Assembly (NCBI RefSeq): GCF_013409995.1
Contig: NZ_JACCBX010000001.1
Span: 184,932-248,931 of the forward strand
Direction of reading: 5' to 3'
From: Neobacillus driksii
GTDB lineage: Bacteria; Bacillota; Bacilli; Bacillales; Cytobacillaceae
Length of the DNA: 64,000 nt
The translations under genes were made by a program, and so were the position numbers. Positions 1 to 64,000 of this stretch are shown here, piece by piece (position 1 is the stretch's first letter; the number at the start of each line of letters is the position of its first letter). The notes beneath the pieces were generated by a model, which did not search any database, had not been told where the DNA came from, and saw nothing but the letters and a program-made list of their open reading frames with translations.

Positions 1-1
1 T

Positions 2-1786
2 AGCGGCCATGGAAAACAATACTTTATTAATGGAAAAATCGCTAGTGATCTTGAGTGGAACAATCGCTCAATCCAGGATATTATGCCAACCTGGCGTTGG
101 TGGATTCGCGGTGAAGGCAGCCGAATGAATGTATCCTATGATTTTGAAAAAGCATATAACGGGGGTAATTCACTGAAATTTAGCGGTACGCTTGAAGCCA
201 ACTCCGAAAATGATACTATGCTTTACAGCACCAAACTGCCGATCACCGACAGTACAAAGGTCCGCGTGATCTATGAAAATCAATCAGGTGCAGATGTTAA
301 GCTTGGTGTAGCATACAGTAAAGATTATTCGCAGGATAACATGAAATATTATTCACTTCCAGCGACAGAAAAGGGCTGGCAGACTGCCATCGTTGATTTG
401 GGAGAAGAGGCAGGAAAGACGGCGTATGCAGTAAGTCTAAAAATTAGTAACTCTGAAAAACTTGAAAACTATGCTTTTCATTTAGGTCAGCTATCCATTT
501 ATGATTCAGCTGAAGAGGTTTTATCCAAACCAGCAGATGTGGAAATTTTAGAAGAAATGACGATGTCAGCATTTGAGGCGGAAGCACGTCTAGGCTGGAC
601 CGAGCAGAAGAACGTATTGCATTATGAGATTTACCAAGAGAATGCCGATGGGGTGGAAACACTTTTAGGCGTTACACCAAATAACTATTTCTACACACCA
701 AATATTACCCGTACAAATGAAAACGCTTCGAGTAATAATCGTACATCCATAAAAGTTGTGCCGGTCAATCAAGATTATGTACGAGGTGGAGCTGCTGTTC
801 TTGACTTTGATTGGGGAATGGGTACGGATGCTACGGAGATTGAACAAAACCCAACCTCTGAGAATGTTGTTCTTGGCGCGCAAGTAACAGATGTATCCGC
901 AGAAAATGATGCTGAGCCTGCTGCGAAAGCATTAGATGGAACAGCAATCGGTAATAGTAAGTGGTGTGCAACAAATGCAAAGACTGGTTATATGACCATT
1001 GATATGGGTGAGGAGAAAACAATCAAACGCTGGCGCGTCGAACATGCTGAGTATGGTGGAGAAGCAAGTAATATGAATACCGTTGATTTCGAGCTGCTTT
1101 ATAAAAATGAAAACGGGGATTGGGTCAGTGCAAAAAGGATTACAGATAATACGAAGGCTGTGACCGATATTGTTTTAGACCAGCCTGTCACGGCTAGAGA
1201 ATTTAAGCTTCAGGTCTACAATAGTGGTACCTCTCCTTGGGGTGCGATCCGGATCTATGAATGGCAGATGTTTGAAAGTGACGCGCTGCCAAGAACGGAA
1301 AATATTATGATGCATTTTGCAAATGCTGAAAATAATACAGGTGCAAATGACCAGGTGACAATTGACAGAGTTCAACAGGGACAAACCGTTAGATTATATA
1401 ACTCCTTGGAAACTAAGAATGTTCTAGCAGAAAAGGCTGCTGAAAAAGACGGAACGATTTCCTTCGAACAGTTGGATTTTGGACTTGAAGGCGGCAGAGT
1501 CTATTATACGGTTCAAAACGAAGGTGAGAGAGAAAGTCTGAGGTTCAGCACAGCTTACTTGAATGAAAAGGTAACGGAAGTGATGCTTCAAATCAATAAC
1601 CTTCCTGCTGTTGCGGATTTGACGTTAGAGGATAAGGATATCGTCAATGATAGTAAAGTTGCCTACAACAAGCTTCACCCAACATTAAGAGAACAGGTCG
1701 CTAACTATGATACCTTGGTTCAAGCTATGGATCGTATACAGGAATTGAAAAAGAATTTTAATAATGGAAGCAAAAAAGGGGAATAG
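2..1786 (+). CDS. GH85 endo-beta-N-acetylglucosaminidase, C-terminal part (5' end outside window)
   Basis: This is the 3' portion of an endo-beta-N-acetylglucosaminidase, which cuts between the two GlcNAc residues of the N-glycan core. The frame is open from base 2, so the true start lies upstream and 594 residues are visible. The first residues, including SDLEWNNRSIQDIMPTWRWW around 47-103, match the end of the GH85 catalytic region as in streptococcal EndoD. A beta-sandwich follows, then an F5/8 type C (discoidin) carbohydrate-binding domain at about 863-1276. After that come a further beta domain and a short helical tail. There is no LPXTG anchor, so the enzyme is probably released or held by its binding domains. 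A secretion signal is expected but cannot be seen. A terminator follows directly, making this the last gene of its transcript. It would supply glycans to the importers downstream. Confidence 0.85.
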   Translation, partial: SGHGKQYFINGKIASDLEWNNRSIQDIMPTWRWWIRGEGSRMNVSYDFEKAYNGGNSLKFSGTLEANSENDTMLYSTKLPITDSTKVRVIYENQSGADVKLGVAYSKDYSQDNMKYYSLPATEKGWQTAIVDLGEEAGKTAYAVSLKISNSEKLENYAFHLGQLSIYDSAEEVLSKPADVEILEEMTMSAFEAEARLGWTEQKNVLHYEIYQENADGVETLLGVTPNNYFYTPNITRTNENASSNNRTSIKVVPVNQDYVRGGAAVLDFDWGMGTDATEIEQNPTSENVVLGAQVTDVSAENDAEPAAKALDGTAIGNSKWCATNAKTGYMTIDMGEEKTIKRWRVEHAEYGGEASNMNTVDFELLYKNENGDWVSAKRITDNTKAVTDIVLDQPVTAREFKLQVYNSGTSPWGAIRIYEWQMFESDALPRTENIMMHFANAENNTGANDQVTIDRVQQGQTVRLYNSLETKNVLAEKAAEKDGTISFEQLDFGLEGGRVYYTVQNEGERESLRFSTAYLNEKVTEVMLQINNLPAVADLTLEDKDIVNDSKVAYNKLHPTLREQVANYDTLVQAMDRIQELKKNFNNGSKKGE

Positions 1787-1826
1787 CGGGAAGCTCTGAA
1801 ACTCACATTCTTCTGACACCAAAAGG

Positions 1827-1872
1827 GTCTCGTTTTTCACTGTAAAAATGCAGTGAAAAACGGGACTTTTTT
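1827..1872 (+). terminator. Rho-independent terminator after GH85 gene
   Basis: A 16-bp stem (1827-1842 with 1851-1866, one G-T pair) encloses an 8-base loop and is followed by six T residues. It separates the endoglycosidase transcript from the mannosidase operon. Confidence 0.9.
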
Positions 1873-1941
1873 AATAGATCATTCATTTTATGGATTAATT
1901 TTATATCGACTGTAATAACTTTATGACTTGCCGCTATTCTA

Positions 1942-1970
1942 TTGCTGTTTACGTCTGGTTTTCTTATTGT
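1942..1970 (+). promoter_or_regulatory. Possible SigA promoter of the first mannosidase operon
   Basis: TTGCTG at 1942-1947 and TATTGT at 1965-1970 are separated by 17 bases in the only gap before the GH38 gene. Each box departs from consensus, so this is a candidate only. Confidence 0.4.
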
Positions 1971-2000
1971 AAGTACTAGAAGTATTTTATTTATTAATAA

Positions 2001-2014
2001 TGACAGCGTTTTCG
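2001..2014 (+). promoter_or_regulatory. Possible CcpA cre site
   Basis: TGACAGCGTTTTCG resembles the catabolite-repression element TGWAARCGYTWNCA with two or three mismatches. It lies downstream of the candidate promoter, a usual place for roadblock repression by CcpA. The match is imperfect. Confidence 0.3.
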
Positions 2015-2047
2015 TTCTTTAGAAATCATTAAAGGAGTGGAAGTCTC

Positions 2048-4741
2048 GTGAACAAGACAGCCCATATTATATCTCATTCCCATTGGGACAGGGAATGGTA
2101 CTTACCTTTTGAGAAACATCGCTATTATTTCATACAGCTTATGAATAATCTTATTGAACAGTTCAAAAAGGAAGGAAGCGGCTTTCAATCGTTTCATCTA
2201 GATGGCCAAACGGTTCTGTTGGAGGATTATTTCGCGGTTCACCCGGAGAATCGTGAAATTGTAAAGCAATTAATAAAGGAGAAAAAGCTTCATATCGGTC
2301 CTTGGTATGTACTGCAGGATGCGTTTTTAACAAGCTCCGAAGCAAATGTCAGAAACCTGTTGATTGGTATGAATGATACGAAAGCCTATGGACATGTTTC
2401 AAAAATAGGTTATTTTCCGGATACTTTTGGTATTTATGGGCAGGCACCGCAGCTTTTAAAGCAAGCGGGAATTGACACGGCTGCCTTTGGAAGAGGCGTG
2501 AAGCCGACCGGCTTTAATAACACGGTATCAGACGTTCCTGACTATGAATCACCTTATTCCGAAATGATTTGGAAATCACCTGATGGATCAAGTGTTTTAG
2601 GCATTCTTTTTGCCAATTGGTATTCCAATGGGAATGAAATTCCGGTGGATGAAGAAGAAGCGAAAGCGTTCTGGGATAAGAAGCTCCAAGATGCTGAAAA
2701 ATATGCCTCAACGAATCAGTTGTTGTTTATGAATGGCTGCGATCACCAGCCGCTGCAAAAGACGATTCCACAGGCAATTGAAACGGCAGCTGCCTTATAT
2801 CCAGATTATCAGTTTAAGCATTCTAGTTTTGATGAATATACGGAAGCGTTAATACAAGCACTGCCTGAGCAGCTGCAAGTAATCGAAGGGGAATTGCGCA
2901 ATCAGCGGACAGATGGCTGGTCCACCCTTGTAAATACTGCATCAAGCCGTATTTATTTGAAGCAAATGAATCACCACTGTCAAACTCTTTTGGAAAAGAA
3001 CGCTGAGCCGCTTGCGGCCATGTTAGCTTTAGCAGGTGGCACCTACCCGCGGGAATACATCCGCTTTATGTGGAAATCATTGATGAAGAACCACCCGCAC
3101 GACAGTATTTGCGGCTGTAGTGTCGATGAAGTCCACCGTGAAATGGTGACTCGTTTTGAAACTGTAGCGCAAATGGGAGAGGTATTTGTTGAGGAAAATG
3201 CAGCTACGCTTGCACAAACAGTTGATACTTCACAGACACCTGAAGGCGGTATTCCGCTAGTTGTCCTGAATACAACCGGATGGGAGAAAAATGAAGTCGT
3301 TTCAAAAGTAGTCGATTTGGAAAAAGTGTATTTTTCACAAATGCACTTTGAAGATATTCCCGTTTATTTGCAGGATAAACCAATGGCAGGATACAAACTG
3401 GTTGATGGTGAAGGCAGAGCGGTAGACTATCAGCTTGAAAGTCCTTCCGTCGAATTCGGCTATGACTTACCAGACGATAAATTTCGTCAGCCGTTTTTTG
3501 CCAAACGTGCAAAGCTTTCGTTTTTCGCAAAGGGAATTCCTTCATTTGGTTTTAAAACATTCTACCTTGTGCCAGGTGCCAAAGAAGAGCAGGAGTGTGA
3601 GTCTTCTTCAGAAACCCAGTTCGTAATGGAAAATGAATATGTTCATCTACAGTTTCATGAAGATGGCAGCTATGACTTAATGCATAAAGATACCGGTGAG
3701 TCCTTCCATCGTCTTGGAATTTACGAAGACACTGGGGATATTGGTAACGAATATATGTACAAGGAAGCTAAGGGGCTTGAGGCTATCACAACAAAGGGTG
3801 TACCAGCGGAATTTAGATTCCTAGAAAGAAGTACACTCAGAACAGTCCTAGAGTTTAAGCACAAATTATTGATACCGGTTTCCGCAGATGACCGCTTAGC
3901 AATGGAACGAAATAGGCTTATTTGGCATAAGGAAAGAGAAGCCGGAAGATCGGACGAAATAACAACAATCACCTTGCAAACGGTTGTCACACTGGAAAAG
4001 GGAATGAAGGGTCCAGCATTTAAGTTGACGATGGACAACCAAGCAACCGATCACCGTCTGCGTGTCTTGTTCCCAACTGATTTACAGACCGAAACACATA
4101 AAGCTGACAGTATTTTTGAAATTGTAACCCGCCCGAATACGCCAGAGAAGGAATGGGCAAATCCGAGCTTTTGTCATCACCAGCAGCGCTTTGCCAGCCT
4201 AGCGGATGAAGAAATAGGATTATCCGTAGCGACAGATGGTCTGCAAGAATATGAAATTCTCCCGGAGAATGGCACCATTGCAGTAACAGTGCTCCGTTCG
4301 ACAGCCGAGCTCGGGGACTGGGGTTATTTCCCTACACCTGAAGCACAATGCTTAGGAATGCAAACAGCAGAATGGCAAGTGCTGCCGCATGAAAAAGATG
4401 TCATCCAATCGCAGGCATATGTCGATGCGTATCAATACAAAGTGCCGCTCGTGGCTGTTCAGACAAGCGTCCATAAAGGTGATTTACCGGAAACATATCA
4501 GTTTGTTCAAACAGAATCCAATGGACTGGTATGGACATCAATGAGAATAGCGGAAGAGCATGATGATGTAATAATTCGCTGGTTTAATCCAGCCGAAGAA
4601 GAGGCACATCTTAAGGCTGATATCAAGGATTATGAATCCTTCAAGAGTAACATCCTTGAAGAAAAAACAGACGATACCCAAGATTCATATGAAGTAGGAA
4701 AATATGAAATCATCACACTGGGTTTTCATAAAAAGAGATAG
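2048..4741 (+). CDS. GH38 alpha-mannosidase, MngB-like (first copy)
   Basis: 897 residues, the usual size for MngB-type GH38 retaining alpha-mannosidases, which release mannose from alpha-mannosides with a zinc ion in the active site. The N-terminal HSHWDREWY motif carries the predicted zinc ligands His12 and Asp14. GYFPDTFG carries the predicted nucleophile Asp125. NGCDHQP and HPHDSICGCSVDE are further family blocks. There is no signal peptide, so it acts in the cytoplasm. It starts with GTG, 10 bases after AGGAG at 2033-2037. The GH125 gene follows after 12 bases, the same order as the second GH38-GH125 pair at 37584-41593. Mannosylglycerate is the substrate of E. coli MngB, but here the surrounding N-glycan enzymes favour mannose oligosaccharides. 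Confidence 0.9.
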   Translation: MNKTAHIISHSHWDREWYLPFEKHRYYFIQLMNNLIEQFKKEGSGFQSFHLDGQTVLLEDYFAVHPENREIVKQLIKEKKLHIGPWYVLQDAFLTSSEANVRNLLIGMNDTKAYGHVSKIGYFPDTFGIYGQAPQLLKQAGIDTAAFGRGVKPTGFNNTVSDVPDYESPYSEMIWKSPDGSSVLGILFANWYSNGNEIPVDEEEAKAFWDKKLQDAEKYASTNQLLFMNGCDHQPLQKTIPQAIETAAALYPDYQFKHSSFDEYTEALIQALPEQLQVIEGELRNQRTDGWSTLVNTASSRIYLKQMNHHCQTLLEKNAEPLAAMLALAGGTYPREYIRFMWKSLMKNHPHDSICGCSVDEVHREMVTRFETVAQMGEVFVEENAATLAQTVDTSQTPEGGIPLVVLNTTGWEKNEVVSKVVDLEKVYFSQMHFEDIPVYLQDKPMAGYKLVDGEGRAVDYQLESPSVEFGYDLPDDKFRQPFFAKRAKLSFFAKGIPSFGFKTFYLVPGAKEEQECESSSETQFVMENEYVHLQFHEDGSYDLMHKDTGESFHRLGIYEDTGDIGNEYMYKEAKGLEAITTKGVPAEFRFLERSTLRTVLEFKHKLLIPVSADDRLAMERNRLIWHKEREAGRSDEITTITLQTVVTLEKGMKGPAFKLTMDNQATDHRLRVLFPTDLQTETHKADSIFEIVTRPNTPEKEWANPSFCHHQQRFASLADEEIGLSVATDGLQEYEILPENGTIAVTVLRSTAELGDWGYFPTPEAQCLGMQTAEWQVLPHEKDVIQSQAYVDAYQYKVPLVAVQTSVHKGDLPETYQFVQTESNGLVWTSMRIAEEHDDVIIRWFNPAEEEAHLKADIKDYESFKSNILEEKTDDTQDSYEVGKYEIITLGFHKKR

Positions 4742-4753
4742 GAGCGGAAAAAA

Positions 4754-6079
4754 ATGACGACAGTAATTCCTGAATCCATGCAAAAACTGATTCAACATGT
4801 AAAAGAATTTTTCCCAGAGGATGAAAAATTACAGCACATGTTCGAGCAATGTTTTGTAAATACGTATACCACTACGTTGAAGAAACAAGAAGATGGGAAG
4901 ACATTCGTGATTACGGGAGATATCCCGGCGATGTGGCTGCGAGATTCAGCCGCACAGGTAAGACCTTATTTACTGGCTGCTGAAGAGGATGAAGAAATGG
5001 CTACTCTACTTGAAGGGGTGATTCGCCAACAGTTTGATTTTATCTTGCATGACCCGTATGCCAATGCGTTTAATCAAACAGCAAATGGGAAGGGACACCA
5101 AACGGACCTGACCAAGATGACACCGCATATTTGGGAGCGGAAGTATGAAATTGATTCCTTGTGCTATCCCATACAGCTTGCCTACCTATTTTGGAAGTCA
5201 ACAGGACGCACGACTCTTATAAATGACACGTTCAAACAGGTGATGGAAACGATTATTCAGGTATGGCGGACAGAGCAGGATCATGAAAATCATTCACCTT
5301 ACCGCTTTGAGCGTACGGATTGCCGTCAGTCTGATACGTTAATCCGAGAGGGCAAAGGAGGGCGGGTTGTTCCGACAGGGATGACGTGGAGTGCTTTCCG
5401 TCCAAGTGATGATGCCTGTACCTATGGATATCTTGTACCGGCTAATATGTTTGCGGTAGTTATCCTGGGGTATGCTGCGGAAATGTGTGATGTTATAAAC
5501 CAAACAGCACTCAAAGAAGAATGTCTGAAGCTGCGTGAAGAAATTCAAAGCGGAATTGAACAATACGCTAAGCTGGACCACCCGATTCATGGAGACATGT
5601 TTGTATACGAAACGGATGGCGAAGGACGAGTGAATTTAATGGATGATGCCAATGTTCCGAGCCTGCTTGCAGCACCGTACTTAGGTTATCTTCCATATGG
5701 TGATCCGACCTATTTAAACACACGCTCCTTCCTTCTAAGCAGGGATAATCCGTATTATTACGAAGGAAAATATGCAAATGGAATTGGCAGTCCGCACACT
5801 CCTGATCATTATATTTGGCATATTGCGCTTGCGATTCAAGGAATGACCACAACGAGTGAAGAAGAAAAACAAGAAATTTTAGCTTATTTTAAACAAACAG
5901 ACGGCGGTACCAATTTTATGCACGAAGGCTTTGATGCCGATTGCCCTGAGGAATTTACAAGAGACTGGTTTGCTTGGGCAAACACGATGTTTAGTGAATT
6001 CGTTTTAAGTTTAACGGGGAAAGCAGTAAAAGGCAGTCCGCTTTATGACCAATTAATGAAGAGCCATAGTAATCTATAA
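4754..6079 (+). CDS. GH125 exo-alpha-1,6-mannosidase (first copy)
   Basis: 441 residues, typical for GH125 (old name DUF1237), inverting exo-alpha-1,6-mannosidases known from Clostridium perfringens and Streptococcus pneumoniae N-glycan degradation. Signature blocks are GDIPAMWLRDSAAQVRPY (55-72), the TWSAFRPSDDACTYGYL region and IGSPHTP. Asp220 and Glu391 sit where the catalytic acid (Asp220) and base (about Glu393) of the clostridial enzyme are reported, as I recall. No signal peptide is seen. It follows the GH38 gene with a ribosome site in the 12-base gap. The pair would remove alpha-1,2/1,3 branches and then alpha-1,6 mannose from imported chains. The specific linkage is inferred from the family. 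Confidence 0.9.
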   Translation: MTTVIPESMQKLIQHVKEFFPEDEKLQHMFEQCFVNTYTTTLKKQEDGKTFVITGDIPAMWLRDSAAQVRPYLLAAEEDEEMATLLEGVIRQQFDFILHDPYANAFNQTANGKGHQTDLTKMTPHIWERKYEIDSLCYPIQLAYLFWKSTGRTTLINDTFKQVMETIIQVWRTEQDHENHSPYRFERTDCRQSDTLIREGKGGRVVPTGMTWSAFRPSDDACTYGYLVPANMFAVVILGYAAEMCDVINQTALKEECLKLREEIQSGIEQYAKLDHPIHGDMFVYETDGEGRVNLMDDANVPSLLAAPYLGYLPYGDPTYLNTRSFLLSRDNPYYYEGKYANGIGSPHTPDHYIWHIALAIQGMTTTSEEEKQEILAYFKQTDGGTNFMHEGFDADCPEEFTRDWFAWANTMFSEFVLSLTGKAVKGSPLYDQLMKSHSNL

Positions 6080-6116
6080 AATTAGTCAAGTTAATACTTT
6101 GAAAGGGTGATGGATC

Positions 6117-6737
6117 ATGAAAAAAGTTCCATGGATGATAGTCGTTTGTGAATGGATCTGGAGGGCAATCTTGGCGAATCTATACTGGATTGCCTTTACC
6201 ATCCTTGGGTTAGGGGTCTTTGGCTTTTTTCCAGCATCCATTGCCCTGTTTACCATTGTCCGGAAGTGGCTAAGGAAAGATAGTGATATACCTGTCTGGG
6301 CGACGTTTAAGCAAGTTTATTTTAAAGAATGGAAAAGAAGCAATAAAATAGGCCTTGTATTTTACAGCATTGGCCTTTTTCTCTTTGTTGATATTCGTAT
6401 TGCAGAGCAAGTCATGACGGGGATTTTTGCTAGTTTTCTATTAATCATTTTATATATCTTAGCATTTGTCCTGCTATTGGCGGTTGGTAATTTCTTTTCG
6501 CTTTATGTCCATTATCAACTCTCAACGAAAGAATATATAAAACAATCCTTTTTATTTACCTTAACGGGATTACCATCCACGATATGGATCGGAGCAGGAT
6601 TGTTCATTATTGGCATGCTTTTAATTAGGATGCCGGGCTTACTTCCGTTTATTTCTGGTGTTGCACCTGCTTACTGGATGATGAAAGTCAACTTGATTCG
6701 GTTTAACATGCTTGAGAAAAGAATGTCTCTTTCTTAG
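6117..6737 (+). CDS. DUF624 (YesL-like) membrane protein 1
   Basis: 206 residues with about five or six hydrophobic segments. The N-terminal pattern of a short amphipathic start, then FGFFPASIALFTIVRKW, is the DUF624/YesL signature shared with the proteins at 23395 and 45532. The function of this family is unknown; members nearly always sit beside LplA/LplB/YtcP-type importers and glycosidases. Here it lies inside the mannosidase operon, 37 bases after GH125. A role in assembling or modulating the importer is conceivable but unproven. Confidence 0.85.
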   Translation: MKKVPWMIVVCEWIWRAILANLYWIAFTILGLGVFGFFPASIALFTIVRKWLRKDSDIPVWATFKQVYFKEWKRSNKIGLVFYSIGLFLFVDIRIAEQVMTGIFASFLLIILYILAFVLLLAVGNFFSLYVHYQLSTKEYIKQSFLFTLTGLPSTIWIGAGLFIIGMLLIRMPGLLPFISGVAPAYWMMKVNLIRFNMLEKRMSLS

Positions 6738-6784
6738 TGCTCGGCAGTGCTTGTTATATAAATGAAATGAAATGAGGGAGAAAG

Positions 6785-8665
6785 ATGAAACTACACTTAA
6801 CCGGTGACCTATCCTCCATTGCCGAAGGGCTTAATCTTGTAATAGGGAATTTAACGGTTCAACTTTCAGAGGATGGCTATCCAGTACAGGTGAAACAGCG
6901 AAAGGGTCCATTGCATGTTATGAATCACAATGGCCAGGCGGAAATTAGCTTTGAGAAGCCTATTCACTTTTTTCGCGGCTTAGGATTATTCCTTGAACAT
7001 TTTAGTAAAGAGAAAGGGTTTGACTTGTCAGAGAATCCACAGTTTACAATGAGCGGTGTTATGTTGGATGCGTCTAGAAATGCAGTACCAACACTTTCTG
7101 ATGTAGAACAGCTGCTGCAAAGAATGGCTTTAATGGGACTAGATACCTTAATGCTATATACAGAGGATACGTACGAGGTAAAGGAACATCCTTATTTTGG
7201 ATATATGCGGGGAAGATATTCGGCTGAGGAGTTAAAGGCATGTGATGACTATGCGGTGAAATTAGGGATTGAAATGATCCCTTGTATTCAATCACTGGGC
7301 CATTTACGGGAAGCGCTTAAATGGAATTATGCTTCTAATTTTAAAGACACAGATGACATTTTATTGGTTGATGAGCCAAAGACATATGAATTCTTGGAAA
7401 ACTGTATAAGGGCAGCCTCTCTGCCTTTCCGTACCAAGCGAATTCATATCGGAATGGATGAAACGTTCCAGCTTGGCTTAGGGAAATATTTGGAGAAACA
7501 TGGTTATGAGAATCATATTGATATCATGAATAGGCATTTGAAAAAGGTCGTTTCTATTACGGATAAGTATGATCTAAAACCGATGATCTGGAGCGATATG
7601 TACTTTCCGTTGTTTCAGGAAAACAGCAAATATCGAGATGAGTTCGGCAAGATTCCGGAAGACATACTAACTTCCATCCCTGATGTAGAGCTTGTTTATT
7701 GGAATTATTACCGGAGAGAACAGGAAGTTTATGAGCAGGATTTTCAACACCATAAGCTGCTAGGTCAGACGCCGATTTTTGCCGGCGGTGCGTGGACATG
7801 GAATGGGATTGTCCCAAACTATGGCAAAGCTATTGCAACGACAGAGGCTGCTATGGCTGCGTGTAAAAAAGAGGGCATTAAAGAAGTGTTTGTTACACTG
7901 TGGGGCGACAATGGAGCCGAAACACCATTCTCTACATCATTGCCGATCTTACAATTATTTGCAGAGCACACCTACCATAAGGAAGTCACACTTGAACAAA
8001 CAGCGAAGCGCTATTCCTTCTGTGGTGAAGGAAACTTTGAGGATTTCATGGTCTTGAAGAAGTTGGATGAAACCCCTGGCGTCATGAAGGACAATATGAA
8101 TACATCAATGACCTCTAAAGTATTGCTGTACCAGGATATACTAATTGGATTATACGATGAAAATAGTAAAGGACTATCCTTAGGTGAGCATTATGAAAAA
8201 CTAGTTTCTGAGATTGAAAAAGCAAAATACAACAACCCAAAATGGGAAAGCCTATTTGACTTTTATGAGCAATTGGCAAGGGTTCTAAGTGTGAAGGCGG
8301 AAATCGGAATTAAGATAAAAGAAGTTTACGATCGGAAAGATTACGAGCAAATGAAATCATTCCTTAAAGAACTTGATTGGATTCAAACCAATGTCAATCT
8401 GTTACGTCAAAAGCACCGAAAAATATGGTTTGAATCGTACAAGCCATTTGGCTGGGAGGTCATCGATATTCGCTACGGCGGCGTCATTACCAGAATTGAC
8501 TCAGTAAAATATCGAATTCAAGAATGGCTCGCGGGCAGGATTTCTGCCATTGAGGAATTAGAAGAAGAACGATTACGTCATGATGGGCCTTGGGAAATTG
8601 TTGACGGCTTAGTTGGCGGCAATGTTTATCATCGTATCGTCACTGCAGGGAACTTTTCATTATAA
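6785..8665 (+). CDS. GH20 family beta-N-acetylhexosaminidase
   Basis: 626 residues without a signal peptide. A short N-terminal alpha/beta domain is followed by a TIM barrel beginning near GVMLDASRNAVPT (91-103). HIGMDET contains the GH20 catalytic Asp225-Glu226 pair, in which the Asp orients the substrate acetamido group and the Glu is the acid. Size and layout resemble the cytoplasmic GH20C enzyme of Streptococcus pneumoniae, which removes terminal beta-GlcNAc or GalNAc. A C-terminal helical region runs to the end. It sits between DUF624 and a second GH38, so the likely job is removing GlcNAc from trimmed N-glycan fragments. The exact linkage is not readable from sequence. Confidence 0.82.
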   Translation: MKLHLTGDLSSIAEGLNLVIGNLTVQLSEDGYPVQVKQRKGPLHVMNHNGQAEISFEKPIHFFRGLGLFLEHFSKEKGFDLSENPQFTMSGVMLDASRNAVPTLSDVEQLLQRMALMGLDTLMLYTEDTYEVKEHPYFGYMRGRYSAEELKACDDYAVKLGIEMIPCIQSLGHLREALKWNYASNFKDTDDILLVDEPKTYEFLENCIRAASLPFRTKRIHIGMDETFQLGLGKYLEKHGYENHIDIMNRHLKKVVSITDKYDLKPMIWSDMYFPLFQENSKYRDEFGKIPEDILTSIPDVELVYWNYYRREQEVYEQDFQHHKLLGQTPIFAGGAWTWNGIVPNYGKAIATTEAAMAACKKEGIKEVFVTLWGDNGAETPFSTSLPILQLFAEHTYHKEVTLEQTAKRYSFCGEGNFEDFMVLKKLDETPGVMKDNMNTSMTSKVLLYQDILIGLYDENSKGLSLGEHYEKLVSEIEKAKYNNPKWESLFDFYEQLARVLSVKAEIGIKIKEVYDRKDYEQMKSFLKELDWIQTNVNLLRQKHRKIWFESYKPFGWEVIDIRYGGVITRIDSVKYRIQEWLAGRISAIEELEEERLRHDGPWEIVDGLVGGNVYHRIVTAGNFSL

Positions 8666-8696
8666 AGGATAGAAATATCTAAATGGGGTGATTGGA

Positions 8697-11600
8697 ATGT
8701 TTTTGACGGAAAGAAAGTTTGAAGCACGTATTCGGGAATTAGAAGGTTACCGTTATCGCGATTGCATTACAATTGAACAATTTACTACACAGGAAGATGA
8801 CGGCAAGGTTGGGGCTTACCCGCCGGTATCTTACGATGAAAACAGTGTCATGAAGCTAGGCGATTATTGGAAAGGCCGCGATCGATATATTTGGCTGCAT
8901 GCGGACGTTGATTGTCACCTGCCAAACAATAGCAGGCAGGTTGTCGGCCTGTTCTCTTTCGGAAAGACTGGCGGTGGCAATAATTCAGGGTTTGAATCAT
9001 TATTATTTGTAAATGGAAAACCCTATCAAGGTGTCGATTCCAATCATGAAGAGGTTCTTTTTGATGAACAAACTGCGAGTGGGCCGCTCACGTTGGATTT
9101 TAGACTTTGGTCAGGTCTTGAGGGCGGCGGAGTTCCTGTTGACAATGAATTCAAACTAGAGATGGCGAAAATCGGCTGGCTTGATAAGCGGGTGGATAAT
9201 CTATACTACACCCTTTTGGCAGCGTATGAAGTATTGATGGAAACAGGTGAGGCGGAGTCAGCCTATACGATTTTGAAGCAAGTCATTTCTAATGCCTTAC
9301 AGCTTATTAGTTGGACGGAACCTGGGAGTCATGAGTTTTATGAATCCTGTTATGCTGCGGAGGAGAATTTAACCAAGGCACTTCAATCGATTGACAAATC
9401 ATCAGATATAACGGTGCACACTGTGGGCCATACACATATTGATGTTGCTTGGCTTTGGAGATTAAGAAATACGAGAGAGAAGTCTGCACGTTCCTTCTCG
9501 ACTGTTTTGCATTTAATGAAGCAATTCCCTGAATATTTATTCTTACAAACACAGCCCCAGCTTTATGATTATATCAAAACGGATTATCCTGACATCTATG
9601 AACAGATGAAAGCTAGAATTGCGGAAGGCAAGTGGGAAGCAGGGGGTGCGATGTGGCTGGAAGCGGACTGTAATATTCCTAGTGGTGAGTCACTTGTCCG
9701 CCAAATTTTGCATGGAAAAGCCTTCTTTAAAGAGGAATTTGGGGTTGATTGTGAATATTTATGGCTGCCCGATGTGTTTGGGTACAGCTGGGCATTGCCA
9801 CAAATCTTAAAAAAATCAGGCATCAAAACGATGATGACAACGAAAATCAGCTGGAATCAATACAACCGCATGCCACATGATACCTTCTATTGGAAGGGAA
9901 TCGATGGTTCAGAGATTTTAACACACTTTATCACAACACCGGAACCATGGAACGGTCCAGACTCTTGGTTCTACACGTATAATGGCTTTATTACAGCCAA
10001 AACGGTTAAAGGAGCATGGACGGGCTATCGGGATAAGGATCTTTCAAAAGATCTGCTGCTTTCATACGGATATGGCGACGGCGGCGGCGGAGTCAATCGC
10101 CACATGCTTGAAATGCGAAGCAGACTAGACATGATGCCTGGTATGCCGAATGTAAAGACGTCAACTGCTGGAGAGTTTTTTGAGAAGCTTCACCAAAATG
10201 TAGCGGAGTCTAACGGCTATATCCATAAATGGGATGGCGAATTGTATCTGGAATACCATCGAGGTACGTATACAAGCCAGGCGTTTATGAAACAAACCAA
10301 TCGTAAATTGGAACTTTTATATAGAAGAGTTGAATTCCTGTCTTCCTGGATATCTGAAAATGGCGAGTGGATTGGGGATCAGGAGCTTAAAGACGGGTGG
10401 AAAATTATTTTACGAAATCAATTCCATGATATTATACCTGGTTCGTCTATTCATGAGGTATATGAGGATGCAAAGGAAGAGTACAGGGAAGCGCTAGAAA
10501 TAGGCGAAAGTGCAGGTTCAAGTGTGATCAATAGCGGGATTGACCAAGCTGACCGTTCAGTGGTTCTATTTAACACTTCACATCATAAGGGAATGAGAAA
10601 TGTAGTGATCCCTCAATTTGCTGATTATAAGGCGGGGGTATGGAAAGATGATAACGGAACGGTATTATCACATCAAAAGCTTCCTGCAGGCTGGCTTGTT
10701 GAAGTGGATACACTTCCATCCTTTGGTGCTAAAACGTTGTCTTTTGAGCCGCAGGAAGCTGATCAAGAAAAAAAATCAAGTTTTATCTATCATGACCGCA
10801 AATTAGAAACACCGTTTTATCTCGTTGAATGGAATGAATTCGGACAGATGACAAGGATTTATGATAAAGAGGCAAAACGTGATGTTCTAGCGGAGAATGA
10901 AAGAGGAAACGTTCTGCAAATTTTTGAGGATAAACCACTTGCACACGATGCGTGGGATATTGATCTTTTTTATCAAGAAAAAATGGAAGAAATTCGCGAA
11001 CTAGTCTCATTTGAAGTAGTTGAAAATGGCGAAATTGCCTTTACGATTCATGTGAAGTGGAAGTATCATCATTCTGACATTTCGCAGTCAATTGTTTTTT
11101 ATCAAAATGATCGCCGTATTGATTTTGACACAAGTGTGGATTGGCACGAAAAGAGGAAGTTGCTAAAGGCTGCTTTCCCTGTAGATGTTCGAACAACGGA
11201 AGCAACCTATGATATCCAATTTGGGAATGTAAAGCGCCCTACCCATTGGAATACAAGCTGGGATATGGCCAAATTTGAATCAGTTGGACACCAATGGGCT
11301 GACTTATCAGAACCGGATTATGGTGTAAGTTTATTGAATGATTCCAAATATGGCTATGACATCAAAGAAAATACAATCCGTTTAACCTTATTAAAATCTG
11401 CGATTCATCCTGACCCAGAAGCGGATCAAGGAACCCATTCTTTTGTTTATTCGCTGTATCCGCATATCGGGGACTGGCGGAATGGAAAGACAGTTGAAAA
11501 GGCTTGGGATCTCAATGATCCGATTGTTGCTGTAGAAGGGAAATGGACAAAAGAAGCGTCATTCCTTGATACAAATTCTGACCATGTCTGGTTTGATGCT

Positions 11601-11807
11601 GTGAAGCCGGCTTATGATGGCAACGGGATCATTGTCCGCTTGCATGAGTATGAGGGACGAAGAGGGAAGGTTACGCTTGAGGTTGGCAAAAACATCACTT
11701 CATGGGTGGAAACCAATCTTATGGAAGAAGCAGTGGCGGACGTATGCCAATTGCCGATTGAGTTTGACATTAAACCATATGAAATTAAGACGATAAGAAT
11801 CTTGTAA
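8697..11807 (+). CDS. GH38 alpha-mannosidase, Ams1-like (first copy)
   Basis: 1036 residues, similar in layout to the yeast vacuolar Ams1 branch of GH38, with an N-terminal beta domain of about 235 residues ahead of the catalytic domain. VGHTHIDVAWLW holds the predicted zinc ligands His247 and Asp249; WLPDVFGYSWALPQ holds the nucleophile Asp359; GYGDGGGG is another family block. I chose ATG at 8697, 7 bases after GGGGTG, rather than the GTG at 8688, which is part of that ribosome site. No signal peptide is seen. It ends the first mannosidase operon, just before a terminator. A paralogue of nearly the same length lies at 60862. Confidence 0.88.
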   Translation: MFLTERKFEARIRELEGYRYRDCITIEQFTTQEDDGKVGAYPPVSYDENSVMKLGDYWKGRDRYIWLHADVDCHLPNNSRQVVGLFSFGKTGGGNNSGFESLLFVNGKPYQGVDSNHEEVLFDEQTASGPLTLDFRLWSGLEGGGVPVDNEFKLEMAKIGWLDKRVDNLYYTLLAAYEVLMETGEAESAYTILKQVISNALQLISWTEPGSHEFYESCYAAEENLTKALQSIDKSSDITVHTVGHTHIDVAWLWRLRNTREKSARSFSTVLHLMKQFPEYLFLQTQPQLYDYIKTDYPDIYEQMKARIAEGKWEAGGAMWLEADCNIPSGESLVRQILHGKAFFKEEFGVDCEYLWLPDVFGYSWALPQILKKSGIKTMMTTKISWNQYNRMPHDTFYWKGIDGSEILTHFITTPEPWNGPDSWFYTYNGFITAKTVKGAWTGYRDKDLSKDLLLSYGYGDGGGGVNRHMLEMRSRLDMMPGMPNVKTSTAGEFFEKLHQNVAESNGYIHKWDGELYLEYHRGTYTSQAFMKQTNRKLELLYRRVEFLSSWISENGEWIGDQELKDGWKIILRNQFHDIIPGSSIHEVYEDAKEEYREALEIGESAGSSVINSGIDQADRSVVLFNTSHHKGMRNVVIPQFADYKAGVWKDDNGTVLSHQKLPAGWLVEVDTLPSFGAKTLSFEPQEADQEKKSSFIYHDRKLETPFYLVEWNEFGQMTRIYDKEAKRDVLAENERGNVLQIFEDKPLAHDAWDIDLFYQEKMEEIRELVSFEVVENGEIAFTIHVKWKYHHSDISQSIVFYQNDRRIDFDTSVDWHEKRKLLKAAFPVDVRTTEATYDIQFGNVKRPTHWNTSWDMAKFESVGHQWADLSEPDYGVSLLNDSKYGYDIKENTIRLTLLKSAIHPDPEADQGTHSFVYSLYPHIGDWRNGKTVEKAWDLNDPIVAVEGKWTKEASFLDTNSDHVWFDAVKPAYDGNGIIVRLHEYEGRRGKVTLEVGKNITSWVETNLMEEAVADVCQLPIEFDIKPYEIKTIRIL

Positions 11808-11818
11808 TATCAAAAAAC

Positions 11819-11858
11819 AGGACCAGCTGGCAGTCACCAGCTGGTCCTATTTATTTAT
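11819..11858 (+). terminator. Terminator of the first mannosidase operon
   Basis: A perfect 12-bp stem (11819-11830 with 11837-11848) with a 6-base loop is followed by an AT-rich tail with short T runs. The T tract is weak, but the stem is strong and sits directly after the GH38 stop codon. Confidence 0.75.
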
Positions 11859-11988
11859 CTCGAACATCAAAATTTCAGTTATCTAAGATTTTTGCACTTA
11901 ATCCCAAATTAGTCAACTATAAATAGGGCTCTTTTCCCTATAGAATAAAGGTATGGAAGTGCTTACAACAACTGAGAGGAGGATAAAA

Positions 11989-12918
11989 ATGAAAAAAATA
12001 CTGAGTGATATTTATAAAAACCGAATCTGGCTGTTAATGGTTCTGCCTGGAACGATTTGGCTTCTATTATTTTCTTATTTACCAATGTTTGGACAAGTTT
12101 TGGCTTTTAAGAAATTCAGAATTCACCCAGACGGTTTCTTTGCCAGTGTTATTAACAGTGAATGGGTTGGCTGGGAAAACTTCGAATATTTGTTTAGTAC
12201 AAGTGATGCGTGGATTATAACCAGAAATACCCTTGTATACAATATTATCTTTATTGTAGTGGGGTTAATTGCGGCTGTGGCAACGGCAATCATGCTTAGC
12301 GAGCTAGTGAATAAGAAGTTATCAAAAGTCTATCAAACTTCCATCCTTTTTCCGCACTTTATCTCATGGGTTATCGGGAGCTACTTTGTCTTCACATTCT
12401 TAAGTACAGATCACGGCCTATTAAATCATGTTCTTAGCTGGTTCCATATCGATCCGATTTCATGGTATAGCGAGTCGAAGTATTGGCCGTTTATTCTAGT
12501 GTTTATGGCCCTGTGGAAAGGTGTCGGTTACGGAAGTATCGTGTATCTAGCGTCCATCGTCGGGATTGATCGAGCATATTATGAAGCAGCCATGATTGAT
12601 GGTGCCTCGAAGTGGAAGCAGATTAAGCACGTTACCCTGCCAATGCTTAAACCATTAATGATTATCCTTACAATCATGAATATCGGAAGAATATTCAACT
12701 CTGATTTTGGACTCTTTTATCAAGTGCCAAGAGATTCAGGGGCACTGTATTCAGTTACAAATGTTATTGATACATTTGTATACCGCGGCCTTATGAATTT
12801 GGGCGACATTGGTATGAGTACGGCAGCAGGTCTATATCAGTCAGCCGTTGGATTTACCCTTGTCATGATTACGAACTATATTGTAAGAAAAGTGGATGAT
12901 GAAAGTGCATTATTTTAG
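11989..12918 (+). CDS. ABC sugar importer 1, LplB-type permease
   Basis: 309 residues with six predicted membrane helices and the permease motif EAAMIDGASKWKQIKHVTLP (the EAA loop that touches the ATPase). This is the first permease of a carbohydrate uptake importer of the LplB/YtcP/LplA class. The pneumococcal N-glycan importer NgtS-P1-P2 is of the same broad class. I chose ATG at 11989, 6 bases after AGGAGG at 11977-11982, in place of an in-frame ATG at 11953 that has no ribosome site. It forms an operon with the next two genes. No ATPase gene is present. Confidence 0.87.
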   Translation: MKKILSDIYKNRIWLLMVLPGTIWLLLFSYLPMFGQVLAFKKFRIHPDGFFASVINSEWVGWENFEYLFSTSDAWIITRNTLVYNIIFIVVGLIAAVATAIMLSELVNKKLSKVYQTSILFPHFISWVIGSYFVFTFLSTDHGLLNHVLSWFHIDPISWYSESKYWPFILVFMALWKGVGYGSIVYLASIVGIDRAYYEAAMIDGASKWKQIKHVTLPMLKPLMIILTIMNIGRIFNSDFGLFYQVPRDSGALYSVTNVIDTFVYRGLMNLGDIGMSTAAGLYQSAVGFTLVMITNYIVRKVDDESALF

Positions 12919-13010
12919 ATTATTTAATAGGTTTTAAGAATTGGCTAGCTTTGCATCTAGAAGCTTGTGCTTTTCTAAGAAAGGAGGGAAGGTCGCTTAG
13001 CGGCTAAACT

Positions 13011-14000
13011 ATGCCAAAGAAACTGCAAACTCAATCATCTATCGCTTTGTCACAATCAACGAATGATATGAAAGGGGCTGGGGTTAAGATTTTAAGGAAG
13101 AAGTATAGAGACCCTCAACACCTGCACCCAGTCGTAAATACCATTATTAGTGTATTACTAGGAATTTTAGCGATTATGTGCATTTTTCCCTTTTTCTATG
13201 TCATCATTATTTCGTTTACTAGTGAAGAGAGTATCGTGAGAAACGGTTTTCAATTGTTCCCGAAGGATTGGAGCATTGATGCGTACCATTATCTATGGGG
13301 AATGAAGGCGCAATTCTTCCGCTCTTACGGTGTGACCATTTTTATTACGATTGTTGGCACAATAATTAGTGTATTTATGATAACGTTTTATGCTTATGCC
13401 ATTTCAAGACCACAATTTAAGTATCGTAGATTTTTCACGTTTCTAGCATTTTTTACAATGCTTTTCAGTGGCGGTCTAGTACCTACTTACATTGTTGTCA
13501 CCCAGTTTTTAGGTTTGAAGAATACCATTTGGGCATTGATTCTGCCCCTTGCAATGAATGCGTTTTATATTATCATTATGAGAACCTTCTTCTTAAAATC
13601 AGTATCAGAGTCGATTTTAGAATCAGCAAGGATTGATGGAGCAAGTGAATGGAGGATCTTCTTCCAAATTATCTTCCCGCTTTCCTTACCGGGAATTGCG
13701 ACTATTGCCTTGTTTAGTACATTAGGTTATTGGAATGATTGGTTTACGGCGTTACTGTATATCGATGAACCCAATTTAGTACCTTTGCAATCACTACTGA
13801 TGAAAATAGAAGCAAATCTTGAATTCATGAGGCAAAATATGGATGTAGCTATCATGCAGTCAAGCTTGTTTGATACCATTCCACAAGAGTCAGCTAAAAT
13901 GGCCATGGTTGTTATCGCCACTTTACCAATTGCAGTTTCGTACCCGTTCTTTCAAAAGTATTTTATTAGCGGACTGACTATTGGCGGCGTTAAAGAATAA
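13011..14000 (+). CDS. ABC sugar importer 1, YtcP-type permease
   Basis: 329 residues with six membrane helices; the EAA-loop region reads ESARIDGASEWRIFFQIIFP, and the protein ends in the typical GLTIGGVKE tail. It pairs with the preceding permease. The start is uncertain. A strong AAGGAGGG at 12981-12988 lies 22 bases before ATG 13011, and an in-frame TAA at 13005-13007 excludes anything earlier. ATG 13068 would also fit the family but lacks a ribosome site. The extra 40 or so N-terminal residues are polar and not typical. Confidence 0.85.
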   Translation: MPKKLQTQSSIALSQSTNDMKGAGVKILRKKYRDPQHLHPVVNTIISVLLGILAIMCIFPFFYVIIISFTSEESIVRNGFQLFPKDWSIDAYHYLWGMKAQFFRSYGVTIFITIVGTIISVFMITFYAYAISRPQFKYRRFFTFLAFFTMLFSGGLVPTYIVVTQFLGLKNTIWALILPLAMNAFYIIIMRTFFLKSVSESILESARIDGASEWRIFFQIIFPLSLPGIATIALFSTLGYWNDWFTALLYIDEPNLVPLQSLLMKIEANLEFMRQNMDVAIMQSSLFDTIPQESAKMAMVVIATLPIAVSYPFFQKYFISGLTIGGVKE

Positions 14001-14025
14001 AATTTTAGAATGAGGAGAGTTTGAA

Positions 14026-15480
14026 ATGAAAAAAAGATTAATGCTTCTTCTTGCATTCGTTCTTACCATTGGTACGATTCTTTCAGCGTGCAGCGGTAAA
14101 GAAAATGCTACCTCAAACAAAGAGGGAAAAGATGGTCAACCATATGAAATTAAATGGTACACAATTGGAACTCCACAGAAGGATACTGCTAAGGTATTCG
14201 AAGAGGTAAACAAATATTTGAAGGAAGAAATTAATGCTACCGTAAAAATGACCCAAATTGATTGGGGAGATTGGGCACAAAAATCGCAGGTAATGATTAA
14301 TTCAGGGGAACCATTTGATATTATTTTCACTAATGGTACTGAATATGTTCAAAATTCCCAAAAAGGTGCATTCTTTGCGATAGATGAGCTGTTAAACAAG
14401 GAAGGCAAAGAACTAAAAGAAGCGATCGACCCATCGTTATTAGAGGGTATTAAGATTGATGGAAAAATTTATGGTGTTCCTACTAATAAAGAGGCAGCAA
14501 GACAAACGGTTTATACATTTAATAAACGGCTTGTTGACAAATACAACTTTGATATTTCAAAAGTACAAAGCTTAGAAGACCTTGAGCCAATGCTAAAAGT
14601 CATTAAAGAAAATGAACCTTCCATTACACCAATGGCAACATTTAAAGCGTATCTTCCATTTGACTATGTCTTTAATAATGAAATGCCATTTGCGTTCGCA
14701 ATTGATGGTGACAGAGAGCATGTTATTAACCAATTTGAATCTGATTTAGCGATGCAAACCTATAAAACGATGCATAATTATTATAAGGCAGGATACCTTA
14801 AAGAGGATGCTGCAACAAGTAAGGACAGCTGGCCAATGGATGTGGAAAACTGGTTTGTCCGTATGGGGGATTCCCAGCCATACGCTGATGCATTATGGTC
14901 ACGTGCAGCTAAATATGAAGTAGTTTCTGTACCAGCTGAAGAACCAACTACTTTTAATGATTCTGTATCAGGTTCTATCCAGGCTATCTCAGCAACATCA
15001 AAAAATCCTGAAAAAGCAATGGAATTCTTAAATCTGCTTAACACAGATCCATATCTTCGCAACCTTGTTGATAAAGGAATTGAAGGAGTTCATTACGAAA
15101 AGAATGAGGATGGAACGATTAAAGATCTTCCAGCACGTATTGAGCGATACAACTTGCCAACTTATTCTTTAGGTAACCATTTCATCCTTAATCTATATGA
15201 AAACGATCCGAAAGACAAATGGGAAAAATTCAAAGAGTTTAATGAAGCTGCAAAGCCAGCACCAACACTCGGTTTCCACTTCAACAGTGACCCAGTGAGA
15301 TCGGAACTTGCATCAATTACGAATATCTCTAAAGAGTTCTATCCAGCCTTGGCAACAGGATCTGTTGACCCAGAAGAATATCTGCCAAAATACAATAAAA
15401 AGTTAGAAGAAGCTGGAATCGATAAGGTGTTAAAGGAAATACAAAAGCAATTTGATGAGTGGAAGAGCAAACAAAAATAA
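14026..15480 (+). CDS. ABC sugar importer 1, solute-binding lipoprotein
   Basis: 484 residues beginning with a lipoprotein signal peptide; the lipobox ILSAC makes Cys22 the predicted lipidated residue, anchoring the protein outside the membrane. The rest has the extracellular solute-binding family 1 pattern of LplA-like proteins, and it would capture oligosaccharide for the two permeases just upstream. It is the third gene of the importer operon and is followed by a terminator hairpin. The ligand is inferred to be an N-glycan fragment from context only. Confidence 0.87.
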   Translation: MKKRLMLLLAFVLTIGTILSACSGKENATSNKEGKDGQPYEIKWYTIGTPQKDTAKVFEEVNKYLKEEINATVKMTQIDWGDWAQKSQVMINSGEPFDIIFTNGTEYVQNSQKGAFFAIDELLNKEGKELKEAIDPSLLEGIKIDGKIYGVPTNKEAARQTVYTFNKRLVDKYNFDISKVQSLEDLEPMLKVIKENEPSITPMATFKAYLPFDYVFNNEMPFAFAIDGDREHVINQFESDLAMQTYKTMHNYYKAGYLKEDAATSKDSWPMDVENWFVRMGDSQPYADALWSRAAKYEVVSVPAEEPTTFNDSVSGSIQAISATSKNPEKAMEFLNLLNTDPYLRNLVDKGIEGVHYEKNEDGTIKDLPARIERYNLPTYSLGNHFILNLYENDPKDKWEKFKEFNEAAKPAPTLGFHFNSDPVRSELASITNISKEFYPALATGSVDPEEYLPKYNKKLEEAGIDKVLKEIQKQFDEWKSKQK

Positions 15481-15483
15481 TAA

Positions 15484-15528
15484 TAAAATCAAGCTGAGCG
15501 GCGACTCTCAGCTTGATTTTATTGCAAT
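15484..15528 (+). terminator. Hairpin between importer 1 and the two-component genes
   Basis: A perfect 15-bp stem (15484-15498 with 15507-15521) encloses 8 bases. The downstream arm supplies the T-rich side. The sensor-kinase gene starts only 20 bases later, so it probably sets partial readthrough rather than a full stop. Confidence 0.8.
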
Positions 15529-15540
15529 TGGGGAATTCAA

Positions 15541-17343
15541 ATGGATATCAGAAGAAAAGGCAGATTCACTCAAAATATCTTTAATAAACTTTTTTTAACC
15601 TCGTCTCTAACAATCATTGCGACTGTTATTATCTTAATCGTGACGATTACCAACTATTACTCCGATATTATTATTCAAAAAGAAATCAATATCAATACTA
15701 GGACAATGGAAAGGGTAGAGGATTACCTTTCCGCAAAGGATACTGATATTGATCGAGCTAAAAGGGATTTATATGTGAATGGGGACATGATTGATGATAT
15801 CTCCTTTGCCCTTAACAATGGATATGAGGAATATTTAAAATATCGTCTGGATAAATTCTCTGAAAGTCAGTCATTTGTTCCAAGTAATATCGATACTTAT
15901 TTAAATGCTTATTTCGGACAAGACCCTGATATTAATGCAGTTGGTATCCGCTCGTTTGAAAACCCTTCGATTGAGTATTTGCACATTTATCATAATTTAA
16001 AATGGAATAAAAGCGTAGTTAACTCCTCATCAAGCTTAGAATCTTCACTTCTTTCAAGAGGAATTCCTAACCTTAGTGGAGATGGGCTGCCTAAAGGCCG
16101 AAAGTTAACGAATACGATTACCAAAAAGATGATTATTAATAATCCATTTTTGCTGGAGAAAATTGGTGAAATTACCATTTTCTACTCCACTGACCGTTTA
16201 GACAAAATTGTTAAAAAGCATGATGAATCCCCTGCTTCTTTCTTTTTGATTGATGGGGAAGGGAGTGTCGTTTATTCGTGCAATAATGGTGATGTTCCCT
16301 TAGAGCTAATCGATCAGATAAAACCGGAAACAAATGAGATAAAAATGGATTGGCAGGATAGAGGTTTTTATATAAATACGATAGCGAACAAAGGAGATTA
16401 TACCTATGTCAGTGTAATTCCTGATAAAGGGTGGCAAAAGCTAACGATTATCAGGGGCACCATGTGGATTGCGATCATCTTTTTCATCATTATCTCTATT
16501 TTAATCACTTATTCCTTTACTCGAAATTATTCACGGCGAATTCATAACATTGTTTCCATTATTCGCCAGGTTGAAAAGGGAAACCTAGGTGCAAGGATTC
16601 CAAAATCGAAGCATGAAGATGAACTATCGAAAATCGCTGTTAATATTAATTCGATGTTAGATGAATTGAATAATTATATCGAACAATTTTATCTGTTAAC
16701 TCTAAAGCAGCAGGAAGCGGAATTAAAAGCACTTCAGGCACAAATTGATCCGCATTTTCTATTCAATACGCTAGAGGCGATTCGAATGGTAGCTGTCGTA
16801 GAGGGTTCAAAAACTTCTAGTAAAATGATATTCCATTTATCCAAACTGTTCCGCTATTCGTTAGAATCGATCAATACAGTCCCTTTATATACTGAGATTG
16901 AGTATGTGAATCAGTATTTAAAATTAATGCAATTTAAATACCCTAACAAATTACAGGTTTCCTTTGATATACCCAGTGATGTTGAACGAACACCTGTACA
17001 AAAATTAATTTTGCAGCCAATCATTGAAAATTATTTCGTGCATGGTTTTAAAAAGGATCGGACAGATAATCAGTTATTTATACGCGCTAGGCATCTTGGT
17101 GATTTGGTAGAAATCAGTGTTGAAGATAATGGTAAAGGGATGACAGAGGAAGAGCATTCTAGAATTGTCCATCATATCAATTCTGAAGAGGGGGATCAAA
17201 TGAAATCCATTGGCTTAAGAAATATCCATCAACGACTAAAATTGAAATACGGAAATCAGTTTGGGATTTCCTTAAATAGCATCCAAAGTAAAGGGACGAT
17301 TGTTACCCTGTCAATTCCAGTAAGGGGGACCAGCCATGTATAA
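15541..17343 (+). CDS. YesM-like membrane sensor histidine kinase
   Basis: 600 residues. There is a membrane helix at about 17-40, an extracellular sensor region to about 305, and a second helix at about 306-325. A HAMP linker follows, then a LytS/YesM-type kinase core. QAQIDPHFLFNT holds the phosphorylated His405, and EDNGKGM is the ATP-binding N/G box. It overlaps the response-regulator gene by 8 bases. The pair probably senses a glycan or its binding protein outside the cell and controls importer 1 and neighbouring operons. The DNA target is not visible. Confidence 0.9.
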   Translation: MDIRRKGRFTQNIFNKLFLTSSLTIIATVIILIVTITNYYSDIIIQKEININTRTMERVEDYLSAKDTDIDRAKRDLYVNGDMIDDISFALNNGYEEYLKYRLDKFSESQSFVPSNIDTYLNAYFGQDPDINAVGIRSFENPSIEYLHIYHNLKWNKSVVNSSSSLESSLLSRGIPNLSGDGLPKGRKLTNTITKKMIINNPFLLEKIGEITIFYSTDRLDKIVKKHDESPASFFLIDGEGSVVYSCNNGDVPLELIDQIKPETNEIKMDWQDRGFYINTIANKGDYTYVSVIPDKGWQKLTIIRGTMWIAIIFFIIISILITYSFTRNYSRRIHNIVSIIRQVEKGNLGARIPKSKHEDELSKIAVNINSMLDELNNYIEQFYLLTLKQQEAELKALQAQIDPHFLFNTLEAIRMVAVVEGSKTSSKMIFHLSKLFRYSLESINTVPLYTEIEYVNQYLKLMQFKYPNKLQVSFDIPSDVERTPVQKLILQPIIENYFVHGFKKDRTDNQLFIRARHLGDLVEISVEDNGKGMTEEEHSRIVHHINSEEGDQMKSIGLRNIHQRLKLKYGNQFGISLNSIQSKGTIVTLSIPVRGTSHV

Positions 17344-18841
17344 GGTACTTCTTGTCGACGATGAACCGTTAATCACAACTGGGCTAAAGGCGTTGTTAGA
17401 TTGGGCGGATTATGGCTTTGAGGTTGTGTCTACAGCTGAGAATGGCGAAGAAGCTTTATCCTATCTAAAAGAAAATCAAATTGACATTCTCGTTACCGAT
17501 ATCATGATGGCAGAAATGACTGGTTTAGAATTAATAAAAGAAGTGAAAATCCTTCAGCCGAAGGTAAAATGTATTGTTTTGACAGGGTACCAAGAGTTTG
17601 AGTTTATTAAGCAAGGATTGTTGTTAGGGATAGAAAACTATTTAGTGAAGCCTGTTGATGAGGAAGAATTATTAAAGACCATCCGAAATGTAGGCGATAA
17701 ATTGAATGCTGTGACAGAAGGCAATCAGGAACAGGAACCGTCAACATTGAAGGATAATACGTTATGGCGTTTTTTAAATGGTGAAATTGATAAGAATGAT
17801 TGTCTTGAAAGGTTGTCCTTTTACAATATTCAATTCAATCAGCCATATTATAGTGTATCGATCTTAAGTTTTGAGAATTATCATAAGGCTGAGATTTCCA
17901 AGGATATTAGGAATTATATTGAAGACCAATTTTCAGCACTATGTCTATATAGCCCGAATCAGGAATTACTGATTATTTTTGGAGGTACAAGCGAAGAGGA
18001 ATTAATGCAATTCAACCAAAATCTTGTACATGATTTTAATAGTGAACCAAGTAAGGCAGGGTTATTCTATTTATCGATGGGAAAGCCTGTTAAAACAGTA
18101 GAGGATTTAGAAGAGAGTTTTGCGATTGCAAGGGAATATAGTTTACTTCAATTATATTCAAATCCTAATGTACTTATATCTGAACGTATAACGGTAGATA
18201 AACAGGAGGAAATGAAAAAGCAGCAGGAATTCAAAGATAATATTGTAAAGTTGATATTGAAAGCAGATGAGGAAGCACTAAAAATGGTAGATTCATACTT
18301 TCAGGATATATCGAAAAAATCATCCTTTATTTCACCCCAAGCAGTGAAAAAATACACCTATGACTTAATTTCTTATATCCATTATTCACTGCAGTCTGAC
18401 GATCTTTCCTATTATACAGCTGCCGTCGAAAAGGTTGTATATAGCAAAGACATTCATCAGATGATGACCATTTTAAAGGAATATTGCCGAGAATTAATTC
18501 TATCCATTCTTAATCAAGTAAATATGCGCAGTCCTATTGTACAAAATGTCCTTGATTTTATACATGTGCACTATGATCAAGGAGTCTCATTAAAAACATT
18601 GGGTCAGCAGTTTCATGTCAATGCCATTTATCTGGGACAATTATTTCAAAAAGAAGTCGGTGTTGTTTTCTCTGAGTATTTAAACCGATATCGCTTGGAA
18701 AGGGCAAAGGAACTTCTCAAAACAACCCATTATCGAGCAGGTGAAATTGGCAAAAAGGTTGGGTATTCCGATACGACTTATTTTTATAAACAGTTTAGAA
18801 AAACGGTGGGAACGACACCAAGTGAATGGAGAAAAATATAA
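17336..18841 (+). CDS. YesN-like response regulator with AraC DNA-binding domain
   Basis: 501 residues. The N-terminal receiver domain has the acidic pair in VDDEP, the phosphoacceptor Asp55 in LVTDIMM, and Lys105 in LVKPVDE. A middle domain of unknown role follows. The C-terminal 100 residues carry the two AraC helix-turn-helix units, with SLKTLGQQFHVNAIYLGQLF and a closing GTTPSEWR. The coding start lies inside the sensor-kinase gene, which points to translational coupling. It is the partner of that kinase and probably activates glycan genes nearby. Confidence 0.9.
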   Translation: MYKVLLVDDEPLITTGLKALLDWADYGFEVVSTAENGEEALSYLKENQIDILVTDIMMAEMTGLELIKEVKILQPKVKCIVLTGYQEFEFIKQGLLLGIENYLVKPVDEEELLKTIRNVGDKLNAVTEGNQEQEPSTLKDNTLWRFLNGEIDKNDCLERLSFYNIQFNQPYYSVSILSFENYHKAEISKDIRNYIEDQFSALCLYSPNQELLIIFGGTSEEELMQFNQNLVHDFNSEPSKAGLFYLSMGKPVKTVEDLEESFAIAREYSLLQLYSNPNVLISERITVDKQEEMKKQQEFKDNIVKLILKADEEALKMVDSYFQDISKKSSFISPQAVKKYTYDLISYIHYSLQSDDLSYYTAAVEKVVYSKDIHQMMTILKEYCRELILSILNQVNMRSPIVQNVLDFIHVHYDQGVSLKTLGQQFHVNAIYLGQLFQKEVGVVFSEYLNRYRLERAKELLKTTHYRAGEIGKKVGYSDTTYFYKQFRKTVGTTPSEWRKI

Positions 18842-18887
18842 AACTCCTATGTAATGAAAAAGTATAAAAAAGAGACGGTGATAAACA

Positions 18888-20300
18888 ATGGAAAAACATA
18901 TTCATGAAGAAAACCTAACTTATCGTTTTCCAAAGCATTTTTGGTGGGGAAGTGCTGCTTCTGGTCCGCAAACAGAAGGTGCAGCCTTAATTGACGGTAG
19001 AAAAGCCAGCATTTGGGATTATTGGTATAGCATAGAGCCGGAATGTTTTCATAATGAGGTAGGACCGGTGAACACATCCGATTTCTATCATCGCTACAAA
19101 GAGGATATTCAACTTATGAAGGAAACGGGTCATAATTCCTTCCGCACCTCGATTCAATGGTCAAGGTTGATTCCGGAAGGTGTGGGCAAAATCAATCAAC
19201 AGGCAGTGGATTTTTACAATCAGGTCATTAATGAGTTAATTGCCAATGATATTGAGCCGTTCATGAATTTATACCACTTTGATATGCCCATGTGCATGCA
19301 GGAAAAAGGCGGCTGGGAGTCCCGGGAAGTTGTCGATGCCTATGTAAACTTTGCCGAAACCTGCTTTTCCTTGTTTGGGGACCGGGTAAAGCATTGGTTT
19401 ACCTTTAATGAACCAATTGTCCCTGTTGAGGCCAGCTATTTATATAATTTACATTTTCCGAGAGTAGTAGATTTTAAGCGAGGGGCACAGGTGGCCCACA
19501 ATACGATTGTTGCTCATGCAAAAGCGGTTGCGTCATTTAGAAAGATGAATCTTGATGGCCAAATTGGGATTATTCTTAACTTAACGCCCTCCTATCCAAG
19601 AAGTGAAGAAGCAGATGATGTGAAGGCTGCTCATATTGCCGATTTGTTCTTTAATCGAAGCTTCCTTGATCCTGTAACAAAGGGTGAATACCCGAAGGAG
19701 TTAATTGATATTTTAAGAGATAGAGAGCTTTTGCCGGTGGTAGAACAGGGAGATTTGGACGTCATTCGTAATCATCCCATAGATATTCTTGGTGTGAACT
19801 ATTACCAGCCGCGCCGTGTGAAAGCAAAAGAGCAGCCGGAAGCAATAGACGTTCCGTTTATGCCGGAACATCTCTTTGATCCGTATTTGATGCCGGGGCG
19901 AAAAATCAATCCGCATCGCGGCTGGGAGATTTGTGAAGAAGTCATATACGACATAATGATCGATATTCGCGATCATTATGATAATATCCCTTTCTTCATT
20001 TCAGAAAATGGAATGGGTGTTGAAGGGGAAGAGAAATTTCGAAATAATCAGGGTTTCATCGAAGATGATTATCGCATCGAGTTTATCCAGGAACATTTGA
20101 AATGGGTTCATAAAGCTCTTGAAGAAGGAGCAAATTGCCTTGGATATCATCTTTGGACATTTATGGATAACTGGTCATGGACGAACGCCTATAAGAATCG
20201 TTACGGATTAGTAGAAGTAGATTTAAAGAACAATTTAAAGCGAACGATTAAGAAATCAGGCAGATGGTATAAACGATTGTCTGAAAATAATGGCTTCTAA
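18888..20300 (+). CDS. GH1 family beta-glycosidase
   Basis: 470 residues, full length for GH1 retaining beta-glycosidases. The acid/base is Glu175 in TFNEP and the nucleophile is Glu373 in ISENGMG. The C-terminal WSWTNAYKNRYG stretch resembles GH1 members that act on 6-phospho-glycosides, yet no phosphotransferase system is present in the window. No signal peptide is seen. It begins an apparent operon with two sugar kinases and ManA. In an N-glycan island the missing step is cleavage of Man-beta-1,4-GlcNAc, and some GH1 enzymes are beta-mannosidases, so this is one candidate for that step. Beta-glucosidase or phospho-beta-glycosidase remain open. Confidence 0.85.
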   Translation: MEKHIHEENLTYRFPKHFWWGSAASGPQTEGAALIDGRKASIWDYWYSIEPECFHNEVGPVNTSDFYHRYKEDIQLMKETGHNSFRTSIQWSRLIPEGVGKINQQAVDFYNQVINELIANDIEPFMNLYHFDMPMCMQEKGGWESREVVDAYVNFAETCFSLFGDRVKHWFTFNEPIVPVEASYLYNLHFPRVVDFKRGAQVAHNTIVAHAKAVASFRKMNLDGQIGIILNLTPSYPRSEEADDVKAAHIADLFFNRSFLDPVTKGEYPKELIDILRDRELLPVVEQGDLDVIRNHPIDILGVNYYQPRRVKAKEQPEAIDVPFMPEHLFDPYLMPGRKINPHRGWEICEEVIYDIMIDIRDHYDNIPFFISENGMGVEGEEKFRNNQGFIEDDYRIEFIQEHLKWVHKALEEGANCLGYHLWTFMDNWSWTNAYKNRYGLVEVDLKNNLKRTIKKSGRWYKRLSENNGF

Positions 20301-20366
20301 TGAAATAATCGAGCAGGGCGTAATCCCAGTAAATCTATTCATTCAGTAAAAAGGAAGTGGCAGGAA

Positions 20367-21272
20367 ATGGAGAAGTATCTTTTAGGGATTGATTTAGGAG
20401 GAACAAATTTAAGGGTCGCGGTCGTAACATCTGACGGTCAACTGGTAGAAGAAATGAATGTAAAAACAGAAAGTGAAAAAGGCCCTTATTATGTCATCAA
20501 CCAAATGATTAAGCTTTGTGAGAAAATTATGCGGGAACGAAACATTGAGGCCATTGGAATTGGATCCCCTGGTCCTTTAGATGTAAAACATGGCATAATC
20601 CTAAGTCCAAACAATTTGCCTGGATGGGACAATATCCCATTAGTAAACATGTTAGAGAAGGCTTTAGAGAAAAAGGTTTATCTTGATAATGATGCAAATT
20701 CAGCTGCACTTGCCGAGGCCATTATAGGCGCTGGCAGAGGAAGAGAATCTGTTTTTTATATAACTGTTAGTACAGGAGTTGGCGGCGGCTTTGTCTTCCG
20801 GAAGCAATTGCTCCAAGGTGCGAATTTTTGTGCCGGTGAAATAGGCAATCTCATTGTAGATTCAGACGGGCCGCCGCACCACGCCTTGAATGTTGGCTCC
20901 TTAGAAACATTGGCTAGCGGGACAGCAGTGAAAAAGCGTGGAATAGAGAAGCTTGGAATTACAGGGCATGCGGGGGAAGTATTCGCACTGGCCATGAACG
21001 GAGACATAGAAGCGCAACAGATTGTCGATCAAATGATTACCTCCTTGGCAAAAGGGATTGCGAATATTGTTCACACGGTTGACCCACATATTATTGTACT
21101 TGGAGGCGGAGTGATGCAGTCAAAGGACTACATTATGCCGTTGCTTGTTGAAAGAGTGAATGACTTCCTATATCCACAGCTGCGGAATAAGGTGGAAATG
21201 GTGAGTGCTTCCTTAGGTACAAAAGCAGGTGTGATTGGGGCGGCTTTATTGGCTCAACAAGCAGCATTTTAG
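20367..21272 (+). CDS. ROK family sugar kinase 1
   Basis: 301 residues with the N-terminal phosphate-binding motif GIDLGGTN, catalytic Asp109 in DNDANSAA, and glycine-rich TGVGGGFVF. This is the ROK kinase pattern for glucose, mannose or GlcNAc phosphorylation. The usual zinc site is absent: CAGEIGN has Asn where His is expected, and no CxCGxxGC block follows. It is not a repressor because there is no DNA-binding domain. It precedes a second ROK gene and manA, which favours mannose or GlcNAc as substrate. Confidence 0.85.
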   Translation: MEKYLLGIDLGGTNLRVAVVTSDGQLVEEMNVKTESEKGPYYVINQMIKLCEKIMRERNIEAIGIGSPGPLDVKHGIILSPNNLPGWDNIPLVNMLEKALEKKVYLDNDANSAALAEAIIGAGRGRESVFYITVSTGVGGGFVFRKQLLQGANFCAGEIGNLIVDSDGPPHHALNVGSLETLASGTAVKKRGIEKLGITGHAGEVFALAMNGDIEAQQIVDQMITSLAKGIANIVHTVDPHIIVLGGGVMQSKDYIMPLLVERVNDFLYPQLRNKVEMVSASLGTKAGVIGAALLAQQAAF

Positions 21273-21288
21273 TAAGAGGAGGCTGACC

Positions 21289-22182
21289 ATGAAAGCTTAT
21301 ATGGTGTTTGATATTGGAGGAACGTATATAAAATATGCGGTGATGAATGAGCAGGGAATGAAGTTAGAAGGCGGTAAGGTTCCCACTCCTCAGGAAGGAT
21401 TAGAAATATTTCTGCAGAAGGTCTCTGACATAGTAACACAGTATCAACAGTCTTATACTTTTCAAGGGATTGCACTTAGTTCTCCGGGTGCAGTGGATGT
21501 GAAAAGCGGATATATTGGGGGAGCAAGTGCTATTCCTTATATCCACGGTATACCGATGACAGACTTAATAAAAGAACGGACAGGTCTTGACGTTTCGATA
21601 GAAAATGATGCGAACTGTGCCGCATTGGCAGAAGGCTGGCTTGGAGCCGCCAAAGAAAGAGATTACTATATTTGCATCGTTATTGGCACGGGAATTGGCG
21701 GCAGTATTGTGATGAATCAAACCATACTACGCGGTGCTTCCCTTCACGGGGGAGAATTTGGCTATATGATTATGGGGGACCCGCTGAACAATCCAATGCG
21801 GTCAATTTGGAGCCAAGTGGCTTCAACCAATGCTCTCGTTCAAGAAGTTGAACGGAGGAAGTCCCTTGATAAAGGAAGTTTGGATGGGGAGAAGGTATTC
21901 CGGATGGCTGCAGAAGGTGACACTATTGCCAATGAATGCATAACGATATTCTACAAAAAGCTGGCAGCTGGAATCTATAATATAAAATACGCTCTTGACC
22001 CGGAGAAAATTCTGATTGGCGGGGGAATTAGCAAACGGCCGGAAGTTATTGAGGGCATCAATCAGGAATTAAAACGATTGAAGGATGACATCTCAACACT
22101 AGCTATTTCTGTCGAAGCCTGCCAATTTGACAACGATGCCAACTTAATAGGTGCGCTGTTTCACTATTTAAATCGAAAATAA
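21289..22182 (+). CDS. ROK family sugar kinase 2
   Basis: 297 residues with FDIGGTYIKYA at the start, Asp107 in ENDANCAALAEG, and GTGIGGSIV. ATG 21289 is chosen because AGGAGG lies just before it; an upstream in-frame start at 21235 falls inside the previous gene. Like its neighbour it lacks the ROK zinc block: GGEFGYM has Tyr where His is usual. The two kinases are clearly different proteins (few shared residues outside motifs) and may divide mannose and GlcNAc between them. The gap to manA is short. Confidence 0.83.
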   Translation: MKAYMVFDIGGTYIKYAVMNEQGMKLEGGKVPTPQEGLEIFLQKVSDIVTQYQQSYTFQGIALSSPGAVDVKSGYIGGASAIPYIHGIPMTDLIKERTGLDVSIENDANCAALAEGWLGAAKERDYYICIVIGTGIGGSIVMNQTILRGASLHGGEFGYMIMGDPLNNPMRSIWSQVASTNALVQEVERRKSLDKGSLDGEKVFRMAAEGDTIANECITIFYKKLAAGIYNIKYALDPEKILIGGGISKRPEVIEGINQELKRLKDDISTLAISVEACQFDNDANLIGALFHYLNRK

Positions 22183-22203
22183 TATTATTTGGAGGTAGGA
22201 AAT

Positions 22204-23148
22204 TTGGAACCATTATTTTTACAACCAGTCTTTAAGGATAGAATTTGGGGAGGTACGGCCTTACAAGAGGTATTTGGGTATGACATTCCTACACCACATA
22301 CTGGAGAATGCTGGGCTATTTCGGCACATCCTAATGGACCTTCTATGATTGTAAATGGACCTTACAAGGGAATGACCTTGGATAGATTATGGAAGGAACA
22401 CCCTGAATTATTTGGAAATCCCGAAGGAGAGGTCTTTCCCCTTTTAACAAAGATTTTGGATGCCAATATGGATTTATCTGTACAGGTACATCCAAATGAT
22501 GAATATGCCAAGGTAAATGAAAATGGCGAATTAGGAAAGACAGAATGCTGGTATATCCTTGATTGTAAGCAGGACGCTGACATGATCTTTGGCCATTATG
22601 CCCTTTCCAAAGAAGAGCTGGTCCAGCAAATAAAGGAAGGAAAATGGAGTGAACTACTTCGCAGAGTGAAAATTAAACCAGGTGACTTTTTTTATGTACC
22701 GAGTGGAACCATTCATGCCTTATGTGAAGGAACGCTTGTATTAGAAACTCAGCAAAGCTCAGATACAACCTATCGGGTGTATGATTACGACCGTAAGGAT
22801 TCTGCTGGGAATCTACGTGAGCTTCATTTAGAGAAGGCCATTGATGTCACGACTATTCCTCACCAGGATACAGGGGTTGCTCCAAGTTTTCAGGAACAGG
22901 AGAATGTCACAATAACTACTTTTGTAGATTCTGAGTTTTTCTCCGTATATAAATGGGAGATTCATGGAAGATCTATATTCTCCTTTAATCAACAATATTT
23001 GCTATTGTCTGTGGTAAAAGGTGAAGGTTCTCTTGTACATAATGGGGAGCAATATGGCTTAAAGAAAGGTACACATCTTATCGTCCCTGTTGGATTTGGT
23101 GAGTTTGAAATTAACGGAAATTGTGAATTGATTGTATCACAAGCGTAA
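22204..23148 (+). CDS. manA: Mannose-6-phosphate isomerase, class I
   Basis: 314 residues, the short Bacillus-type ManA of the cupin fold. It converts mannose-6-phosphate to fructose-6-phosphate. HPNDEYA (His96), GKTECWY (Glu114) and SGTIHAL (His172) are the predicted zinc ligands. I set the start at TTG 22204, 7 bases after GGAGGT at 22191-22196; an earlier in-frame TTG at 22189 overlaps that ribosome site. Coming right after two sugar kinases it completes the route from released mannose to glycolysis. Confidence 0.92.
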   Translation: MEPLFLQPVFKDRIWGGTALQEVFGYDIPTPHTGECWAISAHPNGPSMIVNGPYKGMTLDRLWKEHPELFGNPEGEVFPLLTKILDANMDLSVQVHPNDEYAKVNENGELGKTECWYILDCKQDADMIFGHYALSKEELVQQIKEGKWSELLRRVKIKPGDFFYVPSGTIHALCEGTLVLETQQSSDTTYRVYDYDRKDSAGNLRELHLEKAIDVTTIPHQDTGVAPSFQEQENVTITTFVDSEFFSVYKWEIHGRSIFSFNQQYLLLSVVKGEGSLVHNGEQYGLKKGTHLIVPVGFGEFEINGNCELIVSQA

Positions 23149-23232
23149 ACATGGTAAATACAGAAGTAAAGATCCCAAACGCATTAAAAACGTTAAAAAA
23201 GTTGTTTCCTTAGAATTGGATAAGGTAAAAAG

Positions 23233-23339
23233 AAAAATAACATACATGTCAAAAATCACATAATTGCAAATTTCCACCCAGTCAAATTACCTTATTGATC
23301 AACTAAAAACCAAGAATCAAACAAGAAAAACATATTTAC
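23233..23339 (+). promoter_or_regulatory. Repeated AAAAATSACATATTT boxes upstream of DUF624 protein 2
   Basis: AAAAATAACATACAT (23233-23247) and AAAAATCACATAATTG (23251-23266) are direct repeats 18 bases apart, with a poorer copy AAAAACATATTTAC at 23326-23339. Related boxes occur at 24012-24060 and 29579-29691. Paired direct repeats are the usual AraC-family target, and the AraC-type gene lies at 27278. Binding is inferred. Confidence 0.5.
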
Positions 23340-23394
23340 CTTCCTTTTTCATTTGAAGTAAGCTTAAGAAAATGAAGGGTAAAGGAGGACTATG

Positions 23395-24030
23395 ATGAAC
23401 TGGGTGTGGGAACAGTTTCAAACAAAAGGAGAATGGTTATTTAAATTCATTCTGCTAAATCTGATGTGGATTGTATTTACCTTGTTAGGCGGGGTGATCT
23501 TTGGATTTTTTCCGGCAACAGTTTCGCTTTTTAGTGTTATTCGAAAATGGATAAAAGGTGAGCAGGATGTTAACACCGCCCAACATTTTATTACAACTTA
23601 TAAAAATAGCTTTATACAGTCAAATATTTTAGGGCTGATCATTCTGGCAACTGGGGTATTTTTAGCGGTGGATTTATATGTTTCGCAGAAAATGATTGGC
23701 AACCTTATTATCCACCTATTGTTACTATTTATCATTTTGCTATTTAGTTTAAGTGTCCTGTTCTTTTTTCCGACATTTGTCCATTATGAGCTGAACACAT
23801 TCTCTTATATAAGACAGACATTCTTTATGATTTTTATTAGGCCATTATATAGTTTGGCATTAATTGGGATTTTCTGTGTTATTGTGACGGCTTTATATAT
23901 ATTTCCGGTACTAACTGTCTTTTTTGCTGGGCCAATGATGGCCTACCCCATGATGTGGATTGGGAACAAGGTGTTTGGAGCCTTGGAAAATCATAAACAA
24001 CATACTCCTAAAAAAATGACATATTCATAG
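23395..24030 (+). CDS. DUF624 (YesL-like) membrane protein 2
   Basis: 211 residues with several membrane helices and the shared FGFFPATVSLFSVIRKW block near the N-terminus. The second ATG (23395) sits 6 bases after AGGAGG and is preferred to ATG 23392, which is only 3 away. It opens a transcript with the oxidoreductase and isomerase genes and has repeated putative AraC boxes in its 246-base upstream gap. Function is unknown for the family. Sequence similarity to the other two DUF624 proteins here is clear but not close. Confidence 0.85.
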   Translation: MNWVWEQFQTKGEWLFKFILLNLMWIVFTLLGGVIFGFFPATVSLFSVIRKWIKGEQDVNTAQHFITTYKNSFIQSNILGLIILATGVFLAVDLYVSQKMIGNLIIHLLLLFIILLFSLSVLFFFPTFVHYELNTFSYIRQTFFMIFIRPLYSLALIGIFCVIVTALYIFPVLTVFFAGPMMAYPMMWIGNKVFGALENHKQHTPKKMTYS

Positions 24031-24060
24031 TAAGGTCCGAAAAAATTAACATATACATAG
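24012..24060 (+). repeat. Direct repeat of the putative AraC box before the oxidoreductase gene
   Basis: Two near-identical units of about 21 bases, 24012-24032 (with AAAAATGACATATTC) and 24040-24060 (with AAAAATTAACATATAC), follow one another. The first overlaps the end of the DUF624 gene, and the oxidoreductase gene starts 22 bases after the second. The core matches boxes upstream of 23395 and 29765. Confidence 0.55.
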
Positions 24061-24081
24061 AAGTTAATTGAAGGAGGGACT

Positions 24082-25068
24082 ATGTTGGAAAAAGTAAGAG
24101 TCGGTTTTGTTGGCGCCGGTGGAATTGCAGCCAATCACTTAAAAAATATCCAAAAGAATGACCAGGCTGAGATTGTGGCCATTTGTGATATTAATGAGGA
24201 AGTGGCTAGCGAAAAAGCGGGAGTATACGGTGGCAGCGTCTATACTAGTTTTGACGAAATGATTAAAAAAGAACAATTGGATGCCTTATTCATCTCTGTT
24301 CCACCGTTTGCTCATGGAGAAATGGAAGAGAAGGCAGCCGGAAAAGGGATTCATTTAATGGTTGAAAAACCATTAGGTCTTAATCTTGAAACCACCCTCA
24401 AAAAAGCAGAAATCATTAAGCAATCCGGAATCATCTGTGCTTCCGGGTATTGCCTGCGCTATTTGGATACCGTTCAAAAAGCAAAGGACTATTTACAAGG
24501 TAAAAAAATTGCGATGATTCGTGGTCACTATTTAACGATGTTCGTTCCGACACCATGGTATCGTGAAATGGAAAAGTCCGGTGGCCAACTTGTGGAACAA
24601 TCCACACATATTGTTGATTTGGCAAGGTATTTAAGCGGTGAGATTGCACAGGTACATGCGAATATGAGCCTTCAGGTTCACAAGGATATCGAGAATATTA
24701 CAATCCCAGATGTAACGTCGGTCAACATCGTATTCGATACCGGAGCAGTAGGGAATATTGTCAGTAGTTTCGCCCAGTTTGATCATCGAATGGGGCTTGA
24801 AATCATGGGTGAGGACTTTCGCGTCGTCCTTGACGGGGTGAATGTATCCATCATTGAAAAAGACCACACCATCGACTATAAATCTAGAGTTGATGTATAT
24901 AAAGTCCAGGATGACGTGTTTATTGAAGCCATCCTAACAGGGAATCCGGATCTAATACTATCAACCTATGAAGACGGTCTGAAAACACTATCCGTTACTT
25001 TGGCAGCCAACCAATCTAACGAGGCTGGAGTGCCCGTAAACATACCTTTAGGGGGGAAAACAAAATGA
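24082..25068 (+). CDS. Gfo/Idh/MocA family oxidoreductase 1
   Basis: 328 residues. An N-terminal Rossmann domain (VGFVGAGGIAANH) binds NAD(P), and the conserved EKPLGLN motif supplies the catalytic lysine region of the family. The C-terminal domain is the mixed alpha/beta substrate domain. Members oxidise or reduce hydroxyls on sugars and inositols. ATG 24082 follows AAGGAGGG. Its stop overlaps the next gene by four bases (ATGA), so the two are translationally coupled. The substrate is unknown; a 3-keto-sugar is one possibility, since such enzymes often pair with TIM-barrel isomerases. Confidence 0.85.
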   Translation: MLEKVRVGFVGAGGIAANHLKNIQKNDQAEIVAICDINEEVASEKAGVYGGSVYTSFDEMIKKEQLDALFISVPPFAHGEMEEKAAGKGIHLMVEKPLGLNLETTLKKAEIIKQSGIICASGYCLRYLDTVQKAKDYLQGKKIAMIRGHYLTMFVPTPWYREMEKSGGQLVEQSTHIVDLARYLSGEIAQVHANMSLQVHKDIENITIPDVTSVNIVFDTGAVGNIVSSFAQFDHRMGLEIMGEDFRVVLDGVNVSIIEKDHTIDYKSRVDVYKVQDDVFIEAILTGNPDLILSTYEDGLKTLSVTLAANQSNEAGVPVNIPLGGKTK

Positions 25069-25928
25069 AACTTGGGATTAGTTCATACAGTCTGCAAGGC
25101 GCCATATCTTCAAAAAAAATGACGATTCTCGATGTGATTCAGTATGTTGCAGACCTTGGTGCAGAGCATATTGAAATTGTTCCGATTGGTTTTAATTTAC
25201 TAGAAAATCCAAATCTTGCAGATTCAGTCCGTCACAAGGCCGAGGAAACGGGAATAGAAATTTCCAATTATGCAATTGGCGCTAACTTCTTAACAGCGAC
25301 CAAAGAAGAATTTGAAAAAGAAATCGACCGTGTTAAACGAGAAGTTGAAATCGCCAACCGCCTTGGGGTAAAGCTGATGCGTCATGACGTGGCCTGGAAA
25401 TCGGCAAATGAAATTTCGATCACCAATTTTGAAAGCGATTTACCGCAAATGGTTGAGGCCAGCCAGCGAATTGCGGATTATGCAGCAGAATTTGATATTG
25501 TCACAAGTGTTGAGAACCACGGCTACTATGTGCAAGCAAGTGACCGCGTACAAAGACTGCTTAGCGAAGTCAACAGAGCAAACTTTAAGACGACACTTGA
25601 CACTGGTAATTTCCTTTGTGTGGATGAGGACCCCGTTGCAGCGGTGAAGAATAATATTCCGTTTGCCTCAATGGTCCATGTGAAGGATTTTTACCGCAGG
25701 ACATCACCAATCGGTTTAGGAGAAGGTTGGTTCCCGTCAAGCTCCGGAAATTATTTAAGAGGGGCCATTACCGGTCATGGCGATATCAATTTGCCGGAGG
25801 TCTTAAAGGTTATTAAACAATCAGGCTATAATGGCTATATTTCCATCGAGTTTGAGGGATTGGAAGATTGCGAGAAAGCGGCAAAAATGAGTTTTAAAAA
25901 CGTCCAAGCCATTTGGGAAGCCATTTAA
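25065..25928 (+). CDS. Xylose isomerase-like TIM-barrel protein 1
   Basis: 287 residues of the sugar phosphate isomerase/epimerase (AP endonuclease 2-like) superfamily. Metal-site blocks VENHGYY, LDTGNF, HVKDF and SIEFEG lie on successive barrel strands. It overlaps the preceding oxidoreductase gene by four bases. A close paralogue starts at 59000 with the same opening MKLGISSYSL. Family members isomerise or epimerise sugars, or act on keto-glycosides. The actual substrate is not evident; pairing with two oxidoreductases points to an oxidised sugar intermediate. Confidence 0.83.
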   Translation: MKLGISSYSLQGAISSKKMTILDVIQYVADLGAEHIEIVPIGFNLLENPNLADSVRHKAEETGIEISNYAIGANFLTATKEEFEKEIDRVKREVEIANRLGVKLMRHDVAWKSANEISITNFESDLPQMVEASQRIADYAAEFDIVTSVENHGYYVQASDRVQRLLSEVNRANFKTTLDTGNFLCVDEDPVAAVKNNIPFASMVHVKDFYRRTSPIGLGEGWFPSSSGNYLRGAITGHGDINLPEVLKVIKQSGYNGYISIEFEGLEDCEKAAKMSFKNVQAIWEAI

Positions 25929-25947
25929 AATAGAGAGGAATCGAAAA

Positions 25948-27009
25948 ATGGGAAAACTTAAAATTGGTGTCATTGGGGCAGGATCGATTTCAGATTTTCA
26001 TTTTCAGTCCTATACCAAGCATGAAAATGTTGATATTTATGCTATTTGTGATCTGAACGAACAAAGAGCAAACGAGAAAAGACAAAAATATCAGGCAGAG
26101 CTTGTCTATACAAACTATCATGACTTACTGGCAAATCCGGATGTGGATGCCGTCAGCATTTGCACCTGGAACAACACTCATGCAGAGATTGCTATTGCGG
26201 CACTTGAAGCGGGTAAGCATGTTTTAGTAGAAAAACCGTTATGTAAGACGGTTGAGGAAGCGCTTAAGGTGGAGGATGCCGTGAAGAAAAGCGGCAAGGT
26301 GCTCCAAGTGGGTTTCGTCCGCCGATTTGGAACGAATACAAAGGTATTAAAGTCATTTATTGATACGGGTGATCTTGGGGAAATCTACTACGCCAAGGCC
26401 TCTATTCTAAGAAGACTTGGCAATCCGGGCGGCTGGTTTGCTGATAAAGAGCGTTCCGGCGGTGGGCCGTTAATTGATATCGGGGTTCATGTGATTGATT
26501 TATGCTGGTATCTAATGGGCAAGCCAAAGGTGAAATCGATTAGCGGGAATACCTATTCACGATTAGGAAACCGTTCGAATATCAAAAATCTCTCTTTTTA
26601 TCAAGCAGCTGATTATGATCCAAGTATTAACGGGGTCGAGGATTTGGCCAATGTGCTGATTCGATTTGAAAATGGTGCTTCCTTATTTGTAGATGTCAGT
26701 TTCACCCTTCATCTCAAGCAGGAGGAAATCGAGGTGAAACTATTTGGGGATAAAGGCGGTGCTGAGATTGAGCCGGACCTTGTCATTGTAACGGAGAAAA
26801 ATGATACGATTTTAAATGTCAAGCCGCAAATTGATGCAACATCCTTTGACTTTGTCCAGGCATTCCAAAATGAAATCAATCATTTCGTTTCCTGCTGCAA
26901 AGGGGAATCCCAAACCATTTCCCCGGTTGAAGATGGGGTCGAACTAATGAAAATCCTTTGCGGTGTCTATGAATCAAGCGAAACAGGAAGAGAAATTAGT
27001 TTCGAATAA
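25948..27009 (+). CDS. Gfo/Idh/MocA family oxidoreductase 2
   Basis: 353 residues with Rossmann motif GVIGAGSISDFH, EKPLCKT, and a conserved GGGPLIDIGVHVIDL block of the substrate domain. It is more distant from the 24082 protein than a recent duplicate would be. It follows the TIM-barrel gene after 19 bases and probably ends the operon, since an imperfect hairpin with a T run (about 27040-27090) lies downstream. The set of two oxidoreductases around one isomerase looks like a stepwise sugar conversion. Confidence 0.85.
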   Translation: MGKLKIGVIGAGSISDFHFQSYTKHENVDIYAICDLNEQRANEKRQKYQAELVYTNYHDLLANPDVDAVSICTWNNTHAEIAIAALEAGKHVLVEKPLCKTVEEALKVEDAVKKSGKVLQVGFVRRFGTNTKVLKSFIDTGDLGEIYYAKASILRRLGNPGGWFADKERSGGGPLIDIGVHVIDLCWYLMGKPKVKSISGNTYSRLGNRSNIKNLSFYQAADYDPSINGVEDLANVLIRFENGASLFVDVSFTLHLKQEEIEVKLFGDKGGAEIEPDLVIVTEKNDTILNVKPQIDATSFDFVQAFQNEINHFVSCCKGESQTISPVEDGVELMKILCGVYESSETGREISFE

Positions 27010-27039
27010 GTAGTAAGCATTCTAAACAGGTAAGACTAT

Positions 27040-27090
27040 AAAAAGGCTGATGGTATTGGATTTCATTCTGGTACAATCCGTCTTTTTATT
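27040..27090 (+). terminator. Possible terminator after the oxidoreductase operon
   Basis: An A-rich left arm with GGCTGATGGTAT faces GTACAATCCGTC and a run of five T. The stem has several mismatches, so termination is plausible only. Confidence 0.4.
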
Positions 27091-27235
27091 TGCCTGTCGA
27101 CCTTTTTTCAGGCGATATCTCCATACCTGTGGCTTCCATTTTATTGACATCATTCTACTAATTCCGTATCATAAAAGGTAGAAAGATATCGAAAGAACTA
27201 TTTTTCTAGTTTAATATGTCGGAATATTTTTTACT

Positions 27236-27250
27236 TTGGAAGCGTTTGCT
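27236..27250 (+). promoter_or_regulatory. CcpA cre-like site before the AraC regulator
   Basis: TTGGAAGCGTTTGCT matches the core of the catabolite-repression element (WTGNAANCGNWWNCA) at all but the last position. It lies 28 bases before the chosen start codon, where bound CcpA would block transcription when better sugars are present. Confidence 0.55.
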
Positions 27251-27277
27251 TTCGGTTTGAAAAAGGTGGTCACTCCT

Positions 27278-29539
27278 ATGCGCAGTTTACCAAAAGTTCA
27301 ATCAAAACTATTAACCAAATACGTCCTGTCCTATGTTCTAATGTTTTTCATCCCATTAATCACGACCAGTATGATCATTTATGAAAATTCAGCCAGCAGC
27401 CTGCAGGCCGGGATTGAACAGTCCAATATTGACAAGTTAAATCAGGTAAAAGCCATAACAGATGAGCGTATGGAAGAATTAGAAAAGCTCGCATTAAGAA
27501 TTTCCTATGATCCAAGGTTAACCCCCTTTATGGTGAACGATGGCTTTTACAGTAAAGAGGCCGTTGAAGAGTTAAATAAGTACAAGGCGAACAGTTCCAT
27601 CATCAAGGAATTGTTTCTTTATTATCATGGCGACCGTAATTTGTACTCCTCACAAGGCTCCTATTCACTTGAGACCTTCGAAAAGAAGTATGATTTTGCG
27701 AAAGGGAATAGTGGGAAAATCCGTACACTATTAGATAGTGATGTACCTGTCATTTCTCCTGCGGAACTTGTAAAAGTGAACGAAAATGAAATGGACAAGC
27801 TGCTAGTCTATCTGTACCCGTTGAAAAGGAGTCCTGCAACTCCATATGGTTCGGTCACTTATTTTATTGAAGAATCAGCCATGACTGATTTAATTAAGGA
27901 TACTTTAAGTGATTTTCAAGGGAATGCCTATATCTTTGACCATCAAAAAAATGTTTTAACCTCAACCATCAATTCTGCAGCACTTAGCAAAGCGGACATG
28001 CAAAAGCTTAACAACATTAAGGACGGCGTATCTAATCTTAAGATTAACGGGGAAGAGTTCTCGGTCGTCTCGGTTAAATCAAGCATCAGCGGCTGGACAT
28101 TTGTAACCGTCATGCCGACCCATCAGTTTTTTAAGAAAGTCATTAGTTTACAACGGTTGTTATGGATGATTCTAGCTTCGGTGATTATTTCCGGGATTGG
28201 CTTTTCCATCTTGCTAGCAAGAAAACAGTATCGTCCCATTCATAATCTATTGGACTTTATTAAATCGAATCAAATTTCACATATTGATGATATGAATGAA
28301 CTGGATACCATCAAGTTTACCATAGACAGGGTCTTTAAGGATCATGCCAGCCTAAGTGAGAAGATCGACAGCCAGGCTCCATATGTAAGGCATCAGTTTT
28401 TGATGCAGATTTTGAACGGGAAATTAACAGACGAAACCGAGATTAATAGGCTGCTAGAGTCTAATAGTATTCCTATGTACAAGGATGGTTATTTTGTTAC
28501 GGCTGTCTCATTAAGGAATCTAAATATGCAAGAACAGGAAGAAATGATTCACCTATTATCAAAGAAATCGTTTTTAAATGCAATCTGTTACGGAGTAGAA
28601 GTCGGTTATAAAGAGGCGATTGCTGTCATTGTCAGCATGGACAAGCCCTGTGAACCTTCGAAAGTGGTTGAAGATCTTCATGCATATATAAAGGAACATT
28701 TGGGACCTGAGCCGGTTTTTTCCGTCGGGAATGTCTATACGGACAAGAGCAGAATTAACCACTCCTTTATTGAGGCATTAGCGGCGCTTGAGTACCGCTT
28801 TATGCATGGTCATAAAAGGATTACGCACTTTGAGGAAATTACAAATTCAACTGAAAAGACCATCGGCTATCCAAAGGAAGAGCAAATAAAATTAGTTCAA
28901 AGCTTAAAGCAAGGGGATGGGATTGTTGCCCTTGAAGCAATGAATCATATGTTTGCAAGTATGATTGAAAAAGATATTTCAGTGCAAATGGTCAAGTGCA
29001 TCAGCTTTGACATCATTAATACAGTGTTAAAAGCAGCAATCGAAGCAGGTCTTGGGAATGGCAACCATCCTATCGGTCCGATTGTCGACTTTAATTCAAT
29101 TGAAGAGCTAGAAAAAAGACTTGAACCGGTTGTCATGGCCATTTGCAAGGATATCGAGAGGAAAAATGAGTGCTCAAGAAGCAGGCTCGGCAATGAAATT
29201 ATCGATTATATACAGAAGAATTTCTCTAATTATGATTTAAGCCTTGAAAGTACAGCGCAGCTGTTTAAATTGTCCACCTCCTATTTAAGTAGATTCTTCA
29301 AAGAACAGACAGGTGTCACATTTACACAGTATGTGTGGATTTTACGGTTTGAGCAGGTTAAGCGAAAATTGGCTAATACGGACGAAACCATTAGGGATAT
29401 TGTCCTTGAGGCAGGGTATATGGATGTAGCCAATTTTACAAGGAAATTTAAAAAAGCGGAAGGCGTTACACCAGGTCAATACCGTTCGCTCTACGGGGGA
29501 AAAAAACAATCCAATACCGATGAACAATTGAGGGGATAG
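27278..29539 (+). CDS. Membrane-anchored AraC-family regulator
   Basis: 753 residues. There is a membrane helix at about 14-36, an extracellular Cache-like sensor of about 250 residues, and a second helix at about 294-314. A cytoplasmic linker region follows, then an AraC double helix-turn-helix at about 637-738 ending GVTPGQYRS. This is the YtdP-like arrangement in which one protein senses outside and binds DNA inside. ATG 27278 follows AAAGGTGG; an in-frame TTG at 27236 falls within the cre-like site and is rejected. It lies between the DUF624/oxidoreductase operon and importer 2, both of which carry the same repeated boxes, so these are its likely targets. Confidence 0.87.
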   Translation: MRSLPKVQSKLLTKYVLSYVLMFFIPLITTSMIIYENSASSLQAGIEQSNIDKLNQVKAITDERMEELEKLALRISYDPRLTPFMVNDGFYSKEAVEELNKYKANSSIIKELFLYYHGDRNLYSSQGSYSLETFEKKYDFAKGNSGKIRTLLDSDVPVISPAELVKVNENEMDKLLVYLYPLKRSPATPYGSVTYFIEESAMTDLIKDTLSDFQGNAYIFDHQKNVLTSTINSAALSKADMQKLNNIKDGVSNLKINGEEFSVVSVKSSISGWTFVTVMPTHQFFKKVISLQRLLWMILASVIISGIGFSILLARKQYRPIHNLLDFIKSNQISHIDDMNELDTIKFTIDRVFKDHASLSEKIDSQAPYVRHQFLMQILNGKLTDETEINRLLESNSIPMYKDGYFVTAVSLRNLNMQEQEEMIHLLSKKSFLNAICYGVEVGYKEAIAVIVSMDKPCEPSKVVEDLHAYIKEHLGPEPVFSVGNVYTDKSRINHSFIEALAALEYRFMHGHKRITHFEEITNSTEKTIGYPKEEQIKLVQSLKQGDGIVALEAMNHMFASMIEKDISVQMVKCISFDIINTVLKAAIEAGLGNGNHPIGPIVDFNSIEELEKRLEPVVMAICKDIERKNECSRSRLGNEIIDYIQKNFSNYDLSLESTAQLFKLSTSYLSRFFKEQTGVTFTQYVWILRFEQVKRKLANTDETIRDIVLEAGYMDVANFTRKFKKAEGVTPGQYRSLYGGKKQSNTDEQLRG

Positions 29540-29567
29540 CCATTTCTTAGGCTATTCCTTTTTATTT
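29531..29567 (+). terminator. Terminator overlapping the AraC gene stop
   Basis: Stem 29531-29541 with 29550-29560 (core ATAGCC/GGCTAT plus flanking pairs, two of them G-T), 8-base loop, then a T-rich tail. The stop codon lies in the left arm. Confidence 0.75.
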
Positions 29568-29578
29568 AGAGAAAAGTA

Positions 29579-29691
29579 TAAAGTAACATACGAGGTTAAA
29601 AATGACATATTTGCTTCTAAAAGGCAGATGAGAATGCTGTATTGCCTATAGTACAAGCCTTTTACAACAAGAAACAAAAATCACATATTTA
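29579..29691 (+). promoter_or_regulatory. Putative AraC boxes upstream of importer 2
   Basis: TAAAGTAACATAC (29579-29591) and AAAAATGACATATTTG (29598-29613) are direct repeats 19 bases apart; AAAAATCACATATTTA (29676-29691) is a third copy. The first pair has nearly the spacing of the pair at 23233. They are just downstream of the AraC regulator gene. Confidence 0.55.
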
Positions 29692-29764
29692 TTTCATTCG
29701 TCATTCTCAGGTAGAGTTAGCATATAAGCAAGCGGTTTCAAAGGAAAAAGGAGGGGGAGATAAA

Positions 29765-30766
29765 GTGAATGGTGCTAAGGTAACAACGAATCAAACAGAC
29801 GCACTATTAGATGTAGGACTGCGGTCCAAAGAGCCTAAGCTGGAAGAAAAAATTAATATAAGGAAGAAAAGGATGAAGAAAATCCTGCGAAATTGGGAAC
29901 TGTATTTATTTCTTCTACCAACAGTCGCCTACTTCATTATTTTCGCCTATGTACCGATGTACGGTGTGCAAATTGCCTTTAAAGATTTCATCCCGACAAA
30001 TGGAATATGGGGAAGTGAATGGGTTGGCTTCAAACATTTTACACATTTTTTCGAGTCCTATTATTTTTGGGATCTAATCAAAAACACACTTGGAATCAGT
30101 GTCTATGAAATGATTATTGGATTCCCCTTGCCAATTTTATTAGCGCTTTCAATTAATGAAGCGAAAGATGGTCTATTTAAACGGACGGTTCAAACGGTCA
30201 CATATGCACCACATTTTATTTCCGTTGTTGTAATGGCTGGAATGATTATCGCCTTTTTATCACCTTCAACGGGGATGATCAATCACGTTTTGGTCTTTTT
30301 CGGACTTGAACCGATTGCCTTTTTGAGCGATCCGAAATGGTTTAAAACGGTTTATGTATTTTCAGGTGTGTGGCAAGGGACAGGCTGGGGAACGATTATC
30401 TACTTGGCCGCATTAGCAGGAGTTGACCAACAGCTTCATGAAGCAGCAATTGTCGATGGTGCGAGCCGCCTGCAGCGTATTTGGCACATTAATATACCTG
30501 CCCTTGTTCCAACGATGGTCATTCTCTTCATTTTAAACATGGGAAGTATTTTAGGCGTTAGTTTTGAAAAAATCCTATTGTTACAGAATTCGCTTAATAT
30601 GGATTCGTCGAATGTCATTGCCACATTTGTCTATAAAGCAGGACTTTTGGATGCCCAATACAGCTTTGCGGCAGCAGTCGGTTTATTTAACTCTGTCATT
30701 AGTGCGATTCTTTTAGTCGTTGTGAATCAAATTGCCCGCAAGAAGAGCGAAACAAGTCTATGGTAA
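29765..30766 (+). CDS. ABC sugar importer 2, LplB-type permease
   Basis: 333 residues with six membrane helices and the EAA-loop motif EAAIVDGASRLQRIWHINIP. I chose GTG 29765, which lies 10 bases after AGGAGG at 29749-29754, instead of the longer open frame from 29642 that has no ribosome site and crosses the regulatory boxes. It heads an operon with a YtcP-type permease 12 bases downstream and a binding lipoprotein. The N-terminal 35 residues are polar and variable, as usual for LplB proteins. Confidence 0.87.
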   Translation: MNGAKVTTNQTDALLDVGLRSKEPKLEEKINIRKKRMKKILRNWELYLFLLPTVAYFIIFAYVPMYGVQIAFKDFIPTNGIWGSEWVGFKHFTHFFESYYFWDLIKNTLGISVYEMIIGFPLPILLALSINEAKDGLFKRTVQTVTYAPHFISVVVMAGMIIAFLSPSTGMINHVLVFFGLEPIAFLSDPKWFKTVYVFSGVWQGTGWGTIIYLAALAGVDQQLHEAAIVDGASRLQRIWHINIPALVPTMVILFILNMGSILGVSFEKILLLQNSLNMDSSNVIATFVYKAGLLDAQYSFAAAVGLFNSVISAILLVVVNQIARKKSETSLW

Positions 30767-30778
30767 GGGGGAGCATCC

Positions 30779-31690
30779 ATGAGTACAGTTATTAAAGATA
30801 CGAAGGCCGATAAAGTCTTCAAGATTCTCAATTATTCATTCTTATTTTTTGCGTTCATTATTGTCTTATATCCGTTGATTTATATTATCAGCGCCTCTGT
30901 CAGCAATCCCTCCGAGGTTAGCTCGGGGAAGATGTGGTTATTTCCAAAGGGAGTTACCTGGGAAGGATATAAGTTAATTCTTCAAAATGATCTTATTTGG
31001 AAAGGTTATCTAAATACCATCTTTTATACCGTACTCGGAACAATGGTAAACTTATTGTTCACCATCCCGGCAGCCTACGCTCTTTCACGCAAAGATTTGG
31101 CTGGAAGAAATCTATTCATGGGATTGTTCGTCTTTACGATGTTTTTCAGCGGTGGATTGATTCCTTCCTACTTGTTAATCAAGAATCTTGGCATGATTGA
31201 TACGATTTGGGCGATGATTATCCCGGGAGCCTGTTCAGTTTGGAATCTGATTGTCACCCGCGTCTTTTTCCAGGTTTCCATTCCAAAGGAGCTGGAAGAA
31301 GCAGCTGCAATTGACGGGTGCACGAATATGAAATTGTTTGTTAGAATCATTCTGCCATTATCCACTCCGATTATTGCTGTTATGGCTTTGTTTTACGGAG
31401 TCGGACATTGGAATAGTTACTTTGATGCATTAATTTATCTCTCTAATAAAGATCTTTACCCGCTTCAGTTAGTATTGCGTGAAATCTTAGTTGTTCAGTC
31501 GATGACAGCTGAAATGGCGGGTAATGGGATGTCGAGTTCCGTTGCCGAAGCCGCACACCACAAGGCGGAACTTGCGGCCATTATCAAATATGGGGTCATG
31601 ATTGTTTCAACACTGCCAATCATTATTGTCTACCCGTTCCTACAGCGCTTTTTTGTAAAAGGGGTCATGATTGGGTCTGTAAAAGGTTGA
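30779..31690 (+). CDS. ABC sugar importer 2, YtcP-type permease
   Basis: 303 residues, six membrane helices, EAA-loop EEAAAIDGCTNMKLFVRIIL, and the closing GVMIGSVKG typical of YtcP proteins. It partners the 29765 permease; GGGGGAG precedes its ATG. It resembles the importer 3 permease at 47263 more than that of importer 1, which suggests importers 2 and 3 share a more recent ancestor. Confidence 0.88.
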   Translation: MSTVIKDTKADKVFKILNYSFLFFAFIIVLYPLIYIISASVSNPSEVSSGKMWLFPKGVTWEGYKLILQNDLIWKGYLNTIFYTVLGTMVNLLFTIPAAYALSRKDLAGRNLFMGLFVFTMFFSGGLIPSYLLIKNLGMIDTIWAMIIPGACSVWNLIVTRVFFQVSIPKELEEAAAIDGCTNMKLFVRIILPLSTPIIAVMALFYGVGHWNSYFDALIYLSNKDLYPLQLVLREILVVQSMTAEMAGNGMSSSVAEAAHHKAELAAIIKYGVMIVSTLPIIIVYPFLQRFFVKGVMIGSVKG

Positions 31691-31813
31691 TCTGCCACGA
31701 ATTTGAGAATGATCTGGATTCAGCAGTTCATTTAGGGAGGTGGTTTTGGCAAGGGCTACAGTTAGTTAGAGGCCATTAGGTAATTTTTTTATAAATGAAA
31801 GGGGTCAAGGAGA

Positions 31814-33394
31814 ATGAGGAAATCTCTTAGTGTCATCATGTCCGTTCTATTAATTATTTCTATGCTTGCAGCTTGTTCGTCAAAGTCAAACTCTAATGAA
31901 GGTGCTAAGGAAAAAGTTAACATTAACAAAGAAGGCTATCCAATTGTAGATCAGAAACTAACCATGTCGATGATGGGTCCGGATGTGGGCCAAGCAAAAT
32001 GGGAGGACATGGCTTTCTTTAAAGAAATGGAAAAGATGACAAATGTTCATTATAAATTTACCACACCACCGTTAAGTGATTTTCCAACCAAATTGAATCT
32101 AGCTTTTGCAAGTGATGAGATTCCGGATGTTCTTTTCGGTGGTTCCTTAACAGCCGACCAAGAGGTTAAATACGGGAAACAAGGAACATTAATTCCACTT
32201 GAAGATTTAATTGAAAAATATGCTCCAAATATTCAAAAAGTTTTTGAGGAATATCCTGACGTGAAGAAGTCCATTACGACCGTTGATGGTCATATCTATG
32301 CCTTGCCAATGATTGACAAGAATGCTGTTTGGTACATGGGACCGCTATGGGTAAACGGCAAGTGGCTTGAAGCCTTAAATGTGACTGAATTGCCTAAAAC
32401 AACCGATGAATTATACACTTTGTTAAAACGCTTTAAAACAGAAGATCCAAATGGGAACGGGAAAGCTGACGAAATCCCATTCACTTCTATTAAACTAGAT
32501 GATTCTAGACAATGGCTTTTAGGTGCCTTCGGTTTCACGAATTGGGGTATTGAAGAAATTAAAGGAAACGTTGTTTTTACACCGCAAGAAAAGGGATATT
32601 TAGAATACCTTAAATTCATGAATAAGTTGTATTCCGAAAAATTAATGGATCCGGAAACATTCTCACAATCCAATGAACAAAAGAAGGCAAAAGGACAAGC
32701 CAATCAATTAGGGTTATTCCAAGACTGGTTCTCCTACTTTACTACCGGGGATAAAGAAGAAGATGCGATGGATGATCCAATGTATCAACCAGTTAAGAGT
32801 GACATTGTTGACCAACCAGTTATGCCGCTAAGCCCTGGTATTTACCGCGGTCAATTTGCCATAACCAACAAAGCAGCTAATCCTGCTGCTGCGATTCGCT
32901 GGGTAGATTACCTCTATTCAAAAGAAGGGAATGAGCTGATTAAAATCGGTAAAGATGGCGATGTCTGGTCATGGGTAGACAAGAGCGCTGGTACAAGAAA
33001 AATGAATGAATCACCAATTGCTGGTAAAACCATTGAAGATTATCGTGGAACAACTACACCTGACTTTGGAATCAACGTACCGGGATACCGTGAGAAGATT
33101 GAAGGATTCCCTGTTCCTGAATTCCAGAATTTCCTTGATAAAGAAACCGATAACAAGATTAAGCCATATGCAAAAATTCCATATCCGCTTGTTTACTTAA
33201 CTTCTGAAGAGCAAGATGAAGTAAGCCGAATAAAGTCTGATTTGGAAACATATGTACAGCAAATGGAAGCGAAATTTATCACAGGCACTGAGCCATTATC
33301 TAACTGGGATAAATATGTGAAAACAATGAATGACATGGGCTCAGATAAATTAGTGAAGATTTATCAAAAAGCATATGATCGTTGGAACAAATAA
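31814..33394 (+). CDS. ABC sugar importer 2, solute-binding lipoprotein
   Basis: 526 residues with signal peptide and lipobox MLAAC (Cys21 lipidated). It is an LplA-like extracellular binding protein. FKTEDPNGNGKADEIPF is a calcium-loop-like stretch that also occurs, nearly unchanged, in the importer 3 protein and is common in this family. A 123-base gap separates it from the permease. It would present oligosaccharides to importer 2. Ligand unknown. Confidence 0.87.
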   Translation: MRKSLSVIMSVLLIISMLAACSSKSNSNEGAKEKVNINKEGYPIVDQKLTMSMMGPDVGQAKWEDMAFFKEMEKMTNVHYKFTTPPLSDFPTKLNLAFASDEIPDVLFGGSLTADQEVKYGKQGTLIPLEDLIEKYAPNIQKVFEEYPDVKKSITTVDGHIYALPMIDKNAVWYMGPLWVNGKWLEALNVTELPKTTDELYTLLKRFKTEDPNGNGKADEIPFTSIKLDDSRQWLLGAFGFTNWGIEEIKGNVVFTPQEKGYLEYLKFMNKLYSEKLMDPETFSQSNEQKKAKGQANQLGLFQDWFSYFTTGDKEEDAMDDPMYQPVKSDIVDQPVMPLSPGIYRGQFAITNKAANPAAAIRWVDYLYSKEGNELIKIGKDGDVWSWVDKSAGTRKMNESPIAGKTIEDYRGTTTPDFGINVPGYREKIEGFPVPEFQNFLDKETDNKIKPYAKIPYPLVYLTSEEQDEVSRIKSDLETYVQQMEAKFITGTEPLSNWDKYVKTMNDMGSDKLVKIYQKAYDRWNK

Positions 33395-33410
33395 GGAAGT
33401 TTGATTTTTA

Positions 33411-33462
33411 AGATAAGGCTCGTACTGTTGACAACAATGGATACGGGCCTGTCTTTATTCAT
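33411..33462 (+). terminator. Possible terminator after importer 2
   Basis: AAGATAAGGCTCGTAC and ATACGGGCCTGTCTT form a long stem with a bulge and G-T pairs around a loop, followed by TTATTC. It would separate importer 2 from the hydrolase operon, with some readthrough. Confidence 0.5.
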
Positions 33463-33478
33463 GAAGGGGGAACTAACC

Positions 33479-36400
33479 ATGGCTGTTATCTTTTATGACG
33501 AATCATTTCCGTTTGACGGACAAAGACCGTCACTAGAAATTATCCAAAAACTTTCAAAGCAGGCCACGATTGTAAAGGCAGAGGAATTGGAGCATGCTTT
33601 GACGGATCAAATAGAATCTTTCATTCATTTGCATGGTTCTTTTTTTCCAAAAAACGCATGGGGCGCTATTCAAGCTTTTTTACAAAAAGGAAAGGGATTC
33701 GTCTCCATCGGGGCTGCACCGTTGCGCCAGCCTTGTAATCTAGTAAACGGAAGCTGGATCCCTGAACGCGAACAAACGGCCTATCATATGGAACTGAATA
33801 TTCACGAGGTACTAAAGGTTGATCAGAAACCGATTGAAACATTAGCTGCCAACCAAGACATCCCAATTTTTCACGGGATGGAAGAGCTATTCACGATTCA
33901 GGATACCTCGAATTTTATCCTGCATCCGACGAAGACGTCCTCTATTGAAGCGGAAATGGGTTCGTGCGGGCCGATGGATGCAAGGATTTTCCCACTATTA
34001 AAGGGAATTTCCAGTTCCGGGCGTGAGGTGGCCGCCCCTGCTGTTTTAATTGAAAACTATGGCGGCATGTTTACCGGCGGACGTTGGGTGTTTATCAATC
34101 AGCTTTTAACAGAATCGTTTTGGTCTGAAAAAGGCTGTCAATTTTTAAAAAAACTGACGGACGTAACAACGCTTGGTGTAACGGAATTTTGGCTGAAGAC
34201 GAATTACGCAACCTATTACGACCATGAAGTACCGACCATTACCTTGCAGACCCAATCCTTATTGAAGGAAAAATCGGAATGGAGCGTAAAACTTCAGTTA
34301 AAAAAGGATGGAACGATCCTTGAAACACGGAGCCTTGAAGTGACTGTAACGGATGAACTTGACTTACGGACGATCACCCTACATACGAAGGAATTTAAGC
34401 CGGGATTTTATGAACTAACCTGCCGGTTCACGAGCGAAGCGGGGGAAGAAAGAATTCTTCATCAGGGATTCTGGTATATGGATCGCGAATTGCTTGAAAG
34501 TGGTGAAGTGCTCACGTGCGGCCGGGATTATTTTTTAAAAAATAACAAGCCGTTTCCGATTGTCGGCATGACGTATATGACGTCCGATGTTGCCCGGAAT
34601 TTTCTATTCCTGCCGAACCCAAGTGTGTGGAATCAGGATTTCCAATCAATGGCGGGTGCGGGGATTAATTATGTGCGGACAGGCATTTGGACAGCTTGGC
34701 GGCAGATGATGTTTGTCGATGGCCATATGAGTGAGGGTGTCTTACGGGCAATCGATGCCTTTATCCTAACGGCGAAGCAGCATGAAATCGAGTTAACATT
34801 TAACTTTTTCTCGTTCACGCCCGAAGCATGGGATGGGAAAAATCCATATCTCGACCCAAGAAGTGTGGCGGCCCAAAAAAGATTTATTACGGCCATTGTT
34901 TCGCGGCACAGGACCACGAAGAATGTGCATTGGGATCTGATTAATGAACCCTCGTTGTTTAATCCTAACCAAACCTTTGCCGGACCAAGAACACTTCATG
35001 ATGCGTTTGATGTCCGCGACTATCAAGAATGGGTGCGAAACCGCCATGGCGATATCGCCCATGTCCAGGAACGCTGGAATATGACACCGGCTGAACTGCC
35101 TTCTTTTTCAAGTGTCAGACCGCCGCTTGCGAGTGAAGTCAATTCGCATATCATGGACATGGCTTCTGGGAAAAAAGGCTTGAAATGGCTGGATTACACG
35201 TTATACACAATGGACAAACATAATCAGTGGGCGCAGCAGCTTTCGTCGACGATTAAAAAATTGGCAGGTGACCACCTAGTAACGGTTGGACAGGATGAAG
35301 CGTTAGCAGGACAGCGTCCATCACCGTTATTTTATGGGAAGGCCGTTGATTACACGAGCAATCACTCGTGGTGGATGATGGATCAACTGCTCTGGGACGG
35401 GATTTTTGCCAAGACGTTTGATAAACCAAACTTGATTCAAGAAACCGGAACTATGTATGTGGAAAAACCGAATAACCACGCGAAACGGTCAGAGGAAGAG
35501 CTTCGCAACATCCTTGAACGCAAGTATGCCTATGCATTTGCGGGGGGCAATGCCGGTGCGGTTCAATGGGTGTGGAATACGAATTATTTTATGAATAATA
35601 TTAATGAATCTAACATTGGGGCGTTGCGGGCAGACGGAACGGAGAAGCCGGAGACCAATGTTTCGTATGATTTTGGTCAGTTTATCAAGGAAACCGGGCA
35701 TCTGTTCCGCGGCAGGGAACTTGAGGATATTGCGGTTGTGTTCCCGTATTCGAATGATTTTTCCAACAGAAGATTTGCGTTTGAGGCGACTACAAAATTA
35801 ACGAGAGTCTTGTGCTATGAGTTAAATCAGCCATTCCGGGCTGTTAGCGAATATGATCTATCCGTTTTGGCGGAGGAGCCGCCGAAGCTCATCATCGTGC
35901 CAAGTCCGCATAACTTTAGTACATCGGCTTTGAAGGAAGTCCTGGCGTTTGTCAAATCTCATAAGGTTACCTTATTGTTTACGGGACCAGTAAGCATTGA
36001 TGAATATTGGAATGAAACAAACCGTGTTGCCGAGGAGCTTGCCATTGCAACGAGGTGTGTCAATGTATTGCGCGAGGAAATGCTGCAGATTGACGGAACA
36101 GCCACTGCCGTTTCCTTCGGCGGGACAAAGATTGCCGAGTTGGTGAAGGAAATCGGTGCTGATGAAAAAGGAATTCTGTCAGTGAAGGAATTTGCGTTTG
36201 GCAAAGGAACCATCATTTGGTCACCGCTGCCGATGGAGTTAAATGAACGATCTGCATCGATTGCTGCCTTATATCAATATGCGCTGAGAAATGCCGGAAT
36301 TTCCGAGCATCTTATCTGGAATGAAGGGGACTTTCCAGGAGTTTATGGCAGAAAATTAGAATTCGAACAGGGCTCCCTCTTCATCTTTGTTTCCGAATTT

Positions 36401-36580
36401 AGTTCCGATGCGAATGTGTCAGTGACCGACCCGAAGCCGGGGCAAACGTATGAATTTTTGCTGGAATCGGAACGCAGTGTCTTATTTGCGGCAGACAAGA
36501 CGGGAGAAATCATAGGGATTTACAGAGGAGACGAAGTAAAGATCAATGCACGAAGGACGAATGAGGTGGGAATGAAATGA
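33479..36580 (+). CDS. Large multidomain clan GH-A glycoside hydrolase (family not assigned)
   Basis: 1033 residues, no signal peptide. Residues 1-235 look like a glutamine-amidotransferase-like (ThuA/GH42 middle-domain-like) fold. A beta domain follows to about 345, then a TIM barrel at about 350-690. The barrel carries Glu490 in WDLINEPS, the expected acid/base, and Glu655 in LIQETGTMY, the expected nucleophile, so it is a retaining clan GH-A enzyme. Another Rossmann-like domain with FPYSNDF near 745 recalls the GH42 trimerisation domain. I cannot place it in a numbered family. Beta-mannosidase or beta-galactosidase activity is possible; as a neighbour of AGA, GH38 and GH125 it is a candidate for Man-beta-GlcNAc cleavage. 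ATG 33479 follows AAGGGGGAA; the longer frame from 33401 overlaps a hairpin. It shares ATGA with the next gene. Confidence 0.75.
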   Translation: MAVIFYDESFPFDGQRPSLEIIQKLSKQATIVKAEELEHALTDQIESFIHLHGSFFPKNAWGAIQAFLQKGKGFVSIGAAPLRQPCNLVNGSWIPEREQTAYHMELNIHEVLKVDQKPIETLAANQDIPIFHGMEELFTIQDTSNFILHPTKTSSIEAEMGSCGPMDARIFPLLKGISSSGREVAAPAVLIENYGGMFTGGRWVFINQLLTESFWSEKGCQFLKKLTDVTTLGVTEFWLKTNYATYYDHEVPTITLQTQSLLKEKSEWSVKLQLKKDGTILETRSLEVTVTDELDLRTITLHTKEFKPGFYELTCRFTSEAGEERILHQGFWYMDRELLESGEVLTCGRDYFLKNNKPFPIVGMTYMTSDVARNFLFLPNPSVWNQDFQSMAGAGINYVRTGIWTAWRQMMFVDGHMSEGVLRAIDAFILTAKQHEIELTFNFFSFTPEAWDGKNPYLDPRSVAAQKRFITAIVSRHRTTKNVHWDLINEPSLFNPNQTFAGPRTLHDAFDVRDYQEWVRNRHGDIAHVQERWNMTPAELPSFSSVRPPLASEVNSHIMDMASGKKGLKWLDYTLYTMDKHNQWAQQLSSTIKKLAGDHLVTVGQDEALAGQRPSPLFYGKAVDYTSNHSWWMMDQLLWDGIFAKTFDKPNLIQETGTMYVEKPNNHAKRSEEELRNILERKYAYAFAGGNAGAVQWVWNTNYFMNNINESNIGALRADGTEKPETNVSYDFGQFIKETGHLFRGRELEDIAVVFPYSNDFSNRRFAFEATTKLTRVLCYELNQPFRAVSEYDLSVLAEEPPKLIIVPSPHNFSTSALKEVLAFVKSHKVTLLFTGPVSIDEYWNETNRVAEELAIATRCVNVLREEMLQIDGTATAVSFGGTKIAELVKEIGADEKGILSVKEFAFGKGTIIWSPLPMELNERSASIAALYQYALRNAGISEHLIWNEGDFPGVYGRKLEFEQGSLFIFVSEFSSDANVSVTDPKPGQTYEFLLESERSVLFAADKTGEIIGIYRGDEVKINARRTNEVGMK

Positions 36581-37506
36581 AATGGGGAATCATTGCAACC
36601 TGGAGAATGGCCTTGGAGGGGGTAAGTCAGGCGGCGAAGGAATTAGAGCAGGGTGTGAATGCAGGAGATGCGTTAGAACATGCCATCAGAGTGGTGGAGG
36701 ATAACCCCCGATATCGCTCGGTTGGTTATGGCGGACTCCCAAATGAGCACGGGATTGTTGAATTGGATGCGGCCTTTATGGATGGGGATCATTTCGATAT
36801 TGGCGCGGTTGCCGCCATTCAGGATGTGAAAAATCCCATCTCTGCGGCCCGCAAGCTTAGCAGCAACCAGTTTAATCGTTTCCTTGTCGGCCAGGGGGCA
36901 ACGGCCTTTGCTCAAAAAGCTGGATTAGAACGCATAAATATGCTGACCGATGAGGCCAGGACTATTTGGCAAAAGCGGCTGGAGGAAATGAAAAATAGTG
37001 ATTTAAGCCCTTACGACGGCCATGATACGGTTGGTGTCGTTTGTTTGGATCTTATGGAATCAATGACCGCCGGCACCTCAAGTTCAGGGCTGTTTATGAA
37101 AAAATCGGGCCGGGTCGGGGATTCACCCTTGTCAGGTTCGGGATTTTATGTGGACAGTGAAATTGGCGGAGCGACAGCCACTGGTCTTGGTGAGGATTTG
37201 CTGAAAGGCTGTCTCTGTTATGAAATTGTTCGGTTAATGGGTGAAGGGATGACGCCGCAGGAGGCAGCTGATAGGGCTGTTTATCGTTTTCATGACAAAT
37301 TGGTTCGAAAGAAAGGCAAGGCCGGTGCGATGTCGTTGATCTGCATGAATAAGCATGGCGAGTGGGGCGTTGCCACGAATGTGGAATTTCCTTTTGTGGT
37401 CGCGACGGAGGAAGAAGGACCGACTGTTTATATCGCGAATAAAGGTGCGGGTCATTCCACGATGATCGAAAGAGCAACCAGGGAACAAATTGAGAAGTGT
37501 GAGTAA
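36577..37506 (+). CDS. N4-(beta-N-acetylglucosaminyl)-L-asparaginase (glycosylasparaginase)
   Basis: 309 residues of the Ntn-hydrolase family that splits the GlcNAc-Asn bond. GHDTVGVVCLD marks the autocleavage site: Thr151 becomes the new N-terminal nucleophile. GRVGDSPLSGSGFY and GGATATGLGED match the substrate and active-site segments of the Elizabethkingia (Flavobacterium) meningosepticum enzyme. Unlike that enzyme, it has no signal peptide, so it acts in the cytoplasm on imported GlcNAc-Asn or a short glycopeptide. Its start overlaps the clan GH-A gene by four bases. Isoaspartyl peptidase is the alternative call, but the glycan setting favours glycosylasparaginase. Confidence 0.85.
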   Translation: MKWGIIATWRMALEGVSQAAKELEQGVNAGDALEHAIRVVEDNPRYRSVGYGGLPNEHGIVELDAAFMDGDHFDIGAVAAIQDVKNPISAARKLSSNQFNRFLVGQGATAFAQKAGLERINMLTDEARTIWQKRLEEMKNSDLSPYDGHDTVGVVCLDLMESMTAGTSSSGLFMKKSGRVGDSPLSGSGFYVDSEIGGATATGLGEDLLKGCLCYEIVRLMGEGMTPQEAADRAVYRFHDKLVRKKGKAGAMSLICMNKHGEWGVATNVEFPFVVATEEEGPTVYIANKGAGHSTMIERATREQIEKCE

Positions 37507-37583
37507 GGATATCAGCCACTTCTCTGTTAATAGCAACAAAGTTTACAAAAATAGTCAAAATGTAAGAAACAGGAGGAAGCAGG

Positions 37584-40289
37584 GTGAAGAAAAAGTCTGT
37601 ACATATCATTTCCCACACCCACTGGGACCGTGAATGGTATTTGCCATTTGAAAAGCACCACGTTTTGCTTTGTAAACTAATGGATCAATTAGTGGCAACA
37701 CTTGATAAGGATGAAAATTTTAAAAGCTTCCATCTCGATGGGCAGACCATCATTCTCGATGATTATTTGCAATTTCGTCCGGAGATAAAGGAAAAGCTGC
37801 AGCGCTTTATTGACGAAGGAAGAATTCATATTGGTCCATGGTACATCCTCCAGGATGAATTTTTAACTAGCAGCGAGGCGAACATCCGTAATTTACAGAT
37901 TGGATTAAAAGATGCGGCCAAATGGAGTACCAAGGTATCAAAGCTTGGCTACTTCCCTGACTCGTTTGGCAACATGGGCCAGGCGCCGCAAATTTTACAG
38001 CAGGCCGGCATTCACACGGCCGTTTTCGGTAGGGGAGTTAAACCAACGGGCTTCAACAATACCGTCAGCGACGCTGAAGACTATGAGTCTCCTTATTCCG
38101 AAATGACTTGGCAGGCACCGGATGGTTCGACCGTACTCGGCATTTTGTTTGCCAATTGGTACAGCAATGGTAACGAAATCCCGGTTGACCGTGAAAAAGC
38201 GCAAACGTTTTGGAAGAGGAAAATAGCGGATGCAGAAAAATACGCCGCGACGCCACATCTATTAATGATGAATGGCTGCGACCATCAGCCGGTTCAAACG
38301 GATTTATCAGAAGCAATAAAAGTAGCCCAGGAGCTTTATCCTGACTATGAATTTATTCATTCTGATTTCAATCACTATATCAACCAAGTGGATCAAGCAC
38401 TTCCTGAAAATTTAAAAGTGGTGGGTGGAGAACTGCGAAGCCAGCATACCGATGGCTGGGGAACGCTTGTCAATACAGCTTCATCCAGAATTTATTTAAA
38501 GCAGCTTAACCAACTAGGGCAGACGATGCTTGAAAAAGTGGCGGAACCACTAGCTTCTATCGCCTATCTTTCAGGCGAGACATATCCGCATCACTTGTTT
38601 TCGTATGCCTGGAAAACACTGATGCAAAACCACCCGCATGATAGCATTTGCGGCTGTAGTGTGGATGAGGTGCATCGTGAAATGGTGACCAGGTTTGACA
38701 AAAGCCGGCATGTGGCGGAAATGATTGTGGACGACAGTGCAGCTGCCATCACTGCTCAGATCTATACTAACTTGTTTCGGCAATATGGTGAAGATGCTCT
38801 TCCGTTTACTGTGTTTAATACATCAGGCTGGAAGCGAACAGGTGTCGTTACAGTGGAAATCGATCTTGAGCGGCAGTACTACGCAAAGGGCGTCAACAAA
38901 GCAGAATTGCTGAATATCCAGACAAATAACCGCAGCCTGATGGATGAGCATGGGAATGATTACCCATATGAAATTACCGATTTAGGTCTCCAGTTTGGCT
39001 ATGATTTACCGAATGACAAATTCCGTCAGCCGTATATGGCGAGAAAAGTGAGCGTAACGTTTCAGGCAAATGATGTTCCGGGCTTAGGATATAAAACGTT
39101 TGCCTTTGTCAAAGCAGCAAAATCGGAAAAGCTCGACCATCATACCCTAGTGAACAACGCTAGGGAAATAGAAAACGAATTCATACGGATGAACGTTGAG
39201 GATAATGGATCCTTAACCGTAACCGATAAAAAGAGCGGCAAGGTATTTACCAATCTATGTGTCTACGAAGATAGCGGGGATATTGGAAATGAGTATATGT
39301 ACCGCCAGCCAAACGGTGAAACTGCGCTGACAACCGAAAATATAAAGGCTGAGGTTCGATTAATAAAAGATACACCATTTGCGGCCGCCTTTGAAATAAT
39401 TCATCATTGGGAGCTGCCGGCCGGTGCGAGTGAACAATTGGAGCTAGAACAAAGCCAGCTCGTTTGGTTTACTGCCCGAAAATCACAGCGGGTACAGGAA
39501 ACAACACCATTCACGATTAAAACAATTGTCAATCTTGAAAAAGATGGAAAGGGCATCGATGTGACGACTTCATTCGATAATCAGGTCACTGATCATCGTT
39601 TACGGGTATTATTCCCAACTGAAATCACCACTGACTGCCATTACGCAGATTCCATCTTTGAAGCAGCCAAACGGGATAACCTGCCATCAAGCGAATGGAA
39701 AAATCCAAGTAATTGCCAGCATCAGCAAGCATTCGTCAGTGTCCACGATGAAAAGTCCGGCCTGACCATTGCCAATAAAGGCTTGAATGAATATGAGATT
39801 CTTCGTGACGGCAAAAATACGATTGCGATCACAATCCTTCGTGCGGTAAGGGAATTAGGGGATTGGGGTTATTTTCCAACACCGGAAGCGCAGTGCTTAG
39901 GAAAACAAACGATTCAGTTTAAAATTATCCCTCATGGAGAGGATGCCTATCAAGAGGCTTACCAGTTCCAAATCCCATGGGTGGCAAAGCAAACAGATCT
40001 TCATGACGGCAAACTGCCGCTTACACATAAAGGTGTGGAATGGTCAGGTGCCAAGCTTGCCTTTTCATCGATGAAGACGGCGGAGGAGACAGGTGATGTG
40101 ATGCTTCGCTGGTATAACCTGTCAGCTGACCAAGAGACATTGAGCTTCCAGCCGCATTTCAGCACCGAAAAGGCATATAAAAGCGATATTCTCGAGCAAG
40201 AGGGAACCAGGAAGCTTGCTAACGAGGTGTCAGTCGATAAATATGAAATTATCACAGTAGGTCTTAAGAAAAAGGGGAATATTCATTGA
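37584..40289 (+). CDS. GH38 alpha-mannosidase, MngB-like (second copy)
   Basis: 901 residues, a paralogue of the 2048 protein along its full length. HTHWDREWYLPFEKH gives zinc ligands His13 and Asp15; GYFPDSFG gives nucleophile Asp126; NGCDHQP and HPHDSICGCSVDEVHREM are conserved. No signal peptide. GTG 37584 follows AGGAGG by 6-7 bases. The next gene, GH125, starts on its last base, a tighter link than in the first pair. Having two diverged copies suggests different substrates or different inducing conditions. Confidence 0.9.
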   Translation: MKKKSVHIISHTHWDREWYLPFEKHHVLLCKLMDQLVATLDKDENFKSFHLDGQTIILDDYLQFRPEIKEKLQRFIDEGRIHIGPWYILQDEFLTSSEANIRNLQIGLKDAAKWSTKVSKLGYFPDSFGNMGQAPQILQQAGIHTAVFGRGVKPTGFNNTVSDAEDYESPYSEMTWQAPDGSTVLGILFANWYSNGNEIPVDREKAQTFWKRKIADAEKYAATPHLLMMNGCDHQPVQTDLSEAIKVAQELYPDYEFIHSDFNHYINQVDQALPENLKVVGGELRSQHTDGWGTLVNTASSRIYLKQLNQLGQTMLEKVAEPLASIAYLSGETYPHHLFSYAWKTLMQNHPHDSICGCSVDEVHREMVTRFDKSRHVAEMIVDDSAAAITAQIYTNLFRQYGEDALPFTVFNTSGWKRTGVVTVEIDLERQYYAKGVNKAELLNIQTNNRSLMDEHGNDYPYEITDLGLQFGYDLPNDKFRQPYMARKVSVTFQANDVPGLGYKTFAFVKAAKSEKLDHHTLVNNAREIENEFIRMNVEDNGSLTVTDKKSGKVFTNLCVYEDSGDIGNEYMYRQPNGETALTTENIKAEVRLIKDTPFAAAFEIIHHWELPAGASEQLELEQSQLVWFTARKSQRVQETTPFTIKTIVNLEKDGKGIDVTTSFDNQVTDHRLRVLFPTEITTDCHYADSIFEAAKRDNLPSSEWKNPSNCQHQQAFVSVHDEKSGLTIANKGLNEYEILRDGKNTIAITILRAVRELGDWGYFPTPEAQCLGKQTIQFKIIPHGEDAYQEAYQFQIPWVAKQTDLHDGKLPLTHKGVEWSGAKLAFSSMKTAEETGDVMLRWYNLSADQETLSFQPHFSTEKAYKSDILEQEGTRKLANEVSVDKYEIITVGLKKKGNIH

Positions 40290-41593
40290 TGATTAACCAA
40301 TTGCCAGCCAGTATGACGGCCCTAATCGAAGAAGTAAATACTATTTTTCCAGAAGATAAGAAGGTTCAAACGTTATTTGAACAGTGTTTTTCGAATACGT
40401 ATGAAACAACCTTAAAAAAGCGTAAAGACGGCTCTGTTTTTGTGATCACAGGGGACATTCCGGCGATGTGGCTGCGCGATTCTGCAGCTCAGGTTCGTCC
40501 TTATTTGATGCTTGCGGAAACTGACCCGGCAATCGCGGATATGATTGAAGGCGTCCTTGCCAGCCAATTTGCCTATATCAACCATGACCCATATGCCAAT
40601 GCCTTTAATGAAGAGCCGAATGGTCAGCGGTACCATGAGGATGCAACAGAGATGACACCGCTGATTTGGGAACGGAAATATGAAATTGATTCGCTTTGTT
40701 ATCCGATTCAGCTTGCCTACCTGTTATGGAAATCAACGGGGAGAACAACGCAGTTTAATGAAAGCTTTCAACAGGCTGTTGAAAAAATCATGACCCTATG
40801 GAAGGTCGAACAACATCACGAGGAGCAATCCCCGTATCGGTTCGAGCGCGACCAATGTCAGCCATCCGATACCTTAACGAGGGATGGAAAAGGCAGCCTT
40901 GTGAGTTATACAGGAATGACGTGGTCTGCTTTCCGTCCAAGTGATGATGCCTGCCAATATGGGTATTTAATTCCGGCTAATATGTTTGCGGTCGTCGTCC
41001 TGAAACAACTGGCTGAGATTGCCGAGAATGTATTACAGGATTCACTGTTGGCGAAGCAAGCCATTCAACTGGCGGAGGAAATCGACAAAGGTATTCTGAC
41101 GTATGGCATCGTCAACCATCCGGAGTATGGAGCGATGTATGCCTATGAAACAGATGGACTAGGAAACTATAACTTAATGGACGATGCGAATGTTCCAAGT
41201 CTATTATCCATGCCGTACCTCGGCTATTGCAGTCCTGATGATCCGATCTACCTCAATACACGCAAATTTATTTTAAGCAAGGAAAACCCTTATTACTATG
41301 AAGGGGCTGCAGCGAAAGGCATTGGCAGTCCGCATACACCGCCGCAATTTATTTGGCATATTGCCCTTGCGATTCAAGGCATGACGGCAACAACAGTGGA
41401 GGAAAAGGCAAAGATTTTAGCTTTGTTTAAGAGCACGGATGCCAATGCCAACCTCATGCATGAAGGCTTTCATGTCGATGCGCCGGAGAAATTTACACGG
41501 CCATGGTTTTCCTGGGCAAATTCGATGTTCAGCGAATATTTGTTAACACTGTGCAACAGGTATGTAAAAGGCAGTGCCCTGTCAAAAAAATAG
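40289..41593 (+). CDS. GH125 exo-alpha-1,6-mannosidase (second copy)
   Basis: 434 residues with the same signature blocks as the first copy: GDIPAMWLRDSAAQVRPY, TWSAFRPSDDACQYGYL and IGSPHTP. Asp220 and Glu392 correspond to the catalytic acid and base of the family. ATG 40289 overlaps the GH38 stop codon by one base (TGATG); an in-frame TTG at 40286 is possible. Cytoplasmic. Works with the adjacent GH38. Confidence 0.9.
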   Translation: MINQLPASMTALIEEVNTIFPEDKKVQTLFEQCFSNTYETTLKKRKDGSVFVITGDIPAMWLRDSAAQVRPYLMLAETDPAIADMIEGVLASQFAYINHDPYANAFNEEPNGQRYHEDATEMTPLIWERKYEIDSLCYPIQLAYLLWKSTGRTTQFNESFQQAVEKIMTLWKVEQHHEEQSPYRFERDQCQPSDTLTRDGKGSLVSYTGMTWSAFRPSDDACQYGYLIPANMFAVVVLKQLAEIAENVLQDSLLAKQAIQLAEEIDKGILTYGIVNHPEYGAMYAYETDGLGNYNLMDDANVPSLLSMPYLGYCSPDDPIYLNTRKFILSKENPYYYEGAAAKGIGSPHTPPQFIWHIALAIQGMTATTVEEKAKILALFKSTDANANLMHEGFHVDAPEKFTRPWFSWANSMFSEYLLTLCNRYVKGSALSKK

Positions 41594-41616
41594 AGCTTTG
41601 AAAGGATGTTAAACTA

Positions 41617-42645
41617 GTGAAAAATATTGAATCTATTAAAGCATTTCATCTGCGATTTGGATCACATCAACTAGTAAAACCATTCATACAGTTTATTGAA
41701 AAGGTATTGGCGCCAAAAGGCATCAATCAGTTAATTATTGAATGCAGTACGTCATTTGTTTTTGAAAACCATCCGGAAATAACGGGAGGAACATTGACCA
41801 AACAGGATGCAAGGGAAATTGCCGCCGTCTGCAAGCAGCACGGCATTCGGGTCATTCCTTTGTTTCAATGCCTTGGCCATCAAGGCTGGGGCGGGGCACC
41901 GAATACGCTGTTACAAGCCTATCCCGAGTTTGATGAAACCCCTCATGTCCCATTAGATGCAAAATGGCCAGACTTTTTCTGCAGAAGCTGGTGTCCAGAG
42001 CATCCGGATGTCAACGCGCTTGCCTTTGATTTGCTTGACGAAATCATCGAAGCCTTTGATGCAGACGCCATGCATGTCGGCATGGATGAAGTGTATGCCA
42101 TTGCTGATGATCAGTGTCCGCGCTGCAAAGGAAAGGACCGGGCTGAACTTTTTGCAAAAGCGGTAAATGATTTACACGGATATTTGGTGAAGGAACGGAA
42201 TGTCGAGATGTTTATGTGGGCAGATCGCTTGAATGATAGCGAGGCAACGGGTTATAACATGTGGGAGGGGGATACGTTTGGCACTCACCGGGCGATTTCG
42301 AAGATTCCAACCGATATCGTATTGATGGATTGGCATTATGATCCGCTTGATGCCTATCCTTCGATTGGAATTTTTCTAGAAAAGGGATTTTCAGTGATAC
42401 CTTCCTGCTGGTTTAAAACAGAGGCGGCATTAGATTTTCTGAATAAGAGCAGGCAGCAAGCAAGTGAAACAGAGGGGTCTGGGCGTTTGTTGGGAATGGC
42501 AGTCACCTCATGGAACGGTTGGGATCAAGAGGTCTTTGAAAAATTTATTCAAATGTCGCCCCAATCTTTTTCTAACGATGAGAAGTTAGGGGAGTTGGAT
42601 GAGCTTTATCGAACTCTTGATGTAATTACGAATGAGCTTTCGTAA
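41617..42645 (+). CDS. Short GH20-like TIM-barrel hydrolase
   Basis: 342 residues consisting of a barrel only. HVGMDEVY holds the Asp157-Glu158 pair typical of GH20 beta-N-acetylhexosaminidases, and PLFQCLGHQGWGG fits the sugar-binding strand seen in GH20. It lacks the N-terminal GH20b domain that the 626-residue enzyme at 6785 has. CPRCKGK (167-173) follows the catalytic pair as in several GH20-like proteins of unknown activity. It starts with GTG after AAAGGATG. It may remove GlcNAc in the second mannosidase operon, but its activity is uncertain. Confidence 0.72.
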   Translation: MKNIESIKAFHLRFGSHQLVKPFIQFIEKVLAPKGINQLIIECSTSFVFENHPEITGGTLTKQDAREIAAVCKQHGIRVIPLFQCLGHQGWGGAPNTLLQAYPEFDETPHVPLDAKWPDFFCRSWCPEHPDVNALAFDLLDEIIEAFDADAMHVGMDEVYAIADDQCPRCKGKDRAELFAKAVNDLHGYLVKERNVEMFMWADRLNDSEATGYNMWEGDTFGTHRAISKIPTDIVLMDWHYDPLDAYPSIGIFLEKGFSVIPSCWFKTEAALDFLNKSRQQASETEGSGRLLGMAVTSWNGWDQEVFEKFIQMSPQSFSNDEKLGELDELYRTLDVITNELS

Positions 42646-42702
42646 CTGGTAAAGAGCCCAAGCGATTCACCTCCAAAATTTTTGTAGAAGGGATTTACAC
42701 CT

Positions 42703-43917
42703 ATGAATAATCCTTCGAGAAAGCCAATTATCACCATTGCCATTGTAACAGCTATTTGTCTGTTGGGAAACGAAATGCTGTTTATTGTAATGCCACTATA
42801 TTGGAAGTTTTTTGGACTGACATCGCTCTGGCAGGTTGGTATGTTATTATCGGTTAATCGAATTATTAGGATTCCGCTTAATCCGCTTGTAGGTTGGTGT
42901 TACAAACGGTTTGGGAGCCAATTGTGTATCATGGCAGCTGTTGTACTAGCGGCTGCCTCTACGTTTTCATATGGGTTGGTAAAGGGTTTTTGGCTGCTCA
43001 TAATTGCCCGATGTTTGTGGGGGATTGCGTGGTCACTATTCCGGATTGGCGGGTATTTAACGATTCTTTCTTCAAGCAATTCAAAAACAAGAGGTCAGTA
43101 TGTTGGCTTGTATAACGGGCTGTGGGGTCTTGGAACCTTAATTGGCATGCTAATTGGCGGCGTACTTGTGGAGCTTATTGGGATCCAAACTGCGACGAAT
43201 CTTTTCGGGGTCCTCGCTGCCAGTAGTATTCTGATTGTTTTTCGATTTATCGAAAACACGAAGGAGCTGGGGCCCATCCGCCTCATGAAGAAAACGAAGG
43301 ATTTCTCGGTTTGGAAAAATAAACGAATTGTAGCCGCATTTGTAACGGGGTTACTGGTTGCTTTTGTCGTTTATGGTGTTTTTGCCTCATCATTAAGTAA
43401 ATTAATAGAATGGCAAATAAATAAACATGTATTGATTCTAGGCATATCCATCGGGGCAGCCTCCATAACCGGTTTCATTCAAGCCCTTAGGACAGGCTGG
43501 GATCCTTTCCTTGCCCCCTATCTCGGCAGAATGGCTGATCAAAAATGGGGAAGATTCCCGATTTTAATTATCGGCATATTGGCTGCTGCTTTTTGTTTGA
43601 GTCTGCTTCCTGTGAAATTGCCGATGATTCTTTTTATCGGACTGTTATTGGTATTTCAACTAGTAACCACAATCTTAATCACGATGAGTGATACGATCGC
43701 TGCCGACCTTGCAGCAGGCCCCTATCAAGTGACGGTCATTTCCATTTATACATTATTTTCTGATACGGGGGCGGCATTAGGGCCATTGGTGGGGTTTGCC
43801 ATGATTGATGTCTTTGGCATTCAATCGCTCTATTGGTTAACTAGTATCATCATGGTTCCTCTTGCCGCACATTGGTTCATCATGATTAAGAGGGAAGGCA
43901 GCAGGGCAGTTTTATAA
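42703..43917 (+). CDS. MFS transporter
   Basis: 404 residues with about 12 membrane helices and an MFS-like loop pattern after helix 2 (NPLVGWCYKRFG). It could import a released monosaccharide or export a product; the substrate cannot be read. It lies between the second mannosidase set and an EEP-family protein, and these end the transcript. Confidence 0.82.
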   Translation: MNNPSRKPIITIAIVTAICLLGNEMLFIVMPLYWKFFGLTSLWQVGMLLSVNRIIRIPLNPLVGWCYKRFGSQLCIMAAVVLAAASTFSYGLVKGFWLLIIARCLWGIAWSLFRIGGYLTILSSSNSKTRGQYVGLYNGLWGLGTLIGMLIGGVLVELIGIQTATNLFGVLAASSILIVFRFIENTKELGPIRLMKKTKDFSVWKNKRIVAAFVTGLLVAFVVYGVFASSLSKLIEWQINKHVLILGISIGAASITGFIQALRTGWDPFLAPYLGRMADQKWGRFPILIIGILAAAFCLSLLPVKLPMILFIGLLLVFQLVTTILITMSDTIAADLAAGPYQVTVISIYTLFSDTGAALGPLVGFAMIDVFGIQSLYWLTSIIMVPLAAHWFIMIKREGSRAVL

Positions 43918-43951
43918 AAAGAGCAGTAAATAAAGTCAAGGGGAGAAAAAC

Positions 43952-44746
43952 ATGACAGGGAATACTATCCTTAAAGTAATGACTTACAATGTAAAAAATT
44001 CAGCAGATGTCCTGCCTCCGCCTCATTCATGGGAAGAGCGTAAAGAGCTGATAAAAGAGCTCATTCAACTTGAATCCCCTGATTTACTGGGGACACAGGA
44101 ATGTTTGGTTGGTCAAGTGTATGACGCGGCAGAGATATTACCGGATTATGACTGGGTCGGTCTTGGAAGAGAGGGAGGAAGTAAGGGCGAATACACAGCC
44201 ATCTTTTTCAAAAAGGACCGCTTTAAAGTGTTGGAGTACGATCACTTCTGGCTTTCTGAAACGCCTAACGTCATCGGCTCCACTTCTTGGGGGAATTCTA
44301 TCACTCGGATGGTGACCTGGGCACGATTTGTTGATGTGAAGACAAATCTCCAGTTCTATCATATGAATACACATTTGGACCATGAGTCGTCAAATGCGAG
44401 GGTAAAAAGTGCCCAATTAATGATCAAAAAAATAGCCGAATTTGATCCGAAGCTTCCCATTCTTGTAACAGGTGATTTTAACGAGGATATCCATTCGAAG
44501 CCGTATGAAGTCTTTCTTAAAGAAGGGGCATTATCGGATACATGGAATATGACAAATCTTCGGGAGAATGAGGAGTTAGGAACGTTTAATGATTTTCAGG
44601 ATCCTCCTGGCGGGAAAGAGCGCATTGATTGGATCCTTGTTCAAGGTAATATAACAACAGAGTCTGTAGGGATTGTGGCCACTCATCCTAATGGCCGTTT
44701 TCCAAGTGACCACTACCCTGTGGTCGCCAATGTGTACATGAAATAG
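43952..44746 (+). CDS. Endonuclease/exonuclease/phosphatase (EEP) family protein
   Basis: 264 residues, no signal peptide. The EEP motifs appear in order: TYNVKN, GTQE (Glu50, metal ligand), NTHLDHES, TGDFNED, DWILVQG and the closing FPSDHYPVVA with the catalytic Asp-His. Such enzymes cut phosphodiester or phosphomonoester bonds. In a glycan island a role on phosphorylated mannose is conceivable, since EEP-family phosphatases are reported in Bacteroides alpha-mannan loci as I recall. A nuclease or lipid phosphodiesterase cannot be excluded. It precedes a strong terminator. Confidence 0.83.
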   Translation: MTGNTILKVMTYNVKNSADVLPPPHSWEERKELIKELIQLESPDLLGTQECLVGQVYDAAEILPDYDWVGLGREGGSKGEYTAIFFKKDRFKVLEYDHFWLSETPNVIGSTSWGNSITRMVTWARFVDVKTNLQFYHMNTHLDHESSNARVKSAQLMIKKIAEFDPKLPILVTGDFNEDIHSKPYEVFLKEGALSDTWNMTNLRENEELGTFNDFQDPPGGKERIDWILVQGNITTESVGIVATHPNGRFPSDHYPVVANVYMK

Positions 44747-44769
44747 AAGGCTAATTGGATAGCAATAAA

Positions 44770-44819
44770 TAAAAAAAGGCTGATAGAATGTGAATCAAGA
44801 TTCTATCAGCCTTTTTTTA
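44770..44819 (+). terminator. Strong terminator of the second mannosidase operon
   Basis: A perfect 19-bp inverted repeat (44771-44789 with 44800-44818), GC-rich in the middle and A/T at the ends, with a 10-base loop and a T7 run. It could act in both directions. Confidence 0.92.
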
Positions 44820-44856
44820 TGAGAATAGAAAATATAAATTCGAATATGAGAAATGT

Positions 44857-44968
44857 CCAGCTCCATAGCGGCTAGTGTCCTTCGCTCTCTGCCTACGATA
44901 AGTCAACAGCGATTCGCCTCCGGCTCATCGTGTTTCCTTTATCTCAGTTGGAGCGCTCCAAGCCATAC
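44857..44968. repeat. Bacillaceae-type dispersed intergenic repeat
   Basis: The stretch with CCTACGATAAGTCAACAGCG and CTCAGTTGGAGCGCTCC looks like a dispersed intergenic repeat I recall from Bacillus-group genomes. It folds on itself: GATAA, CAACAGCGAT and GCC before the tip face GGC, ATCGTGTT and TTATC after it. It contains no credible gene. Only one copy is in the window, so dispersal is from memory, not seen here. Confidence 0.55.
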
Positions 44969-44996
44969 TCCGCCGATCAAGGTATTTAATATTTTT

Positions 44997-45092
44997 GTTA
45001 ATTCAAACAATTCTATAATATCGAAATATAGTTGACGTTTCCATTTTTCGGATGTTACAATTGAATTACCGGTAACATAATATAACATAGGA
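44997..45092 (+). promoter_or_regulatory. Duplicated (orphan) promoter-operator copy
   Basis: This segment repeats, with scattered changes, the promoter region at 45423-45518. TTGACG (45032-45037) and TACAAT (45056-45061) are 18 bases apart, and the palindrome ATTACCGGTAAC (45065-45076) starts 3 bases after the -10 box, exactly as in the other copy. It now drives only gene fragments. Confidence 0.75.
45065..45076. promoter_or_regulatory. Putative LacI operator A
   Basis: ATTACCGGTAAC, with the 10-bp perfect CG-centred palindrome TTACCGGTAA, overlies the likely start of the orphan promoter. Same motif as the sites at 45492, 46214, 52530 and 52600. Confidence 0.65.
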
Positions 45093-45108
45093 CAAACACT
45101 GTTGAATA

Positions 45109-45163
45109 CTTATGAAGGAGAACGATGTCCCGATTTTTCGTATATTAATAGACTCCTATAATA
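45109..45163 (+). pseudogene. DUF624 gene fragment
   Basis: From 45109 the bases match 45688-45742, inside the intact DUF624 gene: the first 33 or so are identical and the rest differ at a few places. The beginning and end of the gene are missing and no open frame spans it, so it is a remnant of a duplicated DUF624 gene. Confidence 0.8.
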
Positions 45164-45167
45164 ACAT

Positions 45168-45377
45168 GTGCCAGATTCACAATTTTATTACACAATCTGC
45201 TTGAACACCGGATATGGACACTATTTCAAAGAACATTTACTAGATTTGATTAAGGTTGATCAACCAGAATACATAGACGGCTTCTTCATGGATATCCTGT
45301 TCGGGGTCGATTGCCGTTGTGGCCATTGCAAGAAGAAAAGGAAGGAAAACAGCAAGCCGTTAATTGCTAATTGGTGA
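45168..45377 (+). pseudogene. Fragment of a putative glycoside hydrolase (GHL6-like)
   Basis: A 69-codon open stretch joined almost directly to the DUF624 fragment. Residues such as ICLNTGYGHY, YIDGFFMDI and DCRCGHCKKK resemble an internal part of the hypothetical glycoside hydrolase 6 group, sometimes labelled alpha-L-fucosidase-like. Whole proteins of that type are several hundred residues, so this is a broken piece rather than a small gene. The family call is from memory of the motif pattern. Confidence 0.55.
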
Positions 45378-45458
45378 ACGTCCAATCTGAGTAGGTACCG
45401 ACAAGATCCTCAGTAGCTTAGTAGTCAATTCAAATAGCTCGATAATGTCAGAAAATTC

Positions 45459-45488
45459 TTGACGGTTGCGTTTTTAGAATGTTACAAT
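45459..45488 (+). promoter_or_regulatory. Promoter of the DUF624-importer 3-fucosidase operon
   Basis: TTGACG (45459-45464) and TACAAT (45483-45488) with an 18-base spacer. The operator at 45492 begins 3 bases later, covering the expected start of transcription, so a bound repressor would block it. Confidence 0.75.
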
Positions 45489-45491
45489 AAA

Positions 45492-45503
45492 ATTACCGGT
45501 AAC
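45492..45503. promoter_or_regulatory. Putative LacI operator B
   Basis: ATTACCGGTAAC, identical in sequence and in position relative to the -10 box to operator A. It sits about 29 bases before the DUF624 start codon. Confidence 0.7.
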
Positions 45504-45531
45504 ATTACCTAACATAAGGGGGTGAATGCCA

Positions 45532-46191
45532 ATGAATGGCTTAGTAAGGGTTTTGTATAAAGTGGGCGATTTGCTTGCGAAAGCCATGTATCTCCATTTT
45601 TTATGGGTTGTATTTACCCTTGCTGGGTTGGTCATAGTCGGTGTGATGCCAGCAACCGCTTCCGTATTTTCAGTTATTCGAAAATGGCTTATGAAGGAGA
45701 ACGATGTCCCGATTTTTCGTACATTTATAAACTCCTATAAGTCATTTTTTATAGAAACAAATCTACTAGGTCTCATTTATTTCTCAATAGGTCTATTTCT
45801 CTATTTCGACCTTCGCATCGTAAATGCCGAATTACATATGGATTTGATCCGTATCTTCGTATTTATTGCCGGTTTTCTTTATCTATCGATGTGTCTGTTT
45901 TTACTTCCCGTTTATGTTCATCTCAACCTGTCGAAGCTAAACTATATTAAACAGAGCTTTTTAATCGTTTTCGCCCGTCCTCTTGAGACGTTTTTAATGT
46001 TGGTAAGTTTAGTCGTTTCATATTATTTTTTCCTCTATTTTCCGGTTGTGTTTATCTTTGCCGGTACAACCATTGTTTCCTTTCCATTGATGTGGATTGG
46101 AATGCGGTCATTTAATAAAATTCAAATAAAACAAACAGCATACTTAACACCTAGTCCTAAAATGAAAAAAATAGTTGGATTTAAAATTTAA
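45532..46191 (+). CDS. DUF624 (YesL-like) membrane protein 3
   Basis: 219 residues with about six hydrophobic segments and the block MPATASVFSVIRKWLM near the N-terminus. ATG 45532 is preferred; ATG 45526 almost touches the ribosome site AAGGGGGTG. It is the first gene after the operator-bearing promoter and is followed by importer 3. A decayed fragment of a sister gene lies 0.4 kb upstream. Family function unknown. Confidence 0.85.
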   Translation: MNGLVRVLYKVGDLLAKAMYLHFLWVVFTLAGLVIVGVMPATASVFSVIRKWLMKENDVPIFRTFINSYKSFFIETNLLGLIYFSIGLFLYFDLRIVNAELHMDLIRIFVFIAGFLYLSMCLFLLPVYVHLNLSKLNYIKQSFLIVFARPLETFLMLVSLVVSYYFFLYFPVVFIFAGTTIVSFPLMWIGMRSFNKIQIKQTAYLTPSPKMKKIVGFKI

Positions 46192-46213
46192 TTGTGTATT
46201 CGTATTCATTTTT

Positions 46214-46225
46214 GTTATCGGTAAC
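46214..46225. promoter_or_regulatory. Putative LacI operator C
   Basis: GTTATCGGTAAC, extended to TTGTTATCGGTAACAAA, a near-perfect 17-base palindrome, between DUF624 and the importer 3 permease gene. It may control a second internal promoter; none is clear. Confidence 0.65.
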
Positions 46226-46266
46226 AAAATATATAAACAAATAATATAAAAAGGGAGTGTTAGTCA

Positions 46267-47238
46267 TTGAATGTTACTGGGGTTGTTGAGAATAAATCAA
46301 CCATTTCTGAAGTAAAGCATAAAACTAAGAAAAAGCTTTTGACAAAAATTAAAAAAAGCTGGCAACTATATGTTCTTTTTATCCTGCCACTGATGTACAT
46401 CATAGTTTTCCATTACTACCCTATGTATGGCGCTTCGATCGCGTTTAAAAACTTTGACCCTGTATTAGGGATTGGAGGAAGTCCTTGGGTAGGATTTGAA
46501 CATTTTAAAAAGTTCTTTGAATCATACGACTTTGTAAGGGTATTAAAAAATACGCTAGGGCTAAGTCTTTATAGTTTGATAGCAGGTTTTCCTCTGCCTA
46601 TTTTATTAGCTCTGAGCCTTAACTATGTATACTCAAAAAGATTTAAGCAGGCTGCACAGTTAATCACCTATGCTCCTCACTTTATATCGGTTGTTGTTAT
46701 GGTTGGAATTATTTTTATGATTTTAGACCCTCGTGGTCCATTAAATAATCTTCTATCGCTCTTCGGGGTTAAAGAGGGAATTAACTTTATGGGTGAGGCA
46801 GATTATTTTAAATCGATTTTTGTTATGAGTGGTATCTGGCAGAATGTTGGTTTCGGCTGCATTATTTATTTGGCCGCATTGACAAGCGTCAGCCCTGAAC
46901 TTCATGAAGCTGCCATAGTAGACGGTGCTTCGAAGATCCGCAGAATCTGGCATGTCGATATTCCGGGTATCATGCAGACCGCTGTATTGGTCCTCATTCT
47001 TAATATGGGAAGCTTCCTGGACACCGGGTTTGAAAAGGTTTTATTAATGCAAAACCCGTTGAACCTTTCAGCATCTCAAGTAATTGACACCTATGTGTAT
47101 AATGTCGGTCTTGTCTCTGCACTTCCGCAGTATTCGTATGCAGCTGCTATAGGAATTTTTAAATCATTAGTAGCATTTATTCTTATTATTGCCTCCAACA
47201 AGTTGGCGAAAAAGGTTGGACAGGATGGGCTATGGTAA
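46267..47238 (+). CDS. ABC sugar importer 3, LplB-type permease
   Basis: 323 residues, six membrane helices, EAA-loop EAAIVDGASKIRRIWHVDIP. It starts with TTG 46267, 9 bases after GGGAG. It is the first permease of the fucose-side importer and shares strong similarity with the 29765 permease. With the next two genes it forms a complete importer apart from the ATPase. Confidence 0.87.
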   Translation: MNVTGVVENKSTISEVKHKTKKKLLTKIKKSWQLYVLFILPLMYIIVFHYYPMYGASIAFKNFDPVLGIGGSPWVGFEHFKKFFESYDFVRVLKNTLGLSLYSLIAGFPLPILLALSLNYVYSKRFKQAAQLITYAPHFISVVVMVGIIFMILDPRGPLNNLLSLFGVKEGINFMGEADYFKSIFVMSGIWQNVGFGCIIYLAALTSVSPELHEAAIVDGASKIRRIWHVDIPGIMQTAVLVLILNMGSFLDTGFEKVLLMQNPLNLSASQVIDTYVYNVGLVSALPQYSYAAAIGIFKSLVAFILIIASNKLAKKVGQDGLW

Positions 47239-47262
47239 ACCAATTAAAAGAGGAGGATTCTT

Positions 47263-48156
47263 ATGAACACAAAGATTGGCGAGTCTAGGGGTGACCGCAT
47301 TTTCACTGTTTGCAATTACATTTTCCTATCACTCCTCGTCCTTTCAGTTTTGTATCCGCTTATTTATGTACTTAGTGCATCCTTAAGTTCGACAAACGCT
47401 GTAGCAAGCGGGCGGGTCTGGTTATTTCCGGTAGAGTTCAGTTTGTTAGGATATAAGACAATCTTTGAATATAGCAAAATTTGGACTGGATATGGAAACT
47501 CATTGTTTTATATGGTTGTTGGAACAACAGTGAATGTTGTCTTAACCATTTTAGCGGCATATCCGCTATCACGAAGAGACTTTTATGGACGCGGAATCTT
47601 CATGTTCCTGTTTGTGTTTACCATGATGTTTAATGGCGGATTAATTCCAAACTATCTTCTAGTACAAGATTTAGGATTATTAAATTCCCGCTGGGCTCTT
47701 ATTATTCCAAATGCGTTATCGGTGTTTAATGTCATTATTACGATGAGTTTCTTTAAATCTACCATTCCAAATGAATTGCTCGAATCGGCTCAACTAGATG
47801 GGTGCAATGATTTTAAATTTTTATTCAAAGTTGTGTTACCGCTTTCAGCACCTATCATTGCGGTTATTTCCCTCTTTTATGCAGTTGGGCATTGGAATTC
47901 TTATTTTAGTGCATTAATTTATTTGCGCGATGCAAGTTTATTCCCGCTGCAGCTCATATTAAGGGACATTCTTGTTCAAAACAGCGTGGACCCTTCAATG
48001 ATGGGTGATGCCACACAATTGGCAAATAAAATTGGACTACAACAGCTGCTGAAATATTCACTTATTGTTGTCTCTTCCCTTCCGGTTTTAATTGCTTATC
48101 CTTTTGTCCAAAGGTTCTTTGTAAAGGGTGTTATGATTGGATCTTTAAAAGGATAA
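47263..48156 (+). CDS. ABC sugar importer 3, YtcP-type permease
   Basis: 297 residues with six membrane helices, EAA-loop ESAQLDGCNDFKFLFKVVLP and closing GVMIGSLKG. AGAGGAGG precedes its ATG. It partners the 46267 permease. Confidence 0.88.
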   Translation: MNTKIGESRGDRIFTVCNYIFLSLLVLSVLYPLIYVLSASLSSTNAVASGRVWLFPVEFSLLGYKTIFEYSKIWTGYGNSLFYMVVGTTVNVVLTILAAYPLSRRDFYGRGIFMFLFVFTMMFNGGLIPNYLLVQDLGLLNSRWALIIPNALSVFNVIITMSFFKSTIPNELLESAQLDGCNDFKFLFKVVLPLSAPIIAVISLFYAVGHWNSYFSALIYLRDASLFPLQLILRDILVQNSVDPSMMGDATQLANKIGLQQLLKYSLIVVSSLPVLIAYPFVQRFFVKGVMIGSLKG

Positions 48157-48302
48157 CTAGGGAAGTAATCTTTTTTCATTACACTGTGAGGGGGTGGTAA
48201 CACGAATTGGTCCTAAAATTTCTTTGATTAACTGTATTGAATCAAATTGCTTTAATAAGCTATATGTTTTTTCAATGAAACTTTATTAAGGGGGATGAAA
48301 CG

Positions 48303-49937
48303 ATGAAAAGAAAGTTTAATATGCTTCTGTCTTTAGTAATAGCAATGTTACTACTATTGGTTGGCTGTTCCGATAATGCCTCCACAACCCAAAAGAAAGA
48401 CAAAGAATACAAAGATATTGTCACGGAAGCAGGAACATTTCCAATTGTAGAGGAAAAACAGACCTTAACAGTCCTGACCAAATCGAACACAGGGGTAAAA
48501 GATTTTGCCACCAATGAGTTTACGAAGTGGTACGAAGAGAAAACCGGAGTACATATTAAGTGGGAGGTTCTTCCAGAGGAGGGTGCCGCAGAAAAGTTAA
48601 ATCTTATGCTGGCTAGCGGTGAATATCCAGATGTCATTATGGATATGACTCTTACTCCAGCACAATTACGCGTGTATGGGGAAAAAGGTGTCTTTCTTAA
48701 GTTAAATGATTTGATTGACAAGTATGGTGTTCAAACGAAGAAAATGTTTGAAGAAATGCCTTTAGTTAAAGATGCAGTAACAACTCCGGATGGCGATATT
48801 TTTGCCTTGCCGCAGGTAAATGAATGTTTTCACTGTACTACATCTCAAAAAATGTGGATCTATAAACCATGGTTGGACAAGCTTGGACTTGATGTACCAA
48901 CTACGACAGAAGAATTTTACGATGTCATGATGGCATTCAAAACACAGGATCCAAATGGCAATGGAAAAGCGGATGAGATCCCGTTTTCAGGCATGAAGAA
49001 TTATTGGCATGAAGAGGTTGCTGGATTTCTTATGAACCCGTTTAGTTATAGTGATAAATATATTGAAGATGGAAAATTTGTTGTCCCATGGGATAAGCCT
49101 GAATGGAGAGAAGGCTTAAAATACTTAAATAAGATGTACAATGATGGTTTAATTTATTCAGGCTCATTTACACAAGATCCTGAGCAATTTAAAAAATTGG
49201 GTGAAAATCCTGACATCGCAATTTTAGGTGCAGCAGCATCATCTGTTCCTTCATTTTTTACAGATGTTTCAGATAAGGGAAGAGCAAAGGATTACGTTGC
49301 CGTTCCTCCTTTAAAAGGACCAGATGGTCAACAAATAACCCTTAACGAACCATCACCTGTTACCCGTCCGGCTGAGTTTATTATTACGAATAAAGCAAAA
49401 CATCCTGATGTTGCCTTTAGATGGGCAGAAGCAATGTATGAAAACGAAGTCACGATCAATTCCGTTTTTGGAATGGGTCAGTTCCTTGAAGCGAAAGAGG
49501 GTCAACTTGGTTTAGATGGAAATCCGGCCGTATGGACATTAGAGGAGCTGGATCCAAACAATGTTAACAATAATATTGGGTGGAATCAAACAGGTCCATC
49601 TCTAAGAACAAACGCATTCCGTGCTGGTCAAGCAGTACCTGAGAATGATCAGGAACAGCTTTTATGGAAGGCCACAGAAGAACATGTACCATACATCTCA
49701 ACGACTATCGAGCCGGTTCCAAAATTATTCTTTAGTGAGGAAGATTCAAACAAATTAGCTACTCTTGAACAGGCAATCGAGAATTATGTTGATGAAATGA
49801 CAGCTGCGTTTATTACTGGAAAAACAAAACTTGATGATAAGTCTTGGAAAGAGTATGTCAAGAATTTAGAGAATGCCGGTCTTAAAGATTTCATTCAAGT
49901 CTATCAAAAAGCCTACGATGAAAAATACAAAAAATAA
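48303..49937 (+). CDS. ABC sugar importer 3, solute-binding lipoprotein
   Basis: 544 residues with a lipoprotein signal ending LLVGC (Cys22). LplA-like. It has FKTQDPNGNGKADEIPF, nearly the same loop as importer 2. Being in one operon with an alpha-fucosidase and under the putative fucose-linked repressor, it may bind fucosylated GlcNAc, GlcNAc-Asn or larger fucosylated glycans. The 146-base gap before it has no clear promoter. Confidence 0.87.
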   Translation: MKRKFNMLLSLVIAMLLLLVGCSDNASTTQKKDKEYKDIVTEAGTFPIVEEKQTLTVLTKSNTGVKDFATNEFTKWYEEKTGVHIKWEVLPEEGAAEKLNLMLASGEYPDVIMDMTLTPAQLRVYGEKGVFLKLNDLIDKYGVQTKKMFEEMPLVKDAVTTPDGDIFALPQVNECFHCTTSQKMWIYKPWLDKLGLDVPTTTEEFYDVMMAFKTQDPNGNGKADEIPFSGMKNYWHEEVAGFLMNPFSYSDKYIEDGKFVVPWDKPEWREGLKYLNKMYNDGLIYSGSFTQDPEQFKKLGENPDIAILGAAASSVPSFFTDVSDKGRAKDYVAVPPLKGPDGQQITLNEPSPVTRPAEFIITNKAKHPDVAFRWAEAMYENEVTINSVFGMGQFLEAKEGQLGLDGNPAVWTLEELDPNNVNNNIGWNQTGPSLRTNAFRAGQAVPENDQEQLLWKATEEHVPYISTTIEPVPKLFFSEEDSNKLATLEQAIENYVDEMTAAFITGKTKLDDKSWKEYVKNLENAGLKDFIQVYQKAYDEKYKK

Positions 49938-49960
49938 TTTACTAGTTTAATTGCTCTGTA

Positions 49961-49993
49961 CGAAAAGGGGAAGAGATGTTCTTCTCTTTTTCG
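49961..49993 (+). terminator. Weak hairpin between binding protein and fucosidase
   Basis: CGAAAAGGGGAA (49961-49972) pairs with TTCTCTTTTTCG (49982-49993) using two G-T pairs, loop 9 bases. It may lower expression of the fucosidase relative to the importer, or protect the upstream message. Confidence 0.45.
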
Positions 49994-50020
49994 TTTACCA
50001 TTCAAAGGGGAGATGATTTT

Positions 50021-51394
50021 ATGGCTAATGAGGTTAAAGAAAAGGAAATTACGGAAGGTGTTCATAACTACAGCTCTGAAAAAGAATGGGTTAAACCGGA
50101 AGATCCGCTTCTATTGGAAAGGTTAGAATGGTTTAAGGACCAGAAGCTTGCGCTAATGATGCATTGGGGGCCTTATTCACAATTGGGGCTAGTAGAATCA
50201 TGGGCATTAAGTGATAAGGATGCAGATTGGTCACGCACCGATATTGACTGGACTTCTGATGGTGAGGAATTCAAACGGCAATACTTCGAACTGAACAAAA
50301 CCTTTAATCCGCTTCGATTTCAGCCTGAACAATGGGCAGATTTGGCTTCAGAAAATGGCTTCAAATATTTAATTTTTACGACTAAACACCATGATGGCTT
50401 TAGTATGTGGGATACAAAAGAGACGGATTATCGAATTACAGGTCCGGATTGCCCTTTCCATGCTCATAAATATGCGGATATATGCAAGCATGTTTTCGAT
50501 GCTTTTCGCAATAAAGGGTTAGGGATTGCTTCCTACTTCTCCAAAGCCGATTGGAATACGGAGTATTATTGGGCCCCGGGAATGGAAAGAGGCAGGGATA
50601 TGTGGCGCGGCCCATCTTATGATCCAAAAGAATATCCATGGCTGTGGGATCAGTTTGTAAACTTTACCCATAATCAAATTATGGAACTGATGTCCAATTA
50701 CGGAAAGATAGATATTTTGTGGTTGGATGCCGGTTGGGTCGGGAAAGGAAAACAGGACATCCGCCTTGGGGAAGTAGTCGAAAAAGCTCGCAAATTACAG
50801 CCATGGCTGTTGACAGCGGACAGAACAATTGGCGGACCGTTTGAAAATTATGTTACACCTGAACAGACCATCCCCAAACGGGCATTGCATGTACCTTGGG
50901 AAAGCTGCATCACGATGGGAACTTCTTTTTCATTTAGATATGAAGATGATTATAAATCTACACGTGAACTTGTAAATATTTTGGTTGAAGTTGTATCAAA
51001 AGGTGGAAACCTTGCTCTTAATGTTGCGCCACAGCCTGATGGTCGCCTGCCTAGAAGGGCCATCGAGAGAATGAAGGAACTTGGTGAGTGGTTAAAAGTT
51101 TATGGTGAGGCCATTTACGGTACACGTATTTGTGACCCTTACTTCACAGAAGATTTTGCTTTCACATGCAAAGGAGACACTACCTATTGTTTCCGTCTAT
51201 TTAAAAATGAAGCTGATTATTCTTTTGATGAATCTTTGACGATTCCATATACCCAAAAGGTTAATCAAGTGGAAATGCTCGGTGGAAAAGGTTTTGTCGA
51301 ATTTGAACAGACGGATGCTGGATTAATGGTTAAGGTTCCAAGATTGGGCGAGGGAGAAAAGGCTCCAATTGCCTATGTCTTTAAATTGACTTAA
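50021..51394 (+). CDS. GH29 alpha-L-fucosidase 1
   Basis: 457 residues without a signal peptide. LALMMHWGPYS, TTKHHDGFSMWD and DILWLDAGW are GH29 blocks; Asp236 in the last is the expected nucleophile. GH29 enzymes release L-fucose with retention of configuration. It ends the importer 3 operon, so fucosides are taken up before cleavage. ATG 50021 follows AAAGGGGAG; the longer frame from 49976 crosses a hairpin. Core alpha-1,6-fucose is the likely target in an N-glycan island, though specificity cannot be read. Confidence 0.88.
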   Translation: MANEVKEKEITEGVHNYSSEKEWVKPEDPLLLERLEWFKDQKLALMMHWGPYSQLGLVESWALSDKDADWSRTDIDWTSDGEEFKRQYFELNKTFNPLRFQPEQWADLASENGFKYLIFTTKHHDGFSMWDTKETDYRITGPDCPFHAHKYADICKHVFDAFRNKGLGIASYFSKADWNTEYYWAPGMERGRDMWRGPSYDPKEYPWLWDQFVNFTHNQIMELMSNYGKIDILWLDAGWVGKGKQDIRLGEVVEKARKLQPWLLTADRTIGGPFENYVTPEQTIPKRALHVPWESCITMGTSFSFRYEDDYKSTRELVNILVEVVSKGGNLALNVAPQPDGRLPRRAIERMKELGEWLKVYGEAIYGTRICDPYFTEDFAFTCKGDTTYCFRLFKNEADYSFDESLTIPYTQKVNQVEMLGGKGFVEFEQTDAGLMVKVPRLGEGEKAPIAYVFKLT

Positions 51395-51398
51395 CTAA

Positions 51399-51427
51399 AA
51401 AGGGTCTGACCCCATGTCAGACCTTTT
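51399..51427. terminator. Shared terminator between fucosidase and LacI genes
   Basis: 12-bp stem (51399-51410 with 51416-51427, one G-T pair), loop CCCAT, with A run on one side and T run on the other, so it can stop both converging transcripts. Confidence 0.88.
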
Positions 51428-51433
51428 CTTGTT

Positions 51434-52444
51434 TTATTTTTTCAAGGAAGAACTTCGAATAATGATTTCCGGTGGCAGAATGACCTTTTGCTTTTCCGCC
51501 GGGCCATTGCCTTCGATTCGTTCAATTAATAACTGAATTCCCATATACCCGAAATTGTATGCCGGCTGCGCGGCAATCGTTAGAAACGGATTGAAATCCG
51601 GAATCGGATCCGGATCATCGAAACAAACAACCGCTATGTCTTCAGGTACCCGGACATTTAATTGGCGAAGGCTTTTAATCGTGTTAATCGCAATAAAGTT
51701 GTTCGCTGCAAAAATTGCTGTCGGCCTTTTGGACTCAGGCAGGGAGATAAGATTTTTAACAAATTTATAGGAATCATTCTGCATATAGGAAATATTGGCG
51801 GCAAGCTTTTTGTCTGCTTCGATGCCAGCTAAGCGCAATACCTCAAAATACGCTTTTTCCCTTTCACGTGCTGTTGAAACATTCGTTGGACCATTGATGA
51901 GCGCAATTTTTGAATGGCCTTGCCCGATTAAATGTTCTAACAGCTGCCTTGTCCCCTGGTAACTGTCACCCATGACTAAGTCACAGTCAATTCCCTTTAC
52001 ATGCCGGTCGATTAATACGAACGGTATTCTATTTTTTATCAGGGTTTTAAGATTTTTTTGTGATTCATCCCCGGATGGTGCTATAAGTACGCCGTCAACG
52101 CCTGATGAAATAAGCATATCAACATATTCAGATTCTTTTTCGAAGCTTTCATCACTATTGCTTAAAAGTAAACGATACCCCATTTGCTTTGCTTTATCCT
52201 CAGCACCGCGGGCAACTTTTGTATAAAAAGGGTTGGTTATATCCGTTATTACCAATGACAATATTTTTGATTGTTTAAGCGTTAAGCTTCTGGCAGCATT
52301 ATTAGGAATATAATTTAGCTCCTCAATAATCTTTTCAACTTTCTCTCTTGTTTTTTCACTAATTTTCCCTGAATTATTCACTACTCTTGAAACGGTCATA
52401 GGAGAGACATTTGCTTTTTTTGCGATGTCATAAATAGTGGTCAT
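51434..52444 (-). CDS. LacI-family transcriptional repressor
   Basis: 336 residues. The N-terminal helix-turn-helix MTTIYDIAKKANVSPMTVSR is followed by the hinge LNYIPNNAARSL and a periplasmic-binding-like effector domain. The start is the ATG at 52442-52444, 6-8 bases after an AAGGAG; the longer frame to 52507 lacks a ribosome site. It lies divergent to the fucose operon, with two palindromes in the gap between them and three more near the importer 3 operon. The likely inducer is fucose, a fucoside or a pathway intermediate. Confidence 0.9.
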   Translation of the reverse strand: MTTIYDIAKKANVSPMTVSRVVNNSGKISEKTREKVEKIIEELNYIPNNAARSLTLKQSKILSLVITDITNPFYTKVARGAEDKAKQMGYRLLLSNSDESFEKESEYVDMLISSGVDGVLIAPSGDESQKNLKTLIKNRIPFVLIDRHVKGIDCDLVMGDSYQGTRQLLEHLIGQGHSKIALINGPTNVSTAREREKAYFEVLRLAGIEADKKLAANISYMQNDSYKFVKNLISLPESKRPTAIFAANNFIAINTIKSLRQLNVRVPEDIAVVCFDDPDPIPDFNPFLTIAAQPAYNFGYMGIQLLIERIEGNGPAEKQKVILPPEIIIRSSSLKK

Positions 52445-52529
52445 ATCATTTCTCCTTTTAAAAAGATTCCTTACTATAAATATATGGTATATCTTAATTG
52501 ACAGCAACTACTTTCCGTGATATTTTTGT

Positions 52530-52541
52530 GTTATGGGTAAC
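52530..52541. promoter_or_regulatory. Putative LacI operator D
   Basis: GTTATGGGTAAC, one change from a full palindrome in the centre, upstream of a likely lacI promoter (TTGCTG and TATATT, 17 apart, on the minus strand). May serve autoregulation or looping with operator E. Confidence 0.5.
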
Positions 52542-52599
52542 ATTTTTAATTTTCCAACAATGTTTTTAGACTTATTTAGGGAAAGTGATTGATTTTCTA

Positions 52600-52611
52600 G
52601 TTACCGATAAC
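52600..52611. promoter_or_regulatory. Putative LacI operator E
   Basis: GTTACCGATAAC, a CG-centred palindrome with one mismatched pair, 57 bases before the lactonase start codon. It is placed to control the fucose catabolic operon. Confidence 0.65.
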
Positions 52612-52667
52612 ACTAAACTATCACCTCTCGCAAAAAATAGGGTGTAGTTTCTGAAGGGATGTTCGCG

Positions 52668-53501
52668 ATGAGAATTGATTCCCACCAACATTTTTGGAAG
52701 TTAGCGCGGGGTGATTATGATTGGTTGACTCCTGAGCATTCGCTCTTATATCGGGATTATTTACCAGAGGATTTTTCCCAAAATTTACAGTCATTCCAAA
52801 TGGACAAGACCATTGTGGTTCAGGCAGCCCCTACCATGGCTGAAACCAAGTTTTTACTAGAATTATATGAACAGAATGATTTTATTGCCGGTGTGGTTGG
52901 CTGGCTAGACATGGAATCTCCCCGTTTTGCAAGTGAATACAGAAGGCTTAAAAATCAAAAAGGATTCGTTGGAATCAGACCGATGTTACAGGATTTAGAC
53001 GATGACAAATGGATTCTAAGAAATAATGTCTTAAAGAATATCGAATTGCTAGTTGAAGATGACTTTCCGATTGATCTATTAATCTATCCGCGTCATCTTC
53101 CGGTCATTATTCAGCTGCTAAAAACGTTCCCAAGTTTACGGGCTGTGATTAATCATTTGGGAAAACCAAGGATAGCAGAGCAAATCATTGAGCCGTGGAA
53201 GGAGCAAATCACCGAAATTGCCAGCTACCAACATGTTATGTGCAAGCTGTCAGGCATGGTGACAGAAGCAGGGCCGCAAATCAAGAACTCCGAAATTGAG
53301 CACTATATCCATCATGTCGTCAATGTCTTCGGATCCCGCTCCGTGATGTTTGGCAGTGATTGGCCAGTATGTCTCTTAAAAACAAGCTATCAGGATGTTG
53401 TGGAACTATTGCTTTCCACATTGCCGGATTATGTAACGGAAAGCGATAGGGAAGCTATTTTTGGGGAAAATGCTTTTCGGTTTTATAAATTAACGAGATA
53501 A
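52668..53501 (+). CDS. Amidohydrolase, likely L-fuconolactonase
   Basis: 277 residues of the amidohydrolase-2 group that includes sugar lactonases (COG3618-like). RIDSHQHFW holds the first metal ligands; VINHLGKP and FGSDWP are the later histidine and catalytic Asp blocks. It would open L-fucono-lactone to L-fuconate. ATG 52668 follows GAAGGGA by 9 bases; ATG 52659 is too close. It heads the catabolic operon, followed by the dehydrogenase that would make its substrate. Confidence 0.83.
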   Translation: MRIDSHQHFWKLARGDYDWLTPEHSLLYRDYLPEDFSQNLQSFQMDKTIVVQAAPTMAETKFLLELYEQNDFIAGVVGWLDMESPRFASEYRRLKNQKGFVGIRPMLQDLDDDKWILRNNVLKNIELLVEDDFPIDLLIYPRHLPVIIQLLKTFPSLRAVINHLGKPRIAEQIIEPWKEQITEIASYQHVMCKLSGMVTEAGPQIKNSEIEHYIHHVVNVFGSRSVMFGSDWPVCLLKTSYQDVVELLLSTLPDYVTESDREAIFGENAFRFYKLTR

Positions 53502-53518
53502 ATAGGAGGAGGGATGGT

Positions 53519-54319
53519 ATGAGATTACATAATAAGGTAGCCATCATTACCGGGAGCGGCAGTGGAATTGGCAAAGCTGCTGCTGATGTATTTGCATCAC
53601 AAGGAGCAAAAATCGCGGTGGTTGATATTAATGAAGAAAAACTTAATCAGACTGTCCAGGAATTACAGCAGCAGGGCTGCGTGGTAATGGGGATTTGCTG
53701 CGATCTTTCCAATGAAGACAAAGTAAAAGATTTGATTGCTTCTGTGATTCAAAGATTTGGTGGAATTGATATTTTATTTAACAATGCTGGGACCATTTTA
53801 CCCAAAGGGATTGAAGAAATCGAGGGACATGAATGGAATAGGCTTTTTGACGTGAATGTAAAAAGTATGTTCCTAACCATTAAATATGGATTAGCCTATT
53901 TAAAGGCGAGCAAAGGCTGCATCGTGAATATGGGTTCGATGACAGGGGTTGTCGGCCAGCAATTTAATCCGGCCTATTCCGCAACGAAGGGTGCCGTTAT
54001 TGCGTTAACAAAAGCGCTTGCGATTGACCTTGCGCCACATGGAGTCAGAGTGAATTCGATTAGTCCTGCTGGTGTCAAAACACCGTTGCTAGCGGATTGG
54101 CTGCAACTGCAGGAAAATCCGGAGCAGGCAAGTCTGGCCCAGGATCGTTCCCATTTATTAGGGAGAACAGCGACCCCAAATGAAATTGCCAATGTTGCCT
54201 TATTTCTAGCAAGTGATGATTCCTCCTTTGTAACAGGTGAAAATATTGTTGTAGATGGCGGTGCCACTATTGGGTATGCAGCTGGGCCTAAGCCAGAATG
54301 GGATCGTGTAGAAGTATAA
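53519..54319 (+). CDS. SDR family dehydrogenase, possible L-fucose dehydrogenase
   Basis: 266 residues. TGSGSGIGKA binds the cofactor; Asp36 in VVDINEE favours NAD; NNAG is present; the catalytic triad is Ser140, Tyr153, Lys157. The operon contains two SDR enzymes, as the pathway requires: one oxidises L-fucose to the lactone and the other oxidises 2-keto-3-deoxy-L-fuconate. Which is which is uncertain. This one lies beside the lactonase, and the other beside the FAH-family hydrolase, which suggests the assignment given. Confidence 0.8.
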   Translation: MRLHNKVAIITGSGSGIGKAAADVFASQGAKIAVVDINEEKLNQTVQELQQQGCVVMGICCDLSNEDKVKDLIASVIQRFGGIDILFNNAGTILPKGIEEIEGHEWNRLFDVNVKSMFLTIKYGLAYLKASKGCIVNMGSMTGVVGQQFNPAYSATKGAVIALTKALAIDLAPHGVRVNSISPAGVKTPLLADWLQLQENPEQASLAQDRSHLLGRTATPNEIANVALFLASDDSSFVTGENIVVDGGATIGYAAGPKPEWDRVEV

Positions 54320-54345
54320 TAAAATGATTGAAAAGAGGGGTAAAC

Positions 54346-54681
54346 ATGGCGGCATATGATTTCAATTCTGACATGTCAAGCATTGTTTTGAATAATATAG
54401 ACAATGTCGCGACAATGCTCTGTGATGTGAAAGCGGGAGAAACGATTACCTACACGTTGGAAGGAAAACCACAGACATTGGTGGTAAAGGATGACATTCG
54501 TTTTGGACATAAAGTGGCATTACGTCCGATTCCAAAAGGGGAACGAATTCTGAAATATGGGGAATCAATTGGTGCTGCATCGGAGTTTATTGATCGTGGT
54601 GAACATGTACATGTTCATAATATCGAAGGGATTCGCGGTCGGGGAGATGCTCATACACAAAAAGAGGTGAAGAATTCATGA
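54346..54681 (+). CDS. UxaA-family dehydratase, small SAF-domain subunit
   Basis: 111 residues, the SAF (antifreeze-like) domain that forms the N-terminal part of altronate/galactarate dehydratases, here a separate protein. LCDVKAGETITYTLEG and the histidine-rich GEHVHVHN are typical. ATG 54346 follows AGAGGGG. It shares four bases with the large subunit gene. With it, the likely job is L-fuconate dehydration to 2-keto-3-deoxy-L-fuconate. Confidence 0.85.
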   Translation: MAAYDFNSDMSSIVLNNIDNVATMLCDVKAGETITYTLEGKPQTLVVKDDIRFGHKVALRPIPKGERILKYGESIGAASEFIDRGEHVHVHNIEGIRGRGDAHTQKEVKNS

Positions 54682-55838
54682 CCATCATAAAGGGATATAA
54701 AAGACCAGACGGTACGGTAGGGATTCGAAATCATGTGCTTCTAATGCCAACAGTCATTTGTTCAAATCAAGTGGTGAACCGAATTGAGCAGCAGGTGTCT
54801 GGAACTGTTGCGATTCCCCACCAGCATGGCTGCAGCCAGGTGGGTAAAGACAAGGAAAGAACACATCAAGTATTGGTCGGTATGGGGAAAAACCCTAATG
54901 TCGGTGCCGTCTTAATTATCAGCCTTGGCTGCGAGGTTATGAATGCCGAACAAATTCGCGATGAAATCAAGGAAACAGGCAAACCGGTCATCTGGCTTGA
55001 TATCCAAGATGAAGGTGGGACAATAAAGACGATCCAAAAAGGAATCGAAGCTGCGAAGGAATTGGTAACACAAGTCCAGAATGCACATAGAGTCGATATT
55101 GATTTATCTGAATTAAATGTCGGGGTAAAATGCGGCGGGTCTGATGCCACATCAGGCTTATGCAGTAACCCGTCACTTGGGAAGGCGTCTGACTTAATTG
55201 TTGCCGAAAATGGCACAATTGTCATGGGCGAAACCACCGAAATCATAGGGGCGGAACATATTTTAGCGGAAAAAGCGGTATCTGCCAAAGTCCTTACGAA
55301 ACTTTACGATTGTATCAGAAATTTTGAAGCGGAAATCGACCGTATGGGAGTAGACATGCGCGGCGGGAATCCAAGTCCAGGCAATATTGAGGGCGGATTG
55401 TCAACCATTGAAGAGAAATCCCTGGGTTGTATTAGTAAAGCGGGCACTTCACCGCTGCAGGGTGTTATTGAATACGCAGAACCAATTAATGGGAATGGGT
55501 TTTACTTCATGGACTCCCCCGGAAATGATATTGAATGTGTTTCCGGTATGGCTGCAGCAGGTGTACATCTCGTCTGTTTCACGACTGGGGTTGGAACGCC
55601 AACCGGTAATCCGATTATTCCTGTCATCAAAATTACAGGGAACGAACGAACAGCCAAGCGCATGGAGGACAATATTGATATTGATACCAGCGCAGTATTG
55701 CAAGGAAAAGAAACACTTGAACAAGCAGGGAAGAGAATTTTTGATGAAATTGTCAGTGTTGCTTCCGGCAGCCTAACAAAGGCCGAAATTTTAGGACATC
55801 AGGAATTTAGCATCAATAGAATCGGAATCAGTTTATAA
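54678..55838 (+). CDS. UxaA-family dehydratase, large subunit (likely L-fuconate dehydratase)
   Basis: 386 residues matching the C-terminal part of altronate hydrolase: GYKRPDGTVGIRNH at the start, PHQHGCSQVG, and CGGSDATSGLCSNP. Such enzymes remove water from sugar acids with a bound metal. The same split arrangement (Cj0482/Cj0483) lies in the Campylobacter jejuni fucose locus. Fuconate as substrate is inferred from the flanking lactonase, SDR and FAH genes. Confidence 0.83.
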   Translation: MTIIKGYKRPDGTVGIRNHVLLMPTVICSNQVVNRIEQQVSGTVAIPHQHGCSQVGKDKERTHQVLVGMGKNPNVGAVLIISLGCEVMNAEQIRDEIKETGKPVIWLDIQDEGGTIKTIQKGIEAAKELVTQVQNAHRVDIDLSELNVGVKCGGSDATSGLCSNPSLGKASDLIVAENGTIVMGETTEIIGAEHILAEKAVSAKVLTKLYDCIRNFEAEIDRMGVDMRGGNPSPGNIEGGLSTIEEKSLGCISKAGTSPLQGVIEYAEPINGNGFYFMDSPGNDIECVSGMAAAGVHLVCFTTGVGTPTGNPIIPVIKITGNERTAKRMEDNIDIDTSAVLQGKETLEQAGKRIFDEIVSVASGSLTKAEILGHQEFSINRIGISL

Positions 55839-55882
55839 CAAATGGCACGTTGCAGATTCTGTTTATGAAAGGAATTAAAATC

Positions 55883-56656
55883 ATGAGATTAAAGGATAAA
55901 GTTGCATTAATTACGGGTTCAGGGTCAGGGATTGGCAAGTGTACAGCCATTCAGTTTGCCAAAGAAGGTGCAATGGTTGTAATCAATGATTTAGATTCGG
56001 AAAAAGGACAGGAGACGGTTCAGGAAATCGTTCAATCAGGCGGAAATGCGATTTTTATTCAGGCTGATGTAACTGACCCGGAATCTGTCCACGGCATGAT
56101 TGAACAAATCATTGAGAAGTTTTCGCGAATTGACGTTCTCTTTAATAATGCCGGGATTAGCGGGGTAGGACGTTTGCATGAAATTGAACCGGAGACGTGG
56201 GATAAAGTTATCAATGTGAACATTAAAGGGGTCTATCTGCCAAGCAAATATACGATTCCGCACATGATGGAGCAAGGAGGCGGTTCCATTATTAATATGT
56301 CATCCTGTATCGCGGAAATCGGGCTATTAAACAGGGCCTCCTATGCAGCTACAAAAGGAGCGGTACTCTCCCTGACAAAATCGATGCAGGTTGATTACGC
56401 ACCGTACAATATTCGTGTAAATGCCTTGCTTCCGGGGACGATCTTGACACCATTTGTCCAAAACTATTTAAAAACTTCCTATGATAATCCGGAGGAAGCC
56501 ATTCAGACGATTAAAACGAGACAATTAAGCGGTGAACTTGGCCGCCCGGAAGATGTGGCACAGGCAGCCTTGTTCCTAGCATCAGATGAGTCGAAATTTA
56601 TGATGGGTTCGCCTCTTTACATTGACGGCGGAGTCGTATTTGGGAAAAACGCCTAG
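55883..56656 (+). CDS. SDR family dehydrogenase, likely 2-keto-3-deoxy-L-fuconate dehydrogenase
   Basis: 257 residues with TGSGSGIGKC, Asp36 or nearby acidic residues after the second strand (NAD preference), NNAG, and catalytic Ser141, Tyr154, Lys158. ATG 55883 follows AAAGGAATT. It is followed by an FAH-family hydrolase, the enzyme expected to use its product, 2,4-diketo-3-deoxy-L-fuconate. The assignment of this step is by order only. Confidence 0.8.
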   Translation: MRLKDKVALITGSGSGIGKCTAIQFAKEGAMVVINDLDSEKGQETVQEIVQSGGNAIFIQADVTDPESVHGMIEQIIEKFSRIDVLFNNAGISGVGRLHEIEPETWDKVINVNIKGVYLPSKYTIPHMMEQGGGSIINMSSCIAEIGLLNRASYAATKGAVLSLTKSMQVDYAPYNIRVNALLPGTILTPFVQNYLKTSYDNPEEAIQTIKTRQLSGELGRPEDVAQAALFLASDESKFMMGSPLYIDGGVVFGKNA

Positions 56657-56683
56657 ATTAATGAAAGAAATGGAGGAACTACG

Positions 56684-57583
56684 TTGAAATTTTTAACGCT
56701 TGATAATGAAGGACGAAAAACCTTAGGTGTCAAAATTGAAGCGGGTATTATTGATGTGGAAGCGGCTTTGATCAGCGGAAATGATGAAAAGATCCCTACA
56801 ACCATTACAGAAGTTATTGAACATGGGAAAGAGGCAGTGGAAAAGGTTAGGGATTTTATTAACCAGTTGGATACAACGGATAATCCTCCCTATTTAGTGG
56901 ATGAGGATCATTGTACATATGGACCATGTGTTGTGCAACCGAATAAAATCATCTGTGTAGGCTTAAATTACCGTAGGCATGCAGATGAAACAAATGCACC
57001 GTATCCGCAGGTTCCGATTCTCTTCAATAAATTTAATAACACCTTAACGGGTCATGAGCGCGATATTGCGGTACCAAGCGTAACCGAGAAACTTGATTAT
57101 GAAGTAGAACTAGGGGTTGTCATTGGCAAAAAGGCAAAATATGTATCAAAAGCGGAAGCCCTTAATCATGTATTTGGCTATTGTACGGTAAATGATTTAT
57201 CGGCACGCGATCTTCAGTTAAAAACACCGCAATGGCTGTTGGGAAAAACATGTGATGATTTCAGTCCTGTCGGTCCTTATCTTGTGACTGCGGATGAGGT
57301 AGGGGATCCGCAAAACTTACAGTTAAAGACCCTTGTTAATGGCGAAGTGCGGCAAAATTCAAATACGGGGGATATGATCTTCAATGTTGCGGAAATTGTC
57401 AGCTATATCTCGCAACATATGACATTGGTTCCCGGCGATCTTATTTTAACAGGCACCCCTGAAGGTGTTGTACTAGGAAAGCCTGAAGCGGAGCAGGTGT
57501 ATCTTCAGCCAGGCGACGTTGTAACCGTGGAGATTGAAAAGTTAGGATCATTAACTAATACTTTTGTAAAAGAAACGATTTAA
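56684..57583 (+). CDS. FAH-family hydrolase, likely 2,4-diketo-3-deoxy-L-fuconate hydrolase
   Basis: 299 residues with a C-terminal fumarylacetoacetate-hydrolase domain. KLDYEVELGVVIG (Glu140, Glu142) and VNDLSARDLQ (Asp171) are the metal ligands. It would split the diketo acid to pyruvate and L-lactate, the last step of the non-phosphorylative fucose pathway. It begins with TTG after GGAGG. Confidence 0.85.
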   Translation: MKFLTLDNEGRKTLGVKIEAGIIDVEAALISGNDEKIPTTITEVIEHGKEAVEKVRDFINQLDTTDNPPYLVDEDHCTYGPCVVQPNKIICVGLNYRRHADETNAPYPQVPILFNKFNNTLTGHERDIAVPSVTEKLDYEVELGVVIGKKAKYVSKAEALNHVFGYCTVNDLSARDLQLKTPQWLLGKTCDDFSPVGPYLVTADEVGDPQNLQLKTLVNGEVRQNSNTGDMIFNVAEIVSYISQHMTLVPGDLILTGTPEGVVLGKPEAEQVYLQPGDVVTVEIEKLGSLTNTFVKETI

Positions 57584-57588
57584 TTACA

Positions 57589-57612
57589 ATAGATAGATAG
57601 ATAGATAGATAG
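57589..57612. repeat. Tetranucleotide repeat (ATAG)6
   Basis: Six perfect ATAG units lie 5 bases after the FAH gene stop and 41 bases before the fucosidase start codon. Such tracts change length by slippage. It is not inside a gene, so any effect would be on the leader of the GH29 message. Confidence 0.9.
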
Positions 57613-57653
57613 AGAACGAAGTGAATAGTGACTTAAAAAGAGGGAGTGACAAA

Positions 57654-58931
57654 ATGATGACAAGAGAAGAGCGTGTGCAGTGGTTTATGGAGGACCGCTT
57701 CGGCTTATTTATCCATTGGGGACTTTATTCGATCCCTGCCAGAGGAGAATGGGTACGAAGCTTCGAGTGTTTAAGTAATGAAGACTACCAGCCGTATTTT
57801 GAAGAATTTAATCCAACCAGTTATAACCCGCGGGAATGGGCAAAAGCCGCTAAGGCAGCAGGACAGAAATACGTGGTCCTTACTGCGAAACACCATGACG
57901 GTTTTTGCTTATTTGATAGTAAGCTGACTGATTACAAAGCAACCAATACGCCGGCGGGGCGAGACCTCATTAAGGAATACGTGGAGGCTTTTCGTGAGGA
58001 AGGTCTAAAGGTCGGACTCTACTATTCTATTATTGATTGGTATCATGCAGATTTTCCTAAATACGGCGATCGCCAGCACCCGATGCGGAACAATGAGGAA
58101 TATAAGGATGAAGTGACCGATTTCTCCCGTTATGTAAATTACTTCCATGGGCAAGTGAAGGAACTGTTATCCAATTACGGCAAAATTGATATTCTCTGGT
58201 TTGACTTTTCCTATGACGACATGACCGGGGAGAAATGGGAGGCAACGAAACTAGTAGAAATGATTCGTTCCATCCAGCCTGATGTCCTGATTGATAATCG
58301 TCTTGGCGGTAATATTAAGTCTGCTGAGCCGGAAGTGTATGCCGGTGACTTCTACTCACCTGAACAGATTATTCCGGTCGGCGGCATCGTGAATGGAAAC
58401 GGGGAGCCGATTCCATGGGAAGCATGCATTACGTTAAATGATCATTGGGGCTATCATTCAAAGGATGTAAACTATAAATCTCCGAAACAGGTTATTCGCA
58501 CATTAGTAGAATGTGTCAGCAAGGGTGGAAATTTGCTGCTAAATGTAGGTCCGGATGCGAAAGGGGTTATTCCGAAGCAGTCCTTGGCGATTTTATCCGA
58601 AGTCGGAGAGTGGTTGGAGAAAAACGGCGACAGCATCTATGGTTGTACGGCATCATCATTGGCCAAGCCGGAGTGGGGACGTTATACACAAAAAGGCCGC
58701 TTTTTATATGCGCATGTGTATGACCGCGGCATTGGGCCAATTTACTTCCAAGGCTTAAAAGGAAAAATTAAAAAAGCACGTTTTCTGGCAGACGGCAGCG
58801 AATTGAAGGTAGAAGTACCGTGGATGGCAGAGCAGTATTCTGATATAGAAAATGGCGCATTTATCACGTTAACAGGGGCAGCATTGCCGGATGAGAGTGA
58901 CACAGTTATTGAATTGGAACTAATTGGTTAA
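57654..58931 (+). CDS. GH29 alpha-L-fucosidase 2
   Basis: 425 residues, no signal peptide. RFGLFIHWGLYS, TAKHHDGFCLFD and DILWFDFSYD are GH29 blocks; Asp184 is the expected nucleophile. It is only distantly alike to the 50021 enzyme, so the two may differ in linkage preference. ATG 57654 lies 7 bases after GGGAG; the longer frame from 57621 has no site. It sits in the fucose catabolic operon just after an ATAG repeat tract. Confidence 0.88.
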   Translation: MMTREERVQWFMEDRFGLFIHWGLYSIPARGEWVRSFECLSNEDYQPYFEEFNPTSYNPREWAKAAKAAGQKYVVLTAKHHDGFCLFDSKLTDYKATNTPAGRDLIKEYVEAFREEGLKVGLYYSIIDWYHADFPKYGDRQHPMRNNEEYKDEVTDFSRYVNYFHGQVKELLSNYGKIDILWFDFSYDDMTGEKWEATKLVEMIRSIQPDVLIDNRLGGNIKSAEPEVYAGDFYSPEQIIPVGGIVNGNGEPIPWEACITLNDHWGYHSKDVNYKSPKQVIRTLVECVSKGGNLLLNVGPDAKGVIPKQSLAILSEVGEWLEKNGDSIYGCTASSLAKPEWGRYTQKGRFLYAHVYDRGIGPIYFQGLKGKIKKARFLADGSELKVEVPWMAEQYSDIENGAFITLTGAALPDESDTVIELELIG

Positions 58932-58999
58932 ATAGCTAGTTAGTCTATTGATTGAAGTGTGAAATCCTATAAATTAGAAGAAAAAAGGAGTCTTGAAAA

Positions 59000-59878
59000 A
59001 TGAAACTAGGAATTAGTTCTTATAGTCTATTAAAAGATATCAAAGCAGGCAAGATGACCATTCTAGACGTCGTCCAATGGGTTGCTGACAACGGCGGTGA
59101 GCATCTTGAACTTGTGCCATACGGTTTTACCGTTGTTGACCAGCCAGAGTTAGCCGACCAAATCCGCGAGAAGGCCAAGTCTGTGGGAATTGAGCTATCT
59201 GCCTACTCGTTGCCGGCAAATTTCATTCAACCAGACGAGGAAGCCTTCGAAGCTGAGGTTGAGCGTTTGAAACAGCATGTTGATATCGTGAACCGTATGG
59301 GCATCAAAATCATGCGTCATGATGTAACTGCCTTCACGCTGCCGCCGGAGCAAATGACGATCCACTATTTTGAAGAGCATTTTGATGAAATGGTGCGCGG
59401 CAGTCAATTACTTGCCGATTATGCTGCCCAATTCGGCATTACCACCACCATTGAAAATCACGGCTTTAATGTGCAATCAAGCGACCGTGTTCAGCGTGTG
59501 ATTCATGCCGTGAACCGTCCTAATTTCAAAAACACTCTTGATGTGGGGAATTTCCTTTGTGCAGATGAGGCACCGCTTGTTGGCGTTAAGAAGAATCTTC
59601 CATATGCTGCAACCGTTCATTTTAAAGATTTCTATATCCGTCCTTTCTATGAGAATCCGGGGGGCGGCGAATGGTTTGGCACTGTAAACGGAAACTATTT
59701 GCGCGGGGCTATTGTTGGCCATGGCGACATTAATATTCGTGAAATTGTGAAACTTGTCAAACGCTCCGGCTACGATGGATACCTTACAATTGAATTCGAG
59801 GGTATGGAAGATTGTCAGGTTGGGACCAAAATTGGGATGGACAATATTAGAAGATTCTGGGATGAGGTGAGTAAATAG
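59000..59878 (+). CDS. Xylose isomerase-like TIM-barrel protein 2
   Basis: 292 residues, close paralogue of the 25065 protein (same MKLGISSYSL start and the same metal blocks IENHGF, LDVGNF, HFKDF, IEFEG). AAAAAGGAG precedes its ATG. It ends one base into the next gene. Its role is not clear; the textbook fucose pathway does not need it. It may handle another sugar released with fucose. Confidence 0.83.
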   Translation: MKLGISSYSLLKDIKAGKMTILDVVQWVADNGGEHLELVPYGFTVVDQPELADQIREKAKSVGIELSAYSLPANFIQPDEEAFEAEVERLKQHVDIVNRMGIKIMRHDVTAFTLPPEQMTIHYFEEHFDEMVRGSQLLADYAAQFGITTTIENHGFNVQSSDRVQRVIHAVNRPNFKNTLDVGNFLCADEAPLVGVKKNLPYAATVHFKDFYIRPFYENPGGGEWFGTVNGNYLRGAIVGHGDINIREIVKLVKRSGYDGYLTIEFEGMEDCQVGTKIGMDNIRRFWDEVSK

Positions 59879-60765
59879 TGGCTTTTAATAAATTAACCAA
59901 CAACATTGGCGTTATTGTGGATAGTCTTCGCTTACCCATCCGCGAAGGTCTTAAAGTTGCAAAGGACCTTGGTGCAGACGGTGTCCAAATTTATGCGGTT
60001 TCAGGCGAGATGAGTCCGGAAAATTTATCCTCTTCAGCCCGGAGAGATTTAAAAGATTACATTGCGTCTTTAGGATTAGAAATTTCCGCCCTATGCGGCG
60101 ATCTCGGAGGACATGGATTTCAGGATGGCGCTGTGAACCTTGAGAAAGTGGAGAAGTCAAAGCGGATCCTTGACCTGGCTGTAGAATTAGGAACGACCAT
60201 TGTCACGACGCATATTGGCATCGTTCCTGAAGATCCTTTCTCCCGTGTGTATGAGGATATGCAAAAGGCTTGCGAGGAGCTTGGTGTATACGCAAAAAGC
60301 TTGGATGCCTTTTTTGCGATTGAAACAGGTCCAGAGACCGCTGCAACATTGAAAACATTTTTGGATTCATTAAGTACAAATGGCGTTTCTGTTAACTTTG
60401 ATCCGGCTAATATGGTGATGGTCACGGGGGATGATCCTGTGGAGGGTGTCAAACTTCTGAAGGATTACATCGTTCATACCCATGTGAAGGACGGCGCCAG
60501 ATATAAGCTGGTTGACCCACGTGATGTATATGGTGCTCTTGGCTATGGCGGAGGTGTCGATCACGAGAAGATTGCCAAAATGGTGACAGAAGGCGAATTC
60601 TTTAGAGAGCTTCCACTTGGACAAGGAAAGGTAGACTTCCCGCGCTATTTCGCAGCGCTTCAAGAAATTGGGTATAAGGGTTACTTAACGATTGAACGTG
60701 AGGTCGGGACCAACCCTGCCCATGACATTGGCGAGGCAATCAAATATATTCGCACATTTAAATAA
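59878..60765 (+). CDS. Xylose isomerase-like TIM-barrel protein 3
   Basis: 295 residues, same superfamily but a different branch. Metal-site blocks are IETGPE, NFDPANM, HVKDGAR and TIEREVG. GTG 59878 overlaps the previous stop by one base, so the two are coupled. It closes the operon before a terminator. Proteins of this branch are usually annotated as sugar phosphate isomerase/epimerase without a known reaction. Confidence 0.83.
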   Translation: MAFNKLTNNIGVIVDSLRLPIREGLKVAKDLGADGVQIYAVSGEMSPENLSSSARRDLKDYIASLGLEISALCGDLGGHGFQDGAVNLEKVEKSKRILDLAVELGTTIVTTHIGIVPEDPFSRVYEDMQKACEELGVYAKSLDAFFAIETGPETAATLKTFLDSLSTNGVSVNFDPANMVMVTGDDPVEGVKLLKDYIVHTHVKDGARYKLVDPRDVYGALGYGGGVDHEKIAKMVTEGEFFRELPLGQGKVDFPRYFAALQEIGYKGYLTIEREVGTNPAHDIGEAIKYIRTFK

Positions 60766-60784
60766 AGCGAGGACACTTCTTTTA

Positions 60785-60828
60785 AGTATGGCAGATATCT
60801 AGAGTCAATCTGCCATACTCTTTTTTTA
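60785..60828 (+). terminator. Terminator of the fucose operon
   Basis: Perfect 12-bp stem (60785-60796 with 60808-60819), 11-base loop, then a run of seven T. Confidence 0.9.
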
Positions 60829-60861
60829 CTTTGAGAGTTTGATAGCTTGGAGGGAGACCGT

Positions 60862-63800
60862 TTGCAGAGAATCCACCGATTGATTCAGTATTTAAACCAA
60901 CACCAAGTCTTAGAGTCCGTTCAAATCCCCGATTGGCGGGCAAAACGAGGGTTTTACGCCGAGCCATTAACGTATGAATTTGAATCTGAAGGAACCATCC
61001 TTGCGAATGAAGGGGACTTGTTAATCCATTCAGGAACCACGATGTTTTTGGAAAAAGAAGTGTCCATCCCAAAAGGGTGGCGAAATCGACCATTTGGCTT
61101 CACCTTTTTAGTTGGAGCACAGGGACGCCCCACCAACCATGAGGGATTAGTTTCATTAGATGGACATGCCTATCATGGGATTGACCGCAACCGGAGCTAT
61201 GTCCCTTTTCCGGAAAATGTACGGGGACAGGAAAAAGTCCAGATCAAAATTGAATTATTTAACCCCGCTGCCCAATCGGTTGATGAGTTAAATCATCAAA
61301 ATGAACCGGCAGAATTTGACCCGCCGCCCCTTACGCTTCTAAAAGGGCGAATTGAGCTGCCCAATACAGCTGTCCAAAGTCTTTTGGCGACCGTGAAATG
61401 TTACTTTGAAGCCAGCAAGTTGCTGCCGGAAGGTAACCTGGAAAAATACAAAATGATCACGGAATTGACAGAGGTGTATCACAAGATTCTTTTTGAAAAA
61501 CCGGAGGCCCTAACCAATCCATCATGGGTTGCTGAGATAGAAGATGACTTAAAGATAAAGCTTGCAGACATAGCGGGAAGTTCGCAGGGACAGATGCTGA
61601 TGGTTGGACAATCCCATATCGATTTAGCCTGGCTTTGGCCTATGAAGGAAGCCGTTCGTAAGTGCAGCCGGACCTTTTCGACGATGAGTACATTGCTTGA
61701 TGAAAATCCGAACTTTACCTATGCCCAGAGCCAGCCTCAAGCTTACGCATTTGTAAAAGAGCATTATCCTGAAATCTATCAGAGGGTAAAAAAGCATATT
61801 GCGGATGGCCGTTGGGAAGTGGTCGGAGGCATGTGGGTGGAGCCTGATTTAAATATGCCTTCCGGTGAATCATTAGTACGTCAGCTCTTATATGGCATGA
61901 AATTTTATAAGGATGAATTCGGGGTTCAGCCAAAAATTGAGTGGCTACCGGATACATTTGGATATTGTGCCTCTCTGCCGCAATTGTTAAAGAAAGCGGG
62001 GCTGGATTACTTCATGACCACGAAAATGAATTGGAATGATACGAACCCCTTTCCCTATGATTTGTTTTATTGGGAAGGCATCGATGGGACGCGGGTCCTT
62101 TCCTATTTGAATCATGGGCTGAATGAATATACCCATCCAAAGGAAATTGAGAATCACTGGAATCATTTTAAGCAAAAGAAAGACTATCCCAAACAGATGC
62201 TGTTATATGGTCATGGAGATGGCGGCGGCGGAGTGACACAGGAAATGATTGACTATCTGGATCGTTCCTCCTCACTTCCTGGCCTGCCGGCTGTAGTGAA
62301 TAGTACAGCCCATGAATTCTTCGATGGCATACGCCAAGCAGACCCACATTTGCCTACATGGGTAGGGGATCTGTATTTAGAGCTTCATCGGGGAACCTAT
62401 ACCACACATGCCCGGAATAAGAAATGGAATCGCAAAGCGGAAGTTCTTTACCGGGAGGTAGAAGTTTGGAGCAGCATCGCTTCAAGCTTTACAGGGATTA
62501 GCCCTCTTCCGTCATTGGAGGAAGGTTGGAAATTACTTCTGTTAAACCAATTTCATGATATTATTCCAGGCACTTCTACTCCGGAAGTTTATTTAAAGTC
62601 AGAAGTGGATTACAATGAAATTTTTGAACTTGGTGAAAAGGTGAAACGGGATGCCCTGCGTTCGTTAGAAAGGCAAATTAAGACGGTAGGTGAAGGGGAT
62701 CCTCTACTCTTGTTTAACAGTTTATCCTGGAAACGATCAGAAACGGTGAGACTGGTTGGCGGTCTTGAATTAGCCGGAAAGGTCGCGGTCAATCAGGATG
62801 GTGAGATCCTTTCAACGGACATCCTTCCATTGGATCATGGCCAACTGGAATTATCCTTTTATGTTCCTGACATTCCCGAAATGGGGTACACGACAGTATG
62901 GTTGAAAAATAGGGAAAATCCGCTTATCCATAATCAAGATGAATTCGGTCACGAATGGGAAACAGCCTTTTATTTAGTGAACTGGAACGAAAAGGGGGAA
63001 ATTTCCCGTCTGTATGACAAGTTGGCCCAGCGTGATGTCCTGTGTAATGGCGGGGCTGCCAATCAGCTTCAATTATTTCATGACCGTCCGCTCTACTGGG
63101 ATGCATGGGATATTGACCCGAAATTTGAAGACCAGCCTGCAGAAACGGCGGTCCTATTAGAGAAAGGGATTCAAAAAGGCGAGACGAAGGATGTCATTCG
63201 TTTTAAATGGCAGCTGGCAGAATCCGTTATCGAACAAGATATGATTCTGTACCATCAAAGTAAACGAATTGACTTCCAAACGAAAGTAGATTGGCAAGAA
63301 CGGCATAAACTATTAAAAGTGGCATTCCCTGTCGAGGTAGTAAGTCATAAAGCGACGTATGAAATTCCATTCGGATCAGTCGAAAGGGCAACCCATACCA
63401 ATACTAGCTGGGAAAAGGCACAATTTGAGGTTTGCGGGCACCGCTTTGCGGACCTTTCGGAAGCGGGCTATGGTGTGAGTTTGTTAAATGACTGCAAGTA
63501 TGGATATGACGTGAAAAAAAACGTATTGCGGCTTTCTTTATTACGTGCACCGAAATGGCCGGATCCGGGGGCGGATCTCGGGCATCACGAATTTACCTAC
63601 TCTCTTTTCCCACATGAAGGAGACTTCCGAGAGGCGGAAGTAGTGAAGCGGGGCTATGAGTTGAATCATCCTGTAGTGGTCGTAAGCACCTCTTCCCATA
63701 AAGGAAATCTTCCAAGTTCGAATTCCTTTATCGCGACACGGTCTAAACATGTCATTCTTGATACAGTGAAAACCTCCGAGGATGGCACAGGACTTACGCT

Positions 63801-63981
63801 TAGAATGTATGAATCAAGCGGCGGCAGAGAAGAAATACAAATCAATTTGGCGAAGTCCGTTCATTCTGCAGCTGAAACGAATCTGTTGGAGGAGAGACAA
63901 GCCGTTATCCCGATGCAAGGGAGCAAACTATTCCTCCATTTGAAGCCATTTGAAGTGAAAACTATTGTAGTACCCAACTAG
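60862..63981 (+). CDS. GH38 alpha-mannosidase, Ams1-like (second copy)
   Basis: 1039 residues with the same layout as the 8697 enzyme. VGQSHIDLAWLW holds zinc ligands His252 and Asp254; the earlier His of the motif is Gln here, which is not a ligand in the fly Golgi enzyme. WLPDTFGYCASLPQ has the nucleophile Asp364; YGHGDGGGG is conserved. TTG 60862 lies 8 bases after GGAGG; the TTG at 60847 overlaps that site. No signal peptide. It follows a terminator, so it probably has its own promoter, which I could not identify in the 33-base gap. Confidence 0.86.
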   Translation: MQRIHRLIQYLNQHQVLESVQIPDWRAKRGFYAEPLTYEFESEGTILANEGDLLIHSGTTMFLEKEVSIPKGWRNRPFGFTFLVGAQGRPTNHEGLVSLDGHAYHGIDRNRSYVPFPENVRGQEKVQIKIELFNPAAQSVDELNHQNEPAEFDPPPLTLLKGRIELPNTAVQSLLATVKCYFEASKLLPEGNLEKYKMITELTEVYHKILFEKPEALTNPSWVAEIEDDLKIKLADIAGSSQGQMLMVGQSHIDLAWLWPMKEAVRKCSRTFSTMSTLLDENPNFTYAQSQPQAYAFVKEHYPEIYQRVKKHIADGRWEVVGGMWVEPDLNMPSGESLVRQLLYGMKFYKDEFGVQPKIEWLPDTFGYCASLPQLLKKAGLDYFMTTKMNWNDTNPFPYDLFYWEGIDGTRVLSYLNHGLNEYTHPKEIENHWNHFKQKKDYPKQMLLYGHGDGGGGVTQEMIDYLDRSSSLPGLPAVVNSTAHEFFDGIRQADPHLPTWVGDLYLELHRGTYTTHARNKKWNRKAEVLYREVEVWSSIASSFTGISPLPSLEEGWKLLLLNQFHDIIPGTSTPEVYLKSEVDYNEIFELGEKVKRDALRSLERQIKTVGEGDPLLLFNSLSWKRSETVRLVGGLELAGKVAVNQDGEILSTDILPLDHGQLELSFYVPDIPEMGYTTVWLKNRENPLIHNQDEFGHEWETAFYLVNWNEKGEISRLYDKLAQRDVLCNGGAANQLQLFHDRPLYWDAWDIDPKFEDQPAETAVLLEKGIQKGETKDVIRFKWQLAESVIEQDMILYHQSKRIDFQTKVDWQERHKLLKVAFPVEVVSHKATYEIPFGSVERATHTNTSWEKAQFEVCGHRFADLSEAGYGVSLLNDCKYGYDVKKNVLRLSLLRAPKWPDPGADLGHHEFTYSLFPHEGDFREAEVVKRGYELNHPVVVVSTSSHKGNLPSSNSFIATRSKHVILDTVKTSEDGTGLTLRMYESSGGREEIQINLAKSVHSAAETNLLEERQAVIPMQGSKLFLHLKPFEVKTIVVPN

Positions 63982-64000
63982 CCATAAAAAAAGGACTAAA

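Follow-up and report, generated by a model that had tools for sequence, protein, structure and literature searches.

A three-module gene island of Neobacillus with a probable role in N-glycan breakdown and a candidate new glycoside hydrolase family

The window, i.e., the whole stretch of 64,000 nucleotides analysed here, is part of a genome of about 6.5 Mb from the genus Neobacillus (family Bacillaceae, the host family named in a previous sequence-only reading of this DNA). Its 46 ORFs cover about 95% of the sequence, and 45 of them are located on the forward strand, with the only exception of the gene coding for the LacI-family regulator. The genes are organized in three modules, each of which has its own regulator and its own importer (Table 1). 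The hmmscan analysis of the 46 ORFs disclosed Pfam matches above the curated cut-off for all the named enzyme classes, with E-values as low as 5e-164, which rules out chance for the family matches; all the enzyme classes, the three importers and the three regulator systems of the sequence-only reading were recovered. GH85 is present by its C-terminal part: the signal-like N-terminus and nearly all of the catalytic domain (residues 117-418) precede the first position of the window. No sialidase-type Pfam match was obtained in the window. Four-base overlaps exist at the junctions GHAx-AGA, GH38c-GH125b, Gfo1-SIE1 and SAF-GDAH, and fit an operon arrangement. The previous list of enzymes did not mention GH1, the two ROK kinases, the two Gfo/Idh oxidoreductases, the three isomerase-like genes, the MFS carrier, the EEP-family hydrolase and the 1059-aa ORF referred to here as GHAx.

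Table 1. Genes and candidate regulatory sites of the island (positions are those of the window)
Feature	Position	Strand	Basis or remark
Module 1	2-23148
GH85 endo-beta-N-acetylglucosaminidase, last 594 of its 1005 residues (GH85_C and F5/8C)	2..1786	+	Pfam
GH38 alpha-mannosidase, pair 1	2048..4741	+	Pfam
GH125 alpha-1,6-mannosidase family, pair 1	4754..6079	+	Pfam, E 9e-158
DUF624 membrane protein	6117..6737	+	Pfam
GH20C-type beta-hexosaminidase	6785..8665	+	Pfam; no signal peptide seen (N-terminus by eye)
Long GH38, yeast Ams1 type	8688..11807	+	Pfam; best PDB match Ams1 fusion, E 5e-135
ABC importer 1 with its two permeases and an NgtS-like lipoprotein (14026-15480)	11953..15480	+	Pfam
Histidine kinase and AraC-type response regulator	15541..18841	+	Pfam
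GH1 beta-glycosidase	18888..20300	+	Pfam
Two ROK-family sugar kinases	20367..22182	+	Pfam; NCBIfam matches all below cut-offs
Type I mannose-6-phosphate isomerase (ManA)	22189..23148	+	Pfam
Module 2	23392-44746
DUF624, Gfo/Idh oxidoreductase, sugar isomerase/epimerase-like, second Gfo/Idh	23392..27009	+	Pfam
AraC-type regulator, long N-terminal part	27236..29539	+	Pfam
ABC importer 2, two permeases and lipoprotein	29642..33394	+	Pfam
GHAx, candidate intracellular beta-mannosidase	33479..36580	+	ORF 33401-36580, 1059 aa; likely start ATG 33479
GHAx E490, putative acid/base	34946-34948		numbered from ATG 33479
GHAx E655, putative nucleophile	35441-35443		numbered from ATG 33479
Glycosylasparaginase (AGA), Asparaginase_2	36577..37506	+	Pfam; PDB 1P4K, E 1e-58
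GH38-GH125, pair 2	37584..41593	+	Pfam
Small GH20	41617..42645	+	Pfam; PDB 9FYL, E 3e-66
MFS carrier	42703..43917	+	Pfam
EEP-family hydrolase	43952..44746	+	Pfam
Module 3	45526-63981
Candidate LacI operator ATTACCGGTAACAT	45065..45078	+	pattern search
Candidate LacI operator ATTACCGGTAACAT, just 5' of DUF624 gene	45492..45505	+	pattern search
DUF624 and ABC importer 3 (from 46267), two permeases, lipoprotein 48303-49937	45526..49937	+	Pfam
GH29 alpha-L-fucosidase a	49976..51394	+	Pfam; PDB comparison
LacI-family regulator	51434..52507	-	Pfam
Two operator-like palindromes, between LacI gene and fucose operon	52528-52543, 52598-52613		2-3 mismatches
Oxidative L-fucose set: amidohydrolase (lactonase), SDR, SAF and GD_AH_C dehydratase, SDR, FAH-type hydrolase	52659..57583	+	Pfam
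GH29 alpha-L-fucosidase b	57621..58931	+	Pfam; PDB 6GN6, E 3e-218
Two sugar isomerase/epimerase-like proteins	59000..60765	+	Pfam; also in relatives
Long GH38; 38% identity with the Ams1-type GH38	60847..63981	+	Pfam

The gene content of module 1 resembles that of the CPL/TCS07 system of Streptococcus pneumoniae. The TCS07 regulon, as given in the available text of PMC7075642, includes NgtP1-P2-S, the GH85 EndoD, GH20, ROK, GH38, GH125, GH92, GH29, BglA3, ManA and ScrK; module 1 contains a counterpart of most of these, namely GH85, an NgtS-type importer, GH20C, ROK, GH38, GH125, GH1 and ManA, as well as a two-component system. The island shares with this type of system a GH85 that is probably secreted, judging its N-terminus by eye, an NgtS-P1-P2 importer (whose binding protein matches the NgtS structure 5SWA with E = 9e-89) and a GH38-GH125 pair accompanied by GH20C and ROK. 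On the other hand, the pneumococcal system has a GH92, whereas no GH92 alpha-1,2-mannosidase was found in the Neobacillus genome, and the island adds Ams1-type GH38s, the GHAx candidate, the glycosylasparaginase and fucose catabolism. By analogy with yeast Ams1, which is involved in oligosaccharide catabolism (PMC7609781), the long GH38s may stand in for the missing GH92. Related clusters exist in the same class: in three genomes of about 2 Mb (L177, L179, L180), the genes for response regulator, kinase, importer, GH20C, GH38 and GH125 are consecutive, and in L181 the genes for GH125, GH38, ROK, GH20C and importer form a run that ends in a kinase. The permeases of importer 1 share 51-56% identity with their counterparts in L177 and L179-L181; the GH38 at 37584, which is 51% identical to its pair-1 paralog, shares 47-50% identity with the GH38s adjoining GH125 in L177 and L179-L183; the kinase and the regulator of the island align with those of these clusters over part of their length only.

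The AGA protein encoded by module 2 scores 202 bits against a solved bacterial glycosylasparaginase and at most 129 against isoaspartyl peptidases and one unnamed relative, and it is nearer in sequence to a glycosylasparaginase (EC 3.5.1.26) than to an isoaspartyl peptidase. Its T151, embedded in an HDT motif, aligns with the start of the solved beta chains, and an N-terminal Trp is conserved; T151 would be the Thr nucleophile at the autocleavage site. AGA is rare both in the family and in the class: homologs were retrieved from 4/193 genomes of the family, including one whose identity is no more than 38%, and from 13/398 genomes of the class sample (E <= 1e-20), with an identity of at least 62% in six of these, the genome under study included.

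A second known system is the alf-2 operon of Lacticaseibacillus casei, used for Fuc-alpha-1,6-GlcNAc-Asn, from which fucose is excreted according to the available text of PMC6960285. The island shares with it an MFS carrier, a GH29, a glycosylasparaginase and a ROK kinase, and the MFS carrier of module 2, by its likeness to AlfH (PMC6960285), might be guessed to be a candidate GlcNAc-Asn importer. Unlike alf-2, the island has an oxidative fucose pathway nearby, and PepV (M20) and AsdA gave no Pfam match in the window; moreover, in the PDB search GH29b is far closer to 6GN6 than to AlfC. It is a guess that the GH29 enzymes remove alpha-1,6-linked core fucose. Concerning the fucose operon, homologs of FucA, FucB, FucC, FucF and FucG of route 3 of the non-phosphorylating L-fucose pathway (PMC11199699) are present at the superfamily level of Pfam, the dehydratase being of the altronate type (SAF and GD_AH_C), and the predicted enzymes fit this route; the mutarotase FucM had no Pfam match among the 46 proteins of the window.

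Of the candidate operators, the two copies of ATTACCGGTAACAT 5' of the DUF624-importer operon are exact; weaker forms are located 5' of the first permease gene of importer 3 and between the LacI gene and the fucose operon. The window contains 22 matches at up to three mismatches versus 7.8 expected, and 0/100 shuffles reach 22, in a count where a palindrome may score once per strand and where some weak matches are dispersed within genes. At up to one mismatch, the pattern shows no excess over the whole genome (8 versus 9 for the control), so that only the well-placed candidate sites carry meaning. The sequence TTACCGGTAA lies 5' of the same DUF624 gene in the Neobacillus relative G117 and also beside the LacI gene of another one (G143).

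The GHAx protein is a candidate member of clan GH-A, in a family without a name. The residues E490 and E655 are invariant in 34/34 aligned sequences, E490 having been aligned by HMM with the NEP motif of GH5 mannanases and E655 having been placed by position only. The closest full-length fold to the GHAx model is that of the GH164 beta-mannosidase Bs164, with GH42 within 1 Z; the two share the GH-A barrel, the trimerisation-like domain and the beta-sandwich, whereas their identity is 13% and GHAx has in addition an N-terminal 42M/ThuA-like part and an Ig-like part. The GHAx profile A1 matches GH164 (6T5O), the best stretch being in the 42M-like region, and 6T5O is absent from the list of the A2 profile search at E 0.05. 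The GH5 Pfam match is weak (20.6 bits, below the 23.5 cut-off, for P0001), and the genome has eight matches to the GH5 model, GHAx and GH1 included. Homologs of GHAx occur in 6/193 genomes of the family, the own one included, all belonging to one genus.

These data have to be weighed against the possibility that the island serves N-glycan breakdown but that GHAx is a beta-galactosidase or another beta-glycosidase, acting on antennae or on plant glycans, while GH1, or nothing at all, cuts Man-beta-1,4-GlcNAc. In favour of another activity, the GH42 beta-galactosidases are close in fold, Foldseek ranks GH42 and a beta-1,2-glucosyltransferase above Bs164, and the weak best Pfam match is GH42 in 17/17 scanned homologs; against it, the top VIA rows for the model are mostly mannan-active enzymes, although GH42 is among the rows tied within 1 Z. 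The genomic context is likewise divided. GH38 or GH125 lies near GHAx in 28 of 31 loci, made up of five from Neobacillus and 26 of the 29 that the class sample offers (all but G291, G424 and G433), which speaks against a role apart from mannose; among 80 named loci, judged on fetched flanks that are in some cases short, 46 have one or the other neighbour and the remaining 34 have neither, i.e., they offer other contexts. GH125 occurs in 28/29 genomes with GHAx versus 74/398 of the class sample, according to two lists matched by hand and with one genome (G522) counted where the two genes are on different contigs. The gene order GH38d-GH125-GHAx-GH38c recurs across many loci of Paenibacillaceae, and the association is partly due to shared descent within Paenibacillus. 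Ten GHAx neighbours, scanned at loci without GH38/GH125 and at others, include a rhamnogalacturonan lyase, GH67, GH35, GH2 and carriers; the first two suggest that the family may act on other beta-glycosides. GHAx is probably a wider family of beta-mannoside or beta-glycoside hydrolases with a large N-glycan branch.

As for GH1, its gene directly follows that of the response regulator, and the TCS07 regulon contains BglA3, described as a glycosyl hydrolase family protein in the available text of PMC7075642 and as a 6-phospho-beta-glucosidase in a title cited there; nevertheless, the nearest solved structures of the island GH1 are a beta-glucosidase (4B3K) and a 6-phospho-beta-D-glycosidase (5FOO), which argues against a core hydrolase. 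On the whole, the reading with another role for GHAx seems unlikely; as regards the island it coincides with the preferred explanation, and the two are not exclusive there.

Other N-glycan operons offer a comparison for the same step. In Bifidobacterium longum three GH38 and a GH125 belong to a single operon, and Cutibacterium acnes has a GH38/GH5_18/GH20 triad (available text of PMC10154615 and PMC6160142); with respect to these operons, GHAx takes the place of the GH5_18 beta-mannosidase. The C. acnes enzyme CaMan5_18 is a bare barrel (PMC8233224), whereas GHAx has GH42/GH164-like and further domains, and the two larger GH164 operons examined in PMC7105311 have no alpha-mannose families in the available text. 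For S. pneumoniae, no candidate for the Man-beta-1,4-GlcNAc step was known according to the available text of PMC5215778 (2017). GHAx is not among the matches in the small genomes, of the 2-Mb type, carrying the streptococcal-type cluster; hence, GHAx would not solve the pneumococcal step.

In order of gene organization, the island was compared with five Neobacillus relatives picked for the presence of GHAx, on fetched stretches, a match being counted from 50% identity upwards when it spanned 30% of the query. G111 harbors module 1 except for ManA and one ROK, together with much of module 3, AGA and the fucose operon being absent from the stretch; in G117 the larger part of module 3 is accompanied by AGA and by portions of module 2, GH38 and GH125 being absent from the stretch; G121, G143 and G101 have parts of the island only. 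The whole island is present in the fetched stretches of 0/5 of them. A close block exists in N. kokaensis, with GH85, three GH38, GH125, GH20, two GH29 and GHAx, the stretch fetched there containing neither AGA nor the fucose operon. The island is a mosaic. This bears on the view that the modules are independent neighbours, for N-glycans, fucosides and glycoamino acids, respectively, sharing a location and no common pathway. The three separate regulators, the occurrence of modules apart from each other in the relatives and the confinement of the good LacI operator candidates to module 3 agree with such independence. However, the pieces recombine across module borders: GHAx is located inside module 3 in N. 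kokaensis and adjoins GH38c-GH125b and GH29b in N. bataviensis, while AGA, which overlaps GHAx in the island, adjoins GH29b in N. niacini (G117). Independence of the modules is rather improbable, even more so than a different role for GHAx.

We consider that the island serves as an N-glycan pathway, with a probability of about 0.7. That its targets are instead mannan-type polysaccharides of fungi or plants, or the side chains of xanthan, is very improbable, since, even though in one Paenibacillus strain a xanthan locus contains GH38 and a cluster predicted for alpha-mannan contains GH125 (available text of PMC12827396), there is no known role in such a process for GH85, an NgtS-type importer or a glycosylasparaginase, neither GH76 nor GH92 was found in the genome, and PL8, GH88 and GH9 have no Pfam match in the window.

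From the gene content we infer a scheme of substrates, localisation and regulation for the N-glycan pathway. Judging the N-termini by eye, GH85 alone among the hydrolases has a signal-like N-terminus and the three binding proteins resemble lipoproteins. The extracellular GH85 would cut between the two core GlcNAc residues, and the NgtS-like importer and the two further ones would take up the mannose-rich glycan set free in this way, along with other fragments, each module presumably under its own regulator. Inside the cell, the GH38 and GH125 enzymes would trim alpha-mannose down to Man-beta-1,4-GlcNAc, which GHAx would split into mannose and GlcNAc; the GH20 enzymes would take off antennal or chitobiose GlcNAc, and the ROK kinases and ManA would channel mannose to glycolysis. 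The protein stump, (Fuc-)GlcNAc-Asn, would be imported after proteolysis, defucosylated by GH29 and split by AGA, and the fucose would pass through the oxidative pathway to pyruvate and lactate. The assignment of the Man-beta-1,4-GlcNAc step, taken alone, to GHAx has slightly less than an even chance. Somewhat more tentative is the broader proposal that GHAx represents a new family of intracellular clan GH-A beta-mannosidases with a duplicated 42M-like domain, which in Bacillaceae and Paenibacillaceae would remove the mannose that remains last in the N-glycan core. This would add a fourth enzyme type for the step to GH2, GH5_18 and GH130, within an island that takes the whole core-fucosylated N-glycan, including the GlcNAc-Asn link, to central metabolism.

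The N-glycan breakdown put forward in the sequence-only reading is well supported by GH85, the NgtS-type protein, the pneumococcal gene set and AGA, whereas the word "complete" went too far: no enzyme of its list cuts Man-beta-1,4-GlcNAc, and GHAx is only a candidate. Each half of the island has a precedent, namely in streptococci and bifidobacteria for the glycan half and in L. casei for the glycoamino-acid half. The union of the two with fucose catabolism in Bacillaceae had no account among the matches listed in the open-licence literature (titles and abstracts), and the sequence-only reading knew of no description in Bacillaceae with all the parts of its list side by side; the close block of N. 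kokaensis has, however, been sequenced. What would be new is this union, with GHAx as a candidate new family. In the literature available, most N-glycan systems are those of gut and skin bacteria and of pathogens; if the proposed reading is true, the same logic operates in Neobacillus, the glycan half and the half for the GlcNAc-Asn stump are joined in one place, and GHAx offers an enzyme with which the cleavage of Man-beta-1,4-GlcNAc can be put to the test. Enzymes acting on core fucose and core mannose are useful in glycoprotein engineering.

Beyond the window, a GH3 gene directly follows the last GH38 and is in turn followed by GH123 and a second GH85, and a GH2 lacZ is located upstream.

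The genome of N. driksii harbors a second glycosylasparaginase (AGA2, 63% identical), whose gene belongs to a PTS cluster with, in this order, a GH84 enzyme, a PRD regulator, AGA2, EIIC, CutC and EIIB. The arrangement AGA-EIIC-CutC occurs again in three other fetched stretches of DNA (L093, L204 and L205), and in a fourth one (L202) EIIC lies near AGA. The location of AGA2 in a PTS cluster and the recurrence of this arrangement hint that a GlcNAc-Asn-like glycoamino acid is imported by a PTS.

Features and their location
Feature	Coordinates	Location
AGA2 PTS cluster	L092:4953-13351	own genome, C1, ~80 kb upstream of the window
Gfo/Idh-type oxidoreductases; proteins resembling sugar isomerases/epimerases	24082-27009; 59000-60765	window
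Additional GH38 and GH125	G000:C5:116000-135000 (L010)	contig other than that of the window
Endonuclease/exonuclease/phosphatase-family protein	43952-44746	adjoining the MFS carrier
Further sugar genes	L008:8942-11236; L009:1957-8257; L007:12745-17662	past both window ends

The Gfo/Idh and isomerase/epimerase-like proteins are reminiscent of 3-keto-glycoside chemistry. In other Neobacillus, such genes are again close to GHAx, the candidate beta-mannosidase; SIE2, one of the isomerase/epimerase-like genes, is present in all five relatives compared, which were chosen for having GHAx. In two of them (G121 and G143), the endonuclease/exonuclease/phosphatase-family gene likewise adjoins the MFS carrier.

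Sugar genes run on beyond the window: downstream, its last GH38 is directly followed by GH3, then by GH123 and a second GH85, and upstream there are a sulfatase and a GH2 lacZ. Importer permease genes separate the additional GH38 from GH125.
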